A stretch of 64,000 nt of DNA, from the NCBI RefSeq assembly GCF_003641205.1, contig NZ_CP032762.1:434001-498000 (forward strand), in the 5' to 3' direction. Source of the DNA: Rhodococcus sp. P1Y. Lineage in GTDB: Bacteria > Actinomycetota > Actinomycetes > Mycobacteriales > Mycobacteriaceae. The number at the start of each line of letters is the position of its first letter. Within the stretch, counting starts at the first letter, position 1. The notes under the pieces were generated by a model that did no database searches, had not been told where the DNA came from, and saw only the letters and a list, made by a program, of their open reading frames with translations. This document shows positions 1 to 64,000 of the stretch, one piece after another. The position numbers and the translations under genes are program-made.

Positions 1-190
1 ATTGACCGAACCTGGGATCTCGATCAACCCAATGAAAGCTGCGTCGTGGCGTGCACGAAGCCTTGTCGGATCTCGCCAGTGGCTATCCCCGCTCCTGATT
101 ACCTCTCCGCCGGATACGACCATCGGCCTCCTCACCGCTGACACAATCGAAATACCTGACCTCGACGCTTCGCCCACCGGGAGAACATCG

Positions 191-480
191 ATGAACGACA
201 CCACCGAGACATCAGAAGAGTTCGACTTCATCGTCGTCGGATCCGGTGCCGGAGGTGGCCCTTTGGCGTCGCCGGAGAGACTCGGTGCTGCCGATGACGG
301 CCAGCGAGCCCGACGATTCTCCGGCCCGGCGGGACCATGGGGCCCAGTGGACTTTTGCCTCCGATACACCGGGTTACTTCTCGTAGTGTCGCCGGACCCT
401 AACGGACCCCCGTTCCCACCGCAGGCAGCGACGGTCGCGTCTGAGCTCGATAGACCAAACACCCTCCCGACACATTGATC
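191..480 (+). pseudogene. N-terminal remnant of a GMC-family oxidoreductase
   Basis: From the ATG at 191 the reading frame gives a short acidic leader and then FDFIVVGSGAGGGPLA, the dinucleotide-binding GxGxxG start typical of glucose-methanol-choline oxidoreductases. After about 25 residues the similarity stops and the frame runs through Arg/Pro-rich sequence with no family character to a stop at 476-478. GMC enzymes are normally 500-600 residues, so this is only the 5' end of a gene whose remainder was deleted or replaced. The frame is open to the window edge upstream, but those residues look non-coding. A functional short protein is unlikely. Confidence 0.55.
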
Positions 481-528
481 ACGAGCGCCGACGATCTCTA
501 CTGACAGCAGTCGAGGTCCGGACGAGAT

Positions 529-581
529 AATGCTGGCTGCAGCAAGCGTCTGGGACTAATATGATGGATCAGACCAGCATT
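529..581. promoter_or_regulatory. Inverted repeat upstream of hipB, candidate HipB operator
   Basis: AATGCTGG at 529-536 is matched by its exact reverse complement CCAGCATT at 574-581, just ahead of a strong ribosome-binding site (AAAGGAGGG, 582-590) and the hipB start at 595. HipB-type antitoxins usually autoregulate through inverted repeats in their promoter. The assignment rests only on position and symmetry. Confidence 0.4.
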
Positions 582-594
582 AAAGGAGGGAAGA

Positions 595-903
595 ATGAGT
601 AAGCGTCCACTGTCGAGCCGATCGCAACGTACGGCACGCACCCTCGGCGAGTATTTGTCGACCTTTCGACGTCTACAAGGACTCACGGCTGTTCAAGTGG
701 CCGACCGGGCAGGCATCAACAGAGAGACACTTCGCCGCCTCGAACACGGCGACGCCAGCGTCGGCCTGGACGTCTTCCTCGAAGTGTGCCGAGTTCTCGG
801 TGCACTCGACTTCGTCACAGAAGGCATGAACCCATACGAGACTGCACTGGGTCAGGCCCTCGCTGAGCAGAACCTTTCTCTACCCAAACGGGTACGACAG
901 TGA
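595..903 (+). CDS. hipB: HipB-like XRE-family antitoxin and regulator
   Basis: A 102-residue protein with a helix-turn-helix of the XRE/Cro type. The core at about residues 17-65 reads LGEYLSTFRRLQGLTAVQVADRAGINRETLRRLEHGD, as in other HipB antitoxins (quoted in segments: LGEYLSTFRR, LTAVQVADRAGI, NRETLRRLEHGD). It would bind and neutralise the HipA kinase and repress its own promoter. The start has a strong Shine-Dalgarno sequence (AAAGGAGGG) about 5 bases upstream. The stop codon overlaps the GTG start of hipA by four bases, the coupled arrangement of toxin-antitoxin operons. The C-terminal tail (after about residue 85) is basic and looks flexible. Confidence 0.88.
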   Translation: MSKRPLSSRSQRTARTLGEYLSTFRRLQGLTAVQVADRAGINRETLRRLEHGDASVGLDVFLEVCRVLGALDFVTEGMNPYETALGQALAEQNLSLPKRVRQ

Positions 904-2186
904 ACCGTCACGTCGACATCTATATGCCGGCGCACGTCCTCGGACGCGGTCGGTCGGACACGGGTGAAGACACGCTGGTGGGCCGGGCGTTCTTCTCCAC
1001 AGCGCCCAAGGGCATCTCGACCACGTTCAGATACGACACGTCCTACCTGGCCAACAGGGGCTCGTTCGCGCTCGACCCAGCGTTGGACCTGTTCGAAGGC
1101 GGACACGCCACCGCTGACGGGCTCCCGTACTGCTTCACCGACTGCGCCCCGGACCGGTGGGGGCGCAACCTCATCAGCAAACGCTTGCGGGCTGCCGACC
1201 TCGAGGCAGGCCGAACCCCACGCACCGTCACGGACGTCGACTACCTCCTCGGCGTCACGGACCTGACCCGGCAGGGCGCACTGAGATTCACCGAGCCCGA
1301 CGCGGGTCCCGATGGCCCATATCTCGCCGTCGACCCGGGCATCCCGAAGCTGCTCGAGCTTCCCCGCCTCATGCGTGCGGCCGAGCGGGTAGAAGACTCC
1401 GGCGTCGACGAAGGCCTCGACGCCGTCAAGGAACTACTGGACGCAGGCACAGGCTCACTCGGCGGCGCACGACCGAAAGCGTCAGTACGCGACGGCGCCC
1501 GCCTCGTAGTCGCCAAATTCAGTAGCCCCCGAGACGACTGGGACGTCATAGCCTGGGAGAAGACCGCACTCGACCTGGCCGAACGCGCAGGCCTTCGGGT
1601 ACCGACCCGTTCTCTTGCCCGGGTCGAAGGAAAGTCGGTCCTTCTGCTCGACCGGTTCGACCGAACCGAGAACGGTGCGCGTATCCCGTACGTCTCAGCG
1701 ATGACCCTGCTGACCGCGAGAGACGGGGCAAGCGACCAGTTCGACTACATCGACCTCGCCGAGACCCTCGCGGAACACGGCAGCACAACCATCGATTCCG
1801 ACCTGGTCGAACTGTGGAAACGTGTCCTGTTCTCCGTCGTCATCCACAACACCGACGACCACCTGCGCAACCACGGTTTCATTCGCGGCATCGGCGGCTG
1901 GACTTTGTCCCCGCTGTTCGACGTCAACCCGAACCCCGACATCGGCGCCCAACGACACGTGAGCATCGGGACCGCTCACGCACGCGACGACGAGCTCGAG
2001 GGGTTGAGAGTCGCAGCGCCGTCGTTCGGCCTCAGCCGCTCAGACGCCGAACGCGCACTGTCCGACATGTTCGACGCCACACAGCAGTGGCGCGAGGTGG
2101 CGGCATCGAACGGCGTGACCAACAAGGAGATGACCTTGATGGCCGATACCTTCGACGGCCTTCGCCCACCCAGGAGAGCCGTCTGA
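900..2186 (+). CDS. hipA: HipA-like serine/threonine kinase toxin
   Basis: A 428-residue HipA-family kinase, close to the usual 420-440. HipA toxins phosphorylate aminoacyl-tRNA synthetases (GltX in E. coli) and cause growth arrest or persistence. Visible motifs are GGARPKA at residues 188-194 (the gate/ATP loop, normally GAQPK), the nucleotide-binding lysine in VVAKF near 205, DRFDR at 251-255, the catalytic segment HNTDDHLRNHGF at 316-327 and LSPLFDVNP at 336-344 carrying the metal-binding Asp. All kinase elements appear present, so it should be active. Translation starts at GTG 900, overlapping the hipB stop. The target cannot be told from sequence. Confidence 0.88.
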   Translation: MNRHVDIYMPAHVLGRGRSDTGEDTLVGRAFFSTAPKGISTTFRYDTSYLANRGSFALDPALDLFEGGHATADGLPYCFTDCAPDRWGRNLISKRLRAADLEAGRTPRTVTDVDYLLGVTDLTRQGALRFTEPDAGPDGPYLAVDPGIPKLLELPRLMRAAERVEDSGVDEGLDAVKELLDAGTGSLGGARPKASVRDGARLVVAKFSSPRDDWDVIAWEKTALDLAERAGLRVPTRSLARVEGKSVLLLDRFDRTENGARIPYVSAMTLLTARDGASDQFDYIDLAETLAEHGSTTIDSDLVELWKRVLFSVVIHNTDDHLRNHGFIRGIGGWTLSPLFDVNPNPDIGAQRHVSIGTAHARDDELEGLRVAAPSFGLSRSDAERALSDMFDATQQWREVAASNGVTNKEMTLMADTFDGLRPPRRAV

Positions 2187-2262
2187 GTCACCCCCTGTCC
2201 GGCGACTCCTTGGCTCGCAGCCACTGTGCGACAGTGCAATCCGCCGATTCTGTCCCCCTCGA

Positions 2263-3171
2263 TCAGCGAGAGAGGTCCTTTTGTACGGGGAAGCCTGGTT
2301 GAATGGTCCCGTCCAAGGCTGCGAGCAACAGGCTCGCCAGACGGTCGTCCTCTGGCCGGGTCAGCAAGGTCGTCGGAACGCCGATGGCAGCCTCTGTCTC
2401 GACGACGGCGACGCCCAAGGTCGTTAGATCGAACACCGAGGCTTGGCGCGCGTAGAGCGCCGACCAGCCGCGATCTTGCTCCGCCAGCGCGGCGAACGGT
2501 CCGGCGTGGTGGGTGAAATAGTCGATGCGCGGGTCGTGCCCGGCGCGACGCGATTCCCGGACCAGGACCTCGGCCAATGCGCTGCCACGGGCCGAGACAT
2601 GCAGCAGCAGAGGCCGATCCGCGAGGCTTGCGAGACCCGATAGTTGCGCGCCGCTCGCACCCGCCACGAGGATCACCAAGGGGTCATCGGCGAGGCGATG
2701 TGACGTCACGCCTGCTCGATCGACAGTGCCGTGAACGATCGCAGCATCGATGGTTCCGTCCGCCACCAGGTCGGCCGGGTCGTCCCCGCCCGAGTCGATC
2801 TGGGTGAGCGCTGCGCCTTCCGTCGGTTGACCGGCCATCATGTCGTCCCACACCTCGCGCAGCGACGCGGCGTGAGTGCGGAATCCCGTTGGAAATGTCA
2901 TGCGCACGGCGCGCCGAGTCGCCACCACCGATTCACGGACCTCCTGCTCCGCATCGAGCAGCGCGCGGCCGGCCGGCAGGAACAGCCTGCCCGCTGCGGT
3001 CAACCGGATGTTGCGCCTGCTCCGATCGAACAGCTGTGCCCCCAGCTCACGCTCGAGGCGCGCGACCTGCTGACTCACCGTCGACTGGGCCATCACCAGA
3101 TCAGTGGCAGCTCGGGCGAACGAACCGGCATCCGCCACTGCCACCGCGTACTTCACCTGTCGGATCTCCAC
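2263..3171 (-). CDS. LysR-family transcriptional regulator
   Basis: A 302-residue LysR regulator: an N-terminal winged helix-turn-helix (residues 1-60, with SFARAATDLVMAQSTVSQQV and LERELGAQLFDRS) followed by a substrate-binding-like domain. It is transcribed away from the decayed zinc-ADH-like gene at 3305, with a 133-bp divergent promoter region between them. LysR proteins normally control the divergent gene, and here that target is broken, so the regulator may be orphaned or may act on the YciI gene at 3559. The inducer is unknown. Confidence 0.88.
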   Translation of the reverse strand: MEIRQVKYAVAVADAGSFARAATDLVMAQSTVSQQVARLERELGAQLFDRSRRNIRLTAAGRLFLPAGRALLDAEQEVRESVVATRRAVRMTFPTGFRTHAASLREVWDDMMAGQPTEGAALTQIDSGGDDPADLVADGTIDAAIVHGTVDRAGVTSHRLADDPLVILVAGASGAQLSGLASLADRPLLLHVSARGSALAEVLVRESRRAGHDPRIDYFTHHAGPFAALAEQDRGWSALYARQASVFDLTTLGVAVVETEAAIGVPTTLLTRPEDDRLASLLLAALDGTIQPGFPVQKDLSR

Positions 3172-3304
3172 TCGTGAAGTATCGATGACATCGATAGGAC
3201 CCGTCTAGATCTGCCCCTCGATGGCCGGAAAAATCGGTGGTGAGGTGGAGTCATGAACATCGAAGGGGCGTCCGCATGACCACAACCAATGACCGAGAGG
3301 ATCG

Positions 3305-3558
3305 ATGTTGCTGAGCATCTCTGCAACAACCGATGGACACGTTGCGCCGGCTGACGTGCCGGTCCCGACACCGCGTCCGGATCAGGCGGTCGTTGCCGTG
3401 CGGGCGAGCTCGGCGAACCGTGGCGCGCAAGGCCAACTCACGTCGACCGTTGCGAGATCCTGGGCCTGGAGGACGCAGGTACCGCCGTCAGTCAGCTGGC
3501 GCGCGGTGGCACCCGGCGGAAAGATCCTGCCCGACAACGGAGCTCACCCGAAGGGATC
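3305..3558 (+). pseudogene. Zinc-ADH/quinone oxidoreductase with internal deletion
   Basis: The first ~40 codons resemble the N-terminus of zinc-type quinone oxidoreductases (VPVPTPRPDQAVVAVRASSANRG). In the +1 frame, from about 3447, there follows EILGLEDAGTAVSQLARGG, which looks like the C-terminal end of the same family (the usual LEDAAEAHRLLESGGVRGK-like segment). About 250 central residues are missing and the two ends are out of frame. This is a gene reduced to its two ends by an internal deletion. The 85-residue open frame running through it is unlikely to be a working protein. Confidence 0.5.
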
Positions 3559-3858
3559 ATGACCATGTTCATCATCGAGCTGACCTATATCCGTCCCCTG
3601 GCCGAGGTGGAAGCGCTTATTCCTGCGCACGTCGACTGGCTCGACGAGCAGTACGCCGCGGGGGCCTTCGTGCTGTCCGGCCGCCGGGAGCCACGCACAG
3701 GCGGGATGATCATCGCCGCCGATCTGGACCGCACCGATTTGGAACGACGTATGGAGCGAGACCCCTTCCAGCTCAACGGGATCGCCGAGTACAGGATCGA
3801 AGAATTCCTCCCCTCGAAGGCATCCCCCGAACTGAGTCAACTCGTGCGCAAGGCGTGA
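3559..3858 (+). CDS. YciI-family protein
   Basis: A 99-residue YciI-like protein with the ferredoxin-like alpha/beta fold. The family's features are visible: an N-terminal strand (MFIIELTYIRP), a central HVDWLDEQYAAGAFVLSGRR carrying the conserved His-Asp pair region, and DPFQLNGIAEYRIEEF near the C-terminus. YciI proteins are small putative hydrolases or dehydratases and a few are monooxygenase-like; the substrate is unknown. The start could be ATG 3559 or ATG 3565. It follows the decayed oxidoreductase directly and may once have been cotranscribed with it. Confidence 0.8.
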   Translation: MTMFIIELTYIRPLAEVEALIPAHVDWLDEQYAAGAFVLSGRREPRTGGMIIAADLDRTDLERRMERDPFQLNGIAEYRIEEFLPSKASPELSQLVRKA

Positions 3859-3907
3859 CGGAAGGGAGTCGGAGCGCGGCGCAAGCAGACGCCGCGGGAT
3901 CCAGGAC

Positions 3908-3938
3908 TTGCGTTGGAGCGCACTCCAATCTCTAGCGT
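3908..3938 (+). promoter_or_regulatory. MerR-type promoter and operator upstream of a dead merR
   Basis: TTGCGT (3908-3913) and TAGCGT (3933-3938) are separated by 19 bp, the over-long spacing characteristic of MerR-regulated promoters. The spacer contains TTGGAGCGCACTCCAA (3913-3928), a near-perfect dyad. The same arrangement, with almost the same sequence, precedes the intact MerR gene at 5363. The promoter is preserved although the regulator gene below it is deleted. Confidence 0.6.
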
Positions 3939-3945
3939 CGTGCTC

Positions 3946-4092
3946 ATGACCGAAACGCAGGCGTTGCCCGTGCGGCTGACCATCGCACAGATGGTCGAGC
4001 ACTCGGGGCCCCGCGGGCGCGCGAGACGAAGACCGCTCACTACAGGACGTGCTGAACCGTGGACTCGACTGCCACGGCGCTCCCTTCACTGA
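3946..4092 (+). pseudogene. MerR regulator reduced to its two ends
   Basis: From ATG 3946 the frame reads MTETQALPVRLTIAQMVEHSG, the start of a MerR N-terminal helix-turn-helix. It then changes frame, and the end of the region, read in another phase, gives VLNRGLDCHGAPFTD, matching the C-terminus of the intact MerR gene at 5363 (IEAGLDCDGAPVSP). The central ~100 residues, including most of the DNA-binding and dimerisation helix, are gone. It lies directly upstream of the aldo/keto reductase at 4120, mirroring the intact merR-AKR pair at 5363/5842. Confidence 0.65.
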
Positions 4093-4119
4093 CAAGCGAC
4101 ACAACAACGAGGAGACCCG

Positions 4120-5112
4120 ATGAAGCAACGCACGATCCCCGCTCTCGACACGACCGTCGGCTCGATCGGCCTGGGATGCATGGGCATGAGCTGGGCCTAC
4201 GGCTCACCGGATGACCGCGACGTCGACACCTCTGTCGCCGTGATTTCCCGCGCGCTCGATGCCGGCGTGACCCTACTGGACACCAGCGACGCATACGGAG
4301 CCGGCCACAACGAGCAGGTTGTCGGACGTGCGCTGTCACGGCGCCGCTCGGACGCCATCGTGGCGACCAAGGTCGGGTTGATCGGAGAGCAGACACCGCA
4401 AGGACCACGCCTCACCCGCAACGCCCACCCTGAGCACATCCGCGCGGCCGTCGACGCGAGCCTCGCGCGGCTGGGCGTCGACACCATCGACCTGTACTAC
4501 TTGCACCGGGTCGACCCCGAGGTTCCGCTGGCCGAGAGCTGGGGTGCCCTGGCCGAGCTGGTCACTGCCGGCAAGGTGCGCGCACTGGGGCTCAGCGAGG
4601 TCACCACTGCTCAGGCCGCCGAGGCACATGCCATCCACCCTGTCGCCGCAATACAGTCGGAGTTCTCCCTGTGGACCCGCGACCCACAAGGTCTGGGCAC
4701 CACCTCCGACGGCGCCGAGACCGGCGACGTCATCGGCTGGACGGCCGCACACGACGCCATTTTCGTGCCGTTCTCTCCGCTGGGGCGAGGATTTCTCACC
4801 GGCACCCTCGACCGATCCGCCCTCGACTCCCGCGACTACCGCACGACTCTTCCACGATTCGCCGACGATGCGGCCGCGGCCAACGACCGCATCGTCGATC
4901 TCGTACGAGCGGTCGCTGCACGCCACGACAACACCGCATCAGCTGTGGCCCTCGCGTGGGTTCTGGCTCAGGGCGAGCACATCGTCCCGATCCCCGGCAC
5001 CACCAAGGTGCGCAACCTCGACGCCAACATCGCCGCGGTTGAACTGGAACTCACTCCAGTTGACCTCGCCGAGCTCGACGCTGCACCCGTCGCCGTCGGA
5101 ACCCGGTACTGA
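4120..5112 (+). CDS. Aldo/keto reductase
   Basis: A 330-residue NADPH-dependent aldo/keto reductase of the AKR13/AKR-IolS type with a TIM-barrel fold. The catalytic residues are visible: Asp/Tyr in LLDTSDAYGAG, Lys in AIVATKVG and His in LYYLHRVD. The C-terminal NADP-binding segment IVPIPGTTKVRNLDANIAA is present. A GAGGAGA ribosome-binding site precedes the ATG. It probably reduces aldehydes or ketones; the substrate is unknown. It sits below a deleted MerR gene whose promoter survives, so its own regulation may now depend on the paralogous MerR at 5363. Confidence 0.88.
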   Translation: MKQRTIPALDTTVGSIGLGCMGMSWAYGSPDDRDVDTSVAVISRALDAGVTLLDTSDAYGAGHNEQVVGRALSRRRSDAIVATKVGLIGEQTPQGPRLTRNAHPEHIRAAVDASLARLGVDTIDLYYLHRVDPEVPLAESWGALAELVTAGKVRALGLSEVTTAQAAEAHAIHPVAAIQSEFSLWTRDPQGLGTTSDGAETGDVIGWTAAHDAIFVPFSPLGRGFLTGTLDRSALDSRDYRTTLPRFADDAAAANDRIVDLVRAVAARHDNTASAVALAWVLAQGEHIVPIPGTTKVRNLDANIAAVELELTPVDLAELDAAPVAVGTRY

Positions 5113-5324
5113 GCATGGTCGGGTGGGCCGAAATCGATCTCGATCACGGCGAGCTCGTCGAGATCGATTTCCAGGCCTGGGTGCTGGCACTCGCCCAGGA
5201 CCCGGCCATCTGCACGACTCACGGGATAGGCATCGAAAACCTCTGCCATGCCACGGTCCCTACCCCTGGGCCTACACCGAGCTCGTTGTTTTCATCCAGG
5301 CCAGTTCGCTACGCTCCTCACCTG
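5113..5324. other. Short gap without a recognisable gene
   Basis: This stretch between the two aldo/keto reductase units carries an open frame (5115-5366, +) with no recognisable domain, no good ribosome-binding site and no support from its neighbours. It runs into the promoter of the MerR gene. I see no gene here. Confidence 0.4.
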
Positions 5325-5355
5325 TTGCGTTGGAGTGGACTCCAAGACATAGCGT
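5325..5355 (+). promoter_or_regulatory. MerR-type promoter with 7+2+7 palindrome
   Basis: TTGCGT (5325-5330) and TAGCGT (5350-5355) with a 19-bp spacer enclose TTGGAGTGGACTCCAA (5330-5345), a perfect 7-bp dyad with a 2-bp centre. This is the classic layout at which a MerR protein untwists an over-long spacer. The regulator gene starts 8 bp after the -10 element. Confidence 0.65.
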
Positions 5356-5362
5356 TGGATCC

Positions 5363-5845
5363 ATGACCATCGAAGCTTGCCCCGAGGCCGTGCCTCCCAC
5401 CGCACCCCTCGGGATCGCCGACGTCGCTGAGATGAGTGGCCTGACCCCCGAGACCCTCCGATGGTGGGAGCGCGAAGGACTCGTACCGCCCGTCACGAGA
5501 GGCAGTGATCGGCGACGGAGGTACAGCGAACGAGAGGCGGCATTCGTGGTCATGCTCGCAAAGCTCCGGAGCACAGGAATGCCCACCGAGGACATGCGCG
5601 AGTTCTCCCGCCTCGTGGCGGGGGGCGCCGCGACACACGGCAGGCGCCTCGCAATCCTCGAGCTCCACCGTCAACGGATCCGTGCTCGCCAGGCGGTGCT
5701 GACCGCGGGCCTGGCCGCTCTCGACGAGAAAGCAGGGCACTACCGGAAGCTGATCGAGGCCGGTCTCGATTGCGACGGTGCGCCCGTCTCTCCCGAAGTC
5801 GCTTTCCTCCAGGCTCACCCAACGACGAACGGATCCGCATCATGA
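5363..5845 (+). CDS. MerR-family transcriptional regulator
   Basis: A 160-residue MerR regulator. Residues ~14-80 carry the winged helix (GIADVAEMSGLTPETLRWWE, then REGLVPPV), followed by a dimerisation helix and a C-terminus with a single Cys (IEAGLDCDGAPVSP). The ATG at 5363 is chosen because it begins just after the MerR-type promoter; the longer open frame upstream is in a shadow. The stop overlaps the start of the next aldo/keto reductase (ATGA), so regulator and enzyme are cotranscribed. MerR proteins next to aldo/keto reductases often sense electrophilic aldehydes, but the inducer is not evident. Confidence 0.85.
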   Translation: MTIEACPEAVPPTAPLGIADVAEMSGLTPETLRWWEREGLVPPVTRGSDRRRRYSEREAAFVVMLAKLRSTGMPTEDMREFSRLVAGGAATHGRRLAILELHRQRIRARQAVLTAGLAALDEKAGHYRKLIEAGLDCDGAPVSPEVAFLQAHPTTNGSAS

Positions 5846-6864
5846 CAACAGTTCCCATCACGACTCTCGGCAACGACCTCTCCGTCAGCGCGGTTGGTTT
5901 CGGTGCCATGACGCTCTCAGGCGTCTACGGCGCGACCAGCGACGACGACGCCCTGGCCACTCTTCACCACGCCGTCGATGTGGGGGTGTCCTTCATCGAC
6001 ACCGCCGACGTCTACGGGGCCGGCAGCAACGAGGTCCTCATCTCGAAGCTCCTGAAGGGTCGGCGCGACGAAGTCGTGCTTGCGACGAAATTCGGTATCG
6101 CAGGCAGCATCGCGGACAAGACGATGCAGGCGCGTAACGATTCCGCCTACGTGCGCGAATCCGTCGACGCCAGCCTCGAACGCCTCGGCACCGACGTAAT
6201 CGACCTGTACTACCTGCACCGGCGGCAGGTGACGGTACCGATCGAAGAGACCGTGGGCGCCATGGCCGAGCTCGTCGCAGCAGGCAAGGTTCGGTACCTC
6301 GGGCTGTCCGAAGTCACTGCTGCCGAGCTCGAAGCTGCTCATACGGTCCACCCCATCGCAGCCGTCCAGAGCGAATGGTCGGTTTGGAGCCGGGACGTGG
6401 AGCTGGCCGTCGTCCCGACAGCCGCACGCCTCGGCGTCGGCTTTGTTCCGTACTCTCCGCTCGGGCGTGGATTCCTGACGGGAACCCTTACTGATCCCGC
6501 GACGTTCGCCGACGACTGGCGCGCCGGCCTCACCCGCTTCAACGGCGACGCGTTCGAACGCAACCAAGCGGTCGTCGAAGCGCTCAGCGCCATCGCCGCC
6601 GAGCACGACGCCACTGCGGCTCAGATCGCCCTGGCCTGGCTCTACGCGGCCGGCCGTCGCCACGGCCTGCCAGTCGTCCCCATCCCCGGCACCAGGCGAA
6701 CGGCGCGCATCGACGAGAATGTCGGAGCGCTCGACATCACCCTGCACCCCGCCAACATCGCGCTCCTCGACGACCTATCGGCTCACGTCGTGGGCGCTCG
6801 GTCCGACTTCGACGACCCCAACTGGACCAGCGACACCCGCGCGGACACCCCCTCCGCGCAGTGA
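5842..6864 (+). CDS. Aldo/keto reductase (second copy)
   Basis: A 340-residue aldo/keto reductase, paralogous to the one at 4120. Catalytic residues lie in FIDTADVYGAGSNE (Asp, Tyr), VVLATKFG (Lys) and LYYLHRRQ (His). The C-terminal VPIPGTRRTARIDENVGA would bind the NADP 2'-phosphate. ATG 5842 overlaps the MerR stop codon (ATGA), which makes it the better start than the upstream ATG at 5770. With the dead merR at 3946 and AKR at 4120, this suggests a duplicated merR-AKR module in which one regulator was lost. Confidence 0.88.
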   Translation: MTTVPITTLGNDLSVSAVGFGAMTLSGVYGATSDDDALATLHHAVDVGVSFIDTADVYGAGSNEVLISKLLKGRRDEVVLATKFGIAGSIADKTMQARNDSAYVRESVDASLERLGTDVIDLYYLHRRQVTVPIEETVGAMAELVAAGKVRYLGLSEVTAAELEAAHTVHPIAAVQSEWSVWSRDVELAVVPTAARLGVGFVPYSPLGRGFLTGTLTDPATFADDWRAGLTRFNGDAFERNQAVVEALSAIAAEHDATAAQIALAWLYAAGRRHGLPVVPIPGTRRTARIDENVGALDITLHPANIALLDDLSAHVVGARSDFDDPNWTSDTRADTPSAQ

Positions 6865-7038
6865 GGTCTGGCACCAGCGGCGCGAGTAACTTTGCCGGAC
6901 TGGTCGCACCGATGCTCAGACGCGTGAACGGTTGCGCGACGGCACATTCATGGCTGCGCAGAGTCAGGCACGCGCCCGCCTGACAACGAACAGCCCGAGA
7001 CGGACTACAAGGCAGCACCGCCGTCCTAGATGCAGCGT

Positions 7039-8913
7039 TCAGTAGTCGAACGCCTCGAACCTGATGTCTTCACCGGCCAGCCACTCCACAACTGCGTCGT
7101 GCAGAGGCGGAGTAGTGCACACGTAGAATTGCCTTCGTCCAACGCGGCCTACGGCTTTGATGTCGGCCTCGGTCATCCTTCGGGTGTGTGTTCGGGCTCC
7201 GAGCTGTTCGAGAGTGCGTAGCTGGGCATCCCCGTCGGTGTCCAAGTGTCCGGTGAGGAACACCGTGATCGCCATCCCCAATTGGCCGACCTGCTCGATG
7301 ACGTCGACGGCGAGAGGCAGGTCCTCTGCGCGGACACTCCACAGCAGGGTCAGCGAGAGTCCGGATTCGTGGGCTGCATGCGCCTGCGCCATGAATGGCG
7401 TGATCCCGATCCCCGATGCCACGACCACTACGTCGTCGGCGTCGGGCTGCGTATTGGCATATCTGGTGTCATCCTCGCCGCCGAAGCCCACGACAGTGAC
7501 AGCCAGGTCCGACCCTGGTGTCCACCGCGACAGCAGGCGGGTGACCGGTCCGTGCTCCCGAACGGTGATCTCGAATACGTTGCTGCCCAGAGCGTTCGGT
7601 TCGCTGGACACCGTGAACGTTCTGATGAAGTCGTCGTTGAGGGAGCTGGGGTCGTGATCGCGCATGTGCGACCAGCCACGATCGAGTCGATCCGAGAAGT
7701 CGAGGGAGACGTGTTGCCCTGCACGCCATTGCACCGGCGTCGACGATTCGCCCGGAGGAAATCGGAATGTGTACCGCGATATCGTCGGTGTGATCGGTAG
7801 TTTGTGGATCAGCGAGGCAACCAATCTGTCCGCTGATCTGGGCTGCTGGCTCGAATCGCCGACCTCGCGGGCCAATCTCCGAACCGGAGGGTTGTACGGC
7901 GACGGGTCGAGCAGCGTACCTCGGAACGGAAGACCGTCTCTCACCAAGTGCACTGCCTCGATTTCGATCCGCACAGCGATATTACTATGCGGCAGAACAC
8001 TTTGCGCAGCATCGCCGATCAGTACCTCCGCGCGTCCCGCCAGGTAGAGAACGTCGCCGGTGTCAAAATCGGGAAAGGTGACTCCCACTGCCCGGTCGGA
8101 GGTGATGTTCCCCAACGTCTGGTAGAGGCGGTTCCCCGAGTACTCCGGGTACACCAGCGTCACGCCCTCCGTCTCGGAGTTGCTGAAGACCCGGACGAAT
8201 CCTGGTGCTCCCCCGCGGATGTTGGTGTCCATGCTGTGGTCACCGTGCCGGCTGGAGATGAGGAACGTGTCGGATCTGCCGATGAGGGCGATCGCCTCGG
8301 CTGACAGCGGGAGTGAATCGGTGATCAACTGCGGAGATGATTCGTAGGGTGTTATCACCCTCTTGTTCAGATACTTGGGGCAGTTTCCGAGGGTTTCGTC
8401 GACTGCGACGTTCACCTCTACGTCGACGGGTTCGTCGGCCTCCGAAGGCGGTGTCTTCGTGAGCCTTTCCACCATGATCCCGCCGAGCAGCCGTCCTGCG
8501 ATCTTGACCCGGCCCCTGTGCTCGAGATCGATGACGAGGCCCGAGACCAGCCTTCCTCGTCCGTCCGTGTCTTCGTCGCACAAGAGCCCCTCGAGTACTG
8601 GGTCGGTACCCGTCCATCGATCGCCCGGCTCTGCGGGGCGAGATTCGAGCCGGGTCTGAAACTTCACTCGCAGAACACTGTCCGCGGCCGCGGTTGCTGT
8701 TCCAGGAGCACCCCCGAGCAGCGTTGTCCACACACGGCCGTCGATGCCGATCGTTCCGAGCGCCACGAGTGGGCTCTGGCTCATCCAGAGTCCGTACGCG
8801 GCGGGCAGACCTGGAGCAGTGGGGTTGTCCTCGTAGGGCACCTGCAGAAGACGGTGCATCGCCTCTTCCCCTGGATGCCACTCGCTCAGCACACGGTCGT
8901 AATCAGGCTGCAT
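7039..8913 (-). CDS. PNPOx-like / ferredoxin-reductase-like fusion flavoprotein
   Basis: A 624-residue two-part protein. The N-terminal half (to ~330) resembles pyridoxamine-phosphate-oxidase-like split-barrel FMN proteins (LVALGTIGIDGRVWTTLLGG; GNRLYQTLGNITSDRAVGVTFPDF). The C-terminal half is a ferredoxin-NADP reductase module: the FAD-binding RTFTVSS around residue 433 and the NAD(P)-binding ASGIGITPFMAQ near 497. No C-terminal 2Fe-2S cysteine motif is visible; the protein ends at YCTTPP..EAFDY. It probably shuttles electrons from NAD(P)H through FAD to FMN in one chain. Its 3' partner is the hydrolase at 8903, overlapping by 11 bases. Confidence 0.8.
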   Translation of the reverse strand: MQPDYDRVLSEWHPGEEAMHRLLQVPYEDNPTAPGLPAAYGLWMSQSPLVALGTIGIDGRVWTTLLGGAPGTATAAADSVLRVKFQTRLESRPAEPGDRWTGTDPVLEGLLCDEDTDGRGRLVSGLVIDLEHRGRVKIAGRLLGGIMVERLTKTPPSEADEPVDVEVNVAVDETLGNCPKYLNKRVITPYESSPQLITDSLPLSAEAIALIGRSDTFLISSRHGDHSMDTNIRGGAPGFVRVFSNSETEGVTLVYPEYSGNRLYQTLGNITSDRAVGVTFPDFDTGDVLYLAGRAEVLIGDAAQSVLPHSNIAVRIEIEAVHLVRDGLPFRGTLLDPSPYNPPVRRLAREVGDSSQQPRSADRLVASLIHKLPITPTISRYTFRFPPGESSTPVQWRAGQHVSLDFSDRLDRGWSHMRDHDPSSLNDDFIRTFTVSSEPNALGSNVFEITVREHGPVTRLLSRWTPGSDLAVTVVGFGGEDDTRYANTQPDADDVVVVASGIGITPFMAQAHAAHESGLSLTLLWSVRAEDLPLAVDVIEQVGQLGMAITVFLTGHLDTDGDAQLRTLEQLGARTHTRRMTEADIKAVGRVGRRQFYVCTTPPLHDAVVEWLAGEDIRFEAFDY

Positions 8914-9784
8914 GTCGTGCTCCGGAGAATCGATGCAGGAAGGTGGTGATCAGGGAGGCGACTTCGTCGAGGTGGCTTTCGAGGAGGAAGTGGCCACCGT
9001 CCAGCAGGTGAATGTCCGCGTCGGGAAGGTCGCGCAGGAACGCACGGGCACCGTCGGGTCCGAAGATCTCGTCGTTCTTCCCCCAGACGGCGAGGAGCGG
9101 GGGACGTGAATCGCGAAAGTAGCGCTGCACAGCGGGGTACAGGCGGACGTTCGTTGGATAGTCGGCGAAGAGCTTCAGTTGGATCTCGTCGTTGCCGGGA
9201 CGGGTGAGCAGCGCGTGGTCGTGGATCCAGGTGTCGGGGCTCAGGAGCGTCGTATCGGAGACGCCGTGAACGTACTGCCATCGGACCGCGTCGAGTTCGA
9301 GTGCTTCGCGCAGCGGCGCAGCGTTTTCTGGTGTGCGGTTTTTCGCGTAGGCCCAGAGTGGTGCCCAGAACGAGTCCACGAACCCTTCCTCGTAGGCATT
9401 GCCGTTCTGGGTGACGATGGCGGTGATTCGATCAGGATGATTGAGGGCGAGACGCCATCCGACGGGTGCGCCGTAGTCCTGGGTGTAGATCGCGTACCGG
9501 TCGAGACCCAGTTGGTCGAGGAGGTGCTCAGTGACGGTTGTGAGCGTGTCGAAGGTGTAGTCGAAGTCGTCGACGGATGGAGCTGCCGAGTTTCCGAAGC
9601 CGATGAGGTCGGGTGCGATCACGTGAAAACTGTTGCCCAACAGAGGGATGAGGTTGCGGAACATGAAGGAGCTCGAGGGGGTTCCGTGCAGCAGCACGAT
9701 GGTGGGATCGGACGGATTGCCGGCCTCGCGGTAGAAGACTTCGAGTCCGTCGACGGTGATGGTGTGGTGGTGAACGGCGACCAT
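8903..9784 (-). CDS. Alpha/beta hydrolase, haloalkane dehalogenase/epoxide hydrolase-like
   Basis: A 293-residue alpha/beta hydrolase. HGTPSSSFMFRN forms the oxyanion loop, TQDYGAPVGWRLA provides an Asp nucleophile in the elbow (D rather than S), and DGGHFLLESH near the C-terminus gives the catalytic His. An Asp nucleophile is characteristic of haloalkane dehalogenases and epoxide hydrolases rather than esterases. It is the first gene of the leftward unit with the PNPOx-FNR fusion and is divergent from a CGNR regulator, which probably controls both. The substrate is unknown. Confidence 0.83.
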   Translation of the reverse strand: MVAVHHHTITVDGLEVFYREAGNPSDPTIVLLHGTPSSSFMFRNLIPLLGNSFHVIAPDLIGFGNSAAPSVDDFDYTFDTLTTVTEHLLDQLGLDRYAIYTQDYGAPVGWRLALNHPDRITAIVTQNGNAYEEGFVDSFWAPLWAYAKNRTPENAAPLREALELDAVRWQYVHGVSDTTLLSPDTWIHDHALLTRPGNDEIQLKLFADYPTNVRLYPAVQRYFRDSRPPLLAVWGKNDEIFGPDGARAFLRDLPDADIHLLDGGHFLLESHLDEVASLITTFLHRFSGARHAA

Positions 9785-9808
9785 GGATAACCCCTATGCG
9801 TAGTTGAT

Positions 9809-9838
9809 GTGGTTACTCCCATGACGGAACCACAGTGG
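9809..9838. promoter_or_regulatory. Inverted repeat in the hydrolase/CGNR divergent promoter
   Basis: GTGGTT (9809-9814) is matched by AACCAC (9828-9833), and the overlapping dyad CCACAGTGG spans 9830-9838. A further GTGGTTAC follows at about 9862. The repeats sit in the 86-bp space between the two divergent starts and are candidate sites for the CGNR regulator or for a repressor. Confidence 0.4.
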
Positions 9839-9870
9839 TCGTAACCTGTCAAGTGAGTTATGGTGGTTAC

Positions 9871-10386
9871 ATGAACACGGAGGAGGCGCGGGCCATCGAC
9901 GAAGCGCTGCTGATCGACCTGCTCAACACCACGCCTGTGGTCGAGGATCAGCCGATCGATCTTCTGGCAGACGATGCAGACGGCTGCGACTGGCTGAGTA
10001 TGCGCGGCGGGACCGGAAGCGCCGAGGAACTTCGGGTGAGCCGCGCCGTGCGTGACGACCTTCAGCGGGTGGTGCGGGGTGCAACGTCACCGTCATCGCT
10101 GGGCAGGTATCTGGACGGCCTCTCACAGGTGCCGGTGTTGACCGATGACGCCCTCCACTGGGTTCTGCAGGTGGCCGACGATCGCCGACTGGCCTCGCGG
10201 ATTGTGCTGGCCTGGGCAGAGATTCGCGAGAGTCTCCCCGGCGCACTGCGTCCGTGCGCGAATGACGAGTGCCGCCTGTTTCTACTGGATCGCTCGCGCG
10301 CGGGCACCGCGCGGTGGTGCTCGATGGCCACGTGTGGCAACAAGATGAAAGCCCGACGGCACCGCGCTCGGGCGGCAGGCGACTGA
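9871..10386 (+). CDS. CGNR zinc-finger transcriptional regulator (ABATE family)
   Basis: A 171-residue protein with the ABATE domain N-terminally and a CGNR zinc finger at the end. The finger reads LRPCANDECRLFLLD, then RWCSMATCGNKMKARRHRAR, with all four Cys and the CGNR-like signature (here CGNK). Such proteins are DNA-binding regulators. ATG 9871 is preferred to the upstream GTG 9835 because the region between them carries the repeats of the divergent promoter. It probably regulates the hydrolase/flavoprotein unit transcribed the other way. Confidence 0.85.
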   Translation: MNTEEARAIDEALLIDLLNTTPVVEDQPIDLLADDADGCDWLSMRGGTGSAEELRVSRAVRDDLQRVVRGATSPSSLGRYLDGLSQVPVLTDDALHWVLQVADDRRLASRIVLAWAEIRESLPGALRPCANDECRLFLLDRSRAGTARWCSMATCGNKMKARRHRARAAGD

Positions 10387-10721
10387 CTTTCGCGAGAACC
10401 ATTGGGCCAGAGGGCGATCACTCTCGCTGTGGCCATGGACAACCAGTCGGTATTTTCAAAACCCTCTCCGCGCACCTACGTCCGGGCAGGTCCACGCCCG
10501 GTCGATACCGACTCGAGACAGTCGGTGACAACGCCCTCTGACGCAACGGCATCTGCGACAGCGTCGGCACCGTCGAGTTGGAGCCGTGTCTATCGGGGCT
10601 TCGGTTGCGTGACCATCGGTCGACCCTTCATGGCTGCTCACACGACTCACCGGAACCTCGGCAGCGAATGCGGAACACAAAGACGGTGAGAAGTATTGAA
10701 GTTTACGATCTGAATACTTAT
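10387..10721. other. Intergenic region before the MFS operon
   Basis: No convincing gene is present in these 335 bases. An inverted repeat AAGTATT (10691-10697) / AATACTT (10713-10719) lies next to the operator-like sequence at 10722-10740, so the right end is a promoter region for the operon starting at 10776. Confidence 0.5.
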
Positions 10722-10740
10722 AGTTACGTCTCGTAAAGTT
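10722..10740. promoter_or_regulatory. Operator-like sequence shared with the esterase promoter
   Basis: On the minus strand this reads AACTTTAC-GAGAC-GTAACT. The same AACTTTAC-N5-GTAACT occurs at 18446-18464 upstream of the secreted esterase. It lies 36 bp before the MFS start. Matching copies at the two outward ends of a unit that includes a TetR gene make it a good candidate for that regulator's binding site. Confidence 0.55.
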
Positions 10741-10775
10741 ACGGTGATGGCAGTCACATAAACGACGGAGACTTC

Positions 10776-12140
10776 ATGGCAATCGACAGGACAGTCCCAC
10801 CACCCGACCCGATCAGCGAGGTGGACGTCGGCAAGGACCAATCGAAAGCCATCCCCCCGTATGCCTGGCGGCTCGTTGCTCTGTTTGCCGCGGCGAACGT
10901 CCTGAACATCTACGACCGCGCCCTCCCGACGATTGTGGCCGAGAACATCAAAGCCGAGTTCGCACTTACCGATACGCAGCTCGGTCTGCTGATGAGCGGA
11001 TTTACCGTCGTCTACGCCGTCGCGGGCATCGCGCTCGGACGGATGGCGGACCGGCGTTCCCGCCGCCTGGTCATGGCCATCGGTCTCGTGGTGTGGAGCC
11101 TCCTCACTGCAGCCAGCGGGGGAGCCTGGAGCTTTGCATCGCTGCTGATCTTCCGACTCGGTGTCGGGGTCGGGGAGGCTTCCTACGCCCCCGCCGCCAA
11201 CGCCACCGTCTTCGACATGTTCCCGGTGGAGAAGCGCTCGCGGGCTACTGCAGTGCTGCAACTGGGCGTGCCGCTGGGGTTGCTACTGGCGTTCTTCACT
11301 ACTGGCCCACTGGTCGAGGCATTCGGCACCTGGCGGGCACCCTTCTACTTGGCGGCGATCCCCGGCCTCGTGCTCGCCGCGCTCCTACTGATCACGCCGA
11401 TGCCCGAGCAGCCACGGGCAACCGCTCAACAGCGCGAACAGGAGCGTGGTGCCAGGGTCTTCTGGACGTTGGCGCGAATTCCAACGATGTGGTGGCTCAT
11501 CCTGGCGGGTATCGGCCTGCAGATCGCCAGCTATTCCATCGCGACTTTTCTGGTGCCGCTCTTGCAGCGCTATTTCGGATTGAGCCTCTCCGAGGCCGGT
11601 ACCGGCGCGGGTCTCGTGACCGGCGTCGCGGGTCTGATAGGGCTACTGCTCGCCGGCCCGATTGCCGACAGGGCCCGACGACGCTCATCGGCCGCGCGAC
11701 TCTCGGTCGCAGCCATCGGCATGGCCGTCGCGGCTCCGTTTGCGTTCGCCGCGTTCGGGCTACCCCCAAGTAGCGCAGTCATGTTCGTCCTGCTGCTCTC
11801 CTGCGCATCGGTTCTGATCAATATGGTGCAGCCCGTTGCGCTTCCGGCAGTCTCCGAAATTGTCGCAGCGCGCTTGCGTGCCTCCGCTGTCGCGATCTAC
11901 TTCGCAGCCTTCTATTTGCTCGGCGGCGCATTCGGGCCCCTGCTGACAGGCGCACTGTCGGAGCACTTCGCGGCGAGCGCAACGGCCACGGCAGAGATCA
12001 GCGCGTCCGCAGCCGGTCTGCACACCAGCATGTCATGGCTACTCCCGCTGTCCTGCCTGGTGGGAGCCATAGGCATTGCCGGCGCGATGACCACCATCGA
12101 ACGCGACACCCGCAAGGCAGCCCGCTCGGAGGCAGCATGA
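10776..12140 (+). CDS. MFS transporter, probable substrate importer
   Basis: A 454-residue major facilitator with about 12 predicted membrane segments. The family loop between TM2 and TM3 reads GRMADRRSRRLV, and LGVGVGEASYAPAANATVFD matches the GudP/sugar-phosphate or spinster-like branch. A CGGAGA ribosome-binding site precedes the ATG. It heads a five-gene catabolic operon with acyl-CoA synthetase, hydrolase, SDR and thiolase, so it probably imports the organic acid or ester degraded by them. The substrate itself cannot be inferred from the sequence. Confidence 0.86.
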   Translation: MAIDRTVPPPDPISEVDVGKDQSKAIPPYAWRLVALFAAANVLNIYDRALPTIVAENIKAEFALTDTQLGLLMSGFTVVYAVAGIALGRMADRRSRRLVMAIGLVVWSLLTAASGGAWSFASLLIFRLGVGVGEASYAPAANATVFDMFPVEKRSRATAVLQLGVPLGLLLAFFTTGPLVEAFGTWRAPFYLAAIPGLVLAALLLITPMPEQPRATAQQREQERGARVFWTLARIPTMWWLILAGIGLQIASYSIATFLVPLLQRYFGLSLSEAGTGAGLVTGVAGLIGLLLAGPIADRARRRSSAARLSVAAIGMAVAAPFAFAAFGLPPSSAVMFVLLLSCASVLINMVQPVALPAVSEIVAARLRASAVAIYFAAFYLLGGAFGPLLTGALSEHFAASATATAEISASAAGLHTSMSWLLPLSCLVGAIGIAGAMTTIERDTRKAARSEAA

Positions 12141-12186
12141 GAATCCAACACTCGCCCTCCCCCGCTGCCGCGAAGAGGAGCGACCC

Positions 12187-13677
12187 ATGACCATCTCATC
12201 GACGACGTTCGGAGAGGCGCTCGCCTCTCTCGCTGCGGCGCGCCCAGATGCTCCTGCCATCACCTGCAGTACCGACTCCCTTACCTGGGCCGAGTTGGAA
12301 CGCGACAGCAATCGGCTGGCACACACGTGGTCCCGGCTCGGCGTCACTGCAGGCTCGTTTATCTCGATCATGCTTGCCAACTCACCGGCTTTCATGACGG
12401 CTGCGTTCGCATCATGGAAGCTCGGCGCCGTGCCTCAGCCCCTCTCTTCACGACTTACGCCAGCAGAGTTACGTGCCATCCTCGAAGTCGTAGCCCCGGC
12501 TGGTGTCGTGGGGCTACCCGAGTCCATGGGTCCGGCCGCGAACGATTGGACAACGCTGCCATCGGTACCCGAGACAACAGAATCCGCCGAACCACTGCCG
12601 CCACGGATCGCTCCATCATGGAAGGCACCCACGTCCGGCGGAAGCACCGGCCGCCCCAAGGTGGTCGTGTCCGGCAACGCCGCAGCACTCGAGGAAGTAA
12701 GCGCGTTCGCCGATGTTCTCCGCATCCCCACCGCCGGTACGGTCGCCGTACCCGGACCGTTGCACCACAACGCGCCCTTCATGTTCACTGCACTGGCGAT
12801 GCTGCGTGGTTCTCACGTGGTCCTACAGGGCAGATTCGACGCCGAGGCACTACTGGCCGATATCGTTTCCCACGGCGTTCAATGGCTCTACGCCGTACCC
12901 ACGATGATGCAACGCATCTGGCGTCTCGGCCCTGAAGTGATTGACGCGCACGATGTTTCGACCCTTGAACTCGTAGTGCACATGGCGGCCCCGTGTCCGC
13001 CCTGGCTCAAGCGGGAGTGGATCGACTGGCTGGGCGGCGAACGAGTTCTCGAAGTCTATGCCGGTACAGAAGCACAAGCCGCCAGCGCAATCACCGGTAC
13101 CGACTGGCTTCAACATCCCGGATCCGTCGGGCCGGCGGTGGTCGGTGAGTTCACAGTGCTCGGGCCCGACGGCGCACCGCTACGGCCCGGCGACGTCGGC
13201 GAAGTGTGGGTACGTCGGGGCGCGGACGCCCCACCCGCCTACACCTACATCGGCGGAACTGCCCGCACACGCGAAGGCGGCTGGGAGTCGCTCGGCGACC
13301 TGGGCAGTCTCGACGAGGACGGCTATCTCTACCTCACCGACCGCGACACCGATGTCGTTTTGGTAGGTGGGTCGAACGTCTACCCTGCCGAGGTGGAGGC
13401 TGCTCTTGTCGAGCATCCCGACATCGATGATGCGTGCGTTGTCGGGCTGCCGCACGAGGATCTCGGAGCCGTCCCGCACGCAATCGTGCAGTCATCCGCA
13501 CAGGTGGACCTGGACTACGTCCTTCCGTTTCTGCGCGAGCGCCTTTCCTCGTACAAATTACCGCGAAGCCTGGAGGTCGTCGCCCATCAGTTGCGCGACG
13601 ACGCAGGCAAGATGCGCCGCTCGGCGCTACGCGCCCAACGACTTGAAGGAGTAGCCAATGCCCTGGGCGATCAGTGA
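12187..13677 (+). CDS. AMP-dependent acyl-CoA synthetase
   Basis: A 496-residue ANL-superfamily ligase that activates a carboxylic acid to its CoA thioester through an acyl-adenylate. The P-loop is TSGGSTGRPKVVV (residues ~155-167), the A5 region is EVYAGTEAQAA, and the A7-A8 region is LGDLGSLDEDGYLYLTDRDTDVVLVGGSNVYPAEVE. The A10 segment LRDDAGKMRRSALR carries the catalytic Lys. The ATG follows GAGGAG. In the operon it would activate the imported acid, or an acid released by the neighbouring hydrolase, for thiolytic cleavage. Confidence 0.87.
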   Translation: MTISSTTFGEALASLAAARPDAPAITCSTDSLTWAELERDSNRLAHTWSRLGVTAGSFISIMLANSPAFMTAAFASWKLGAVPQPLSSRLTPAELRAILEVVAPAGVVGLPESMGPAANDWTTLPSVPETTESAEPLPPRIAPSWKAPTSGGSTGRPKVVVSGNAAALEEVSAFADVLRIPTAGTVAVPGPLHHNAPFMFTALAMLRGSHVVLQGRFDAEALLADIVSHGVQWLYAVPTMMQRIWRLGPEVIDAHDVSTLELVVHMAAPCPPWLKREWIDWLGGERVLEVYAGTEAQAASAITGTDWLQHPGSVGPAVVGEFTVLGPDGAPLRPGDVGEVWVRRGADAPPAYTYIGGTARTREGGWESLGDLGSLDEDGYLYLTDRDTDVVLVGGSNVYPAEVEAALVEHPDIDDACVVGLPHEDLGAVPHAIVQSSAQVDLDYVLPFLRERLSSYKLPRSLEVVAHQLRDDAGKMRRSALRAQRLEGVANALGDQ

Positions 13678-14482
13678 CACCCCTACGGGGAGGGTGCGAC
13701 TGCACTGGGGCGCACAAGGTTCCGGCGAACCCGTGGTGCTGGTGATGGGCCACCTCTTCTCGGGCGACATGTGGTATCCGGCGATTCCTGCACTGGCCGA
13801 GCACTACCGAGTGATCTACTTCGACAACCGAGGCACCGGCAGGAGCAGTGCCACCAGCACCGCGTCCGTCGCCGACATGGCCTCCGACGTCACTGCGGTC
13901 ATGGACGCCGCTGATGTCGAGAGTGCACACGTCTACGGCGTGAGCATGGGCGGTGGGATCGTCCTGCAGCTCGCCGAAGACTCGCCCACGCGGGTGCGCT
14001 CGATGGTGCTCGGCTGTACCGCGATGCGCAGTCCTGAATATCCGCTGCCTCGGCCTCCTGGATTTCTGGCCCGCCAGCTGAAGTACCGAGTTCCCACCCG
14101 CATGCTGAAACCCGTTCTACGCAAGCGACTTTACGGTCCGATCGCCCCGCCGGCTGCGGTCGAGTGCGACCTCGACGTGCTCTGCCGGATGCGCTTCTCC
14201 GCTCGCGGGGTCTATGCCCAGGACCTCGCCATTGCCGGCTACGACATGACACCCGACAGAATCGCGACTCTGCCCCAGCCCGCGCTCGTACTTCATGGCA
14301 CGGCAGATGAGGCAGTACCTCACGCTGCCGCCGTGAAGCTGACCGAGACACTGCCCAACGCTCGACTCGTCACCTATGAAGGTGCCGGCCACAACTATCT
14401 CGTCGATGTCGGCGCACGTGCCAACGTCGACGTGCTGGAGTTCTTGGCCGATCGAACTCAGAAAGCAGGAAACAGAACGTGA
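13658..14482 (+). CDS. Alpha/beta hydrolase
   Basis: A 274-residue alpha/beta hydrolase. HVYGVSMGGGIVLQLA carries the nucleophilic Ser in GVSMGG, LVLHGTADEAVPH provides the acid, and YEGAGHNYLVD the His. The start overlaps the ligase gene by 20 bases and has GAAGGAGT upstream; the stop overlaps the next start (GTGA). It would open an ester, lactone or ring-cleavage product in the pathway. Meta-cleavage (C-C) hydrolase activity is possible but the sequence does not decide it. Confidence 0.84.
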   Translation: MPWAISDTPTGRVRLHWGAQGSGEPVVLVMGHLFSGDMWYPAIPALAEHYRVIYFDNRGTGRSSATSTASVADMASDVTAVMDAADVESAHVYGVSMGGGIVLQLAEDSPTRVRSMVLGCTAMRSPEYPLPRPPGFLARQLKYRVPTRMLKPVLRKRLYGPIAPPAAVECDLDVLCRMRFSARGVYAQDLAIAGYDMTPDRIATLPQPALVLHGTADEAVPHAAAVKLTETLPNARLVTYEGAGHNYLVDVGARANVDVLEFLADRTQKAGNRT

Positions 14483-15303
14483 AACTCAACAATGCCGCAG
14501 CAGTCGTCACAGGCTCCGGCCGCGGCATCGGCCGAGAGATCGCACTCAAGCTCGCTTCCGAAGGTGCACGGGTCATCGTCAACGATCTCGACACGACCCC
14601 TGCGCAGGAGACCGCCGAGGCCATCCGCTCCGCAGGCGGCGAGGCCGTGGTCCACTCCGGGAGCGTCACCGAGAACGGCTTCGCCGAGGAACTCGTCGAC
14701 ACTGCGGTGAAGAACTTCGGCGGACTCGACATCGTCGTCAACAACGCCGGCTACACCTGGGACAGCGTGATCCAGAAGACCACCGACGAGCAATTCACCG
14801 CGATGCTCGACGTACACCTCGCAGCGCCGTTCCGAATCCTACGTGCCGCCCAGCCGGTGATGTCCGCCTCCGCGAAAGCGGAGATCGCAGCACACGGCAC
14901 AGCCCGGTGCCGCAAGATCGTCAACATCTCGTCTGTCGCGGGCATGGCCGGAAACCCGGGCCAGGCGGCGTACGCCTCTGCCAAAGCCGGCGTGACCGGC
15001 CTGTCTCGCACGTTGGCTCGTGAATGGGGTCGGTACAACATCACCGTCAACACCGTCGCATTCGGCCTCATCTCGACGCGACTGACCACCGCCGCGAACA
15101 GGTCGGCCTCGATCGAGGTCGAGGGACGCAGAATCGAAGTAGGCGTCAACCCCGATGTCCTCGACGCAGCAGCGTCGCTCATACCACTGGGCAGGCCGGG
15201 CCTCCCGGGAGAAGCGGCGGGCGCGGTCTTTCTACTGTGCACGCCCGAAGCCGACTACATCACCGGGCAGACCTTGGTCTGCGGCGGCGGCTGGGAAGGC
15301 TGA
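14479..15303 (+). CDS. Short-chain dehydrogenase/reductase
   Basis: A 274-residue classical SDR. The cofactor site is TGSGRGIGRE near the N-terminus, with NNAG at about residue 91. The catalytic Ser is in NISSVAG and the Tyr-Lys pair in YASAKAG. The closest general type is 3-hydroxyacyl-CoA dehydrogenase or FabG-like, which fits oxidation of a hydroxyacyl-CoA just before thiolysis by the next gene. GTG 14479 is the start: it overlaps the preceding stop codon and has an AGGAA ribosome-binding site. Confidence 0.87.
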   Translation: MKLNNAAAVVTGSGRGIGREIALKLASEGARVIVNDLDTTPAQETAEAIRSAGGEAVVHSGSVTENGFAEELVDTAVKNFGGLDIVVNNAGYTWDSVIQKTTDEQFTAMLDVHLAAPFRILRAAQPVMSASAKAEIAAHGTARCRKIVNISSVAGMAGNPGQAAYASAKAGVTGLSRTLAREWGRYNITVNTVAFGLISTRLTTAANRSASIEVEGRRIEVGVNPDVLDAAASLIPLGRPGLPGEAAGAVFLLCTPEADYITGQTLVCGGGWEG

Positions 15304-15307
15304 ACAC

Positions 15308-16504
15308 ATGACATCTCGTGCTTTGGTAGCCGGAGTTGGCATGGTCCCTTTCAGCACCCCCAGCCGCAGTAAACCGTACGACGAACTCGCAGAGACTGCA
15401 GTACGCGCCGCTCTCACCGACTGCGGTATCGATCTCGCCGACGTCCAACAGGCCTATGCCGGTTTCGTTTTCGGCGACTCGACCAGTGGGCAGCACGCTC
15501 TCTACCGAGTCGGCCAGACCGGAATCCCGATTTTCAACGTCAACAACAATTGCTCGACGGGATCGAGCGCGCTCCTTCTCGCGCGGCAGGCAGTCTCGTC
15601 GGGCGCGGCCGACTGTGTTCTGGCGTTCGGATTCGAACAGATGCTGCGCGGCTCGCTACGCAGCCATTGGACCGACCGACCGAGCCCGTTCGACCGATTC
15701 GGCGCGGTGGTTCACGACACGTTCGGCGATGTGCCTTATGTACCCGTGACGGCGCAATTCTTCGGAGGCGCAGGCGACACCTGGCGCGAGCGTTACAACG
15801 CCGATCCCGCTGTCTTCGCCCAAATTTCGGTGAAGGCACGCCGCCACGCTGCGAACAACCCTTATGCGGTGTTCCGTGAACCGGTCACGATCGAGGAAGT
15901 CTTGGCCTCGCCACATGTGTTCGGCCCGCTGACGCGCCTCCAATGTTGCCCTCCGACATGCGGTGCGGCAGCCGCAGTCATCGTGTCGGAAGACTTTGCC
16001 CGGAGCCGCGGACTCTCCGCCGACGTGGCAATCACAGCGATGGCCATGGCAACCGACACCCCAGACAGCTTCTCCGGTGACTTGCTGCGTTTGGTCGGTT
16101 ACGACATGACACGCACCGCGGCGATGCAGGTGTACGAGACTGCCGGGATCGGTCCGGAGGACATCCCTGTTGTCGAACTCCACGACTGCTTCACCACCAA
16201 CGAGTTGATCACCTACGAAGCTCTCGGGCTCACCCCTGAGGGAAGCGCCGAAAGGTTCGTCGCAGACGGTCAGAACACGTACGGCGGCCGTGTCGTGACC
16301 AACCCATCGGGTGGCCTGCTGTCGAAAGGACACCCGCTGGGTGCCACTGGTCTGGCGCAGTGCGCCGAATTGACCTGGCAACTACGTGGCCAGGCAGAAG
16401 GCCGTCAGGTGGACAAGGCAGGACTCGCCCTTCAACACAACATCGGCCTCGGAGGCGCAGCGGTGGTTGCGCTCTACGAACGCATCGGGCGCGACCATGC
16501 TTGA
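15308..16504 (+). CDS. SCP-x-type thiolase
   Basis: A 398-residue thiolase of the lipid-transfer/SCP-x type. The acylated Cys lies in NVNNNCSTGSSA, the second catalytic segment is ELHDCFTTNE, and NPSGGLLSKGHPLGATGLAQ carries the active-site GHP. These enzymes cleave beta-ketoacyl-CoA, often of branched or sterol side chains. ATG 15308 is chosen over longer upstream frames because it follows the SDR stop by four bases and gives the usual length. It closes the five-gene operon. Confidence 0.87.
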   Translation: MTSRALVAGVGMVPFSTPSRSKPYDELAETAVRAALTDCGIDLADVQQAYAGFVFGDSTSGQHALYRVGQTGIPIFNVNNNCSTGSSALLLARQAVSSGAADCVLAFGFEQMLRGSLRSHWTDRPSPFDRFGAVVHDTFGDVPYVPVTAQFFGGAGDTWRERYNADPAVFAQISVKARRHAANNPYAVFREPVTIEEVLASPHVFGPLTRLQCCPPTCGAAAAVIVSEDFARSRGLSADVAITAMAMATDTPDSFSGDLLRLVGYDMTRTAAMQVYETAGIGPEDIPVVELHDCFTTNELITYEALGLTPEGSAERFVADGQNTYGGRVVTNPSGGLLSKGHPLGATGLAQCAELTWQLRGQAEGRQVDKAGLALQHNIGLGGAAVVALYERIGRDHA

Positions 16505-16561
16505 TCATCAGTGTTGCAACGACTGCCACATCATTGCTGCACCAACCGTGGAGCCCGCGGT

Positions 16562-17209
16562 CTAGCTCGGTCCGACGGTCCTATCGCCAGCCGTCTGCAG
16601 CGACGCCGTCAGCCCACCGGTGATGAAGTCCCGGTACAGTTCCACAACGCGTGAACGCGGAACGTCGGGATTGGCGATCCACCAGCGACCGAGCTGTTCG
16701 CCCACGCCACTGACTGCATAGGCGAATGCGTCGTCCTGCTCTTGGTCGGCCGCCGAAAAGTGCCGAAGCATCTCCGCGATCCTGTCGATGGTGTGCCGAC
16801 GCATTTCGGTGAGCTGGTGGGACAGTTCTTTCGACAACGCAGTGCTCGGGTTGAACAGAACCATCCACCGCTGAGGGTCGCGCTCCAGCATCGAGAACAA
16901 GATGTCGCCCGCTCGCTCCATGACTGCCTCGACGCCCGCCCCGGCCGAGATCATGATCTCGGGCTCTCGAATCCTCAGCTCGAGTTCGGTGCGCGCACGG
17001 CGAACACATTCGAGAAAAACGATGTCCTTGGTCGGATAATGGGAGTAGACCACAGGCTTGGTGACGCCGGCTTCGCGGGCTATATCTTCCATCGACGTGC
17101 CCTCGAAGCCGGCGGTTGCGAACAGCTCCTCGGCCACGTCGAGTAGCTGGCTCGCGCGGGACTCACGGGACATGCGCGTTCGGCGCTCCACGGGGTCTCG
17201 ACTGGTCAT
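16562..17209 (-). CDS. TetR-family regulator of the catabolic unit
   Basis: A TetR regulator of about 215 residues. Its helix-turn-helix reads FATAGFEGTSMEDIAREAGV followed by TKPVVYSHYPTKDIVF. ATG 17209 is preferred because AGGAGGG lies upstream of it; an in-frame ATG at 17254 would add 15 residues. It is encoded just downstream of the esterase on the same strand and faces the end of the thiolase operon. The repeated AACTTTAC-N5-GTAACT sites at both outer promoters are its likely targets, with derepression by a pathway intermediate as the usual logic. Confidence 0.82.
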   Translation of the reverse strand: MTSRDPVERRTRMSRESRASQLLDVAEELFATAGFEGTSMEDIAREAGVTKPVVYSHYPTKDIVFLECVRRARTELELRIREPEIMISAGAGVEAVMERAGDILFSMLERDPQRWMVLFNPSTALSKELSHQLTEMRRHTIDRIAEMLRHFSAADQEQDDAFAYAVSGVGEQLGRWWIANPDVPRSRVVELYRDFITGGLTASLQTAGDRTVGPS

Positions 17210-17266
17210 TCTGGCGACGCCCTCCTGAACGGTTCCGCGGTGGCGATCGGTCATGATCGAATCGTG

Positions 17267-18277
17267 TCATGAAAGCTGCCGATCGGCGGCGAAGTCCCAC
17301 ATGATCCGGGCGAGGTCCGGGCCGTCGTTGTCGACGAGCGGCCCGCTGCCAGGACCCGGCCATGTGTGCCCCATACCTGTGACGAAAATGTACTCGATCA
17401 GCGAGTCGCCGCCGTCCTCCGGAAAGTACGAACGGTGTGTGTACGGCTTCAGTCCCGGCAGAGCGACATCGACGGTTTTATCGGCCGTGTCGTCCATGTC
17501 TCCATCGAGAACGCCGTTCAACGCAAGATCGTCGATGGTGGCCCAATGAGTCACGAGTCGATCCGCGAGGAACGGCGGCACCGGCTCGTCCTGATCACCT
17601 TGCGCCACGAGGACGGGTACGGGCCGCGCGCGGTTACCCATCTGTGCCCATGCCCGCTTGGCGGTGTCCACTGGACCTACCTCGTCTGGATTCAGCGGGT
17701 TCGCCTCGTTCACAGCGTATTCCGCACCGGCCATCGATGTGACCGAGGCAAAGAGATCCGGGTAGGTGACGCCCATGATGACTGCGGTACCCGCACCCGA
17801 GGACGCACCGTTGACGTGCACCCGCTTGGGGTCGGCACCGTAGTCACTGACTACCTGCCGGGTGAGTCCAGCAATCAGAGCGGGTTCGCCGTGGTCGCGG
17901 CGCTGATGCTCGGGTTCGTCACCGTTCCAGCAGTTCAGTGGAAGCCCGCGCAACAGGTCCTGCGTCGGGTACACCACGATGAAGCCCTTCTCGTCGGCCA
18001 CCGCATTCAGATTTGTCAGATCCTTCATCGAATTGAACCCGAAGCCGGTCATTCCGCAACCGTGCAAGGAGACGACCACCGGAAGTGGTTGTCCCGCAGA
18101 AAAAGCCGGCGGCAGGTGAACCTGGTAGGAAAGCGTGCCTTCGGCGCTGGTGTACGACTTCGTTTCGTCCACGCCCGCTGCGTTGACGGCAGGGGATGCC
18201 TGGGCCGGCACAGAACCGCCGACCGTAGCGAACAGCACGCCGATGGCGAGCGCAGTAGCCATCTTGCGAGGGCTCAT
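17267..18277 (-). CDS. Secreted PHB-depolymerase/feruloyl-esterase-like hydrolase
   Basis: A secreted esterase of about 336 residues. The start at 18277 gives MSPRKMATALAIGVLFATVG, then SVPAQA, a good signal peptide; the longer frame would add an unlikely 35 residues. The serine nucleophile is in HVNGASSGAGTAVI, PVLVAQGDQDEPVPP supplies the acid region, and FVTGMGHTWPG the His. The family includes polyhydroxyalkanoate depolymerases, feruloyl and acetyl-xylan esterases, and mycobacterial LpqC. It probably releases the acid that the MFS transporter at 10776 imports. Its promoter carries the shared operator. Confidence 0.82.
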   Translation of the reverse strand: MSPRKMATALAIGVLFATVGGSVPAQASPAVNAAGVDETKSYTSAEGTLSYQVHLPPAFSAGQPLPVVVSLHGCGMTGFGFNSMKDLTNLNAVADEKGFIVVYPTQDLLRGLPLNCWNGDEPEHQRRDHGEPALIAGLTRQVVSDYGADPKRVHVNGASSGAGTAVIMGVTYPDLFASVTSMAGAEYAVNEANPLNPDEVGPVDTAKRAWAQMGNRARPVPVLVAQGDQDEPVPPFLADRLVTHWATIDDLALNGVLDGDMDDTADKTVDVALPGLKPYTHRSYFPEDGGDSLIEYIFVTGMGHTWPGPGSGPLVDNDGPDLARIMWDFAADRQLS

Positions 18278-18445
18278 AGGATGAACTCCGTCTGCACCAT
18301 GTTGGCATTGTCTTGCGCGATCGCGTTGCAGAGCGGCACGTTCGACGCCGCACGCCCAGGCGCACCGGTGAGTGTTTCCCATGTTGACATCGCGACTCCC
18401 GAGTTCTTGTGTGGCTGCCGGCCGTACTATACCGATAGTAACTCT

Positions 18446-18464
18446 AACTTTACCTACGGTAACT
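18446..18464. promoter_or_regulatory. Second copy of the shared operator
   Basis: AACTTTAC-CTACG-GTAACT on the plus strand, matching the sequence at 10722-10740 in both conserved blocks. It lies about 170 bp upstream of the esterase start. A further GTAACT-like half (AGTAACT) is just to its left. Confidence 0.5.
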
Positions 18465-18556
18465 TGTCAAAATAGGCTGGGGCTCTCGTGTACATCCAGT
18501 ATCGACGCCCCTCGAAATGCACTGTCTTGCAACCTATTGTGGATCCATCTGGACTC

Positions 18557-18599
18557 TGGTGCCCCAGTCGGAATCGAACCGACACTGTGCGGATTTCAA
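18557..18599 (-). pseudogene. 3' half of a tRNA gene (tRNA-Lys-like), possible attachment site remnant
   Basis: On the minus strand the sequence runs from an anticodon loop (CTTGAAA) through TCCGC, a 5-base variable loop and a perfect T-arm (GTCGG-TTCGATT-CCGAC) to GGGGCACCA. The 5' half does not continue: the bases preceding the loop cannot pair with TCCGC. The 3' acceptor strand is one base short of seven. The sequence most resembles the 3' half of actinobacterial tRNA-Lys(TTT). Such 3' tRNA fragments are typical of integrated-element attachment sites, but no integrase gene and no second copy are present in this window. Confidence 0.5.
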
Positions 18600-19150
18600 G
18601 CCCCTGGAAGTGGATTTACCTGAACCTCGCTGGACACGAGATTTATCTATTCGCAACAGTTTTCGTGTGTCGCAGTCCGGGTGAGTCCATGCCCGATCGT
18701 ACCGACTCGTGACACCGAGCTTCAACCGATCAAGCCCGAGTGCATGGGTGTGGACCGTGTTGTACATCGGCGGATCATCACGGACCAAGTGACCCGTAGC
18801 ACGTCGTTTTGCTCCAGGCGCCGATCCAAGGCGCGCACCTGTTAGGAGGGCACTGGACTCTCTCCTTGTAGCCACAACTAGGTTGCCGAACGCGACGAAC
18901 GTCAGCTGCAACCGAGATGACATCTGAATTGAGCAAGCAGCCCAACGATAACAAGTGCGAGAATCAGGTGACCGGAATGGGCGAACTCTATTCAGACTCC
19001 GTCTCCGTTGCCTGGCCACTTCGAGCGAGGCAGCCGGCCGAGTCGTTTGTCGCTTCCACTGGGTTGTTGATGTGACGACTTCCAGTTGCCGCGCTCCAAT
19101 AAAATTGACCAAGACTACGCGAGCAGTAAACCTATCAAGACGGTATCTGC
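18600..19150. other. No recognisable gene
   Basis: The 550 bases between the tRNA remnant and the thiolase remnant contain only the tail of an uncharacteristic minus-strand open frame. I see no domain, RNA or repeat. Confidence 0.45.
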
Positions 19151-19680
19151 CCCTTCGGCCATCACCGAAAGGTTTCGCCCGGATCGCGCCCAAGCCCGGC
19201 CGGCGCGCTCGCCAACGAACCCGCCGACAGAGTGCTCGAGTTTGGCAGATCAGCGAACGTTCGACGCTGGAGTCCGGCCTGATGCCTTCGTCGCGTTCGA
19301 GCAGAACGGTGTCGTCGACCCTGACGTGGACGATTTCGTTGTCGAATGCGCCGCGTTCCCAGGCTGGGTGTACGGCGTGGTGTGAGCGGACGCCGAATTC
19401 GTTGCACGCGTCGAGCTTGATGCCGTACTTGTCCGCGGCCCGCTCGGCAGCCTCACCTTGGTGCGGCATATCCCAGAGCGCTTTCAGATTGGTAGAGAAC
19501 GGACCCTCTTCGCCCGCAGTGGTCGAGACGCCCATCGGAACCCGGCTCAGAGACTCCACGCCCCCGGCAATGACGATCGATGCGTCCCCGGCCACGATCG
19601 ATGCGGCTCCGAGGTGGGTGGCCAACTGGCTCGAGGCGGTGAACTGCGCCGGAATCGGACCGACCGCACGCATCGTCGCG
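19150..19680 (-). pseudogene. Decayed acetyl-CoA acetyltransferase (thiolase) fragment
   Basis: The frame contains a recognisable thiolase block: SSQLATHLGAASIVAGDASI, then VIAGGVESLSRVPMG and SHHAVHPAWERGAFDNEIVH. The position of the catalytic Cys (normally CGSSQQA) reads FTASSQ, so the nucleophile is lost. The ~90 N-terminal residues and the whole C-terminal half with the His and second Cys are missing; the frame runs on into sequence without family character. It is an inactive remnant and not part of the intact thiolase operon to its left. Confidence 0.6.
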
Positions 19681-19889
19681 CGATCGAGTGCACACGACCC
19701 CCAGAAGGGAGCGAGTAAGACGCGTTTCCGCAACAACGAGGGATGCATTGAGATTTCCCACCGTTTCGGCGTGGGATAGCCAAGAATCCGCGCATACGAC
19801 GCGCATAACCCGAGTTCACGATCATCCCAACCGCCATCGACGACTGGCGGGGTCGCGGCGAATTGCTCCAGCCACCAACCGCTGGCCAC

Positions 19890-20241
19890 CAGCTCGTCGA
19901 CGACAAGCTGGCACGCCTCGATACTGTCTACCGGCTCGTCGTAGCCGACCGACCCTCAGCCGAATACACCCGCCAGTCGGACAACTCCTGCTCAAACGGC
20001 GCGACGCCAGGCTAGCGCCGGACGGTCATCTCCGCTCCGAGACGGCTGAAGCTTGCTGCTGATCCTCGCGCTGGTTCGTCGTAGCCCGCCCGTAGATGCC
20101 AAGCACGACGCCGATTTGGTCTGCGGACAGCTATACGACAAGTTCCGATAAGCAGGACACCCACTTCGAGGCAGCGCGCCTCGGTTTGAGGAGACGGGTT
20201 TTGTGACGCGAGCGCCTCACTCCTCAAGCGACGTGGGGGTC
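19890..20241. other. No recognisable gene
   Basis: This region between the thiolase remnant and metH has overlapping short open frames on both strands but none with domain character or a ribosome-binding site. It includes the metH 3' flank. Confidence 0.4.
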
Positions 20242-23979
<3,738 letters not shown>

Positions 23980-24229
23980 GTGGTTCCTTCCATCGCGGAA
24001 GGCGTCCTTAACTCGCCGAGCGTGGCGGATACCGGGGGACCGGACCCGTTGCAACGCCTCTCGGCCAGAAGAATATACCCCGTCACGGGATCGAGTCACC
24101 GCCTGGCCGTCGGCGTATGCCGCTCGACTCGATGTCGAAACGTCTGGCCTGCTCAGCACTTGGGCTAGCCCGCTCTACCTCCGCGCATACCCCGACAGCC
24201 GAAACACCCGCCGACTCTGACGCGGCGCT
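23980..24229. promoter_or_regulatory. metH upstream region
   Basis: The bases upstream of metH (read on the minus strand) carry GGTATATTCTT around 24070-24080, a possible -10 element, roughly 90-100 bases before the start. I looked for the cobalamin-riboswitch B12 box and for SAM-riboswitch cores and recognised neither. Confidence 0.35.
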
Positions 24230-25075
24230 GCACAAGTTGCCCGCTCGCATCCATTGCGCGGTCTTCGTCGCGCCTAGCCGCACCTGAGCGATCAGGCATG
24301 GCGGTGAACAAGAAGCAAGTTCACCGGCTATGGAAGGGGATGGGCTGAAGATCCGGATCTACCATCCACGCAGACGGCGGCGTGAGCTCGCGCCGCAGAG
24401 CGAAGCCGGTGCACTGAAGCTTTGTGGGCTAAGGATTTTCAGTTCGGCTGAACCGTCGACGGAAGGTGATCAAGATCGCTTCGATAATCGACGAACACAC
24501 CAGGCAGTCATTGCTGAACAACGTCGAGCGATCGATCACAGCCAAGCGGTTGACCGACGAACCGGACAAAGCGTTCCCAATATGGGGGTGGTTCGCCACT
24601 CGTGCTGCGGATGGACAGCGAACCCGAGTTCATATCTATTGTGCTGCCACAGTTCTGCCCCGACCGGGTCGATATCGCCTACATCCCGCCGGGTACACCG
24701 TAGAACGACGATCCCATCGAATCGTTCAACAACCGTTTGCGGAATGATTACAGAAATCGAAATCATCGGACGAGCCCGCTCGAAGCGAAGTTGGTGGTCG
24801 GGTCTTCAAGGGACGACCGCAATCATCGGCACCGACACTCATCGCTCGATTGCATGCCGCCGGCCGATACGCTGCCTAAAACACCCACAACCACCATCTG
24901 GTGGACGGATGCGAGATCGACTGCACTCAGACAATCGCGGCTCTAGAACGCAGTGGTCGGACAATCGGGGACCTGCCACGTCCTTCTTCAAAACCGCACC
25001 GGCGAGACCGAGCTCACCAAACCCAACGGCCTGTGGCGCACCGTCGATGACGTCAGGATCCCTGACGGGTAGCGG
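24230..25075 (+). mobile_element. IS3-family transposase remnant, left copy
   Basis: Pieces of an IS3-type OrfB lie in order on the plus strand but are broken by stops and frame changes: VNKKQVHRLWKGMG (from ATG 24298), GLKIRIYHPRR, KIASIIDEHTRQSLLNNVE, RSITAKRLTDEPDKAFPIWG, DIAYIPPGTP followed by a stop, PIESFNNRLRNDYRNRNH and HNHRHRHSSL. These cover the DDE catalytic core to near the C-terminus. The same transposase type is found inverted at 49.1-50.0 kb. It marks the left border of the AT-richer biosynthetic island. Clear terminal repeats are no longer visible. Confidence 0.7.
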
Positions 25076-25141
25076 CCGCAACCTCCGATTGGTTGACTCG
25101 CCGGTGAAGTTCGCTCGTACCTGTGCGCGTGGAGTAGAGGT

Positions 25142-26050
25142 CTACTTGGTGCCACTGCGGCTCGCAAACGGGTCACTTGCGCCGGGGATCGACATTTCGA
25201 ACAAGTGGGCGGCCGCAACAGCCATGTGTACAGGTGCGTCTGCGATCAAATTGCTCGCGCTTCTCTCCGTGAGGCGCGAGAACGACGCGAGGATCAGAGC
25301 ACGAGCCTGGTTCTCGTCGAGAGTCGATCTGCTCTGGCTTGCCTTCGACAGGCCCTCGAGTGCGGAGGGTAACGACAGATCATGATGTAGCGAGCGAAAT
25401 TCGACGTCTAGAATCTTTCGCCTGACCACACCCGGATCGAGTGCCGCCATGGCATCTTTCTCTATTGCCCGCGCCATCGATGTTGCATACTCGATTCCCT
25501 TGAGGATGTACAAGTCTCGGTACATATCGATAGGATCGTCGGCGGTGTGTACGAAGTTGAGTAGGTATGCCTCGGGCTTCAGCATGTGTCGTAGCTGCCC
25601 AGGGCGTTGACGCGAGGCGTCAGCGGGTCCCTTGTTTTCGCTAAGTAATGCTGAGGCAGAAGTCGAGGATTGATGCCTCAGCACTAGAATTATAGTCTCC
25701 GTTGAGTTGAGAATGTTGTCCATGACCCATAGGCGGTACCTTGTTGCTTTGTGCAGTTGCCAGTGCCACAGAAGTCGACTCTTTTCCGCGGTAATCCTCG
25801 CGGTGTCAAACGCTACGACATCGAAACCTTGTTTAAGAAGCCATGACAATGTTGCCGATGCCTTGCGGGCGAGCACGCCGCAGGGCTTGATGGCCAGTAT
25901 TGTGTATTTGCGGGAATGGTCGAGTTCGAGTTCCGACCGGCTGAACTGATCGACAAGTTCGCGTATATGAATGTCACCGCGGATAACTTCCCACTTTTGC
26001 GGATCGACATCTTTACTTAGCATCTGCAGGATACGATCGTTGGCGATCAT
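25142..26050 (-). CDS. NDP-kinase-like protein
   Basis: A 302-residue protein whose central part (~50-185) follows the nucleoside-diphosphate kinase fold: ILAIKPCGVLARK (the family's KPDGV), KGPADASRQRPGQLRH, and LLNFVHTADDPIDMYRDL. H168 aligns with the phosphorylated His of NDP kinase (NxxHGSD). The ~45-residue N-terminal and ~110-residue C-terminal extensions are unlike ordinary 140-residue NDP kinases. The Asp of KPDGV is Cys. It may phosphorylate or transfer a phosphate to a pathway intermediate rather than act as housekeeping NDK. It ends the leftward unit and overlaps the aminotransferase by four bases. Confidence 0.65.
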   Translation of the reverse strand: MIANDRILQMLSKDVDPQKWEVIRGDIHIRELVDQFSRSELELDHSRKYTILAIKPCGVLARKASATLSWLLKQGFDVVAFDTARITAEKSRLLWHWQLHKATRYRLWVMDNILNSTETIILVLRHQSSTSASALLSENKGPADASRQRPGQLRHMLKPEAYLLNFVHTADDPIDMYRDLYILKGIEYATSMARAIEKDAMAALDPGVVRRKILDVEFRSLHHDLSLPSALEGLSKASQSRSTLDENQARALILASFSRLTERSASNLIADAPVHMAVAAAHLFEMSIPGASDPFASRSGTK

Positions 26051-27345
26051 AATTCGTCGTTTCTTAGAGCCACTCGGAGCAGGCCGTACATTGCGTCAAT
26101 CTCGTGGTCCGAAACCAACAGGGACGGGTGGACCAGGATTGTGTCGGGTGCCAGGCCGGTTGAACTGACCAGCAACCTGTCGTTTTCTGCTGTCAGTAGT
26201 TTATGCCGGACTCTATGAGCCTGTGGGCCGTTCAGCTGCAGCTTGAGGATCGCGCCTATGGCCGAATGGCTACGTATTATTGTCGGACATTCGGCCTTCA
26301 GCTGCTGCCCAATAGTAGCGAACTTTTGTTGCAGGTGCATTGCTTTCTCGCCTAAGCCTTTTAGGCCTATTTCGTCGATCTTATCCAGTACTGCGTGGAC
26401 GATACCGAGGGTCAGAGCGCACGAAGCGAAAGTGGCTGACTGCAAGCCAGGCTGAGCTGTTTCTGGATGTGATACATGATTTGCTGCCCAAATACAAGAG
26501 AACGGTGCCATGGAGTTTGACAACGCTTTGCATCCGACGACGATGTCGGGAAAAATTTCGGCTGGCATATAAGACCACAGAGGACCGGTCCTGTATATCC
26601 CCGTGAACGTCTCGTCCGCGATAACCAGACCACCGGCATCTTGAACTTGTTTGCAAATCGCCCTGAGGTAATTATACGACAACAGATTGCCGCCTCCGAC
26701 ATTCTGAAAAGCTTCAACAATTAGGATTGGTCGGATTCTGCGTCCTCGATACCCAGGCGAATGGGTTCCGCCCCAGAGCTCAGCACTGATCAGTTGGACG
26801 GCAATTGAAGTGCTATGCGCCACGGATTCCGCGCCGGCGTCGGAGGATACTGTCGGAAGGCGGACCACTGGATAGCTTGAGATGGAGGATGTCTGCCGGT
26901 AACGGAAGCTGCTACTGAGCGCCGAGGTGTACATCGATCTACCGTGGTAGGCGCCGGCTAAAACGAACACTTGATGGTCGCCTAAATAGTTTCCGGCCAG
27001 TTTGACTGCCGTCTCGATCGCGGAGGCGCCACTGGTATCAAAAATAACCCTTCCCGACTGGGTGCCAGCGGGCTCAAAGATTTTTCTAAGTCGGCGTCCG
27101 AGTCGCATGCGAACATCTGTTTCCACGAACGATGGCGCGGCTGGCAGCTTCGCTAGATTACGGGCCGCCGCATCGATGATCGAGTGATCATAGCCGAGAA
27201 GACTGCCCCCATTGCATGCCTCACCGTCGAGGTATCGGCGACCGTCTCGGTCCCATAGGTATATACCCTCGGAAGAGACCACGTGTGGGTTTGGAGCAGA
27301 GTACACGTGATCAATGGTCATAAGTGAGTCGTTGTCGTCGGTCAC
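26047..27345 (-). CDS. Class III PLP aminotransferase
   Basis: A 432-residue class III (ornithine/GABA/diaminobutyrate-type) aminotransferase. GTG 27345 overlaps the preceding stop (GTGA), which favours it over the longer frame to 27471; ATG 27321 is an alternative. SGASAIETAVKLA is the PLP phosphate-binding loop, GAYHGRS the conserved HG, VIADETFTGIYRTG holds the PLP-pairing Asp, and the Schiff-base Lys is in VVGCKALSN (~273). It would install an amino group on an aldehyde or keto intermediate, or use glutamate as donor. It lies between the formyltransferase and the NDPK-like gene. Confidence 0.85.
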   Translation of the reverse strand: MTDDNDSLMTIDHVYSAPNPHVVSSEGIYLWDRDGRRYLDGEACNGGSLLGYDHSIIDAAARNLAKLPAAPSFVETDVRMRLGRRLRKIFEPAGTQSGRVIFDTSGASAIETAVKLAGNYLGDHQVFVLAGAYHGRSMYTSALSSSFRYRQTSSISSYPVVRLPTVSSDAGAESVAHSTSIAVQLISAELWGGTHSPGYRGRRIRPILIVEAFQNVGGGNLLSYNYLRAICKQVQDAGGLVIADETFTGIYRTGPLWSYMPAEIFPDIVVGCKALSNSMAPFSCIWAANHVSHPETAQPGLQSATFASCALTLGIVHAVLDKIDEIGLKGLGEKAMHLQQKFATIGQQLKAECPTIIRSHSAIGAILKLQLNGPQAHRVRHKLLTAENDRLLVSSTGLAPDTILVHPSLLVSDHEIDAMYGLLRVALRNDEL

Positions 27346-28088
27346 TTGCTGGAAGCCTCTTCGATAACGTGGGGATCGTGCATGGGGGCCCCATTGAGGT
27401 AGGGCTGATAGTTGTCGACATCGTAACCATGAAACGACAATTCGCCAGATAGGAACGAACGCAATACCCATTCTAGAGCGGGTTTGTCGGATTCTTTCTT
27501 TTGTCGATTTTCATGCTGTTTCAAATATTCAGGTTCCAGCAATTCACGGGGTCTCGTGGCAAAACTCACCGCAGGTCCGACCGCGAGTAATGGTCCTTGA
27601 TCAATGCCACTGTTGACAAGAAACGTTGATGTACGAGTGTGGTCGATGCCCTGGTCGTGGGCCAGTTTCACTGCGGACATGCCGACAAGTTGCCTCGTGC
27701 CGTCGCCAAGTTTGCGTCTGAGGTCCCCGGGATGTTGGTTTATCATGCGGCCCGCGTACTCGCTGAGCAGACTGCCCCGGATAATCCTGTGATAGGCAAG
27801 TACAATGAGATCGATCTTCCCATTCCAGCTCTCCCAGCGGTGGAGATAATCTCTAACGTCGTCATGGTATTCCTGCTGTGCGGTAATGCGCCCGGTACCG
27901 ACTTGCTGAATGTATCTCGCGTCGCAGATCAGCGATGGTATTCCGAGGCTACGGGCTCGAGCCACCGCTCCGCAATCGGGTGCATCGGAGAAATTCAGTG
28001 CGACGCCTCTACCCGTAGTTTCGCGCATCACCTGCTCGGCTGTGCTCAAATTGTTTCCGGTAGCAGATGTGAATGTAATGACGTTCAC
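27342..28088 (-). CDS. PurN-like formyltransferase
   Basis: A 248-residue formyltransferase of the GART/PurN fold. FSDAPDCGAVARARSLGIPS resembles the PurN nucleotide/substrate loop. DLIVLAYHRIIRGSLL precedes the catalytic Asn and His in INQHPGDL (N117, H119), and D163 in NSGIDQGPLL corresponds to the essential Asp. The enzyme should transfer formyl from 10-formyl-tetrahydrofolate to an amine, presumably one made by the aminotransferase downstream. It is not the housekeeping purN: it lies in a biosynthetic island, has an unusual insertion before the Asp and is translationally coupled to its neighbours. Confidence 0.78.
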   Translation of the reverse strand: MNVITFTSATGNNLSTAEQVMRETTGRGVALNFSDAPDCGAVARARSLGIPSLICDARYIQQVGTGRITAQQEYHDDVRDYLHRWESWNGKIDLIVLAYHRIIRGSLLSEYAGRMINQHPGDLRRKLGDGTRQLVGMSAVKLAHDQGIDHTRTSTFLVNSGIDQGPLLAVGPAVSFATRPRELLEPEYLKQHENRQKKESDKPALEWVLRSFLSGELSFHGYDVDNYQPYLNGAPMHDPHVIEEASSK

Positions 28089-28828
28089 GTCAGTGCTGTC
28101 CGTTCGAAGGCGATGCGTTGAATGAGTTCGAGCAAGTAAGTACTTGCATGGCGTCCAGGCTTGACGAAGTCCATGTGTCTTGCGTGCTTTACGAGGTGTA
28201 GATCTGGACGAACAGTATGCTGCGTGAAGGTGAACTCTATCGACATATAACAGGGAATGGTCGAGTCATCTGTGCCGTGCACGACGACGGTTTTCTCGGG
28301 AATCTGATTCAGGGTGAGCACGCGCGCGATGTCCGCGTCCGTTGGAGAGTTAATCGAGTTCTGGACTAGGGCGCTGGCAGCGTTGTCGCCCAGGGCGAGG
28401 TACTCGGGTCGATTGAACAGTGTGAAGGGAGCAACCGCTACGGCGCTGGCGGAACTCCGCCCGAAAGTCCTGTTGAACTCGGTCGCCGATCGGAGAGCCA
28501 AGTACCCACCGACACTGTGTCCGACGAAGACGATGTGTTTGTGCCGACGATCGGTCTGTTTTCCATGGCTGCAAGCGATAAGAACGTCGTGGACCATTTC
28601 GCTGATCGTCGCGCTTGTCTCGACCGTCCGATAACCGACTGCGACAGCTTCGATGCCGAGAACAGCAAGGTGTTCGACCAACCATGCCATCGACTCGGGT
28701 GTTTTCTCCGCTCGCCAGAAGCCCCCGTGAACCAGGACAACCAGGGTTGGCGAGTGCGTATTGAGCGCGCGAAGTCGTTGGGAGGTGACTACGTCCTGCT
28801 GTGCATGCTGCTTCAGTTGGATTTTCAT
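28085..28828 (-). CDS. Alpha/beta hydrolase
   Basis: A 247-residue alpha/beta hydrolase. VLVHGGFWRAEKTPESMAWL forms the oxyanion-hole region (HGGF), VFVGHSVGGYLALR the nucleophile elbow (GHSVGG), and TVVVHGTDDSTIPCYM the acid. The His is probably in VKHARHMDFVKPG. This HGG type is common to esterases and kynurenine-formamidase-like enzymes, so hydrolysis of an N-formyl or ester group is conceivable given the formyltransferase that overlaps it by four bases. Alternatively it may be a type II thioesterase releasing the acyl chain from the ACP. Confidence 0.75.
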   Translation of the reverse strand: MKIQLKQHAQQDVVTSQRLRALNTHSPTLVVLVHGGFWRAEKTPESMAWLVEHLAVLGIEAVAVGYRTVETSATISEMVHDVLIACSHGKQTDRRHKHIVFVGHSVGGYLALRSATEFNRTFGRSSASAVAVAPFTLFNRPEYLALGDNAASALVQNSINSPTDADIARVLTLNQIPEKTVVVHGTDDSTIPCYMSIEFTFTQHTVRPDLHLVKHARHMDFVKPGRHASTYLLELIQRIAFERTALT

Positions 28829-28841
28829 GACTGGATAGTCA

Positions 28842-29528
28842 TTAGTGCGGATGGATGAGGCCCAAGCCGACCAGCTTCTGCACCCAATTGTCGTAAGTTG
28901 TTTGGTCCATCAGAACCTCTTGTCGACGTTCAGAGGTTTCGTCTACTTCTCCCAATCTCCACCACACGTTGCCGTCTGACAGGCGCATAATGAACGCTTT
29001 GCGTTTCTTCGCGGGTGACTGAATCATCAGTGAGATCGTGTCTGGCGGAGTCAGAGTCGTGTGAAGCTGATTGTGGTCGATGCAAAGCACTGAGCCCGCA
29101 GGTTCGATTCGAGAACTAACCACCCTAAAGTCTTCGGGCTTGGCGTTCTCGTTCAGCTCGTGGTTGGACCGGTACAGATTTTGCTCATACTGTCCGTGCA
29201 GAATCTTCGCGCCGAAAGAGAAGCGGTGGTTGTGTACACGCTCGTACTGTTGTGTGTGCGCAAGCCGTAGCCGTACGCGGTAACCACGCTCTGGCTCGTC
29301 CCACAAGACGATCTTGTCGTCCAGTGAATGAATCTCGCACTTTGCGCGGAGGTGATCAGATTGCCAAGAGTGGTGGACCAGTGCCGTCAAGAGTTCCTTG
29401 TCAGCGGACAACATGTCGAGAGCCTTCGATACAGCGGGATACGCTGTCTCAATCGTTGTCCACTCAATGGTTGGCAAGGCAGCCATTCGCCTGCCGATAT
29501 CGATTGCGGCGGCTGCCGTAGAGGTCAT
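28842..29528 (-). CDS. Cupin-like protein A, paralogue of 29525-30229
   Basis: A 228-residue protein with a cupin-like core: ERVHNHRFSFGAKILHGQYEQ (H99, H101, and Q113 at the acidic metal-ligand position) and IDHNQLHTTLTPPDTISLMI (H152, H156). This gives the spacing of a metal-binding cupin. It shares the HxHRFSFxxKIL signature and overall organisation with the adjacent gene, from which it overlaps by four bases. An iron-dependent oxygenase or isomerase is possible, but I do not recognise a characterised family. The tandem pair suggests a heterodimer or two successive steps. Confidence 0.65.
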   Translation of the reverse strand: MTSTAAAAIDIGRRMAALPTIEWTTIETAYPAVSKALDMLSADKELLTALVHHSWQSDHLRAKCEIHSLDDKIVLWDEPERGYRVRLRLAHTQQYERVHNHRFSFGAKILHGQYEQNLYRSNHELNENAKPEDFRVVSSRIEPAGSVLCIDHNQLHTTLTPPDTISLMIQSPAKKRKAFIMRLSDGNVWWRLGEVDETSERRQEVLMDQTTYDNWVQKLVGLGLIHPH

Positions 29529-30229
29529 TTGATTACCCCGATCGATCGGATGTTGCTCAGCAATTCGTCAAGATACCGTTCATCCATTGACACCTTTTGG
29601 CGGCGCGCCTGTGGCTCCTCCGTCTTTCCATACCTCCACCACGCCTTACTGGTCTCTCGTTCGGTGATGATCGATCGCTGTTTCTCCGCGGGTCCACGCA
29701 GAAAGAGCGAAACCGACTGCGGTCGAGTGAATGTGGTATGTATCTCACTATGGTGTAGCGAGTAGAGGGAGCCAGGAGCCTGGTACGTCTGGAATGTTGG
29801 GATAACACGTGCATTGAGCGGCACCGCCTCGGTGTCGTTCTGTACGGTGTCGTCGATCAGGCCCCAGTCGTCGACCTCAAGTTCGTGCCGGGTGTGCATA
29901 TACCCGCCAGTCAGAATCTTTGAGACAAAGGAGAATCGATGGTCATGTGGTCGATCTTTGTGTTCGTTGGTGCTGATGTGCAACCGGAGCCGAACACCGT
30001 TAGTGGGTGACTCAAACAGGTGCAACTTGTCAAGTAACCGATGACGCTCAAAGTTAGACCGCGCGTTGACGTCTTCACGCGCACACCCGATCAGTTTCGA
30101 TAGCAGTTCGGGCTTGGACGAGATTTCGTCTAACAAGTCCTTGCCATCGCTGAGCACGGCTTCCATGTTGCCCCATCGAGCACCGCCGAGACCCTCTACG
30201 GCATCAAATACATCCTCGACCGTCAGCAA
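29525..30229 (-). CDS. Cupin-like protein B, paralogue of 28842-29528
   Basis: A 234-residue paralogue of the preceding entry. DRPHDHRFSFVSKILTGGYMH (H95, H97) and SLYSLHHSEIHTTFTRPQSVSLFL provide His ligands at the cupin positions; the acidic ligand position reads GGY. The C-terminal SMDERYLDELLSNIRSIG corresponds to DQTTYDNWVQKLVGLG in copy A. It is the first gene of the leftward sub-operon 30229-25142 and faces the methyltransferase gene across a 192-bp AT-rich promoter region. Function unknown. Confidence 0.62.
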   Translation of the reverse strand: MLTVEDVFDAVEGLGGARWGNMEAVLSDGKDLLDEISSKPELLSKLIGCAREDVNARSNFERHRLLDKLHLFESPTNGVRLRLHISTNEHKDRPHDHRFSFVSKILTGGYMHTRHELEVDDWGLIDDTVQNDTEAVPLNARVIPTFQTYQAPGSLYSLHHSEIHTTFTRPQSVSLFLRGPAEKQRSIITERETSKAWWRYGKTEEPQARRQKVSMDERYLDELLSNIRSIGVIK

Positions 30230-30421
30230 GGTAGCCCTCCCCTAAGCGTAATGCTGTGTAGCGCCTGACTATCCAGATCACTGTACTTCATCAACTCCGC
30301 CTCGTCACCCCCCTGGAAGAGTCAAGTCGCGCAGCAGACACACAGAGTGGTGTTGGAGCATTGGAGCGCTGCGTAGGAACTGTTTCCTTATTGCACAGTA
30401 TCATTCAGGTATATTTTTAGT
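30230..30421. promoter_or_regulatory. AT-rich divergent promoter region
   Basis: These 192 bases separate the leftward cupin sub-operon from the rightward methyltransferase. Near the right end, GTATATTTTTAGTATG contains a TATATT -10-like element about 10 bases before the methyltransferase start at 30422, so its transcript may be nearly leaderless. Confidence 0.45.
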
Positions 30422-31378
30422 ATGAAATCGAGCACCCAGGGCGCCTCCGAAGTGAAGACCCTTGCGGACCAACTTGCCCTCAGCGATATTCCACTAAGGG
30501 GTGGTGAAGTTGCTGATTGGGAACGGGAAGCCAACCTGTTGCTCGCAGCAGCCGAATCCGCAAACCCTAGCCGCAGCCTGGACACTCTTGTCGCTTATCG
30601 CAAACGTGGAGTTCCCCTCGCATACCTGGTCGGCACAGAGCTGTTTCTTGGTAGTGAATACGCGACAGAGACTGGCGTCGTTATTCCGCACCCCGCGAGT
30701 GAACTACTCGCGCTGGCGACCGCGCACGCCCTTGGCGGTACAACCCAACCCAGACCGCGCTTGCTCGAAGTTGGTGTGGGAGTGGGTAATATTACGGTCT
30801 CGGCGCTGGCGTCGGTGCCGACTGCGGAAGCTCATTGCAGCGAACTGCAAGGCGCGGCGTTACGGCTGACCCAGATTAACGCGAGCACGTTGCTTGATAC
30901 ACCGAGCCGGTTGCGGTTGTACCAGGCGTATGACACTGAAGCCATATTTGAGCCCTTCAGCCGTCTACCCGTTGCCGGTGTCGATGTCGTCGCCGCGAAT
31001 CCTCCGTATCTCATCGATGGCGATCCTGTATCCGAAGCGACGAAACGTTCTGGGATAGCACATTTCAGTTACGCCCCGGTCAATGACCCCTCGTGGTTTC
31101 TACGTGAAATCATTGAAGCCCCTGACGGGTTGCTGGCGGAGAACTGCACGATCCTGATGGAGTGTGCAGACCCGTACTTGGAGCATCACACCAGGGTGAT
31201 GCGTGACGCGGGCTGGAACACCGAGGCATATAGTCGCGAGTCTTACTTGAACCAGTTTGGCGTACCGATGGATCGAAAAGTTAGAACGATGACGCCCTCA
31301 CTGCACCGGTTGCTCCATTCGTGGCGCGGGGAGAACCGCCTCACACGGGCGGCGGCGACAACCGATGTGGCCCTCTAG
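30422..31378 (+). CDS. PrmC/HemK-like SAM methyltransferase
   Basis: A 318-residue class I methyltransferase. LLEVGVGVGNITVSAL (~114-129) binds SAM and AANPPYLIDG carries the NPPY motif at 193-196, which in HemK/PrmC enzymes methylates a glutamine amide nitrogen, and in related enzymes methylates nucleobase amines. The N-terminal helical domain is shorter and different from PrmC. It is the only rightward gene in the island, with its own promoter. A role in tailoring the product or in self-resistance is possible. No ribosome-binding site is evident. Confidence 0.75.
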   Translation: MKSSTQGASEVKTLADQLALSDIPLRGGEVADWEREANLLLAAAESANPSRSLDTLVAYRKRGVPLAYLVGTELFLGSEYATETGVVIPHPASELLALATAHALGGTTQPRPRLLEVGVGVGNITVSALASVPTAEAHCSELQGAALRLTQINASTLLDTPSRLRLYQAYDTEAIFEPFSRLPVAGVDVVAANPPYLIDGDPVSEATKRSGIAHFSYAPVNDPSWFLREIIEAPDGLLAENCTILMECADPYLEHHTRVMRDAGWNTEAYSRESYLNQFGVPMDRKVRTMTPSLHRLLHSWRGENRLTRAAATTDVAL

Positions 31379-31503
31379 CGTTTCATGGTTGGGCGCATCA
31401 ACTCCGCCCAGGGGCAGCCCCGGCAAGTGCTGGCGGCGCCCAAACTCAGCGAATCTCTGGTGATCGCTAGTCACACTACGCGGGCGCAGTCGGAGCAACG
31501 GAG
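31379..31503. terminator. Convergent gene end region
   Basis: The rightward methyltransferase ends at 31378 and the leftward nucleotidyltransferase ends at 31504, so these 125 bases must terminate two transcripts. I see GC-rich dyad-prone sequence (for example CGCCGCCA-like blocks) but no classic T-tract hairpin. Confidence 0.25.
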
Positions 31504-33174
31504 TTAACCGTGGCTTACCGCAACGAGATCTCGAGCTTCATCCAGCGGAAACGCGGAGTCTAGGAAGGCTGCCATCCTGACCCAGTCGTAACTAAGTTCC
31601 AATGTTTCGCGCCATTCCGCTGGCGATACGAACGACGAAGGGAACAGCGATCCGCCGGTCACATCTCGTACGCTATGGACGAATTGATCGACGTCCTTGA
31701 GCGCCGATTCGGCGTCCTCCCTCCCTGCGATGGGAGAACCTGCTTCGAGTGCAAGTGCAGTCTGTACGAGTTGACCAGGAAGACCGGGGATTCTCGTCAT
31801 GCGAGCGCATGCTTCCTCGTCTGCCTCACGACGCTGCCAGCTGGAGCCACCGAGTCCATTACTGTTCGAACTTCTTGGGACGAGCCCGTTTGCGGTGAGT
31901 GCGACCATTGCCGCTTTGCGGACCATTCTTCGAGTAGCAGATTGAAATGTTCCCCATTGTTCAGCATCGAGGGCGCCAATCGCGTCCTCGCGGGAGTTCT
32001 CAATCTCCGCGTTGGCCCAGACCAACGCAATTCCGGCGCCGGCGAATTGCGCCGGCGCAAGGGGAACAAGCCTAACGTCCTCCGTCGCGTCTCCTACCTC
32101 GGCTCCTCTGATTGAGATGACCGGTAGCGAGGTGGACGGTGCGGACGATGACTGGGAACGTCCGTTGACTTCTTCCCCGTTTGACCACCGCAAGCCCAGG
32201 AACCCCAGGCGGTGAAACTCTGAGAAGCACTGGCCCGGCCGGGCTACAACGCTGCGCAAGTCAGCTAGCTGATCAGCTGCGCATCGGTTGAAGTCGATTG
32301 AGCGCCAAACTGTTCTTGCCGCTGAGCTCAATACATAGACTTCTTCGCGATTCCGCACGATGTGTACCCGGTCTCCGATTTGCCACGTCGTCGTGTCGGG
32401 CTTTCGAGTAAAGAACACCGAGCGCGGCTCAAGATCGGACAAGTCGAAGCCGAAGTCGCTTAAAAGGATCTTCGCGCGGATGGCATAGCTACGCATGTCC
32501 TCGTTCGTCCCGCGCGGGGTGATCAATAAATCGCGAAACCGCTCGAAGCGGTCATGAGCCGATGGCAGTCGTGCGAACTGCAACGATGTCCATTTCACGC
32601 TTAGATAACTTTCACCCTGTGAGCACAGCCACGCCTTCGCGCCTTGCTCGACGGCTGTGCGATACCACTGAACCGCTTCTTGCCACTCTTCGATGGCTTC
32701 CATCGCCAACCCGCACCGAACGGACTGGTTGACAAGCTGTGCGAACCAAGTCTTAGACGCATTGTCGATGGCGGCGGGCGGAACTAGGGACTTCAGGTGG
32801 TCCGTTCCAACACTTCGTCGGTAGACGACCGACCGGCAGAGGCGTTGGACTCTATCGAGTTGATCGAACGTAACGCCGTCGAGAGATGACGAGTCGTTCG
32901 AGATTCCAGACAGGACGTGGTTGATCTCAAGTGCGATCTGGTGCACTGACCGTACTCGAACTTCGACTCGCCGGCCGTCGCGAAAAATGATCGTTGGTAT
33001 CAGGGGAGTCGTTCTTTCACCGGGCTCGATGAGAAGAAAGTCAACATCTGAAGTGCTGTTGCCGAATCCTTCGGCGATAGAACCCTCGAGTACGACGCCG
33101 TAGCCGGGTTGCGCATCTAGTGCTTGCAACGCCTCGTCTAGCAGACGCGCGTAGTGTGCAGAGATGGATTTCAT
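31504..33174 (-). CDS. Pol-beta-type nucleotidyltransferase with PqqD-like segment
   Basis: A 556-residue protein. At residues 31-48 GSIAEGFGNSTSDVDFLL is the nucleotidyltransferase signature GS-x(10)-DxD, with D43 and D45 as metal ligands. At about 264-330, VHIVRNREEVYVLSSAARTV followed by WRSIDFNRCAADQLADL resembles a PqqD/RRE-type winged-helix domain, which in other pathways presents a peptide or carrier. The C-terminal 200 residues are helical and unassigned. It may adenylylate or nucleotidylate a substrate presented by the PqqD-like part. It overlaps the next upstream gene by one base. Confidence 0.65.
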   Translation of the reverse strand: MKSISAHYARLLDEALQALDAQPGYGVVLEGSIAEGFGNSTSDVDFLLIEPGERTTPLIPTIIFRDGRRVEVRVRSVHQIALEINHVLSGISNDSSSLDGVTFDQLDRVQRLCRSVVYRRSVGTDHLKSLVPPAAIDNASKTWFAQLVNQSVRCGLAMEAIEEWQEAVQWYRTAVEQGAKAWLCSQGESYLSVKWTSLQFARLPSAHDRFERFRDLLITPRGTNEDMRSYAIRAKILLSDFGFDLSDLEPRSVFFTRKPDTTTWQIGDRVHIVRNREEVYVLSSAARTVWRSIDFNRCAADQLADLRSVVARPGQCFSEFHRLGFLGLRWSNGEEVNGRSQSSSAPSTSLPVISIRGAEVGDATEDVRLVPLAPAQFAGAGIALVWANAEIENSREDAIGALDAEQWGTFQSATRRMVRKAAMVALTANGLVPRSSNSNGLGGSSWQRREADEEACARMTRIPGLPGQLVQTALALEAGSPIAGREDAESALKDVDQFVHSVRDVTGGSLFPSSFVSPAEWRETLELSYDWVRMAAFLDSAFPLDEARDLVAVSHG

Positions 33175-34292
33175 TACCCGACCACCTCAGGGTGACTAGT
33201 TGCAGACTGTCTTGGGGCGATATCGGGCGAGTCCGGGCCGAGGTATCCGACAGCAAGTGAGTAGTCGAGCAAGAGCCGAAGCAGGATTTCGCCGCGAGGA
33301 GCGATCCGTTGTGACGGCAGCTGTCGTCGGACATTTGAATCGTCAAAAACGACACGCCTGTTGAAGTAGGTTGTGTACAAGCTGATCACATTGTCGTAGT
33401 AGCGTGCCTCAGTGCGTTCAAGCGAACTACGATCGAAATTCGCCTTCGGAACGAAGCGCGGCATGTAGAAGGGCGGGTACTCCGCGAGCACATCGCTGAG
33501 GCCGCGAAAGGAGATCGCGCTACCCCCGATGGCATGGAAGACGCTGCCGGCCACTTGCGCGTGATTGGTGGCGACTGCGGCGACGATATCAGCGACATAG
33601 TCCACCGGCACCAGGTCTAGCAAGGCGCCGTACTCTCCAGGTATGGTCATCAGCCGGCCCTTGGTCATAACCTTTAGTACTGGAAAGATATGCTTGAAAT
33701 CTCGGGTGACTCCGGTGCGCTCGCGGCCTACCACAATGCTTGGTCGAATAATCACTGCGTTTTTGCACTTCTCTGAAACAAGAATCTCGGCTTCGCATTT
33801 TGACTTTTCGTAAGAGTTGCCGAACGTCTGACCGTGGTCTAGTTCGGTCTCTTTTATGACACCGGTTCTCTCGCCACAGACATACGCAGTACTGACGTGT
33901 AGCAGCGGAATTTCTCGGCTGATGGGGCTGCGCACAAAGTCGACAACGTTTGCAGTGCCGTTGATGTTTATGTCTGTGTAAAGCTTGTTTGGGCGACCAA
34001 ATTCAGTGAGTGCTGCGGTGTGCACGACTAAATCTGTTGTCTCGGATAAGTGACGGTAAGTTTCAGCAGCGATCCCCAGGGCGGGTGCCGTTACGTCTCC
34101 CTTGACAGTTTCAACACAGCCGAGAGGCGCTCTGTCTACGCACCACGGGGTTGAAGGGACGACGCTGTTGTCGGCCCGAACAACGCCCGGTTCTCGGTGT
34201 AGGAGGCCGATTACCGAGTGACCAGAGTTCAGGAGTCGTGACGCTACTTCAGCTCCAATCATTCCGGTTACTCCAGTAATCAAGACTTTCAT
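33174..34292 (-). CDS. Extended SDR / thioester-reductase-like protein
   Basis: A 372-residue NAD(P)-binding protein of the extended SDR type. TGVTGMIGAEVA is the cofactor loop, VHTAALTEFGRPNKLYTDIN the NAD ribose region, and the catalytic Ser and Tyr-Lys lie in LLHVSTAYVCGE and NSYEKSKCEAE. Its closest branch is the thioester-reductase/male-sterility group (NAD_binding_4), which reductively releases an acyl chain from an ACP. With an ACP and a fatty acyl-AMP ligase a few genes upstream, it may form the aldehyde that the aminotransferase then aminates. An epimerase role on a nucleotide sugar is the alternative. Confidence 0.75.
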   Translation of the reverse strand: MKVLITGVTGMIGAEVASRLLNSGHSVIGLLHREPGVVRADNSVVPSTPWCVDRAPLGCVETVKGDVTAPALGIAAETYRHLSETTDLVVHTAALTEFGRPNKLYTDININGTANVVDFVRSPISREIPLLHVSTAYVCGERTGVIKETELDHGQTFGNSYEKSKCEAEILVSEKCKNAVIIRPSIVVGRERTGVTRDFKHIFPVLKVMTKGRLMTIPGEYGALLDLVPVDYVADIVAAVATNHAQVAGSVFHAIGGSAISFRGLSDVLAEYPPFYMPRFVPKANFDRSSLERTEARYYDNVISLYTTYFNRRVVFDDSNVRRQLPSQRIAPRGEILLRLLLDYSLAVGYLGPDSPDIAPRQSATSHPEVVG

Positions 34293-35473
34293 CGGCGCTG
34301 TCCGTTCGCGATGTCGACTTTGCCCAGACGGTCGGCGCCGGAGATCTGATGGCCGAGGACCCGGGCGGGAACTGTACAGAGAAGGGACTTCATCTCCGAT
34401 TCCGACAAACCGATCGACGCCATTGACTGTCGTTGCGCGGGAAGACCAGCAGAGCCGGCAGCGACGACTCCGTCACTGCGGTAGCGCAGCGTACTACTAC
34501 CTTTGTAATGTAGCTTCTCCCCTGCCATCTCATCTAGGTCAGTGTGATCACTGATTGCGATGAGACGGTTGGTGCCCAGGAATTCCACGACTCTTTTGCA
34601 GATCGCGAGATCAACGTGCTCGCCATCGAAGTTGATTACAGGCGTCAGAAGCCCGCTTCGGGCTGCGCTGACTAGCAGGGCAGGTACGGGTCCTAATATC
34701 TGTACAAGCGATTCGTCGGTCCACGGGCGGGTGAGGAACTCGGTAACTTCTGAGTTCCGTGCAGATTTTTCTACCTCTCCTCGCCACGCGTGGCGAAAGT
34801 TTCTTGGCATGTCGTTGAAAAGGTGGTCTGTCAACAGAATATCTGGTGAGGGGCCGAATTCGGTTTGAATGAACTCGATTACCTTATTGGTTCTCTGGGC
34901 GGACAGGTGCGGGTCTGTATGTTGGAAATGTCCGAGCGCCAGCTTGACGTTTGCCCAGTAGAAGGCCCTGATGACGTCACGAAACGACACTCTTTCATCT
35001 AGCTCATCATCGATGTCGACTGCGTCGGGGCCAATCACCATGTATACCAATCCCCGGTGTCCCATGTCTGCGAGACGAAACCACTCCTCCGCGGTGGGGT
35101 TCCAGCATCCCGATACTGGCACGCCGCCAGATCGCCCCAAGAGCGGACCCTCAACGGCAAAGCCGAGAATGTGCTGATATTCGCCCGCATTCTTTCCTCG
35201 CTTGTACTCGTTGAGGACTGCGTCGAATTCGTCGATGTAGCTCCGCCGCAAAAAGATGGTGGGTACTATTCGGAAATTGTCCCTACCGGCATGGTCTTCT
35301 AGCAGTCGTAGGTCTGGTGGTTTCATTGAACTGAAGTCGATCGAACCCACGCCGTGAGCGTGGATGAGGATGTCACCGTCCTCAACTAGATCCCGTTTGT
35401 GACCACTAGATGCTTTGTGTTCTGACCGTTCCGTTGGGGGTAGCCAGCCGTCGTTTACCATCCTTCGATCCAT
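34289..35473 (-). CDS. NagA-like amidohydrolase
   Basis: A 394-residue amidohydrolase resembling N-acetylglucosamine-6-phosphate deacetylase. Visible are ILIHAHGVGSIDF (HxHG metal ligands, ~38-40), GFAVEGPLLG (E108), ALGHFQHTDP (His ~182), TDHLFNDMPRN (the NagA HLFNAM segment), INFDGEHVDL and AISDHTDLDE, whose Asp aligns with the catalytic one. All the expected residues appear present. The product is probably a deacylated amine or amino sugar phosphate. It overlaps the HAD gene by 19 bases; ATG 35461 is an alternative start. Confidence 0.78.
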   Translation of the reverse strand: MDRRMVNDGWLPPTERSEHKASSGHKRDLVEDGDILIHAHGVGSIDFSSMKPPDLRLLEDHAGRDNFRIVPTIFLRRSYIDEFDAVLNEYKRGKNAGEYQHILGFAVEGPLLGRSGGVPVSGCWNPTAEEWFRLADMGHRGLVYMVIGPDAVDIDDELDERVSFRDVIRAFYWANVKLALGHFQHTDPHLSAQRTNKVIEFIQTEFGPSPDILLTDHLFNDMPRNFRHAWRGEVEKSARNSEVTEFLTRPWTDESLVQILGPVPALLVSAARSGLLTPVINFDGEHVDLAICKRVVEFLGTNRLIAISDHTDLDEMAGEKLHYKGSSTLRYRSDGVVAAGSAGLPAQRQSMASIGLSESEMKSLLCTVPARVLGHQISGADRLGKVDIANGQRR

Positions 35474-36111
35474 TCGGTGATTGCTGCTTCTCGCAGGGAG
35501 CTAAATACGACATCTGCGTCGAGAGTAACCGACGGAAGGCTTGGCACGCCGATGCAGAAGACGCCCGCAGCTTTGGCTGAGCGAACGCCGGTCCCGGAGT
35601 CTTCGAAGCACGCGCTCCGTTGCGGCGACTCATTGAGGAGGCGGCAAGCCGTCAGATACATTTCGGGTGCCGGCTTGGGGGTGGTGACCTCGTTGGCGGC
35701 AATACTAACGGCAAATGCATCGCTCAAGCCTCCGCGCTTGAGAGCGCAGTCAAGCAGTTCACGAGGTGAGTTGCTCGCCACCGCTACGGGAACTTTACGC
35801 GCGACGGCTGCCACCAGGTCATGGGCGCCGTCCATGGCCTGTGCGCCGGTATTGACTGCCTCCCAAACCAATCCCATAAGTTCGGATTCAAGGGCTGCGG
35901 GCGATTGGCCATCTTCGAATATTTCCGCCAGTCCGGCGCACGCGTCCCCGAGCGATCGTCCGATGAGCAGAGCCTTCTGTTGGTCACCGAATGGGAGACC
36001 TCGCCGGGCAAACAATTCCGTCTCTGCAACGGTCCAGCACGGCTCGGTATCCATCAGTAGTCCATCGCAGTCGAACACAACAGCTGCCGGAACAAGTTCG
36101 TTAAGTTGCAC
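35455..36111 (-). CDS. HAD-superfamily phosphatase, beta-phosphoglucomutase-like
   Basis: A 218-residue HAD hydrolase. VVFDCDGLLMDTE gives the DxD nucleophile (D14, D16), VAVASNSPRE motif II, TPKPAPEMYL motif III with its Lys, and CFEDSGTGVRSAKAAG motif IV. The C1-type cap after motif I places it with phosphoglycolate-phosphatase and sugar-phosphate phosphatases. Together with the NagA-like enzyme this suggests processing of a phosphorylated sugar or polyol. It lies 68 bases downstream of the FAAL gene and overlaps the next gene. Confidence 0.83.
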   Translation of the reverse strand: MQLNELVPAAVVFDCDGLLMDTEPCWTVAETELFARRGLPFGDQQKALLIGRSLGDACAGLAEIFEDGQSPAALESELMGLVWEAVNTGAQAMDGAHDLVAAVARKVPVAVASNSPRELLDCALKRGGLSDAFAVSIAANEVTTPKPAPEMYLTACRLLNESPQRSACFEDSGTGVRSAKAAGVFCIGVPSLPSVTLDADVVFSSLREAAITEWIEGW

Positions 36112-36179
36112 AGGGTCAGGTTTCCTCTCATAGCAAGTGACGGGCGCCCATGGGTGAGTGTGGGTCTTGGAAAGACCCG

Positions 36180-37868
36180 TTATGTCTCGGCTGCCTCAAC
36201 GAGGCTCGTCGATGGTGGGCTGTTGCCGTCCGTTGTGTCCGTCGCATATGCGTCCCACATCGCCCTTCGCCGCGGCTTTCCGCTGGTGGTCCTCATAATC
36301 GAACCTTTATCGACGGCGGCGACCTGGATGGTCAGTCCGGCGAAGTGCGTGGTGAGCTGGTTCCGAATGTCGGTAAGGATCGATACTTCGCGTACTTCAG
36401 TGACAACCAGGATTGCAGGACCGCTTGGGGTATCTCCCAAGATGCTGACGAGATTGTGGCTGTCAACACCTGTGAGCCTGAACAGGACTGCGTCCACGTC
36501 CTCCGAGAAGAATGTGCGCCCGCGCACTTTCACGGAGTCGCCGAACCGGCCGACTACAAAAAGCTCACCTTGAAGCAAGAAACCTGCATCGCCGGTGTTG
36601 ACCTTTCCTCCCTCGAAGCGGTTTGTGGATTCTCGGCTGGTGGAGGAGTATCCGACAGCGACCGATGCCGCTTTGACGTGGACCTCACCAACCACACCTT
36701 CGGGTACCGAGTGACCGTCATGTTCGATCCACACGCATGAGTTGGGATCGACAGGTTGGCCGCAGGAAACGATGGCTCGAACTTCGTCCGCTCCAGCAGG
36801 ACCAAGGTGTACCTGCGAGCCTGGCGATAGAGAGCTTGCGCGGACTGTGATGCTTCGAGGGGCCGACTTCAGCTTCTTCCCGGTAACAGCGAGTGTTGAT
36901 TCTGCAAGTCCGTAGGCGGGCGTGCAGGTGTGAATGTTAAACCCCTGAACGCCAAAGCGATTAGCGAATTTTGTCATAGTTTGATGATCTACTCGCTCGG
37001 CGCCGCACACCAAAGACTTCCAACGACTGTAATCGTGTCCAAGCACCATGTTGGAGTTCACTCGCCGAAGTATGAAGTCCAAGGCGAAGTTTGGGCATGC
37101 AGTGACGGTCGCTTCGTACTCGCCAAAGCAGGAAAGCCACCCCGCCGGGTTCTTGATGAAGGTTTGGGGGGCCATGGCCATGATGTCGATAGAGCTAACG
37201 AGTGGAGTCAAGATACCCCCGATGAGGCCCATATCGTGATAATGCGGAAGCCAAGTGGCCCAAGAGTCGCCTCGCCCAAGTTCGAGCCAGTGTGCGATTG
37301 CCTGAGTATTCACCGCCAGATTCTGGTGCGAGATGTGCACAGCTCTGTTTGTTCCGGACGAGCCGGAGCTGAACTGGATGAGGCACAGATCGTCGTTAGC
37401 GAACCCGTGTGGTTCAACGGGGGCGGTCTTGTCGAAAGACCCTTGAACCGGCAGAACACGCGCTGTGAGGGCGTCTGTCGCCAGGTCGGCAGTGCTTCTT
37501 GCGGTTTCGCCGCAAACGATGATGTCGAGCTGGCCCACGTGAATGAGATTGCGGAGGTAGAGAAGATAGTTGTTCGAGCTCCCGAACGGCGGGGGTGTTG
37601 CGATCGGTGCCGGGATGGCGCCGATAAGGATTGCGCCAAAGAAGGCTGCGATGAAGTTTGGGCCTGCTTCGACGATCAACCCGACACGGTCGCCGGGGCG
37701 GACGCCGTTCAGGGTGAAGTAGCTGGCCGCCCCGTTCGCCTGTTCCGCCAAATCCTTGTGTGAGGTCTTTTGCCACGAGGTGCCATCCGGCGAGAAGCTG
37801 TATTTTGCTTCGCGCACGGGAGCCGTCAACCACTGAGTGACGGTTGGACAGGTGGGCTCTTCTGTCAC
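36180..37868 (-). CDS. Fatty acyl-AMP ligase (FAAL)
   Basis: A 562-residue FAAL of the ANL superfamily, which activates a free fatty acid as acyl-AMP and loads it on an ACP rather than on CoA. The AMP P-loop reads IQFSSGSSGTNRAVHISHQN (~164-183), with Arg in place of the usual Lys. WATWLPHYHDMGLIGGILTPL is the FAAL signature block, and the adenine motif is TPAYGLAESTL. VNTGDAGFL and VVGRFGDSVKVRGRTFFSED follow. Its start overlaps the ACP gene stop by four bases, making a ligase-carrier pair. Confidence 0.87.
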   Translation of the reverse strand: MTEEPTCPTVTQWLTAPVREAKYSFSPDGTSWQKTSHKDLAEQANGAASYFTLNGVRPGDRVGLIVEAGPNFIAAFFGAILIGAIPAPIATPPPFGSSNNYLLYLRNLIHVGQLDIIVCGETARSTADLATDALTARVLPVQGSFDKTAPVEPHGFANDDLCLIQFSSGSSGTNRAVHISHQNLAVNTQAIAHWLELGRGDSWATWLPHYHDMGLIGGILTPLVSSIDIMAMAPQTFIKNPAGWLSCFGEYEATVTACPNFALDFILRRVNSNMVLGHDYSRWKSLVCGAERVDHQTMTKFANRFGVQGFNIHTCTPAYGLAESTLAVTGKKLKSAPRSITVRASSLSPGSQVHLGPAGADEVRAIVSCGQPVDPNSCVWIEHDGHSVPEGVVGEVHVKAASVAVGYSSTSRESTNRFEGGKVNTGDAGFLLQGELFVVGRFGDSVKVRGRTFFSEDVDAVLFRLTGVDSHNLVSILGDTPSGPAILVVTEVREVSILTDIRNQLTTHFAGLTIQVAAVDKGSIMRTTSGKPRRRAMWDAYATDTTDGNSPPSTSLVEAAET

Positions 37869-38134
37869 CTCGCTCGGCTCCGCTCCATAGCCGTCGCCAC
37901 CATGGTCACCACGTCGTGCACGGTAGTGATGTCGGCCGTGTCCGCCTCGGTCAACTCGATCGCGAATGTTGTCTCTAAGGCGTTCGTTAGCTCAATCAGG
38001 TCGACCGAGTCGAGCCCGGCATCAGCGGTCAAACGGGTGGCGTCCTCGATCTGACCCTTCGATATGTGACCTACCCGGGCCAGCAAATCAGCGATCTGCT
38101 CACGGCGATCGTGACTCGGCGTGGGTGAGTTCAT
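37865..38134 (-). CDS. Acyl carrier protein
   Basis: An 89-residue acyl carrier protein. The phosphopantetheine Ser is S43 in DAGLDSVDLIELTNALE. ATG 38134 is chosen because it overlaps the stop of the upstream gene and gives the usual length; the longer frame to 38224 is a shadow of the PEP-synthase-like gene. It is coupled to the FAAL and would receive its acyl chain. Phosphopantetheinylation must come from elsewhere in the genome, since no transferase gene is present here. Confidence 0.87.
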   Translation of the reverse strand: MNSPTPSHDRREQIADLLARVGHISKGQIEDATRLTADAGLDSVDLIELTNALETTFAIELTEADTADITTVHDVVTMVATAMERSRAR

Positions 38135-40830
38135 GCTGCGTCGCCGCCTTCGTTTGCCGGGTCTCTGGGCAATCGTTCGATGGTCCCCCGTTCCCCGTCG
38201 AGTAGGACTTCGTCTCCGGTACACAACCAGCGAGTCACACCCGGAACTCCAACAACCGTAGGAAGACCAATCTCTCGGGCGACGACTGCGGAATGGGAAA
38301 GACTCGAACCTCGCTCAACGATCAGACCAGCAGCGGTCGGGAAAAGGGGCGCCCACCCGGGATCGGTCCTCATTGCGCAGATGATTTTTCCAGCTACCGC
38401 TACAGCGTCTGTCGGACTTTCGACTACAACAACTTTGGCGCGCACCACTCCGGGCGCACACCCGAGTCCCTTCATCTTCTCGGCCGTGTGGTTCTCCGGA
38501 GAACTGACGACGGCACCTACCTGCTGATAAGGCAATCCTTCCACGTCGATGCGGTTGGCCATGTCGACATCCAGGTATGACTTGTGTTCGAGACGTCGCG
38601 TCGCTACGAGCGAGTCGAGATCCGAGGAGACCGCACGGCCCGATACGTACGCGTCGATCTCGTCGACGGTGAGCATGTAAATGTCCTCGGGTGAATCCAG
38701 GGCACCCAGCTCGTGTAAGCGCATGCCATATGCTCGGTAAATATCCCGGGTGGCACCGAATGCGTAGGTCCGAAGTAGTCGCAGCTTTTCCCTGTCCGCT
38801 ACGGATTTTCTTGCCCATGACACAATCGCGCGGAAGTAGATGCGTCGAAGTGGCCCTAGCCGGGCTGCGGTATCGCGTCGGGCCTTTCGAAAAGCAGTTG
38901 CTGGCCGGTTGGTGAGTCGTTCGGCCACGATGTCGCTGTGTGCAACCAAGTTGCGCAGCAACGGCACTAGGGTGTGGGGTTGATCGCGGATAGTCTGTGT
39001 CTCAAGTTTGAGTTCGCCTGCGGACCGATCCCCGTATCGACTTACATAGTCTTGTAGTCGCTGAGCGACACTACTGTCGGACGCGGTGAGTCGCTCGTAC
39101 ACGTCCACAGTGGATTGTTCGGTGTCCAGCACCAACGTTCGCAATGCCCCGTCCCGACCGATACAGTCGGCGATCTCTGCCAGCAACAGTGTCGGCTGGA
39201 TGGACTCGATGCCCTCGATGTTTGACATCAGGTCCGCGAAGACCGAGTCGGCGGTGTCTCCGTCGAGTTCGGCGGTGATACGTCGAATTGCGCCGCATGT
39301 CATCATTACCCGGAGGTCATTGACGTTCGGCACTTGCCAGCTGTCCATCATCTCCCGGTGGACGATACTGATGGCCTTGTTGAGCTCGTCGATGGATTGT
39401 GTTGCTAAAGCGGGACGGTCGATCTGGGTGTAGACGCGGTCGAAATTTCTGACAAAACGCGCGACACTCAAGTCAAGGGTGGCGAAATTCGCGGCGATCC
39501 GCACTCCGACTTTGAAGAGGCGTGCGCGGCGTAGGAGCCCTTGACTTGCTGCGCGTGATTCTGATTCGTCGGCTGGCTCTTCGAGGTGCCACATCACACG
39601 CTCGGTTTCCTCTTTGTTCGTTTCGTAACCAGGAAGGAGTCCTAGCATGGCGTACCAGCTTTGGAGGTTGTAGTAGACGCGTCCGTTCAAGTAGCCAAGC
39701 ATGTTTCGGGCGTACGGTTTGAAGGTTGCCAGTTCCCCGGGTGCTACGCCCACAGCCTGAGCGAAGTCTGTAAAGACGCGCTCGTAGGCGAGTGAGGCGA
39801 AGGAGAAGGTAAGTGGCGAGGTGTAACCATTGAAACTCTCTTGGATGTTTGAGTTATCAAATGACCTGTGTGATAACGATTGCCGAACTGGCGGAGCAGG
39901 AGGTAACCCCGTGATGGGACGGGCTTGTAGAACGTAGAGTACCCCCTCGGCGATAGTCCATTCGACGTCGACTGGGACGCCAAACCACTTCTCCGCTCGC
40001 ACAGTAATGGCACAGATCCGTGCACCGTCGTCCGCCGATAGGACAGCCGAGTCGGCTTGTTCTTTTGGTACTGCGCTAAGTTTGGTTCCTCCATCTAGAT
40101 CGCTGACGACCATCGCTTCTTGGTGCGTGAGGGTCTGTCCCCTGGGCTGGCCGTCGCGCGTAAATCGGTACTCGTCCGCGTCTACCCCACCTGATACGAC
40201 ACCTTCGCCGAGGCCCCATGCGGCTGACACAACAACGGTCTCCCGTACGCCCGACACGGGGTCAGCCGAGAAGGCAACACCGGATTTGGTCGCGTCGATC
40301 ATCTGCTGCACAACAACTGCCACCGAGGTGTCCTCGACACGTGCTCCGGCCGAGTGCATGTAAAGCACGGTGTGCGGCTGGAATGCAGAGGCCCAGCAGG
40401 CGAGCACGCAGCGCACGCATTCGTCCAGACCTAGAACGTTGAGGAAGGACTCGAGTTGGCCGGCGTAGGACTTCTGCGCCGAGTCCTCTCCTACCATCGA
40501 GCTTCGAATCGCCATGGCACCGGGACCTAATTCGCCCCGAGCGTCGCCCAAGGTTGCGCGGAGCCGTCGTGGAGCATCGGCGGATGTGATGCGGTGGCGT
40601 ATCTCTTGGCAGAGAGGGGCTAGGTAATCGAGAGGGGGGGCGGGCTCCTTGCGGAGTTCGCGGTCCAACTGTGCCAAGAGGGGGCGGACTTGGGCTGCGT
40701 CAATATGTTCTGAGAAATAGTCCGAAGTAACTACTACATACGGGGGTACGTTGAGTCCTACCTTCACGCACGAATCAAGGCCGAGGGCTTTGCCGCCTCG
40801 CGAAGCCGCAGTGTGGTTGATTGGTATCAC
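38131..40830 (-). CDS. PEP-synthase/rifampin-phosphotransferase-like dikinase
   Basis: An 899-residue protein with the two terminal domains of PEP synthase-type enzymes. The N-terminal ATP-grasp part (to ~330) has GGKALGLDSCV, MAIRSSMVGEDSA, VVVQQMIDATKSGVAFSADP and VDVEWTIAEGVLYVLQARPI. The C-terminal domain carries the phosphorylated His in VERGSSLSHSAVVAREIGLP (~844). It lacks the C-terminal PEP/pyruvate barrel of PEP synthase, matching the rifampin-phosphotransferase layout: ATP's beta-phosphate is passed via the His to a hydroxyl. It might phosphorylate a hydroxyl on the product or on an ACP-bound intermediate. It overlaps its neighbours at both ends. Confidence 0.78.
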   Translation of the reverse strand: MIPINHTAASRGGKALGLDSCVKVGLNVPPYVVVTSDYFSEHIDAAQVRPLLAQLDRELRKEPAPPLDYLAPLCQEIRHRITSADAPRRLRATLGDARGELGPGAMAIRSSMVGEDSAQKSYAGQLESFLNVLGLDECVRCVLACWASAFQPHTVLYMHSAGARVEDTSVAVVVQQMIDATKSGVAFSADPVSGVRETVVVSAAWGLGEGVVSGGVDADEYRFTRDGQPRGQTLTHQEAMVVSDLDGGTKLSAVPKEQADSAVLSADDGARICAITVRAEKWFGVPVDVEWTIAEGVLYVLQARPITGLPPAPPVRQSLSHRSFDNSNIQESFNGYTSPLTFSFASLAYERVFTDFAQAVGVAPGELATFKPYARNMLGYLNGRVYYNLQSWYAMLGLLPGYETNKEETERVMWHLEEPADESESRAASQGLLRRARLFKVGVRIAANFATLDLSVARFVRNFDRVYTQIDRPALATQSIDELNKAISIVHREMMDSWQVPNVNDLRVMMTCGAIRRITAELDGDTADSVFADLMSNIEGIESIQPTLLLAEIADCIGRDGALRTLVLDTEQSTVDVYERLTASDSSVAQRLQDYVSRYGDRSAGELKLETQTIRDQPHTLVPLLRNLVAHSDIVAERLTNRPATAFRKARRDTAARLGPLRRIYFRAIVSWARKSVADREKLRLLRTYAFGATRDIYRAYGMRLHELGALDSPEDIYMLTVDEIDAYVSGRAVSSDLDSLVATRRLEHKSYLDVDMANRIDVEGLPYQQVGAVVSSPENHTAEKMKGLGCAPGVVRAKVVVVESPTDAVAVAGKIICAMRTDPGWAPLFPTAAGLIVERGSSLSHSAVVAREIGLPTVVGVPGVTRWLCTGDEVLLDGERGTIERLPRDPANEGGDAA

Positions 40831-41288
40831 CTCGATGCTCCATCGGCGCGTGACGCAGGTTTAGCCGCGCTGGCGAGTGAATGGTCCACATCGTGAGCCG
40901 CGAGGGTCCCTTGATGATGGAGTGCCTTCATGACGTCGCCCGTGACGGACCAGATAGTTGAGCGTCTTGTCACGCGCCCGGCCATGTGCAGCGAGTAGGA
41001 GTATAGGTAAATCGCCTCTGACAGCCGCCGCAAGCGCTCGTCTTGTAAGTGCCACGGGCAGTTGACTTTCTCGGCCCAACGCTCCAGGAACACCGCAAGC
41101 GCCTGCGACTTGTCTTGAACATCGCCCGAGGGTGTAACTCGAATGAAGTGCTCGTCGAGCAAGTTCGACACCTGGTCGGCAGTGGTGGAGTCAGTGGGAT
41201 GGTGAAATAGTGACTCTAATTCTCGCACTGTGGAGAGAAGTTGTTCGCTGTGTCCTTGAGGTTCCGCGTCTATTGTCCCGGTGTCCAT
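40827..41288 (-). CDS. NTF2-like (DUF4440/SnoaL-type) protein
   Basis: A 153-residue protein with an NTF2-like core: LESLFHHPTDSTTADQVSNL, LLDEHFIRVTPSGDVQDKSQ and AIYLYSYSLHMAGRV, then TRRSTIWSVTGDVMKALHHQGTL. The paired RRSTIW..HHQGT is typical of DUF4440. Such small folds act as cyclases, isomerases or hydratases in natural-product pathways. It overlaps the dikinase by four bases and follows the radical-SAM gene by three. The first 20 and last 25 residues are polar and uncharacteristic. Confidence 0.68.
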   Translation of the reverse strand: MDTGTIDAEPQGHSEQLLSTVRELESLFHHPTDSTTADQVSNLLDEHFIRVTPSGDVQDKSQALAVFLERWAEKVNCPWHLQDERLRRLSEAIYLYSYSLHMAGRVTRRSTIWSVTGDVMKALHHQGTLAAHDVDHSLASAAKPASRADGASR

Positions 41289-41291
41289 GGG

Positions 41292-43166
41292 TCAGATCTT
41301 CTCCAGCTGAGCGACGTGCAAAAGCGCCTCTTCGTGATTGTCTACGTACTTTTCGATTCCTAGACGCCATCGAAGACTATACGCCGCCGGCCTCAGGTAC
41401 TCGGTACGTACCTCGTCGTTGTTGCGCAACGCCCTAACGACATTGGGAACATCGACCTTCAGTTTCTCGTCGCGTCGGTATGACTCATCCTCGGGCGCCG
41501 GTGGGTTGGGTAGAGATGCCCGTTCGTCATTCAGGATGGGAAGTGTGAGCATGTCAAAACGGAACACCTCATTTAGAATCCACTGCTTCTCGGCCTTCGC
41601 TAGCGGGGTGATTTTGGTTTGCCACCATGTTTCGAGCATTTCGCGTACGCGCTTGTCTAGGAACAGAGCCCGAACCGCCGCGTTGACCGCTGCGGGTTCT
41701 ACGATTGTGCGCGGAGACTTCAGCGGAGTTGAGGCCTCCTCGTCGCTGGCATCGAACCATTCCGCGAGGCTGAAAAGGATCTGCGACTGTGTGAGTCCGG
41801 CGTATGCAAGTGCGGGTCGCCAGATGTACCGGAAGAATGAGTTCTCCGCGACGGAACGTGCCCATAGCAGAAATCCTTGCATCTCTAGGTTTTCCTGGAG
41901 GGTCATCGTTTTGGATGCCAGCACGTATTCGAAGTCGTCAGCGTCGCCGCGTGAGGTGACGAAGCCCAGTTGCTCACGTCGGGCGCTGTAATCGGTGTTG
42001 GGTAGGAGCATCAGCGGGTAAGTCGCAATCCGCGGCACGTGCAGGGATAGTTCGTCGTATCCGCGCAGGAACGTCTCAGTCGTGTCCCCTGGGGCGCCCC
42101 ACAGCAGCTCTGCGTAACATTCGAGACCTTCGGATGAAAGCCACTCTGCGAGCGCCTTCCAGTCATTCAACTTCATGTTGCGTCGATTCATTTCCTCGAG
42201 CGCAGAGGCATCGAGCGTCTGCAGAGCGATAGTGAAGGAACTGTGCAGTCCCGCCTCGCGCATCTTGGTGACGATTCTGTAGAAGGTCGCAGATTTGTTC
42301 TTCGCCCAGGAGGACTCGATCGCTCTCGGGTAGCCGGTTCGTTCCTTGAGCCGTACAACGTCTTCCAGAAATTCCTCATCCTGCGGTTGCATGCCGAAGT
42401 TTGAGTCGCAAAGGACTACCGAGTGAACTTCGTAGAAGGCGAACATTTCAAGTTCCTCAAGCAGCCGTTCCCGCGGAAACCGGCGCATCTTCTGGCCGAT
42501 CGCGCCGCCCCAATAGCAGAAGGCGCAGTGATAGGGGCAACCTCGGTTTGTCTCCATTAGTGCGACGTCATACCTAAACTTGCCGTTTGCATGCGTCATC
42601 GGGATGGCGCCGCTCAGGAATGGAGACACAATCGATCCCAGGTCCTCAATTCGAGGCCTTTCCGGTGTGGTCTTGATACCCCCGTCTGGAAGTCTGTACG
42701 AAATACCACGGATAGCTTCGCCGGATGGTAGGGGAAACTTGTTCTCGATCCATGCCTCGAGCAGTTCAGGGAAGACGAGTTCACCCTCACCGTTCGCAAT
42801 CACATCGATGTCGTCGCTCAGCCGGAACACGCGCTTAGCCTGATTGGCAACGTGCGTTCCTCCCAGTACGACCAGCCCTGAACTATTAAGCTGCTTGAAG
42901 GTTTCCGAAAGCAGTAGCGCAGAACGGAAGCTCCACCCGAATACGGAGATGGCGAGTACATCGGGGATCCCGTCTCGAAACACCTCAGCTATGGTGTCCC
43001 CAATCGTCATTCCTCCGCGAAGGTTCACGATTTCGGTATCGCATGCGTCGCCGAGTACCGGGTGTGCGTCCATTGCCGCTTTGATGTAGCCGATTGCGAG
43101 GGGCATGGACTCTAGTGGCATGTCCCATACGCCTTGTTGCACAAGCTTTACTAGCGTTCGAGCCAT
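41292..43166 (-). CDS. B12-binding-domain radical SAM enzyme
   Basis: A 624-residue protein with an N-terminal cobalamin-binding Rossmann domain (SVFGWSFRSALLLSETF, VVLGGTHVANQ, IANGEGELVFPELLEAW) and a radical-SAM core whose cluster Cys are in NRGCPYHCAFCYWGG (~208-215). ATG 43166 has a GGGGGA ribosome-binding site; the frame upstream to 43277 is not family-like. Known members methylate unactivated carbons or rearrange rings or carbon skeletons. It probably alters the acyl chain or the head group. It may depend on the same cobalamin supply as the neighbouring metH. Confidence 0.83.
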   Translation of the reverse strand: MARTLVKLVQQGVWDMPLESMPLAIGYIKAAMDAHPVLGDACDTEIVNLRGGMTIGDTIAEVFRDGIPDVLAISVFGWSFRSALLLSETFKQLNSSGLVVLGGTHVANQAKRVFRLSDDIDVIANGEGELVFPELLEAWIENKFPLPSGEAIRGISYRLPDGGIKTTPERPRIEDLGSIVSPFLSGAIPMTHANGKFRYDVALMETNRGCPYHCAFCYWGGAIGQKMRRFPRERLLEELEMFAFYEVHSVVLCDSNFGMQPQDEEFLEDVVRLKERTGYPRAIESSWAKNKSATFYRIVTKMREAGLHSSFTIALQTLDASALEEMNRRNMKLNDWKALAEWLSSEGLECYAELLWGAPGDTTETFLRGYDELSLHVPRIATYPLMLLPNTDYSARREQLGFVTSRGDADDFEYVLASKTMTLQENLEMQGFLLWARSVAENSFFRYIWRPALAYAGLTQSQILFSLAEWFDASDEEASTPLKSPRTIVEPAAVNAAVRALFLDKRVREMLETWWQTKITPLAKAEKQWILNEVFRFDMLTLPILNDERASLPNPPAPEDESYRRDEKLKVDVPNVVRALRNNDEVRTEYLRPAAYSLRWRLGIEKYVDNHEEALLHVAQLEKI

Positions 43167-43234
43167 GTTTTTCCCCCGAGCTATCAATGTCGCTGGACAC
43201 GATCGGGTCGGATGTGTCCATGTTCGCGGTGGTG

Positions 43235-44548
43235 TCAGCTTGCTGTGATGACCAACGAGCGTTTGAAGGTCATGCAATAGATCGTTCGGAAGATCCTCTC
43301 TTCACCCGTTGGTTCGGGCTGCGTTACGTCGTAAGGTGCGGCTTCCATTCGGGCAAAGACCCGGCTGATGGCTTCTCCGAGTGACCACGCGTGCGTGTGT
43401 GGATACTCTTCGAAGCCCTTGCAGCCGTGCATTAGGTGCTCGAACCGCTCGTACGTACTTTCGGGCCAGTTCTCGGTCCTGGGGTGCCGGTGGTGATGGT
43501 CGTGGTTGATTGAGTCACCGGGAAGAACTGCTATTCGAACCAGGAGGTGGTAAAAAGCGGCGCGAAGAAACCAGATGGCGACGGAACGCGTATTTCGGAT
43601 TCGGCCATTGTCGAGTGAGGGTGCCTCGTCCAGCAGAAATCGACTTTGTTGTAGTAATACAAGTCTTCGGCGCGGCGCCTCATTGAGGAGTGTTCCCCAG
43701 TGGTGCTCACTGAAGCTTCCGAGGAGGCCGGTGACGTTGAAGATCAGAAACACTGGAACAACGTAGGCGAGCGCGAAGTCGAGGAGTGCCCCTGTGAGCG
43801 CTGCCAATGCGATCAAGGCAACCGCGAAGGTCCAGACTGCCAGTTGACGGGCGATCGGTTCGGAACGCTGCCAATCCCACAGCCTGTATCGCGTGTACTG
43901 GAGGTAAGTCCAGGGCGTTGCGATCAGCCATATGAGTCGCCATCGGTAGTAGTGGCTGGTCAAGCCCGGCCGGAAACCTAGGGGCATGAAGGGCGCTTCT
44001 TGGTCTTGGTAAGTGCACATGGCCCGGGTGTGGTGGCTGCGAATGTGCTCGTCTCGGTATGAGTCAAGCGACGATGCAAACATTACCAGCGATGATGCGA
44101 AAGCTAATGTTCGGTTAAGTCGTTCGGATTCGAAAAGAGTCTTGTGAGTGGCATGGTGAAAGATGTTGAACAGTGCCCACATTCGTCCGACCACGAGAAT
44201 CCATGAGATCGGTAGCAGGTACCAGAGTCCCCACTCTACGAACGCATAACCCAATGCCACCGCGAGGGCAAAGCCGACGAAGGCTTCGATGGTGCACAAC
44301 ACCTTGGTTCGCCGATATAGAGGCTGTTGTCCTTCATGCGGACAGCCCGACATCCACGTGAAGGCAGCCTCAGCCATTCTTGTGAAGGGCCGCGGCAACA
44401 CAGATCGGATTGCACGACTGACAGATTCGCGCACCTCCGTATTGAGGTTCCTTGCATTTTCAATAAACACTTGGCGTTCGGCCGTCGAACCGCGGCTGGT
44501 GGGTTCAGCCCCGCTAAAAGGATCCCACCTATCGAGGTTAGCCAGCAT
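43235..44548 (-). CDS. Membrane fatty acid desaturase/acetylenase-like
   Basis: A 437-residue integral-membrane di-iron desaturase. The three histidine boxes are present: HHATH (131-135), HIRSHH (168-173) and HDHHHRHP (349-356). There are four or more membrane segments around residues 88-125, 145-162, 206-220 and 235-275. It may introduce a double or triple bond into the acyl chain on the ACP, as in FAAL/desaturase/ACP (JamABC-type) alkyne modules; whether it is a desaturase or an acetylenase cannot be told from the sequence. It is the first gene of the long leftward unit and lies 68 bases before the radical-SAM gene. Confidence 0.83.
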   Translation of the reverse strand: MLANLDRWDPFSGAEPTSRGSTAERQVFIENARNLNTEVRESVSRAIRSVLPRPFTRMAEAAFTWMSGCPHEGQQPLYRRTKVLCTIEAFVGFALAVALGYAFVEWGLWYLLPISWILVVGRMWALFNIFHHATHKTLFESERLNRTLAFASSLVMFASSLDSYRDEHIRSHHTRAMCTYQDQEAPFMPLGFRPGLTSHYYRWRLIWLIATPWTYLQYTRYRLWDWQRSEPIARQLAVWTFAVALIALAALTGALLDFALAYVVPVFLIFNVTGLLGSFSEHHWGTLLNEAPRRRLVLLQQSRFLLDEAPSLDNGRIRNTRSVAIWFLRAAFYHLLVRIAVLPGDSINHDHHHRHPRTENWPESTYERFEHLMHGCKGFEEYPHTHAWSLGEAISRVFARMEAAPYDVTQPEPTGEERIFRTIYCMTFKRSLVITAS

Positions 44549-45038
44549 GAAGCTATCGTAAATGAGACCGACGGGTCTTGCAATGATTTTATGTTTAACG
44601 ATTTGGCTAGGTGCTTACCGGGGTCGCGTGACCCGGTTCGGTCGTTGGCGCTGAATGTTGTCCTCACCAGCGGGTTTTCGAACTGAAGCCAGCGTGCTTC
44701 TTCCCGACCTAGTCCATCTGAACTGTCGGCAGATTCATTTGATCGACCAGCATTAGAGGTGACGGCGCGTTTGCCTCCCTAATGGCCGGGTAGAGATGTC
44801 GTGACGTGGTTGCGTTTTGAACCATTCTCTCGACGTGGTTGCGTTTTGAACCATTCTTTCGACGTGGTTGTGTTTTGAACTAATTGACCCCGGGACGCGA
44901 CCGACATCAATTTGGAGAGGCGGGCCAGGCTCCCCGTAGCGGGTGCGGTGTCTCCGTAAACGTCCTCGTCCTTTCTCCCTGAGCTCATCAAAGTTTGCTT
45001 AGTTCCTACGATTGGGGATTGAGATCTCACGGTAGTCA
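44549..45038. promoter_or_regulatory. Promoter region of the biosynthetic island
   Basis: No gene is seen in these 490 bases. AT-rich stretches (for example TTTTATGTTTAACG around 44590) are consistent with a promoter for the leftward desaturase operon. The main feature is the tandem repeat at 44803-44885. Confidence 0.5.
44803..44885. repeat. Three tandem 29-bp units, each with a palindrome
   Basis: GACGTGGTTGCGTTTTGAAC-CATTCTCTC (44803-44831) is followed by the same 29 bases with one change (44832-44860), then by a partial third copy with three changes (44861-44885). Within units one and two TGGTT-N8-AACCA is a dyad; in the third it is damaged. It lies 255 bp upstream of the desaturase start and 153 bp upstream of the broken MFS gene. 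It looks like a multi-site operator; a decayed repeat of other origin is also possible. Confidence 0.6.
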
Positions 45039-45792
45039 ATGAAAGAGTGTGGATCTGTGTTTGACACCAACCACTCTGTCGTGCAGGGCGTACGTCCGGC
45101 ATGGACCCTGACTGCCGTCGCGGTCTCGACCTTCCTGCTTCTTCCCGACCTCACGGTCGTGAACGGCGCGCTTGCTGATACTCGTGGGGACTTAGACACT
45201 TCATTTGCGGACTTACAGTGGGTGCTCGATGGCTATGCGCTCGGGCTCGCCGCCTTCCTGCTGGCTGGTGAGACCCTGGCCGACCGGCGGGGTCGACGAC
45301 TGGTCTTCATTCTGGGTCTGCTCGTTTTTGGCAGTGCGTCGGTGGCATGCTGGCTCGCAGTCAGCACCCCAATGCTCGTTGGCGCCCGGTTTGTCCTGGG
45401 CATGGGTGGTGCCATTCTGTTCGCGGTGGGCCCCGCCTTGATCGGCCAGAGGCTGCAGGATCGACGTCGGCGATCGATGAGACCTTCCAACAGGTTGGCC
45501 AAGCGATCGGGATTGCCGCGATTGGTGCTTTCTTTCACGAGCAAGTTGGCGCCAGGATCAGCGATTCGAATCCCGATGCTTCTGTCGAAAGAGTGCACCC
45601 GACTCACTGAGGCTGCGACCTCGGGGTGGGGACCTTTACAGCTCCTGTGGAACAGACAGTTCTTTAACGCCCCTCGTTGAATCTATCGAGAGCGCAGCCC
45701 TCGTCTGTGCTCTGTTTGCGCTTGTCTCCGCGTCCATCGCCGCGGCACTCATCAGAAAGCGCGATGTCCATAAAAGTGGCGTCTCTGACTAG
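45039..45792 (+). pseudogene. DHA2-family MFS exporter with internal deletion
   Basis: The N-terminus is clearly an EmrB/QacA-type drug exporter: LPDLTVVNGALADTRGDL, WVLDGYALGLAAFLL, LADRRGRRLVFILGLL and GARFVLGMGGAILFAVGPAL. It then loses frame. C-terminal pieces follow in other frames: AIDETFQQVGQAIGIAAIGA near 45475-45530 and ESIESAALVCALFALVSASI from about 45680. About 250 central residues, six to eight membrane segments, are missing. It was probably the self-resistance/export gene of the neighbouring island but is now dead. Confidence 0.6.
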
Positions 45793-46417
45793 GATCACAC
45801 TGACCTCAGAGCAGACAGTGCCCGAGGAGTGTCACGGTTTATCAAGACCTCATGATTGATATCGATCTACCAAGCCAAATTGAGGTTCGCGAGCGTCGAT
45901 CCGCTCACAGATCAACAACCTGCTGGCGGATCGTCGCTCGACTTCGTACGAAGTACTCCAAAGCGCGAAGCGTGGGTAACCGACACTCCGCTCACCTCGC
46001 TCCGTGGCCCCTCGTCTGTCGGTGCTGTCGTCGGCCTACTCCCAACACGACCCAAGTCGAATGGAGCGATCGCGAACCGGCTCCTCCCCCATGTTGTACA
46101 AACCCCGACCGCAAGTGAACTAATCCGTGCTAGCTCGGTCGTTAACGGTCGGTCTTGATTTGGCGGACTGAGCGCGAGACGAATCACCGTGGCTGTCCGG
46201 AAGCCCGCGCGAGTCCCGCCGTCTGAGTCGGTTGTGTGAAGTCGTCGGCCGCATCGGCCGATTAGGGCGGTCTTACGTCAAGCCGCGGCGCCGTGAGGGG
46301 ATCCTGACGGCGGTGCGCCTGTGCCAGCAGCGGAGCGCAAAGCAATACGACCAGTTTTGATATGCAGGGTTGCCAGCCAACTGCGTCGGCACTTCTTCAC
46401 GGATGACGTGTGTGGTC
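45793..46417. other. No recognisable gene
   Basis: About 620 bases between the dead exporter and the IS481 element. Two overlapping open frames on the plus strand (45852-46158) differ in phase and neither has a recognisable domain. I see no RNA or repeat. Confidence 0.4.
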
Positions 46418-46451
46418 TCGGGACACCTGTGACACAACGTCACCGCGACAT
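46418..46451. repeat. Left terminal inverted repeat of the IS481 element
   Basis: 34 bases beginning TCGGGACA and ending GACAT, the reverse complement (29/34) of 48275-48308. The central TGACACAACGTCACC block is identical in both ends. Confidence 0.65.
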
Positions 46452-46453
46452 GG

Positions 46454-48238
46454 TTAACGCTCCCGAGGGCGGTGAGCGTTAAAGTTTCGGATGGGTTTCG
46501 TTATAGTCCGGGTGTGGAGTGAGAGTTCGGCGGTGCCGTCGAGGACCCGGAAGTGGTGACCTTCGACGACCACGGTGACGATGGTTCCTGCATGTGTGCG
46601 TCCGACACGATGTCGCTGCCCGGCGACCATGACGACACCGTCCGTCGGGACGCGCCGGTGCACGCGTTGGGGGCCTGACGGTGGTGGTGGTTGCAGCTGT
46701 GTGGTTGCTTGGCGCACACGGGTGAGTCGGCCGTTGTCTTTGCTGTTCAATGGATTCGGCAGGGTCTTGATCACGTGGTTGCCGGCAACTGCGTGGATCA
46801 GACCACCTTCGATTCTGAGCGTGACGCGGGTTCCGGCGGTGACCGGTCCGAGTGCAAGATGATGACCGAGCAGTGTGACCAGTCCGTCGCGGTGGCGGTT
46901 CGGTCGACTTCGATCGCTACCACGGCGCCCGTCGAGGGGCTCGGGTCGACTGCGGGCAGGGCCGGTGCCGGCTATTCGGTCCGTGCGCCTCGCATCGTCA
47001 ACCGGTCGAGGTCCGCGGTCGTCAGCCGGGACACTGCGGTGGTGACGACCTCGCCATCGACGACCGCGTGGACGGTGGTGAGGTCGGCCCACAGGGTCAC
47101 TGTGCGTCCTGCGAAACCCTTCCCGATCCAGACTTGCTGTGCACCGACCAGGTCGACGACCCCCGACGGCGGTATGCGCAGTTCGATCTCGTGACCCTCA
47201 CTTGGCGATATATAACCTGAATCCTGTTCAACAGCAGTCGATTCCTCAGCCGCAGGGAACGTAGTGGCAGGGGCGGGGTGGTGCCGCGTCCTCTCGGGTG
47301 CACAACAGCGTCACCGGTGTGGCCATGTCCAGGGACTGATGGGGGCGCTCGGTGTTGTAGCTGTGCACCCATTCGTCGAGGGCGAGCTGGGCTGCCTCGA
47401 TGCTGGCGAAGGGCCCTACTTCGTCGAGCAGCTCGCGTCGTAGCGTTCGGTGGAATCGTTCGATCTTGCCCGTGGTCGTCGGTGATCGTCGTTTCGTCAG
47501 GCGCGCGCTGATACCGTGCTCGCGGCAGGTGCGTTCGAAGAGCACCTCGACAGGCAGCGGGCGGGCGAATTTGCCGGTGAACTGTTTACCGTTGTCGGTG
47601 AGGACTTCGAAGGGAACGCCCCATCTCTGCATCACGGCGACGAACGCTGCGCAGACGACTACACCGGAATGCTTCTCGAGCACTGCGGCGACGACGATGA
47701 ATCGGGAGTGGTCGTCGATCCCGGTGAGGATCTTGCATTCGCGGCCGCCGACCAGGAAGATCCCGCCCACCAAGCCGAGTTGCCACAGGTGCATCGGCGC
47801 TTCGCGTTCCCACCGCTTGTAGATCCGTTTGTGTTGCTGCTCTTAAGGATTGATCAGTCCGTTTCGGGTGAGGGCTCGGTGGACGGTTGTGCGGGACGGG
47901 GCGCTCTCGCCGAGCTCGGTACGCAGTTCGTGCGCGATGCGGCATGCTCCCCACCGGCGGTGTTGCCGCCGCATCTCAAAGATGGACGCTTCGACCGCGG
48001 GCGTGATGCGGTTCGGGCTCCAATGGGGTCGTCGTGAGATGTCGACTAGGCCGTCGAGGCCCGAGCTCTCGTACCGTGTGCGCCACGCTGCAACCGTTTG
48101 CCGGCAAACGCCTAGTCGTTCGGCGACATCGACGATAGGTGCACCGTCGCGGACCTCGATGACGGGACGTAATCGCACCTCGACAGCGACGCGGGCGGTG
48201 ATGGCGGCATCGGACTCAGGTAAATGAGGTGACGGCAT
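46454..48238 (-). pseudogene. IS481-family transposase, interrupted
   Basis: From ATG 48238: an HTH region (IVDVAERLGVCRQTVAAWRT, then YESSGLDGLVDISRRPHWSP), a stop (TAA) where the family normally has Gln in LINPQEQ, and then in the same frame the integrase core (IYKRWEREAPMHLWQLGLVG, LTDNGKQFTGKF, RSPTTTGKIERFHRTLRREL) with the DDE residues. It stops at 47246. Further left, in other frames, come three similar ~40-residue beta modules (GVVDLVGAQQVWIGKGFAGR, GLVTLLGHHLALGPVTAGTR, GVVMVAGQRHRVGRTHAGTI). At least one nonsense codon, one stop and frameshifts are present. Confidence 0.7.
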
Positions 48239-48274
48239 CGCATCAAGATCACCTTCTCTGGTGGACTGTCAGCT

Positions 48275-48308
48275 ATGTCCTGGTGACGTTGTGTCAAACA
48301 TGTCCCGA
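48275..48308. repeat. Right terminal inverted repeat of the IS481 element
   Basis: 34 bases, the reverse complement of 46418-46451 at 29 positions. It lies 37 bases beyond the transposase start, as expected for the promoter end of the element. Confidence 0.65.
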
Positions 48309-48489
48309 ATCCTTACACGTCAGTTGCACGGTTTGCAGCACGTGGTTTAGGCCGTAGACGTCGAAGTCGGCCGTCGACGTCGTCATCTTGGCGGCGCGCT
48401 AAGTGAGTGACAAGTGCTTGATGCCGGCAATAACGACGCCTGCAGAGATGTCCGCGGCACTGTTCCACCGCTGGCTGCGAGCAAGGGGG

Positions 48490-48984
48490 TTATAGCCCAA
48501 ACGACCCGGTAGGAAGACACGCGGAGCCTGAGCAGACCGGGTCCGGTACGCGTGTCGAATCCACGGTCAATGTCACTGTAGGGACAGTTGCGTCTCCTCC
48601 TAATGACGCAGGAGTACCCCACATTTCAAGGATCGGCTCTTCTCTGACTTCCGTGACGCAAGACCACTCGATCCACACATCGCCGTCAGGTATGTCGTCC
48701 ACTGTTCTTGCAGCGACGGTGCCCGCAGTCATAACCCCGGTAAATCCCCCTCCCAACACCCCGTAGTCCCCGTTGTCGCCGCCATCTACATACGGGCGAG
48801 CATAGATGCTGAAGAAACAACGAATTGGTTGCGCGGACCTATTGGTGAAGGTGCTCGTGATCGTGTCACCGGCAGTAGATGGCACGTATCTGACGTCACC
48901 TGGTGCGGCGTTGGATACAGCGGCAGTAGCGAAGCACGTGAGTATTGCTACTGCCGCAAATACAGCGGTGACGGTCTTAAGCAT
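48490..48984 (-). CDS. Small secreted protein of unknown function
   Basis: A 164-residue protein (from ATG 48984; the ATG at 48996 is an alternative) with a Sec signal peptide: MLKTVTAVFAAVAILTCFAT followed by AAVSNAAPG, cleavage near AVSNAA. The mature part is beta-rich and Gly/Asp/Thr-rich with four Cys (CFFSIYARPYVDGG; EWSCVTEV; PVCSGSACLP), which could form two disulfides. No family recognised. It is flanked by IS debris on both sides and may be a passenger. Confidence 0.6.
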   Translation of the reverse strand: MLKTVTAVFAAVAILTCFATAAVSNAAPGDVRYVPSTAGDTITSTFTNRSAQPIRCFFSIYARPYVDGGDNGDYGVLGGGFTGVMTAGTVAARTVDDIPDGDVWIEWSCVTEVREEPILEMWGTPASLGGDATVPTVTLTVDSTRVPDPVCSGSACLPTGSFGL

Positions 48985-49129
48985 GGCAGGCTCCAAGGGT
49001 GTGCGGGCGTCCCGACCTACGCAGCGATGCTGCCACGACGCAACACAACCCGCAGCGAAAACGCCTGAACGAGGATCGCCTGGCGCTTACATCGCGCACC
49101 GGAGGTTGCAACCAACGCCGGGTCTTGCG

Positions 49130-50045
49130 AATTGAAGTCCTCGATCACCACGCGGGCTTCGAGCAGGCTCGTCTAGTGGTTGCGGTTCAGGCACTCCTTC
49201 CGTAGGCGGTTGTTAGAGGACTCGATGTGGCCGTTGTTCCACGGCGTACCCGGCGGGATGTATGAAATGCCGATACGGCCACGGCAGAACTGTTGCAGCA
49301 CATGTGAAATAAACTCGGGACCATTGTCCATCCGCAACACCTACGGCGGACCACCCCACAGCGCGAACGTGTTGTCGAGCTCGTCGGTTAACCGCTGTGC
49401 GGTGATCGATCGCTCGACGGTGTTCAGCAGTGACTCCCGGGGGTGTTTGTCGATCATCGATGCAATCTCAATTGCCTTCCCCTCGACGGTCGAGTCGAGC
49501 TGAAAATCCATAGCCCACAACACCCTCAGTGCATCGGCTTCGATCAGCGGGCACGAGCTGACACCGGCGCGTTTGCCCGGGGGAGAGAGAGATCCGGACT
49601 TGCAGGCGCTCCTCCTTCCGGAGTCGATTCACCTTCTTTGGGTTCACCGTCATGCCCTTGTCGCGCCTCAGGTGCGCCCAGTGGCGACGGAAGCCATGCA
49701 GTGGATGCAAGCCTGTATACGTGCGCAGCGTCGCTTCAGTGCCGCATCAGGGTCGGCGGGTGTCTCGGCGATCGGTGTTCGTGAGTAGGTGGAGCGAGCA
49801 AGCCCAACTGCTTTGCAGGCCAGTGCCTTCGCCGCGTCGGTGTCCATCCAGCCGTACTGGCGTCGCAAGTTGTACAAGGTCGCCGCCGATGCTTCGAGCT
49901 CCGCCGCGATCTCCTCCTTCGCTTTGCCTGCAGCAGTATGTTAATCGGCACGGCGCAGCTTGCGCACGATGTCCTCGGTAGAGGGCCGTTTCCGTCCAGC
50001 CGTGTTTTCCCGTCCTACCCGCCCAACTCATGGGTAACAAGACCC
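49130..50045 (-). mobile_element. IS3-family transposase remnant, right copy (inverted)
   Basis: Decayed IS3 orfA/orfB pieces in order on the minus strand: LYNLRRQYGWMDTDAAKALA, VGLARSTYSRTPIAE, GMTVNPKKVNRLRKEERLQV, AMDFQLDSTVEGKAIEIASM (ending in a stop near 49341), MDNGPEFISHVL, GISYIPPGTPWNNGHIESSN, NRLRKECLNRNH and a stop. It is the same transposase type as at 24.2-25.1 kb but in the opposite orientation. Terminal repeats are not clear. Confidence 0.72.
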
Positions 50046-50049
50046 TAAA

Positions 50050-50454
50050 CAAGATGGCCCGTTTACTGGGGACGCGCCAATTGCTCTTGTGGATTGATGA
50101 AACCGTTGCGCGAAAGTGCTCGGTAGACCGTTGATCGGGACGGCGCTCTGTTGCCAATCTCGAGAGTGAGTTCGTAGACGATAGGGCGTCCACCCACCGA
50201 CGACGATGGCGACGTATCTCGCAGATGAGCGCTTCGACGTTCGGATCGATTCGTGCCGGACTCAAGTGTGGTCGTCTCGACGCGTCGACGAGACCGTCCA
50301 GTCCCGTGGCCTCGTACCGCTTGCGCCACGCTGTGACAGTTTGACGACTGACACCGAATCGTTCTGCGACGTCTACGACGAGCGATCCGTCCGACCAAGG
50401 ATGTCTGAAACATTCGACACTTTCCGATTCCACAGACGCGGTTGTGTTGACCAC
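50050..50454 (-). mobile_element. IS481-family transposase N-terminal fragment
   Basis: On the minus strand: a Met-Val start, then LVVDVAERFGVSRQTVTAWR and KRYEATGLDGLVDASRRPHL, matching the HTH region of the transposase at 48238. After about 90 residues the frame changes (PIVYELTLEIGNRAPSRSTV, then YRALSRNGFINPQEQ). It stops at the IS3 remnant, which probably inserted into or was fused to it. Confidence 0.65.
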
Positions 50455-50469
50455 AATGTTGAAGTGAAC

Positions 50470-50513
50470 TAAAAATAGCCCCTAAGCGCGCAAACCCGCA
50501 GCTCAGGGGCTAT
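50470..50513 (-). terminator. Rho-independent terminator downstream of tRNA-Arg
   Basis: ATAGCCCCT (50475-50483) pairs perfectly with AGGGGCTAT (50505-50513), with a 21-base loop. Read on the minus strand the stem is followed by TTTTTA. It lies just after the leftward tRNA-Arg gene. Confidence 0.7.
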
Positions 50514-50519
50514 CTTCTG

Positions 50520-50592
50520 TGCGCCCGAAGGGATTCGAACCCCTAACCTCTTGATCCGTAGTCAAGTGCTCTATCCGTTGAGCTACGGGCGC
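50520..50592 (-). tRNA. tRNA-Arg (ACG)
   Basis: A 73-base tRNA read on the minus strand. Acceptor GCGCCCG pairs with CGGGCGC, followed by discriminator A; CCA is not encoded. The anticodon arm is CTTGA-CTACGGA-TCAAG, anticodon ACG. The T-arm is TAGGGGTTCGAATCCCTT. Confidence 0.92.
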
Positions 50593-50636
50593 GTGTATTC
50601 AGTTGGTCTAGCTGGCCGGTAAAACTCTACCGACCG

Positions 50637-50726
50637 TGGCGGAGGCGAGAGGATTTGAACCTCCGGACCCGGTGAAGGGTCAAGTCATTAGCAGTGACTC
50701 CCATTCGGCCGCTCTGGCACGCCTCC
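50637..50726 (-). tRNA. tRNA-Ser (GCT)
   Basis: A class II tRNA read on the minus strand, about 87 bases plus an encoded CCA at 50637-50639. Acceptor GGAGGCG pairs with CGCCTCC, discriminator G. The anticodon arm AGTCA-CTGCTAA-TGACT gives GCT, and a long variable arm (CCCTTCACCGGG-like) follows. Confidence 0.92.
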
Positions 50727-50811
50727 TAGGCTGCCGGCCCTCTCGGACCGCCGAGGAAAGAGATTACCCACACGGACGCCATCAACGCAAAACGCCTGGT
50801 CAACCAGCCGT

Positions 50812-51564
50812 TCACCTGAGGAACGAATCGAACCAGTCGAAGATCCTCGTTTGCGCCTCGACGAGTGCCGCGGACGCCGGGTCGTTGTCTTCCGCGCTAC
50901 CGGGCACGGGCGGCGCATCGGCTCGGTGACTCAGCCCGCTGTAGCTGACGACGTTCGTCGCGACGGACGCCCGCGTGGCTGCCTCGCGGAGCCCTTCGAT
51001 GTGCTCGGGTGGGGTCCGAGGGTCGTCTTCGCCGTACAGACCCAACCAAGGCGCCTGCAGAGACGGCGCGGCCTCGATCAGCGCGACGGCATCGTCGTTC
51101 AACGGCTCGAGAATCCCGGCGGCGGCGACGCTGACGGCGGCCCCGATGGGACGGTTGGTGGCGACGATCAGCGCGGCGGTCCCGGCGTCGTCGAACCCGA
51201 CGACCCCGACGCAGTCCGGTAACACGCCTCGGGACGTGAGCCAATCGAAGGTGGCGTCGAAGTCGGCGAATAGGTTGTCGCCGAACACCTCGTCACCATC
51301 GGTATCGGCGTCGCGATGAAACAGATCGGGCGCGACCGCCAGCCACCCCTCCTGCGCCAACGCACGCAGCAAGGCCAGCAACGACGCCGGTATTTCACGC
51401 GACTCGTGCAGCACGACGATTCCGCCCCGCACGTTGCCCTCGGGCGAGACCGCGGTGAGCGGTACCTTCTGCTGCACAGCAGGCGGTTGCTCGGTGTCGT
51501 CCTCGACCACACCCGGGTCGACGTCGATTCGGAGCACAGCTACGTCCGTGAAGATTCCCGACAT
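50812..51564 (-). CDS. Dienelactone-hydrolase-like protein
   Basis: About 250 residues with the dienelactone hydrolase fold: GGIVVLHESREIPASLLALL, WLAVAPDLFHRDADTDGDE, and a C-terminal SYSGLSHRADA with the His. The nucleophile elbow, normally GFCFGG, reads VVGFDDAGTAALIVA, so the Cys/Ser is replaced by Asp. It may not be a classical hydrolase. The ATG at 51564 is chosen because the preceding ORF lacks a ribosome-binding site, although GGAAGG lies unusually close to this ATG; 51600 is an alternative. It is divergent from the hisC2/pat gene. Confidence 0.7.
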   Translation of the reverse strand: MSGIFTDVAVLRIDVDPGVVEDDTEQPPAVQQKVPLTAVSPEGNVRGGIVVLHESREIPASLLALLRALAQEGWLAVAPDLFHRDADTDGDEVFGDNLFADFDATFDWLTSRGVLPDCVGVVGFDDAGTAALIVATNRPIGAAVSVAAAGILEPLNDDAVALIEAAPSLQAPWLGLYGEDDPRTPPEHIEGLREAATRASVATNVVSYSGLSHRADAPPVPGSAEDNDPASAALVEAQTRIFDWFDSFLR

Positions 51565-51656
51565 GCCTTCCAAAATAGTGCTCGAGAGCTCCCCCCGCAT
51601 CGATACCGGAGGACGCACAGAAATCCCACATGTAGCCCGAGCGCATAATGTGATCC

Positions 51657-52721
51657 GTGACTGCTCGCATCCGCACCGATCTCGACGCCATCCCCGCCTA
51701 CATCCCCGGTCGAAACTTTCCCGGAGCGATCAAGCTGGCCAGCAACGAAACCACCCAGGGACCGTTGCCGAGCGTTCGCGAGAAGATCGCCGAAGCCGTG
51801 GGGAGCGTCAACCGTTACCCCGACATCGGCGCTACCGAACTCGTCGCCGAAATCGCGTCACAGTTGAAGGTCGCACCCGAGAACGTCGCGGCGGGTAACG
51901 GTTCGGTGGCACTGTGCCAGGAGGTCGTGCAGATTACCTGCAGCCCCGGCGACGAGGTCCTGTTCGCATGGCGCTCGTTCGAGGCCTACCCGATCATCGC
52001 GCGCGTCGCCGGTGCGACGCCTGTCGAGGTGCCTCTCGACGAGAACCACGTTCACGACCTCGACGCGATGCTCGCAGCCATCACCGACCGCACCCGCGTC
52101 GTGTTCGTATGCAACCCCAACAATCCAAGCGGAACCGTCGTTCGCCGGTCCGCGCTCGAGAAGTTCCTCGACGCAGTCCCCGAGAACGTGCTCGTGGTCC
52201 TCGACGAGGCCTACTTCGAATACGCCCGCGAAAACCCGGAGGGCGAGTACACCGACGGCGTGGAGCTGGCGCGTGGGCGTCGTAACGTCGTGGTCCTACG
52301 AACGTTCTCAAAGGCGTACGGACTCGCCGGGCTGCGGGTGGGATATGCCGTCGGCGATCCGTCGATCATCACAGCCCTCGGAAAAGTGCGCATCGCGTTC
52401 GCCGTGAACTCCGTTGCCCAGCAGGCTGCCTTGGCATCCTTGCACGCGAAGGACGAACTGCTTGCGCGTACCGACGCTCTCGTCGCCGAACGCGAACGGG
52501 TGCGTGACACCTTGATCGAATTGGGTTACGACGTAGCGCATTCCGACTCGAACTTCGTATTCTTGCCGCTCGGCGATCAATCCGGCGCTTACGCAGAGGG
52601 CGCAGCCGAAGCCGGAGTCCTGCTGCGCGCGTACGGAAACGACGGCGTGCGGATCACCATCGGTGACCCGCACGAGAACGACGCGTTTTTGAAGTACGCC
52701 GTTACTGCCGCTGGCGTCTAG
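51657..52721 (+). CDS. hisC2: Aromatic/histidinol-phosphate aminotransferase
   Basis: A 354-residue class II PLP aminotransferase of the HisC2/Pat type, which uses aromatic 2-oxo acids or imidazoleacetol phosphate. KLASNETTQGPLPSVREKI is the N-terminal family signature; NPNNPSG (153-159), DEAYFEY (183-189) and the PLP Lys K219 in RTFSKAYGLAGLRVGY are intact. The start is GTG 51657. In mycobacteria the orthologous gene (Rv3772) lies near tRNA-Arg/Ser genes, as here. It ends four bases into the next convergent gene. Confidence 0.88.
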   Translation: MTARIRTDLDAIPAYIPGRNFPGAIKLASNETTQGPLPSVREKIAEAVGSVNRYPDIGATELVAEIASQLKVAPENVAAGNGSVALCQEVVQITCSPGDEVLFAWRSFEAYPIIARVAGATPVEVPLDENHVHDLDAMLAAITDRTRVVFVCNPNNPSGTVVRRSALEKFLDAVPENVLVVLDEAYFEYARENPEGEYTDGVELARGRRNVVVLRTFSKAYGLAGLRVGYAVGDPSIITALGKVRIAFAVNSVAQQAALASLHAKDELLARTDALVAERERVRDTLIELGYDVAHSDSNFVFLPLGDQSGAYAEGAAEAGVLLRAYGNDGVRITIGDPHENDAFLKYAVTAAGV

Positions 52722-53758
52722 AGGTTCAGCGCACGCTGCAGGGTCGGCCAGGACTCCCGCAGATCGTCCTGCCAGTACGGCCACTGGTGGATGCCGTAGG
52801 GCCGGTAGATGAACGTGGCGTCGATGTCGAGCGAGCGAAGCTTGGTGTCGAACAGGGTGGTGCAGTAGAGCGCAGCTGCTTCGAGCGGTCCACCTTGGGC
52901 TGCGTCCTGCAGACCTGACCCACCGGGGCCGAGCTCGTACGGTCCGGGCAATCCGGTTCCGACAGAGACATATACGTCCTTGCCCCGGAGAGCTTCTGCG
53001 TTGCGCGACGGATCATGCGCAACCCACCGAGGGTCGGCGTTCTCGCCCCACATGTTGGTAGCGTTGCCACCGTTCATGGCGACGGTAGCGCGCACAGCGT
53101 CCTTGAGGTTCGGTTGCGAATTGTCGTAGCAGCCACTCAGTCCCGCGACGCCCGTGTACAGATCCGGATGGCGAGTGATCAGATCCATTGCGGCCTGAGC
53201 ACCCATCGACACACCGGAAATGGCGTTCGTGCCGTTGCCGGAGAACCTGGCGTCGATCAGCGGTGGCAGCTCGGAGGTCAGAAACGTCTCCCACATGTTG
53301 ACGCCGAGTATCGGGTCGGGGACGTTCCAGTCTGTGTAGTAGCTGCTCGAACCACCAACGGGCAGAACCACATTGACGTTCTTGTCGGAGAAGAAGTCGA
53401 CGATGTCGGTCTTCTGCGTCCAGGTGCTCTCGAGGTAGTCCGATTCCTTGCCCGCACTGACACCGTCCAGCATGTACAGCGTCGGCCTCGACACGGCCTG
53501 CGCGGCCGGTAGCAGAATCTGCACCTGAACGATCTTGTTCATCGCAGGCGAATCGACGAAGACAGCAGCACGGCGATCCGTGAGCATGTCGACATGATCG
53601 ATCCGCGCGATCTTGGACGGAGACGCTTGCGCAAACGGCGGCGCATCGGCGCCAGCGGAGCTGCCGGTACCGGGGAGCGGCTGAGCAGACACCACACCTG
53701 TTCCCACGATCGACAGCGCAATGCTGGTTCCCAGCGCTGCCAGAACACGACGGTGCAT
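52718..53758 (-). CDS. Secreted Ag85-type mycolyltransferase-like protein
   Basis: A 346-residue secreted esterase of the antigen-85/trehalose mycolyltransferase family. The signal peptide is MHRRVLAALGTSIALSIVGT followed by GVVSAQP. The nucleophile is S184 in ISGVSMGAQAAMDL, with the oxyanion region YMLDGVSAGKESDYLES and the catalytic His in YRPYGIHQWPYW. Ag85 enzymes transfer mycolate onto trehalose or arabinogalactan outside the membrane, which indicates a mycolate-bearing cell envelope. The C-terminus is convergent with hisC2. Confidence 0.83.
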   Translation of the reverse strand: MHRRVLAALGTSIALSIVGTGVVSAQPLPGTGSSAGADAPPFAQASPSKIARIDHVDMLTDRRAAVFVDSPAMNKIVQVQILLPAAQAVSRPTLYMLDGVSAGKESDYLESTWTQKTDIVDFFSDKNVNVVLPVGGSSSYYTDWNVPDPILGVNMWETFLTSELPPLIDARFSGNGTNAISGVSMGAQAAMDLITRHPDLYTGVAGLSGCYDNSQPNLKDAVRATVAMNGGNATNMWGENADPRWVAHDPSRNAEALRGKDVYVSVGTGLPGPYELGPGGSGLQDAAQGGPLEAAALYCTTLFDTKLRSLDIDATFIYRPYGIHQWPYWQDDLRESWPTLQRALNL

Positions 53759-53895
53759 TACAGATCCATCCTCCCCCGTCGCGTCGCTTCACGACGCAAC
53801 ACGAACAACTTACGTTCCAACCTAACCCACGAGTAGGTAGGCCCGCCGTGAGCTGTGCCTCCGCTCACAGTAGACGTAAAGCGGCCCGTACAAAA

Positions 53896-54516
53896 CTACT
53901 GACGATTGTTTATGACGCGTCCCAAAGGCTGCATGAGCAGGGCCGCAATCAAGAAACACAACGCGCCGACGAAAGTCCCCAGATTGGCCAGCGCGGCGTT
54001 CGCGAGTTGCCCGGTCGCGGGGTGCACGAAGGCTCCGACCGCCGATACTGCGAATGCAATCGAGCCGACCATGTTCGTCCACGTACTTCGCCAGTCACGT
54101 GCGCGGGGATCCCACAATTTGTCGGTTTCGGTCGTTGCCACAACGGCGAGTGCGCTTGCGACGAGGAACGCTGCGGAACCGAAGACGTCGGGCCGCCAGA
54201 TCCACTTATCGGCCTCGACGGAGGTCAACCCGCTGACCATCGCAATCCCCGTGCTCACGTTGAAACACAGCGTTCCTACGAACTGGACCGCAGCCGCCCA
54301 CCAGTCGTAGATCTCAACTTTGTCCGATTCCTGGTTCGGTGCAGGGCGGCCACTCAATCGCAGCGCTGCGTAACCGGCGCCAGTGAAGAACATGGAGCCG
54401 ATGAAGTAAGTGAGATTGTCGGCATCGACGCCGACCCACCTGGCATATCCCGGAACCGCCGCAAGAGCAAACAGCACCGAACCGATTACGAAGCCCCACG
54501 CCTCTTTTCTGAGCAC
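53896..54516 (-). CDS. YrhK-like integral membrane protein
   Basis: A 206-residue protein with about five or six hydrophobic segments (residues ~8-25, 35-52, 77-97, 113-127, 140-165 and 178-198). It resembles the YrhK family: a Trp/Tyr-bearing IYDWWAAAVQFVGTLCFNVST in the middle, with FGSAAFLVASALAVVATTET after it. The role of this family is unknown. It is transcribed from 54516 without a close neighbour. Confidence 0.65.
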   Translation of the reverse strand: MLRKEAWGFVIGSVLFALAAVPGYARWVGVDADNLTYFIGSMFFTGAGYAALRLSGRPAPNQESDKVEIYDWWAAAVQFVGTLCFNVSTGIAMVSGLTSVEADKWIWRPDVFGSAAFLVASALAVVATTETDKLWDPRARDWRSTWTNMVGSIAFAVSAVGAFVHPATGQLANAALANLGTFVGALCFLIAALLMQPLGRVINNRQ

Positions 54517-54613
54517 TCAGTCGCCCAGCCGTGGGGGCTGTCGGTCGAGTACGGGCGCCATGAAGCGATTGTGGAACTCGACGCCCGGACCCGTCGTCAC
54601 CCGTTGCGGATGG

Positions 54614-54817
54614 TTATCCGCGACCGGTCTCTCCCTGCAACTTGTCGATCATCTCCGACGCCTGTGCCTTGGTGAGGTCGCTGGGAACTTCCTCGCCGGC
54701 TTCCTGGGCCAAGGTGTTGAGATAGCTCTCCTGAGGACCGGTGATGGGCTCGTCTCCGGTGACCCAATTCTCGGGATCCTTCTCCGGATTCTGGTTGACC
54801 TGCTCGTTTTCGCTCAT
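54614..54817 (-). CDS. DUF3072 protein
   Basis: A 67-residue acidic protein of the DUF3072 family. NPEKDPENWVTGDEPITGPQ and SYLNTLAQEAGEEVPSDLTK, then AQASEMIDKLQGETGRG, cover the whole domain. The last part is a SAP-like helical hairpin. ATG 54817 is used because the longer frame adds residues without family character. Function unknown; common in Actinobacteria. Confidence 0.82.
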   Translation of the reverse strand: MSENEQVNQNPEKDPENWVTGDEPITGPQESYLNTLAQEAGEEVPSDLTKAQASEMIDKLQGETGRG

Positions 54818-54940
54818 ACGTTCGTATACGCCCGGCGCTGAGGTTCCAAACCTGTTCATTCACGCAAATGACTTCGATTGACTGTTCAACAACCTCGGCT
54901 CAAGATCAGACCACTACCCCCTCTTTTTCAGGAGCACCAC

Positions 54941-55288
54941 ATGATCCGCAAGACCCTGGTTCGCGCCGGCCTCGGAGGATTCGTCCTCGCAGCCGCCATG
55001 GCCACCATGCCTGCCGTCGCAACCGCCGACCCGATCACGGACTTCCTCTGCAACTCCGGATCGTCCCAGTTCTGCCCGATCCTGCCTCCCCCGCCTCCAG
55101 CCTTCGTTGCCCCTGCACCGCCGCCCCAGCACCAGCCCCAGGCTGGCTGCGCCCGCCCCGCACCGAGTGCGTTCCAGTACAAGAACTGCACCGAGGCGCG
55201 TGACGCAGGTGCTGCGCCAGTTCGCCGCGGTGACTACGGATTCGGACCGCACCTGGACCGCGACAACGACGGCGTGGGCTGCGAGTAA
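54941..55288 (+). CDS. Secreted Excalibur calcium-binding domain protein
   Basis: A 115-residue secreted protein. The signal peptide MIRKTLVRAGLGGFVLAAAM runs to AVATADP. A Pro-rich linker (PPPPPAFVAPAPPPQHQPQ) leads to the Excalibur motif: YKNCTEARDAGAAPVRRGDY and then DRDNDGVGCE, with the DxDxDGxxCE calcium loop. ATG 54941 has CAGGAGC upstream. A role at the cell surface is likely. Confidence 0.86.
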   Translation: MIRKTLVRAGLGGFVLAAAMATMPAVATADPITDFLCNSGSSQFCPILPPPPPAFVAPAPPPQHQPQAGCARPAPSAFQYKNCTEARDAGAAPVRRGDYGFGPHLDRDNDGVGCE

Positions 55289-55297
55289 CCATTGAAG

Positions 55298-55344
55298 TTG
55301 TACTTATGCAGGTGAAACGCTGCTTCTCACCTGCATAAGTACAA
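55298..55344. terminator. Perfect 18-bp hairpin between the Excalibur and RluA genes
   Basis: 55298-55315 pairs perfectly over 18 bases with 55327-55344 around an 11-base loop. It begins 10 bases after the Excalibur stop codon and ends 26 bases before the RluA start. It probably terminates the upstream transcript; there is no T-run of more than three, so a structural or regulatory role is not excluded. Confidence 0.6.
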
Positions 55345-55370
55345 ATTTAGCCGGCGGATAGGCTCGGCAC

Positions 55371-56273
55371 GTGAGACGACGGCAGCAACCCCCGTTGCCG
55401 AAGAGGCATGGACTGGATCCGGCTCGGATTCGTATGCCCGAGGACGGTTCGTGGGCGACCATCAGGGAGTTCCTGGTCGACACCGAGCCCAGGATCGCGC
55501 CGTCGAGGATCGACGAGATGTTCAGTTCCCGCGAGATCGTCGACATGCACGGTCCGCTCGACATCGACGCCCCGTACGTGCGAGGCGAGGCCGTGTGGTT
55601 CCACCGCGATCTCCCCGCCGAGACGGAGGTTCCGTTCGACATTCCGATCGTCTACCGCGACGACACTCTGCTCGTGGTCGACAAACCCCATTTTCTGCCG
55701 ACCATTCCGCGGGGTGGTCACATTCTGCAGACCGCACTGGTGAAGTTGCGTCTGGAGCTCGACTTGCCGGACCTCGTTCCCGCGCATCGCCTGGACCGCG
55801 TAACCGCTGGCCTCGTGTTGTTCGTCGTCGACCCTCGGGCGCGGGGCGCCTACCAAACCCTGTTCCAGGATCGCAAAGTGCGCAAGGTGTACGACGCGGT
55901 TGCGGGCGTGAATCCCGAGCTGGAGTTCCCCCGCACCATCGTGAGCCGAATCATCAAGGACAAGTACGACTTTGCCGCACGCGAGGTCGACGGTGAGCCG
56001 AACGCCGAGACGCTCGTGGAACTGGTCGAAAGCCGAAATGGCCTGGGCCGCTACCGCCTGAGCCCGACTACAGGGCGAACCCACCAGCTCCGCCTGCACA
56101 TGAATTCCCTTGGGCTTCCGATCATCGGCGACGACCTCTATCCGCACCCGACGAACCGGGCGGTCGACGACTTCACCTCCCCGCTTCGGCTGCTGGCTTC
56201 GGAACTCGAGTTCGACGACCCGATCTCGGGGCTGGCACGCCGTTTCACCAGCTCGAGAACTCTCGAACTGTAG
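55371..56273 (+). CDS. RluA-family pseudouridine synthase
   Basis: A 300-residue RluA-type pseudouridine synthase acting on rRNA or tRNA. The catalytic Asp is in VPAHRLDRVTAGLVLF (~142), IVYRDDTLLVVDKP begins the catalytic core, and TGRTHQLRLHMNSLG and PIIGDDLYP are the family's C-terminal motifs. The N-terminal ~80 residues do not form a clear S4 domain. It starts with GTG 55371. Confidence 0.86.
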   Translation: MRRRQQPPLPKRHGLDPARIRMPEDGSWATIREFLVDTEPRIAPSRIDEMFSSREIVDMHGPLDIDAPYVRGEAVWFHRDLPAETEVPFDIPIVYRDDTLLVVDKPHFLPTIPRGGHILQTALVKLRLELDLPDLVPAHRLDRVTAGLVLFVVDPRARGAYQTLFQDRKVRKVYDAVAGVNPELEFPRTIVSRIIKDKYDFAAREVDGEPNAETLVELVESRNGLGRYRLSPTTGRTHQLRLHMNSLGLPIIGDDLYPHPTNRAVDDFTSPLRLLASELEFDDPISGLARRFTSSRTLEL

Positions 56274-56302
56274 TTTTGTACTCTCGATTCCATTAATCTG
56301 CT

Positions 56303-56908
56303 ATGGTCACATCCATGGCCAGACCACGGCAGTTCGACGAGGATGCAGTTCTTGCTGCGTCAGCGAAGCTGTTCCGAGTCAACGGGTTCGCGGACACGTC
56401 TACCGAACAGCTCTGCAGTGCATCGGGATTGGGCCGTAGCAGCCTGTACAACACGTTCGTGTCCAAGGATGAACTGTTTGTACGAGCACTGGAGCATTAC
56501 ACCTCTGTGACGCGCGCGCGCCAGGAGGCAATGTTGCAGGCATCCAATACCACTGCTGCACACCGCATTCGAATGCTCATCGACGCCGTTGTCGACGAGG
56601 AGGCCCACGCCGCGCACGCCGCGGGCTGCATGACCGTCAACACCTTGATGACGCCCGACCATCGACACCGCGATCCACGAATTGCCGAAACTCTCGACCG
56701 CGACCTGCGCGCTCGCCTGGATTCACTCGTCGGCGCGATTCAGGAAGGACACATCGACAGGTCGATCGACGATTCGGTGTCGGCCGAGGATGTGGCCTGG
56801 CTGATCGTCACCGTCATCTCCGGCATTCGAGTGAGCTCGCAGGCAGGCGCGAGTCCAGAACTTCTCCGACGCGTCGGACACGACGGCATCAGGTCGCTCT
56901 TCGCCTAA
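56303..56908 (+). CDS. TetR-family regulator
   Basis: A 201-residue TetR regulator. Its HTH is in VLAASAKLFRVNGFADTSTE and QLCSASGLGRSSLYNTFVSK. The start could be ATG 56303 or ATG 56315 (MARPRQFDED). It is immediately upstream of an MFS transporter gene (56980) on the same strand, so it most likely represses that exporter and itself. The acceptor region contains Cys-rich AHAAGCMTVN, which may sense thiol-reactive compounds; this is speculative. Confidence 0.85.
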   Translation: MVTSMARPRQFDEDAVLAASAKLFRVNGFADTSTEQLCSASGLGRSSLYNTFVSKDELFVRALEHYTSVTRARQEAMLQASNTTAAHRIRMLIDAVVDEEAHAAHAAGCMTVNTLMTPDHRHRDPRIAETLDRDLRARLDSLVGAIQEGHIDRSIDDSVSAEDVAWLIVTVISGIRVSSQAGASPELLRRVGHDGIRSLFA

Positions 56909-56979
56909 TCGCGGTTCAGTCGTTGGGGTGTCGATTTGGCCTAGTTTTGGACTCTTAAATACATTAGAAAGGTGAACCG

Positions 56980-58134
56980 ATGCCCAAGGTCGTTCACGTG
57001 CTCGCCGCTGGGATATTCGCCATGGTCACAAGCGAATTCACGGTCAGTGGCCTGATGCCGCAGCTCGCCCACTCGCTCGGAACCGGGGTCGAACAGATCG
57101 GCTACCTCGTGAGTGTGTTCGCGTTGTCGATGGCGATCGGAGGACCACTGCTGGCGAGCGCTCTACTACGCTTCTCCCATAGGCGTGCACTGTTGGCGTT
57201 GTTCGCAGTGTTCTTCGTCGGCAATATCGTTGCAGCACTGACACCTTCGTACTCGATCCTGCTGCTCGCCCGCATCGTCACCGGGGCGGCGTCGGGCGCG
57301 TTCTTCGGCATAGCCGTCACCGCGGCCGGAAACGCTGTTTCGCCCGAGCTACGCGGCCGTGCTACTGCCGCAGTACTGCAAGGGCTCGCGTTGGGAACGA
57401 CTCTCGGACTGCCGATGGCAACCTGGACCGGTGGACACTTCGGTTGGCGCGCAGCGTTTGTCGCGATCGGGGCACTCACTCTCGCCGCCGCAGGAGCCAC
57501 TGCCGCCACAATGCCCGACCTCGCACCGACCGCTGACGCCCCGAATCTACGAAACGAAGCACTCGCGTTGCGAAGCCCGCACCTCTGGCTTGTGCTGGCG
57601 ACATCGACACTGATCATCGGCGCCACCTTCGCTGGCTTCTCGTACTTCACACCGATCCTGAACACCGAAACCGGCATCGACCTCGGCGTCGTACCGCTGC
57701 TGTTGGTCGCCTACGGCGTCACCACCGTTGCAGGGAACGCCGTGGTCGGCAGACTTGCGATCAGTCACACGATGATCGTGCTCGTGGCCGGCACCGCCAT
57801 GGCTGCGATGTTTCTCGCCCTGTTCGCTTCTGGTGCACAATCCGCGTGGATTGCTGTGCCCGCGATGCTCGGGATCGGGTTCGTGGGCGTCACCATGAAT
57901 CCAGCGATGGTCACCAGGGTGCAGCGGGTCGGAGGGACCGGTGCACTGGTCAATACCGTGCACACGTCGATGATCACCCTTGGCATCGTGATCGGATCCG
58001 CGCTGGGCGGCATAGGCACCGCGGCCTTCGGGCTCCGCGCGCCACTATGGATCGGGGCGGCGATGGCAGCTGTCGCGGTAGCGGTGATGGTCCCTGCATT
58101 GCTCGTACAGCGCCGGACCGAAGTGCCTGCATGA
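56980..58134 (+). CDS. MFS efflux transporter
   Basis: A 384-residue DHA1-type drug exporter with about 12 membrane segments. SEFTVSGLMPQLAHSLGTGV is the start of TM1, GPLLASALLRFSHRRALLAL the loop 2-3 motif, and TGAASGAFFGIAVTAAGNAV the motif C-like region. It follows its TetR regulator by 71 bases. The substrate is unknown. Confidence 0.86.
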   Translation: MPKVVHVLAAGIFAMVTSEFTVSGLMPQLAHSLGTGVEQIGYLVSVFALSMAIGGPLLASALLRFSHRRALLALFAVFFVGNIVAALTPSYSILLLARIVTGAASGAFFGIAVTAAGNAVSPELRGRATAAVLQGLALGTTLGLPMATWTGGHFGWRAAFVAIGALTLAAAGATAATMPDLAPTADAPNLRNEALALRSPHLWLVLATSTLIIGATFAGFSYFTPILNTETGIDLGVVPLLLVAYGVTTVAGNAVVGRLAISHTMIVLVAGTAMAAMFLALFASGAQSAWIAVPAMLGIGFVGVTMNPAMVTRVQRVGGTGALVNTVHTSMITLGIVIGSALGGIGTAAFGLRAPLWIGAAMAAVAVAVMVPALLVQRRTEVPA

Positions 58135-58214
58135 ATTGGACATTCGTCGAGCCAGCAAACCAGAGATCGGCAATCGCAAGACACGGCATCCACTGGCAAC
58201 AGGCATCCGCGAGA

Positions 58215-58826
58215 CTAAGATGCGGTCGGTCCGTCAGGAATTTCGACGTCGGCAACGTGTGTCCCGTAAAACCGCGACTGCTTCTCCATGATCCCATCCA
58301 TCCCCACACCGGTCGCAGTGCCGTATACCGTTCCAGTGAAATTCAGCGTCTTTTGAATTGCCCAGATGTCGTCATGCCGGTCCGGTGAGAAGAGTTGCGC
58401 GGGGTCACCGACCGCGACCCAAGAAATTGGCACGACCGATCCAGCGGCGAGCCGCGAATTGACCTGCAAGACGGCATTTATCCGCAGTTCACACCCCGCC
58501 TCGACCACTGAACCCGGAAACGTCGACGCACCGGTCGCGATGAACGACTCGCGCCCGACGCTGGTGCCATTGACATGAGCGTGTGGGCCGATCAGGACGC
58601 TGTCACCAATAGTAACGGAATGGCCTGCGCGGCCTTTGATCACGGCGTTCTCCATCACGACGACATCCTTGCCGATGCTGACCTGTCCGTCTTCTGCGGT
58701 GAGAACGGCCCCGTGCAGAACCCGGGAACCAGCACCGACGATCACATCACCAATCAGCACAGCAGTTGGGGCCACCCATGCATTCTCGGATACAGACGGA
58801 CTTGCACCTCGATGTTCGTACAACAT
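58215..58826 (-). CDS. Gamma-carbonic-anhydrase-like hexapeptide protein
   Basis: A 203-residue left-handed beta-helix protein of the gamma-CA/PaaY family. Hexapeptide repeats run from VAPTAVLIGDVIVGAGSRVL to about residue 150; metal-ligand His are in VMENAVIKGRAGHSVTIGDS and LIGPHAHVNG. ATG 58826 is used because the longer frame to 59018 has no family character. The C-terminal tail after about 165 is unusual and long. Carbonic anhydrase activity is possible but unproven for this subfamily. Confidence 0.8.
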   Translation of the reverse strand: MLYEHRGASPSVSENAWVAPTAVLIGDVIVGAGSRVLHGAVLTAEDGQVSIGKDVVVMENAVIKGRAGHSVTIGDSVLIGPHAHVNGTSVGRESFIATGASTFPGSVVEAGCELRINAVLQVNSRLAAGSVVPISWVAVGDPAQLFSPDRHDDIWAIQKTLNFTGTVYGTATGVGMDGIMEKQSRFYGTHVADVEIPDGPTAS

Positions 58827-59029
58827 GAGGCAGATGATGGCACAGGGCAAACCGATCCGCCCTTCGCGCGGATTCGTCGAACTCCCCGGCACGCAGAATC
58901 CGCAGCGACCACCCGCTCGTCGATGCTGAACCAAGAGTGCATCCGAGTGCGGCCCTACTGAGCTTCGACCGGACAAACGGAACCGGCCCACCCTTGCGGG
59001 CGGACCGGATTCGAACAACGAACATTCTG

Positions 59030-59116
59030 CGGAAGCGGAGGGATTTGAACCCCCGGACGCTTTTACACGTCTCTCGCTTTCAAGGCGAGTGCATTGGGCC
59101 GCTCTGCCACGCTTCC
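59030..59116 (-). tRNA. tRNA-Ser (TGA)
   Basis: An 87-base class II tRNA on the minus strand. Acceptor GGAAGCG pairs with CGCTTCC, discriminator G; CCA is not encoded. The anticodon arm CTCGC-CTTGAAA-GCGAG gives TGA, followed by a long variable arm and T-arm GGGGGTTCAAATCCCCC. Confidence 0.92.
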
Positions 59117-59167
59117 ATCGTCTACTGACGAAGACGATCCTAAACGCTCGCCGCGCTCAGGAGCCAA

Positions 59168-59665
59168 TCACCCCTTGTCGATCGTGCTCCCCATCGCAGC
59201 GTCGACCTTCTCGAAGATGTCCCCGAGAGTCGATAGTTCACGCTCCGTCAAGAGGTCGACAAGATGCGCACGCACACTACTCACGTGGGTCGGCGCTGCC
59301 TCCTCCAACCTGCGCTTGCCCTCGGTCGTGATAACGGCGAGGACGCCCCTACCGTCGTCGACGCAGGTATTTCGCTCTACCATTCCGTCGGATTCCATCC
59401 GCCGAATCTGGTGCGTCAGGCGACTGCGAGACGACAGGACGCCGTCGGCGAGATCGCTCATCCGCAGCGATCCGTCGGACGATTCCGACAGCATCACCAG
59501 GATTCGATATTCGGCCATCGTCAGATTGTGCGCATCCTGCAGATCCTTGTTGAGTACCCCCATCAATCGTTGGCCGCCGTCGACATAGGCGCGCCACGCT
59601 CTCATTTCCGCAGTATCGAGCCACTGCGGGTCCCCCCCTGGACCAAAGGATCTTTCGGCCGTCAC
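59168..59665 (-). CDS. MarR-family regulator
   Basis: A 165-residue MarR protein with the winged HTH at about residues 50-105: YRILVMLSESSDGSLRMSDL, then ADGVLSSRSRLTHQIRRMES and GMVERNTCVDDGRGVLAVIT. The beta-wing (DDGRGV) is present. It faces the aldo/keto reductase gene at 59785 across a 119-bp divergent promoter region and may regulate it. The ligand is unknown. Confidence 0.86.
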   Translation of the reverse strand: MTAERSFGPGGDPQWLDTAEMRAWRAYVDGGQRLMGVLNKDLQDAHNLTMAEYRILVMLSESSDGSLRMSDLADGVLSSRSRLTHQIRRMESDGMVERNTCVDDGRGVLAVITTEGKRRLEEAAPTHVSSVRAHLVDLLTERELSTLGDIFEKVDAAMGSTIDKG

Positions 59666-59784
59666 CCGACCATATTAGGCAAGGTTGCTACCGATGAGTA
59701 GCTCACACCGTTCTTGGAGGTCACTCCGCGGGCTCCGCTCCCGTTCGGTGTCCGATTTCGGGGGTCTTCAATAGGCTTGCGTGC

Positions 59785-60819
59785 ATGCGCGAACCACATA
59801 TTGATCCCCCGTACGTTGCAGCTGGCGATCGCTACGAGTCGATGGTCTACCGACGCGTCGGTACGAGCGGACTTCAATTGCCCGCCATCTCGCTCGGCCT
59901 GTGGCACAACTTCGGCGACGATGTACCGCTCGCTACCCAGCGCGAGGTGCTGCGGCGTGCTTTCGACCTGGGAATCACTCACTTCGACCTCGCCAACAAC
60001 TACGGTCCGCCCTACGGGAGCGCCGAGAAGAACTTCGGGCGCATACTCCGCGAGGACTTCGCCGGATACCGCGACGAACTGATCATCTCGAGCAAGGCGG
60101 GCTGGGACATGTGGCCTGGTCCGTACGGCTTCGGTGGGACGCGGAAGTACCTGCTGTCGTCGCTCGATCAGTCGCTGGACCGCATGGGCCTGAACTACGT
60201 CGACATCTTCTACAGCCACCGGCCAGATCACGACACCCCTCTCGAGGAGACCGCGGGTGCACTGATCAGCGCGGTTCAGCAAGGCAAGGCTCTGCACGTC
60301 GGAATCAGCTCTTACACGCCCGGCAATACGGCGAAAATGGCCGACCTCCTGAAGGCTGCCGGCGTCCCACTGCTGATTCACCAACCCAGCTATTCGATGG
60401 TCAACCGTTGGATCGAAGAGGGACTCCTGGACACACTCGAGAAGGTAGGCGCCGGTGCGATCGCGTTCTCACCCCTCGCCCAGGGAATGCTGACCGACAA
60501 ATACCTGGACGGCATTCCCGACGGCTCCCGCGCGACGCAGGGCAAATCCCTGAACCCCGATTGGTTCACCGACGAGCATGTCGGCCACCTTCGCGCGCTG
60601 AACAACATTGCCTCGGCGCGCGGGCAGTCGCTGGCCCAGTTGGCGCTGAGCTGGGCCCTGCGCGACCCTCGGGTCACGTCGGTGCTGATCGGGGCGTCGA
60701 GCGTTCGTCAGCTGGAGAACAACATCGGCGCCTTGCAGAATCTGGAATTCAGCGCCGACGAGCTCGCGCAGATCGACGAGCACGCCGGGGACTTCGGAAT
60801 CAACCTCTGGGATGTGTAG
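59785..60819 (+). CDS. Aldo/keto reductase, YghZ-like
   Basis: A 344-residue aldo/keto reductase of the AKR14 (YghZ, L-glyceraldehyde-3-phosphate reductase) group. HFDLANNYGPPYGSAEKNF carries the Asp and Tyr, IISSKAGWDMWPGPYG the Lys, and IFYSHRPDHD the His. VLIGASSVRQLENNIGA binds NADP. It may detoxify methylglyoxal or related aldehydes. It is different from the two AKRs at the left end. Confidence 0.88.
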   Translation: MREPHIDPPYVAAGDRYESMVYRRVGTSGLQLPAISLGLWHNFGDDVPLATQREVLRRAFDLGITHFDLANNYGPPYGSAEKNFGRILREDFAGYRDELIISSKAGWDMWPGPYGFGGTRKYLLSSLDQSLDRMGLNYVDIFYSHRPDHDTPLEETAGALISAVQQGKALHVGISSYTPGNTAKMADLLKAAGVPLLIHQPSYSMVNRWIEEGLLDTLEKVGAGAIAFSPLAQGMLTDKYLDGIPDGSRATQGKSLNPDWFTDEHVGHLRALNNIASARGQSLAQLALSWALRDPRVTSVLIGASSVRQLENNIGALQNLEFSADELAQIDEHAGDFGINLWDV

Positions 60820-60831
60820 GCGCTTTGCGCC

Positions 60832-60929
60832 CGTGCGCGCGTAATGACACAGGGACGTAACTACGCGCGCACGAGCAGGTTGGTCTTCGTGCGTGGGTAG
60901 TGACACTCGGACGTAACTACGCGCGCACG
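60832..60929. repeat. Two tandem GC-rich hairpin repeats
   Basis: The first unit has CGTGCGCGCGTA (60832-60843) paired with TACGCGCGCACG (60862-60873). The second unit (60888-60929) repeats GTGACAC-N3-GGACGTAACTACGCGC-GCACG with the left arm degraded to CGTGCGTGGGTA. The two stretches are about 56 bp apart. They lie between the aldo/keto reductase and quinone-oxidoreductase genes, a likely intergenic palindromic repeat family, possibly also a terminator for the first gene. Confidence 0.65.
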
Positions 60930-60956
60930 GGCGCCGAAGGCGCATACGCTCGATGC

Positions 60957-61928
60957 ATGCACGCAATCACGCTGACCGAGTTCGGACCGCCCGAGGTGAT
61001 GCAGTGGACGGAGGTACCCGATCTGCGTCCCGCGCAGGGCCAGGTGATCGTCGACGTCGCTGCAGCCGGAGTCAACCGAGCCGACCTGATGCAGCGTCAG
61101 GGGTTCTATCCCCCGCCGCCAGGGGCCAGCGAGACCTTGGGTCTCGAATGTTCGGGCATCATCTCGGAGCTGGGCGACGGGGTACACGGCTGGAGGGTCG
61201 GCGACCGGGTATGCGCACTTCTGGCCGGGGGCGGCTACGCGGAGCAGGTCGCCGTGCCGTCGACCCAGCTGTTTCCGGTGCCTCGCGGATTGGATCTCCA
61301 TGCGGCAGCTGCTCTTCCAGAAGTGGCGTCGACGGTGTGGTCGAACCTGGTGATGTACGGCGGCCTTCGTTCGGGCCACACCGTTCTGCTGCACGGAGGC
61401 GGCAGCGGAATCGGCACGCACGCAATTCAAGTCGCCAAAGCTATGGGCGCCACCGTCGCAGTCACGGCAGGGTCCACAGCCAAGCTCGACTTCTGCGCGT
61501 CCCTCGGCGCCGACATCCTGATCAACTACAAGGAACAGGATTTCGTAGAGGAACTCCCCGATGGCGCTGATCTGATTCTCGACAACATGGGCGCAAAGTA
61601 CCTGGAACGCAATGTGAACGCGCTTGCGATGGACGGCACACTCATCACCATCGGGATGCAGGGCGGGGTGAAGGGTGAACTGAACTTCGGCGCACTTCTC
61701 GGCAAGCGCGGCACCATCCACGCCGCCGGTCTGCGCGGCCGACCCGAAACCGGTCCGTCGAGCAAGGCCGACATCGTCGCGGACATGACGAAGCGACTAT
61801 GGCCGATGATCGAGGAGGGCGTCGTCGCCCCGATCATTCACGCCGAGCTGCCGATCACCGAAGCGGCAGAAGCACATCGACTACTGGACGCCGATGCCAT
61901 CGGGAAGGTGATTCTGCGGATTTCCTAG
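60957..61928 (+). CDS. NAD(P)H:quinone oxidoreductase, zinc-ADH family without zinc
   Basis: A 323-residue medium-chain dehydrogenase/reductase related to quinone oxidoreductase and TP53I3-like PIG3. GFYPPPPGASETLGLECSG is the start of the catalytic domain, LLHGGGSGIGTHAIQVAK the NADP-binding loop. ATG 60957 is used because the frame upstream overlaps the hairpin repeat. The gene is homologous by position to mycobacterial Rv3777, and its stop lies inside the terminator shared with the convergent gene. Confidence 0.86.
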   Translation: MHAITLTEFGPPEVMQWTEVPDLRPAQGQVIVDVAAAGVNRADLMQRQGFYPPPPGASETLGLECSGIISELGDGVHGWRVGDRVCALLAGGGYAEQVAVPSTQLFPVPRGLDLHAAAALPEVASTVWSNLVMYGGLRSGHTVLLHGGGSGIGTHAIQVAKAMGATVAVTAGSTAKLDFCASLGADILINYKEQDFVEELPDGADLILDNMGAKYLERNVNALAMDGTLITIGMQGGVKGELNFGALLGKRGTIHAAGLRGRPETGPSSKADIVADMTKRLWPMIEEGVVAPIIHAELPITEAAEAHRLLDADAIGKVILRIS

Positions 61929-61973
61929 TGGCATGGATAAGTGCCCCACAGAGCACTTATTCGTGCCACTAGG
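61924..61973. terminator. Bidirectional hairpin covering both stop codons
   Basis: CCTAGTGGCA (61924-61933) pairs with TGCCACTAGG (61964-61973), and inside it ATAAGTGC (61937-61944) with GCACTTAT (61953-61960), separated by a 3x3 internal loop. The TAG of the rightward quinone reductase (61926-61928) and the stop of the leftward cysteine-desulfurase-like gene (61969-61971) both lie within the stem. Confidence 0.7.
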
Positions 61974-63171
61974 CGAGCTTGGCGAGGCTCTTGACGAGCT
62001 GATCGATCTCGTGCCGAGTGGTGTACGGGGCAAGTCCGATGGTGACGGCGCCGCCCTCGTCGTTGACGCCCAATGCGTCGAGAAGCCTGCTGCCGCTGTG
62101 GATTCCGCTGACCGTCCCGATTCGGTTCTGCGCGAGATGTTCGGCGACCTTCTCGGCCGAGGTGTCCGCGACGGTGAAGCTCAGGGTCGGGATCCGGCTC
62201 GGGGCGTCGCCGAGAACCATGACGTGATCGAGCTTGCCCAGCGAGCGCAGGAGGTAGTCGAACAATCGGTCGTGGTAGTCCTGCAGCGAACCGATCGAGA
62301 GCTGAAGGCGCTCACGCCGCGTGCCGGTGGCAGCGTCGTCGAGATTGGCCAAGTAGTCGACCGAGGCCACGACCCCCGCGAGCAACGCGTACTGATGGCC
62401 CGCAACCTCGAGCCGCTCGGTCCCCTTCGCCAGCGGATTGAGCGACATCGACGGGATCCGATCGAGCAGAGCTGGATCGCGGAATACGAGCGCACCCACC
62501 TGCGGACCGCCCCACGCCGAGGACTGGACGGCCACGATGTCCGCACCCAGTTCCTCGATGTCGACGTGCGCGTATGGAGCAGCACCCGCGGCGTCGACGA
62601 CGATGAGGCCCCCGACTGCGTGCACGCGGTCCGCCGCAACCCGAACATTGGGAGCGGAGCCGACGATCGGGGATGCAGCCGTCATCGCGACGAGGCGCGT
62701 CGTACTGGTGATGAGCTCTTCGAACTGCCAGCTGGGTAGTTCGCACGTGTCGATCTCGACTTCGGCCCACCGCACCTGTGCGCCGTAGCGGTTGGCGATG
62801 CGAAGCCACGGCGCGACGTTGGCCTCCTCGTCGAGCCGCGAGAGCACGAGGCCCGTACCAAGCCCCAGCCGTGACGACATGGACTCGGCCAACCACGCGA
62901 GTAGCGTCGCCCGGTCGGGACCGAGAACCACGCCGGCGGGATCGCCTCCTACCAGGTCCGCGATGGCTTGCCGGGCTGCATCGAGGAGGCCCGCACTTCG
63001 ACGCGAGGACATATGGCCTGACGTGTGAGTTGGCGCACTTCCGCGAAACGCTGTCGACACTGCGGTCGACACACGATCGGGGATCTGCATCCCGTTCTGC
63101 GGATCGAGATGGATCCAGCCGTCGCCCAACGAGGGAATCGACCCTCTGACCCGCGCGACGTCATACCCCAT
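61969..63171 (-). CDS. Cysteine-desulfurase-like class V aminotransferase
   Basis: A 400-residue class V PLP protein, Rv3778c-like by position. DPQNGMQIPDRVSTAVSTAF is the family's N-terminal block, GLIVVDAAGAAPYAHVDIEE contains the Asp, and DIVAVQSSAWGGPQVGALVF replaces the usual S-x-H-K around the PLP Lys: I see no clear Lys there, as in some selenocysteine-lyase-like paralogues. The role may be regulatory or structural rather than sulfur transfer. The ATG at 63171 is in frame; a longer frame starts at 63213. Confidence 0.7.
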   Translation of the reverse strand: MGYDVARVRGSIPSLGDGWIHLDPQNGMQIPDRVSTAVSTAFRGSAPTHTSGHMSSRRSAGLLDAARQAIADLVGGDPAGVVLGPDRATLLAWLAESMSSRLGLGTGLVLSRLDEEANVAPWLRIANRYGAQVRWAEVEIDTCELPSWQFEELITSTTRLVAMTAASPIVGSAPNVRVAADRVHAVGGLIVVDAAGAAPYAHVDIEELGADIVAVQSSAWGGPQVGALVFRDPALLDRIPSMSLNPLAKGTERLEVAGHQYALLAGVVASVDYLANLDDAATGTRRERLQLSIGSLQDYHDRLFDYLLRSLGKLDHVMVLGDAPSRIPTLSFTVADTSAEKVAEHLAQNRIGTVSGIHSGSRLLDALGVNDEGGAVTIGLAPYTTRHEIDQLVKSLAKLA

Positions 63172-63338
63172 GCCGGACACTCTAAGCGTCGATTTCGTGA
63201 GCGTGTGTTCCACATCCCTTATTTGTCTCGACCGCCCTGCTCACTCGCACGCTTGACTTCCCTCCGCACTCAGCCCACAGACCAGAATAAACGGCCCCGC
63301 TCGTCGCGCAATTCCGCCGGACGCGCAAGGATGGCGGT

Positions 63339-63920
63339 ATGACGGACTCGCAGTCGAACCCCGAAGCAGGTGACCACGTCGTCGTGATCGGCCCGAATGG
63401 ACAGCCTCTCGCACTGAGCCGTGAGGAAGCAACCGCCGCGGCAGCTCGTGCAGCAGGTTCCGAGGCCGCCGAAACAAGCGAAACTCCTCTTTCGGACATG
63501 GTCGAGCAACCGGCAAAGGTCATGCGTATCGGCACGATGATCAAGCAGTTGCTGGAGGAAGTTCGCGCGGCACCGCTCGACGACGCAAGCAGGACGCGCC
63601 TGAAGAACATCCATCAGTCCTCGATCCGTGAACTCGAACAGGGGCTCGCCCCCGAGCTCCGCGAAGAGCTCGAACGTCTTGCACTCCCGTTCGGCGACGA
63701 CACGATTCCGTCGGACGCAGAGCTGCGTATCGCGCAGGCTCAGCTGGTCGGGTGGCTCGAAGGCGTGTTCCACGGAATTCAGACGGCTTTGTTCGCACAG
63801 CAGATGGCTGCGCGGGCCCAGCTCGAACAGATGCGCCAGGGCGCGTTGCCTCCCGGCGTCTCCATCAATCCCGGTGGTGCGGGCCACACCGGCGGTAGCG
63901 GCACCGGGCAGTACCTGTAG
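63339..63920 (+). CDS. bpa: Bacterial proteasome activator Bpa
   Basis: A 193-residue protein related to mycobacterial Rv3780/Bpa, an ATP-independent ring that opens the 20S proteasome gate. The helical core spans ~55-165 (VMRIGTMIKQLLEEVRAAPL, LKNIHQSSIRELEQGLAPEL). The C-terminus ends GSGTGQYL, the GQYL tail that docks into the alpha-ring. The N-terminal 45 residues are disordered and acidic. Presence implies a Pup-proteasome system elsewhere in the genome. Confidence 0.88.
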   Translation: MTDSQSNPEAGDHVVVIGPNGQPLALSREEATAAAARAAGSEAAETSETPLSDMVEQPAKVMRIGTMIKQLLEEVRAAPLDDASRTRLKNIHQSSIRELEQGLAPELREELERLALPFGDDTIPSDAELRIAQAQLVGWLEGVFHGIQTALFAQQMAARAQLEQMRQGALPPGVSINPGGAGHTGGSGTGQYL

Positions 63921-63952
63921 AGGTCGGAGGTGTGCGGGTAAGGTCGACCGTC

Positions 63953-64000
63953 GTGTCCGCCCCAGCAAAGAATCCCGAGAACGAAGCAGGAGAGCGTGTG
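63953..64000 (+). CDS. Start of the next gene, cut by the window edge
   Basis: From GTG 63953 the frame reads VSAPAKNPENEAGERV and remains open to the end. In M. tuberculosis the gene after bpa is Rv3781, an ABC-transporter ATPase of the O-antigen type (rfbE). Only 16 codons are visible, so the identity is an inference from position alone. Confidence 0.3.
   Translation, partial: MSAPAKNPENEAGERV

What the first reader, a model, noticed from the sequence alone, without database searches (positions are those of the whole stretch)
25142..44548. Undescribed FAAL/ACP/desaturase biosynthetic cluster with a nucleotide- and amine-handling half, without PKS or NRPS
Sixteen largely overlapping leftward genes and one rightward methyltransferase form a compact, AT-richer island between IS remnants. 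One half activates and modifies an acyl chain (FAAL 36180, ACP 37865, desaturase 43235, B12/radical-SAM 41292). The other half resembles sugar, amine and nucleotide chemistry (NagA-like, HAD phosphatase, extended SDR, nucleotidyltransferase, class III aminotransferase, formyltransferase, NDPK-like) plus a dikinase. Family assignments are from visible motifs; the pathway is inferred. I recall no characterised cluster with this combination.
Basis: partly seen in the sequence, partly recalled or inferred. Interest (0 to 1): 0.9.

Follow-up and report, generated by a model that had tools for sequence, protein, structure and literature searches.

The report
Hybrid lipid-phosphate biosynthesis gene island
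A probably foreign stretch of DNA in an actinobacterium mixes genes like those that make salinipostins (lipids with a rare phosphate bridge) with genes from a separate, apparently unstudied Streptomyces gene group, and may make a new kind of phosphorylated lipid.

Summary
The genes are real: 16 leftward genes in two units plus one rightward methyltransferase, lower in GC, between inverted IS3-type remnants. (A) Dikinase, ACP, FAAL, nucleotidyltransferase (NTase), SDR and NDK-like kinase form a core that recurs, mostly complete, in 9 other actinobacterial genomes. One of these loci is very probably the salinipostin (spt) locus of Salinispora tropica; the window has homologues of 6 of its 9 genes. 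The butyrolactone synthase AfsA is not found in the window's genome. (B) NagA-like enzyme, HAD phosphatase, two cupins and an NDK-like kinase, often with hydrolase, formyltransferase and class III aminotransferase, form another cluster type, seen at 8 of 9 Streptomyces loci read. In the window two B genes lie between A genes, so one hybrid pathway is likelier than two neighbours. A KedN5-type radical-SAM methyltransferase and a desaturase are extra. Best reading: a spt-type machine that reduces, phosphorylates and nucleotide-activates an acyl chain, then joins it to an amine/formyl head instead of a butyrolactone. The product is inferred. Verdict: new variant of a known kind; no cluster with this gene set was found, but the core is not new.

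The parts
43235..44548 (-). membrane fatty-acid desaturase-type di-iron protein, 437 aa; first gene of leftward unit 1
   Evidence: PF00487 50.6 bits over cut-off 29.7; His-rich boxes at residues 131, 168 and 349
41292..43277 (-). KedN5-family cobalamin-dependent radical-SAM C-methyltransferase
   Evidence: NF033712 859 bits against cut-off 700; CxxxCxxC at 247
40827..41288 (-). DUF4440 / NTF2-like small protein
   Evidence: PF14534 24.4 bits, just under cut-off 25.2
38131..40830 (-). PEP-synthase/RPH-type dikinase (core A)
   Evidence: PF01326 and PF00391; phospho-His motif at 841; 30-34% to the 9 core-A loci
37865..38134 (-). acyl carrier protein (core A); longest frame runs to 38224, likely ATG at 38134 overlapping the dikinase stop (my reading)
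   Evidence: PF00550 38.3 bits; GLDSV site
36180..37868 (-). fatty acyl-AMP ligase type enzyme (core A)
   Evidence: best solved relatives are FAALs 3pbk and 3kxw; PRK09192 316.7 bits, below its cut-off 600; in 7 of 9 core-A loci
35455..36111 (-). HAD phosphatase (module B), 53-56% identical in 5 Streptomyces loci, 31% in 3
34289..35473 (-). NagA-like amidohydrolase (module B)
   Evidence: no Pfam match; 36-37% in 8 Streptomyces loci; 44% in a Rhodococcus plasmid beside phosphatase, AMP ligases and ACP
33174..34292 (-). SDR, thioester/acyl-reductase type (core A)
   Evidence: PF07993 143 bits; best solved relative MxaA 4u7w; 41-46% match inside the NTase locus in 9 of 9 other genomes
31504..33174 (-). 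nucleotidyltransferase, ANT/KNTase fold plus further domains (core A); last gene of unit 1
30422..31378 (+). HemK/PrmC-like methyltransferase (NPPY), divergent strand
   Evidence: TIGR03534 85 bits, below cut-off 199; NPPY at 193
29525..30229 (-). cupin 2 (module B); first gene of leftward unit 2
   Evidence: 40-46% in 8 Streptomyces loci; 31% to cupin 1; fold not modelled
28842..29528 (-). cupin 1 (module B), thiol-dioxygenase fold with H99/H101/H152
28085..28828 (-). alpha/beta hydrolase (module B), GHSVGG
   Evidence: matched in 5 of 8 module-B loci at 27-30%
27342..28088 (-). formyltransferase (module B), NxHP and GxDxGP kept
   Evidence: PF00551; 37-43% in 4 of 8 module-B loci
26047..27471 (-). 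class III aminotransferase (module B); real start probably about 50 codons inside the longest frame
   Evidence: PF00202 137.8 bits; 38-39% in 4 of 8 module-B loci
25142..26050 (-). NDK-like kinase with C-terminal extension; found with both core A and module B
   Evidence: PF00334 32.3 bits over cut-off 27; NxxH kept
24144..24809 (.). IS3-type remnant, left edge
   Evidence: DNA similarity to Rhodococcus plasmid stretches, some annotated IS3 family transposase; inverted copy at 49132-49823
49132..49823 (.). IS3-type remnant, right side, inverted copy of the left one (73%)

Best explanation
A hybrid biosynthetic island. Core A is homologous to the salinipostin (spt) operon and would work like it on the lipid side: FAAL loads a fatty acid onto the ACP, desaturase and B12 radical-SAM enzyme modify the chain, the thioester-reductase-type SDR releases it as aldehyde/alcohol, the dikinase phosphorylates it, and the NTase with the NDK-like kinase makes a nucleotide-activated alkyl phosphate. 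Module B (aminotransferase, formyltransferase, NagA-like amidohydrolase, HAD phosphatase, two cupins) makes an amine/formamide head that takes the place of the gamma-butyrolactone made by AfsA in spt. The product would be a lipid phosphoester (di- or triester, or a phosphoramidate). SHOWN: homology, recurrence of both gene sets, interleaving, no AfsA found, most catalytic motifs intact. INFERRED: substrates, order of steps and product.
For: Nine other genomes with a strong NTase match (8, 1): dikinase 9 of 9, SDR 9 of 9, ACP 8, NDK-like 8, AfsA 8, UbiA 8, FAAL 7 (the ACP counted with an L122 ACP as query, since the window ACP matched only in L121). In all 9 the SDR's best match lies in that locus, and only one other place among the ten genomes reaches E 1e-20. 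L121, from a 5,183,331-bp contig, has dikinase-FAAL-NTase-ACP-SDR-NDK-UbiA-luciferase-AfsA over 11.2 kb, agreeing with spt = RS20900-RS20940, 11.1 kb, in a table of a paper on S. tropica (passage of PMC7888443). Module B: 8 of the 9 Streptomyces loci read carry NagA-like, cupin 1, cupin 2, NDK-like and HAD. HAD and NagA-like lie between FAAL and SDR, frames overlapping from SDR to HAD, then a 68-base gap to FAAL. AfsA: no match in G000, found in 7 of 8 relatives in the same search. Control: 65 dikinase loci of 12 kb or more match at most one further cluster gene (7 of 65).
Against: No product or transcript is known. Core identities to L121 are low (30-45%). UbiA and the luciferase-type enzyme of spt are not in the window, so the transfer step has no candidate. 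FAAL is absent from 2 of 9 core loci, and in 5 of 9 genomes (G246, G041, G118, G380, G595) the window FAAL's best match is elsewhere in the genome. AsnB, AurF-type and PqqD genes, present in 8 of 8 module-B loci, are not in the window, so module B may act differently. NagA-like, radical SAM and cupin relatives also sit in plasmid clusters without other close counterparts of these genes.
Confidence: 0.55

Rival explanations
1. A lipid amine without phosphate in the product: FAAL/ACP/desaturase/radical SAM make the chain, SDR gives an aldehyde, the aminotransferase an amine, the formyltransferase a formamide; dikinase and NTase only act as transient activators.
For: SDR is thioester-reductase-like and a class III aminotransferase and formyltransferase are present. 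The dikinase also matches the prodigiosin ligases PigC and RedH (347 and 323 bits, below their cut-offs).
Against: In the 4 module-B loci where the aminotransferase and formyltransferase were found there is no FAAL, ACP or SDR within the stretch read, so their usual substrate is probably not an acyl aldehyde; dikinase, NTase and NDK-like kinase would be surplus.
Confidence: 0.2
2. Two unrelated pathways that happen to share an island.
For: The two gene sets occur apart in all 9 core-A and all 8 module-B loci read (about 20 kb each); the island has two leftward units split by the methyltransferase.
Against: Module-B HAD and NagA-like are inside the core-A unit, with overlapping frames towards SDR, and the only NDK-like gene of the island lies at the far end of the module-B unit. 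A dikinase (47%) and a cupin 1 (67%) are on contigs of the same length, 793,384, the cupin named Mycobacteroides abscessus.
Confidence: 0.13
3. A salinipostin-type butyrolactone phosphotriester cluster whose AfsA is supplied from elsewhere.
For: Homologues of six of the nine genes of L121 are present.
Against: No AfsA match in the 5.87-Mb single-contig genome, while the same search finds it in 7 of 8 relatives; UbiA and the luciferase-type gene are not in the window.
Confidence: 0.05
4. A decayed, non-functional island.
For: IS remnants on both sides and an MFS gene fragment at 45039-45680; no transporter or regulator family among the 17 genes.
Against: All 17 frames are open and nearly all catalytic patterns looked for were found; my two aminotransferase patterns gave no match, though by eye a PLP-type lysine stretch is there.
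Confidence: 0.07

Closest known systems
Salinipostin (spt) cluster of Salinispora tropica (read here as L121; identity of the locus inferred)
   Same: dikinase 33%, FAAL 35%, NTase 35%, SDR 45%, NDK-like 30% identity, and an ACP
   Different: no AfsA, UbiA or luciferase-type monooxygenase in the window; adds module B, KedN5 radical SAM, desaturase, NTF2-like protein and methyltransferase; gene order differs
Apparently undescribed Streptomyces cluster type (L159-L164, L166, L167)
   Same: NagA-like, cupin 2 - cupin 1 pair in the same order, NDK-like, HAD; hydrolase in 5 of 8, aminotransferase and formyltransferase in 4 of 8
   Different: those have AsnB, AurF-type oxygenase, PqqD and a small separate NTase, and no FAAL, ACP, dikinase or SDR match within the about 20 kb read
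KedN5-family cobalamin radical-SAM methyltransferases
   Same: 41292-43277 passes the family cut-off
   Different: KedN5 is recalled to act on an enediyne naphthoate; no enediyne genes among the 17
Rifampicin phosphotransferase / PEP synthase / PigC-RedH enzymes
   Same: dikinase domains and swivelling His
   Different: below the cut-off of all 25 NCBIfam families listed; none over 47% identity among the 120 listed of 1,516 relatives, itself excepted
FAAL-desaturase-ACP (Jam-type) terminal-alkyne trios (recalled)
   Same: the three enzyme types are present
   Different: not tested beyond family level; the desaturase is separated from ACP and FAAL by three genes

Membership tests
salinipostin-type (spt) cluster | AfsA gamma-butyrolactone synthase | tested here: not met
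   no PF03756 match in G000; 7 of 8 relatives positive in the same search; no significant tblastn match in the window
salinipostin-type (spt) cluster | dikinase, FAAL, ACP, NTase, SDR and NDK-like together | tested here: met
salinipostin-type (spt) cluster | UbiA-type membrane transferase and luciferase-type monooxygenase | tested here: not met
   no significant match in the window; rest of the genome not searched for them
salinipostin-type (spt) cluster | phosphotriester product | not testable with these tools
   needs metabolite analysis
Streptomyces module-B cluster type | NagA-like, cupin pair, HAD, NDK-like | tested here: met
Streptomyces module-B cluster type | AsnB, AurF-type oxygenase, PqqD | tested here: not met
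   no significant match in the window
KedN5-family radical SAM methyltransferase | score over the NF033712 cut-off | tested here: met
   859.1 against 700 bits
fatty acyl-AMP ligase (FAAL) | closer to FAAL than to acyl-CoA ligases | tested here: met
   FAAL entries lead both lists, but no curated cut-off is reached and the FAAL-specific insertion was not examined
MNT-HEPN toxin-antitoxin (because of the NTase fold) | HEPN R-x4-6-H motif in the HEPN-like domain (378-510) | tested here: not met
   no such motif in 378-510; no PADLOC match of the NTase
PqqD/RRE domain in the NTase (residues about 250-330) | profile match to PqqD | tested here: inconclusive
   hhalign probability 1.5%; suggested only by eye and secondary structure
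thiol dioxygenase (cupin 1) | cupin fold with a 3-His metal site | tested here: met
   His assignment by motif, activity untested; cupin 2 not modelled

The most novel reading that the evidence does not exclude
The salinipostin phosphate-attachment machinery is a portable tool: here it is uncoupled from butyrolactone synthesis and joined to an unrelated amine/formamide-making gene set, giving what would be, to my knowledge, the first class of lipid phosphotriesters or phosphoramidates with such a nitrogen head. A smaller, AfsA-free ACP-SDR-dikinase-NTase-kinase version in another genome (G380) would be a second independent use.
Probability: 0.3. Interest if true: 0.82.

Novelty: new variant of a known kind. 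Interest (0 to 1): 0.64.

Why it matters
How nature builds phosphotriesters is, as far as I recall, poorly understood, and salinipostins probably act on serine hydrolases (so suggested in the review PMC6681047, passages seen). Separating the shared core (dikinase, NTase, SDR, usually ACP) from AfsA shows which genes are likely to handle the phosphate and lipid, and makes that testable. The comparison also brings out a conserved Streptomyces cluster type for which my two paper searches found no description.

Tried and rejected
SDR as a sugar enzyme: rejected. A PqqD domain in the NTase: not supported. A precursor peptide was not searched for. Defence system: no PADLOC match for 4 of 5 proteins tried, a 27.9-bit match of the methyltransferase to mad2 only. 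Exact direct repeats of 13 or more bases between 24.1-25.2 and 44.5-51.5 kb: none, inverted ones only. More cupin 1 carriers: 1 of 395 other genomes of the phylum sample, at 27%, and 17 of 370 others of the family sample, at 26-33%; the contexts of these were not read, so no second hybrid is excluded or shown. Plasmid contexts read that share little with the window: L022 and L133 (radical SAM), L127-L129 (NagA-like; weak aminotransferase match in L128 and L129), L131-L132 (NDK-like), L019-L021 (cupins) (of these L131, L132 and L127 were seen only as annotation). VIA-align did not list a PqqD fold, which is no evidence either way. Rows dropped: G028 (NTase match 31 bits, no dikinase or FAAL) and L165 (a cupin and a weak FAAL-like match only). 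The 9 Streptomyces loci read were among the best of the 18 matches, so the 8 of 9 is not a random sample.

Papers: Kudo 2020 and Creamer 2021 on spt are not held and are recalled only. Passages seen: PMC6681047, PMC8609351, PMC7888443; all others only as search listings. The library holds open-licence papers only, so 'not found' means not found there.
Full report
WHAT IS THERE. The window is bases 434001-498000 of a single-contig 5,868,661-bp genome. The 16 leftward genes and one rightward methyltransferase exist as described. They form two tight units, 44548-31504 (desaturase, radical SAM, NTF2-like, dikinase, ACP, FAAL, HAD, NagA-like, SDR, NTase) and 30229-25142 (cupin 2, cupin 1, hydrolase, formyltransferase, aminotransferase, NDK-like), with the methyltransferase in the gap; 13 of 15 leftward junctions overlap or are 13 bases or less. 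The ACP probably starts at 38134, its ATG overlapping the dikinase stop, and the aminotransferase about 50 codons inside its longest frame (my reading). GC is 0.566 inside and 0.638/0.624 outside. The left neighbour is metH, 20242-24159. An IS3-type remnant at 24144-24809 has a 73% inverted copy at 49132-49823; transposase fragments lie at 46454-47092 and 47246-47794 and tRNA-Arg/Ser genes at 50519-50726. Of 37 genomes of the genus searched, only this one has the NTase, so the island is probably acquired. The genus is not named by any tool; 42 of 62 plasmid records that match the IS3 remnant are Rhodococcus, so a Rhodococcus-like host is my guess.

CORE A. The NTase is a rare family: 39 proteins at E<=0.01 among the 7,996 candidates scored, the window's own included. 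In 397 genomes of the order 10 match, the window included; in 396 of the phylum 6 match, one of them new. Leaving out one weak match (G028), 9 other genomes carry it. I read 19-20 kb around each. Presence: dikinase 9 of 9, SDR 9 of 9, ACP 8 (with an L122 ACP as query; the window ACP itself matched only in L121), NDK-like 8, AfsA 8, UbiA 8, FAAL 7 (in 6 of these 7 in one frame with the NTase). The SDR is the best linkage evidence: in all 9 genomes its best match lies inside this locus at 41-46%, and only one other place reaches E 1e-20. FAAL is weaker evidence: it is absent from two loci, and in 5 of 9 genomes (G246, G041, G118, G380, G595) the best match lies elsewhere. One locus, L121, carries nine genes over 11.2 kb: dikinase, FAAL, NTase, ACP, SDR, NDK-like, UbiA, luciferase-type, AfsA. 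Its contig length, 5,183,331, is the size I recall for Salinispora tropica CNB-440. A table in PMC7888443, a paper on S. tropica, gives spt (salinipostin) as RS20900-RS20940, 11.1 kb (passage seen); that this is nine tags assumes steps of five. So L121 is very probably the spt cluster. AfsA gives no match in the window's genome and is found in 7 of 8 relatives in the same search (L134 of G595 added by tblastn). G380 also lacks AfsA: its locus is ACP, SDR, an unmatched 259-aa frame, dikinase, NTase, thymidylate-kinase-like, so the core can exist without butyrolactone synthesis.

MODULE B. Cupin 1 matched 18 of 323 Streptomyces genomes; I read 9 of those 18 loci, among the best-matching. Eight carry NagA-like, cupin 2, cupin 1, NDK-like and HAD (HAD 53-56% in five, 31% in three; cupin 1 about 49-50% in five, 31-35% in three), and also AsnB, an AurF-type oxygenase, PqqD and a small NTase; aminotransferase and formyltransferase are in 4 of 8 and the hydrolase in 5 of 8. 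None gave a match to dikinase, FAAL, ACP or SDR in the stretch read. The small NTase is related to the N-terminal part of the window NTase (about 40-48 bits against its profile). Two paper searches found no description of this cluster type; the one paper listed was on lasso peptides. A Rhodococcus plasmid has a 44% NagA-like gene beside a phosphatase, two AMP ligases and an ACP. Cupins of the same family at about 30% sit beside annotated formyltransferase and aminotransferase genes in a Streptomyces and a Nocardia plasmid.

WHY ONE PATHWAY. HAD and NagA-like (module B) lie between FAAL and SDR (core A); the frames from SDR to HAD overlap, and 68 bases separate HAD from FAAL. The NDK-like gene, present in both sets, ends the module-B unit. 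As a control, 65 other dikinase loci of 12 kb or more match at most one further cluster gene, and that in 7 of 65. By contrast the nine core-A loci match three to six core genes with the window's proteins and the eight module-B loci six to eight module-B genes. A 47% dikinase relative (one of two at 47%) and a 67% cupin 1 named Mycobacteroides abscessus are both on contigs of 793,384 bases, a hint of a second hybrid that I could not read; its NTase is not in the list, which a fusion to FAAL, too long for that search, would explain.

MECHANISM. Best reading: FAAL -> ACP -> desaturation and methylation -> SDR reduction -> phosphorylation by the dikinase -> nucleotide activation by NTase and NDK-like kinase -> joining to an amine/formyl head from module B. 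Every step after homology is inference, and no transferase in the window replaces UbiA. Rivals are listed with their odds; the phosphate-free lipid amine is the strongest.

VERDICT. Observation confirmed; interpretation partly right. The combination is undescribed as far as these searches go, but its core belongs to a characterised kind. New variant of a known kind; interest 0.64.

Noticed in passing
L159-L164, L166, L167: A conserved Streptomyces cluster type with NagA-like, two cupins, NDK-like, HAD, AsnB, AurF-type oxygenase, PqqD and a small NTase; L159 and L163 also with ornithine cyclodeaminase-type, carbamoyltransferase or PALP genes. My paper searches found no description.
   Followed up: partly
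L116/L135 (G380): An AfsA-free smaller core: ACP, SDR, an unmatched 259-aa frame, dikinase, NTase, thymidylate-kinase-like protein, next to SelB- and AIR-synthase-like genes.
   Followed up: partly
L130 (Streptomyces anulatus plasmid), 8884-13891: An NDK-like domain in a 783-aa protein annotated as amidohydrolase, followed by inositol monophosphatase and nucleotidyltransferase genes, with a TOMM leader-binding protein upstream.
   Followed up: no
L126 (Rhodococcus pyridinivorans plasmid pSID), 9199-17756: NUDIX, NagA-like (44%), inositol monophosphatase, AMP ligase, ACP, AMP ligase, serine hydrolase: another small cluster using the NagA-like enzyme.
   Followed up: no
window 45039-45680: An N-terminal fragment of a DHA2-type MFS efflux gene beside the cluster; the only transporter-like sequence that I noticed next to it, and it is broken.
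   Followed up: no
L019, L020 (Streptomyces and Nocardia plasmids): The same cupin family (28-31%) beside annotated formyltransferase and class I/II aminotransferase genes, a cross-clade pairing.
   Followed up: partly
G000:C1 about 2.69-2.78 Mb and 3.72-3.75 Mb: Very large open frames with repeated AMP-binding domains, probably NRPS (up to 10,055 codons), in the same genome.
   Followed up: no
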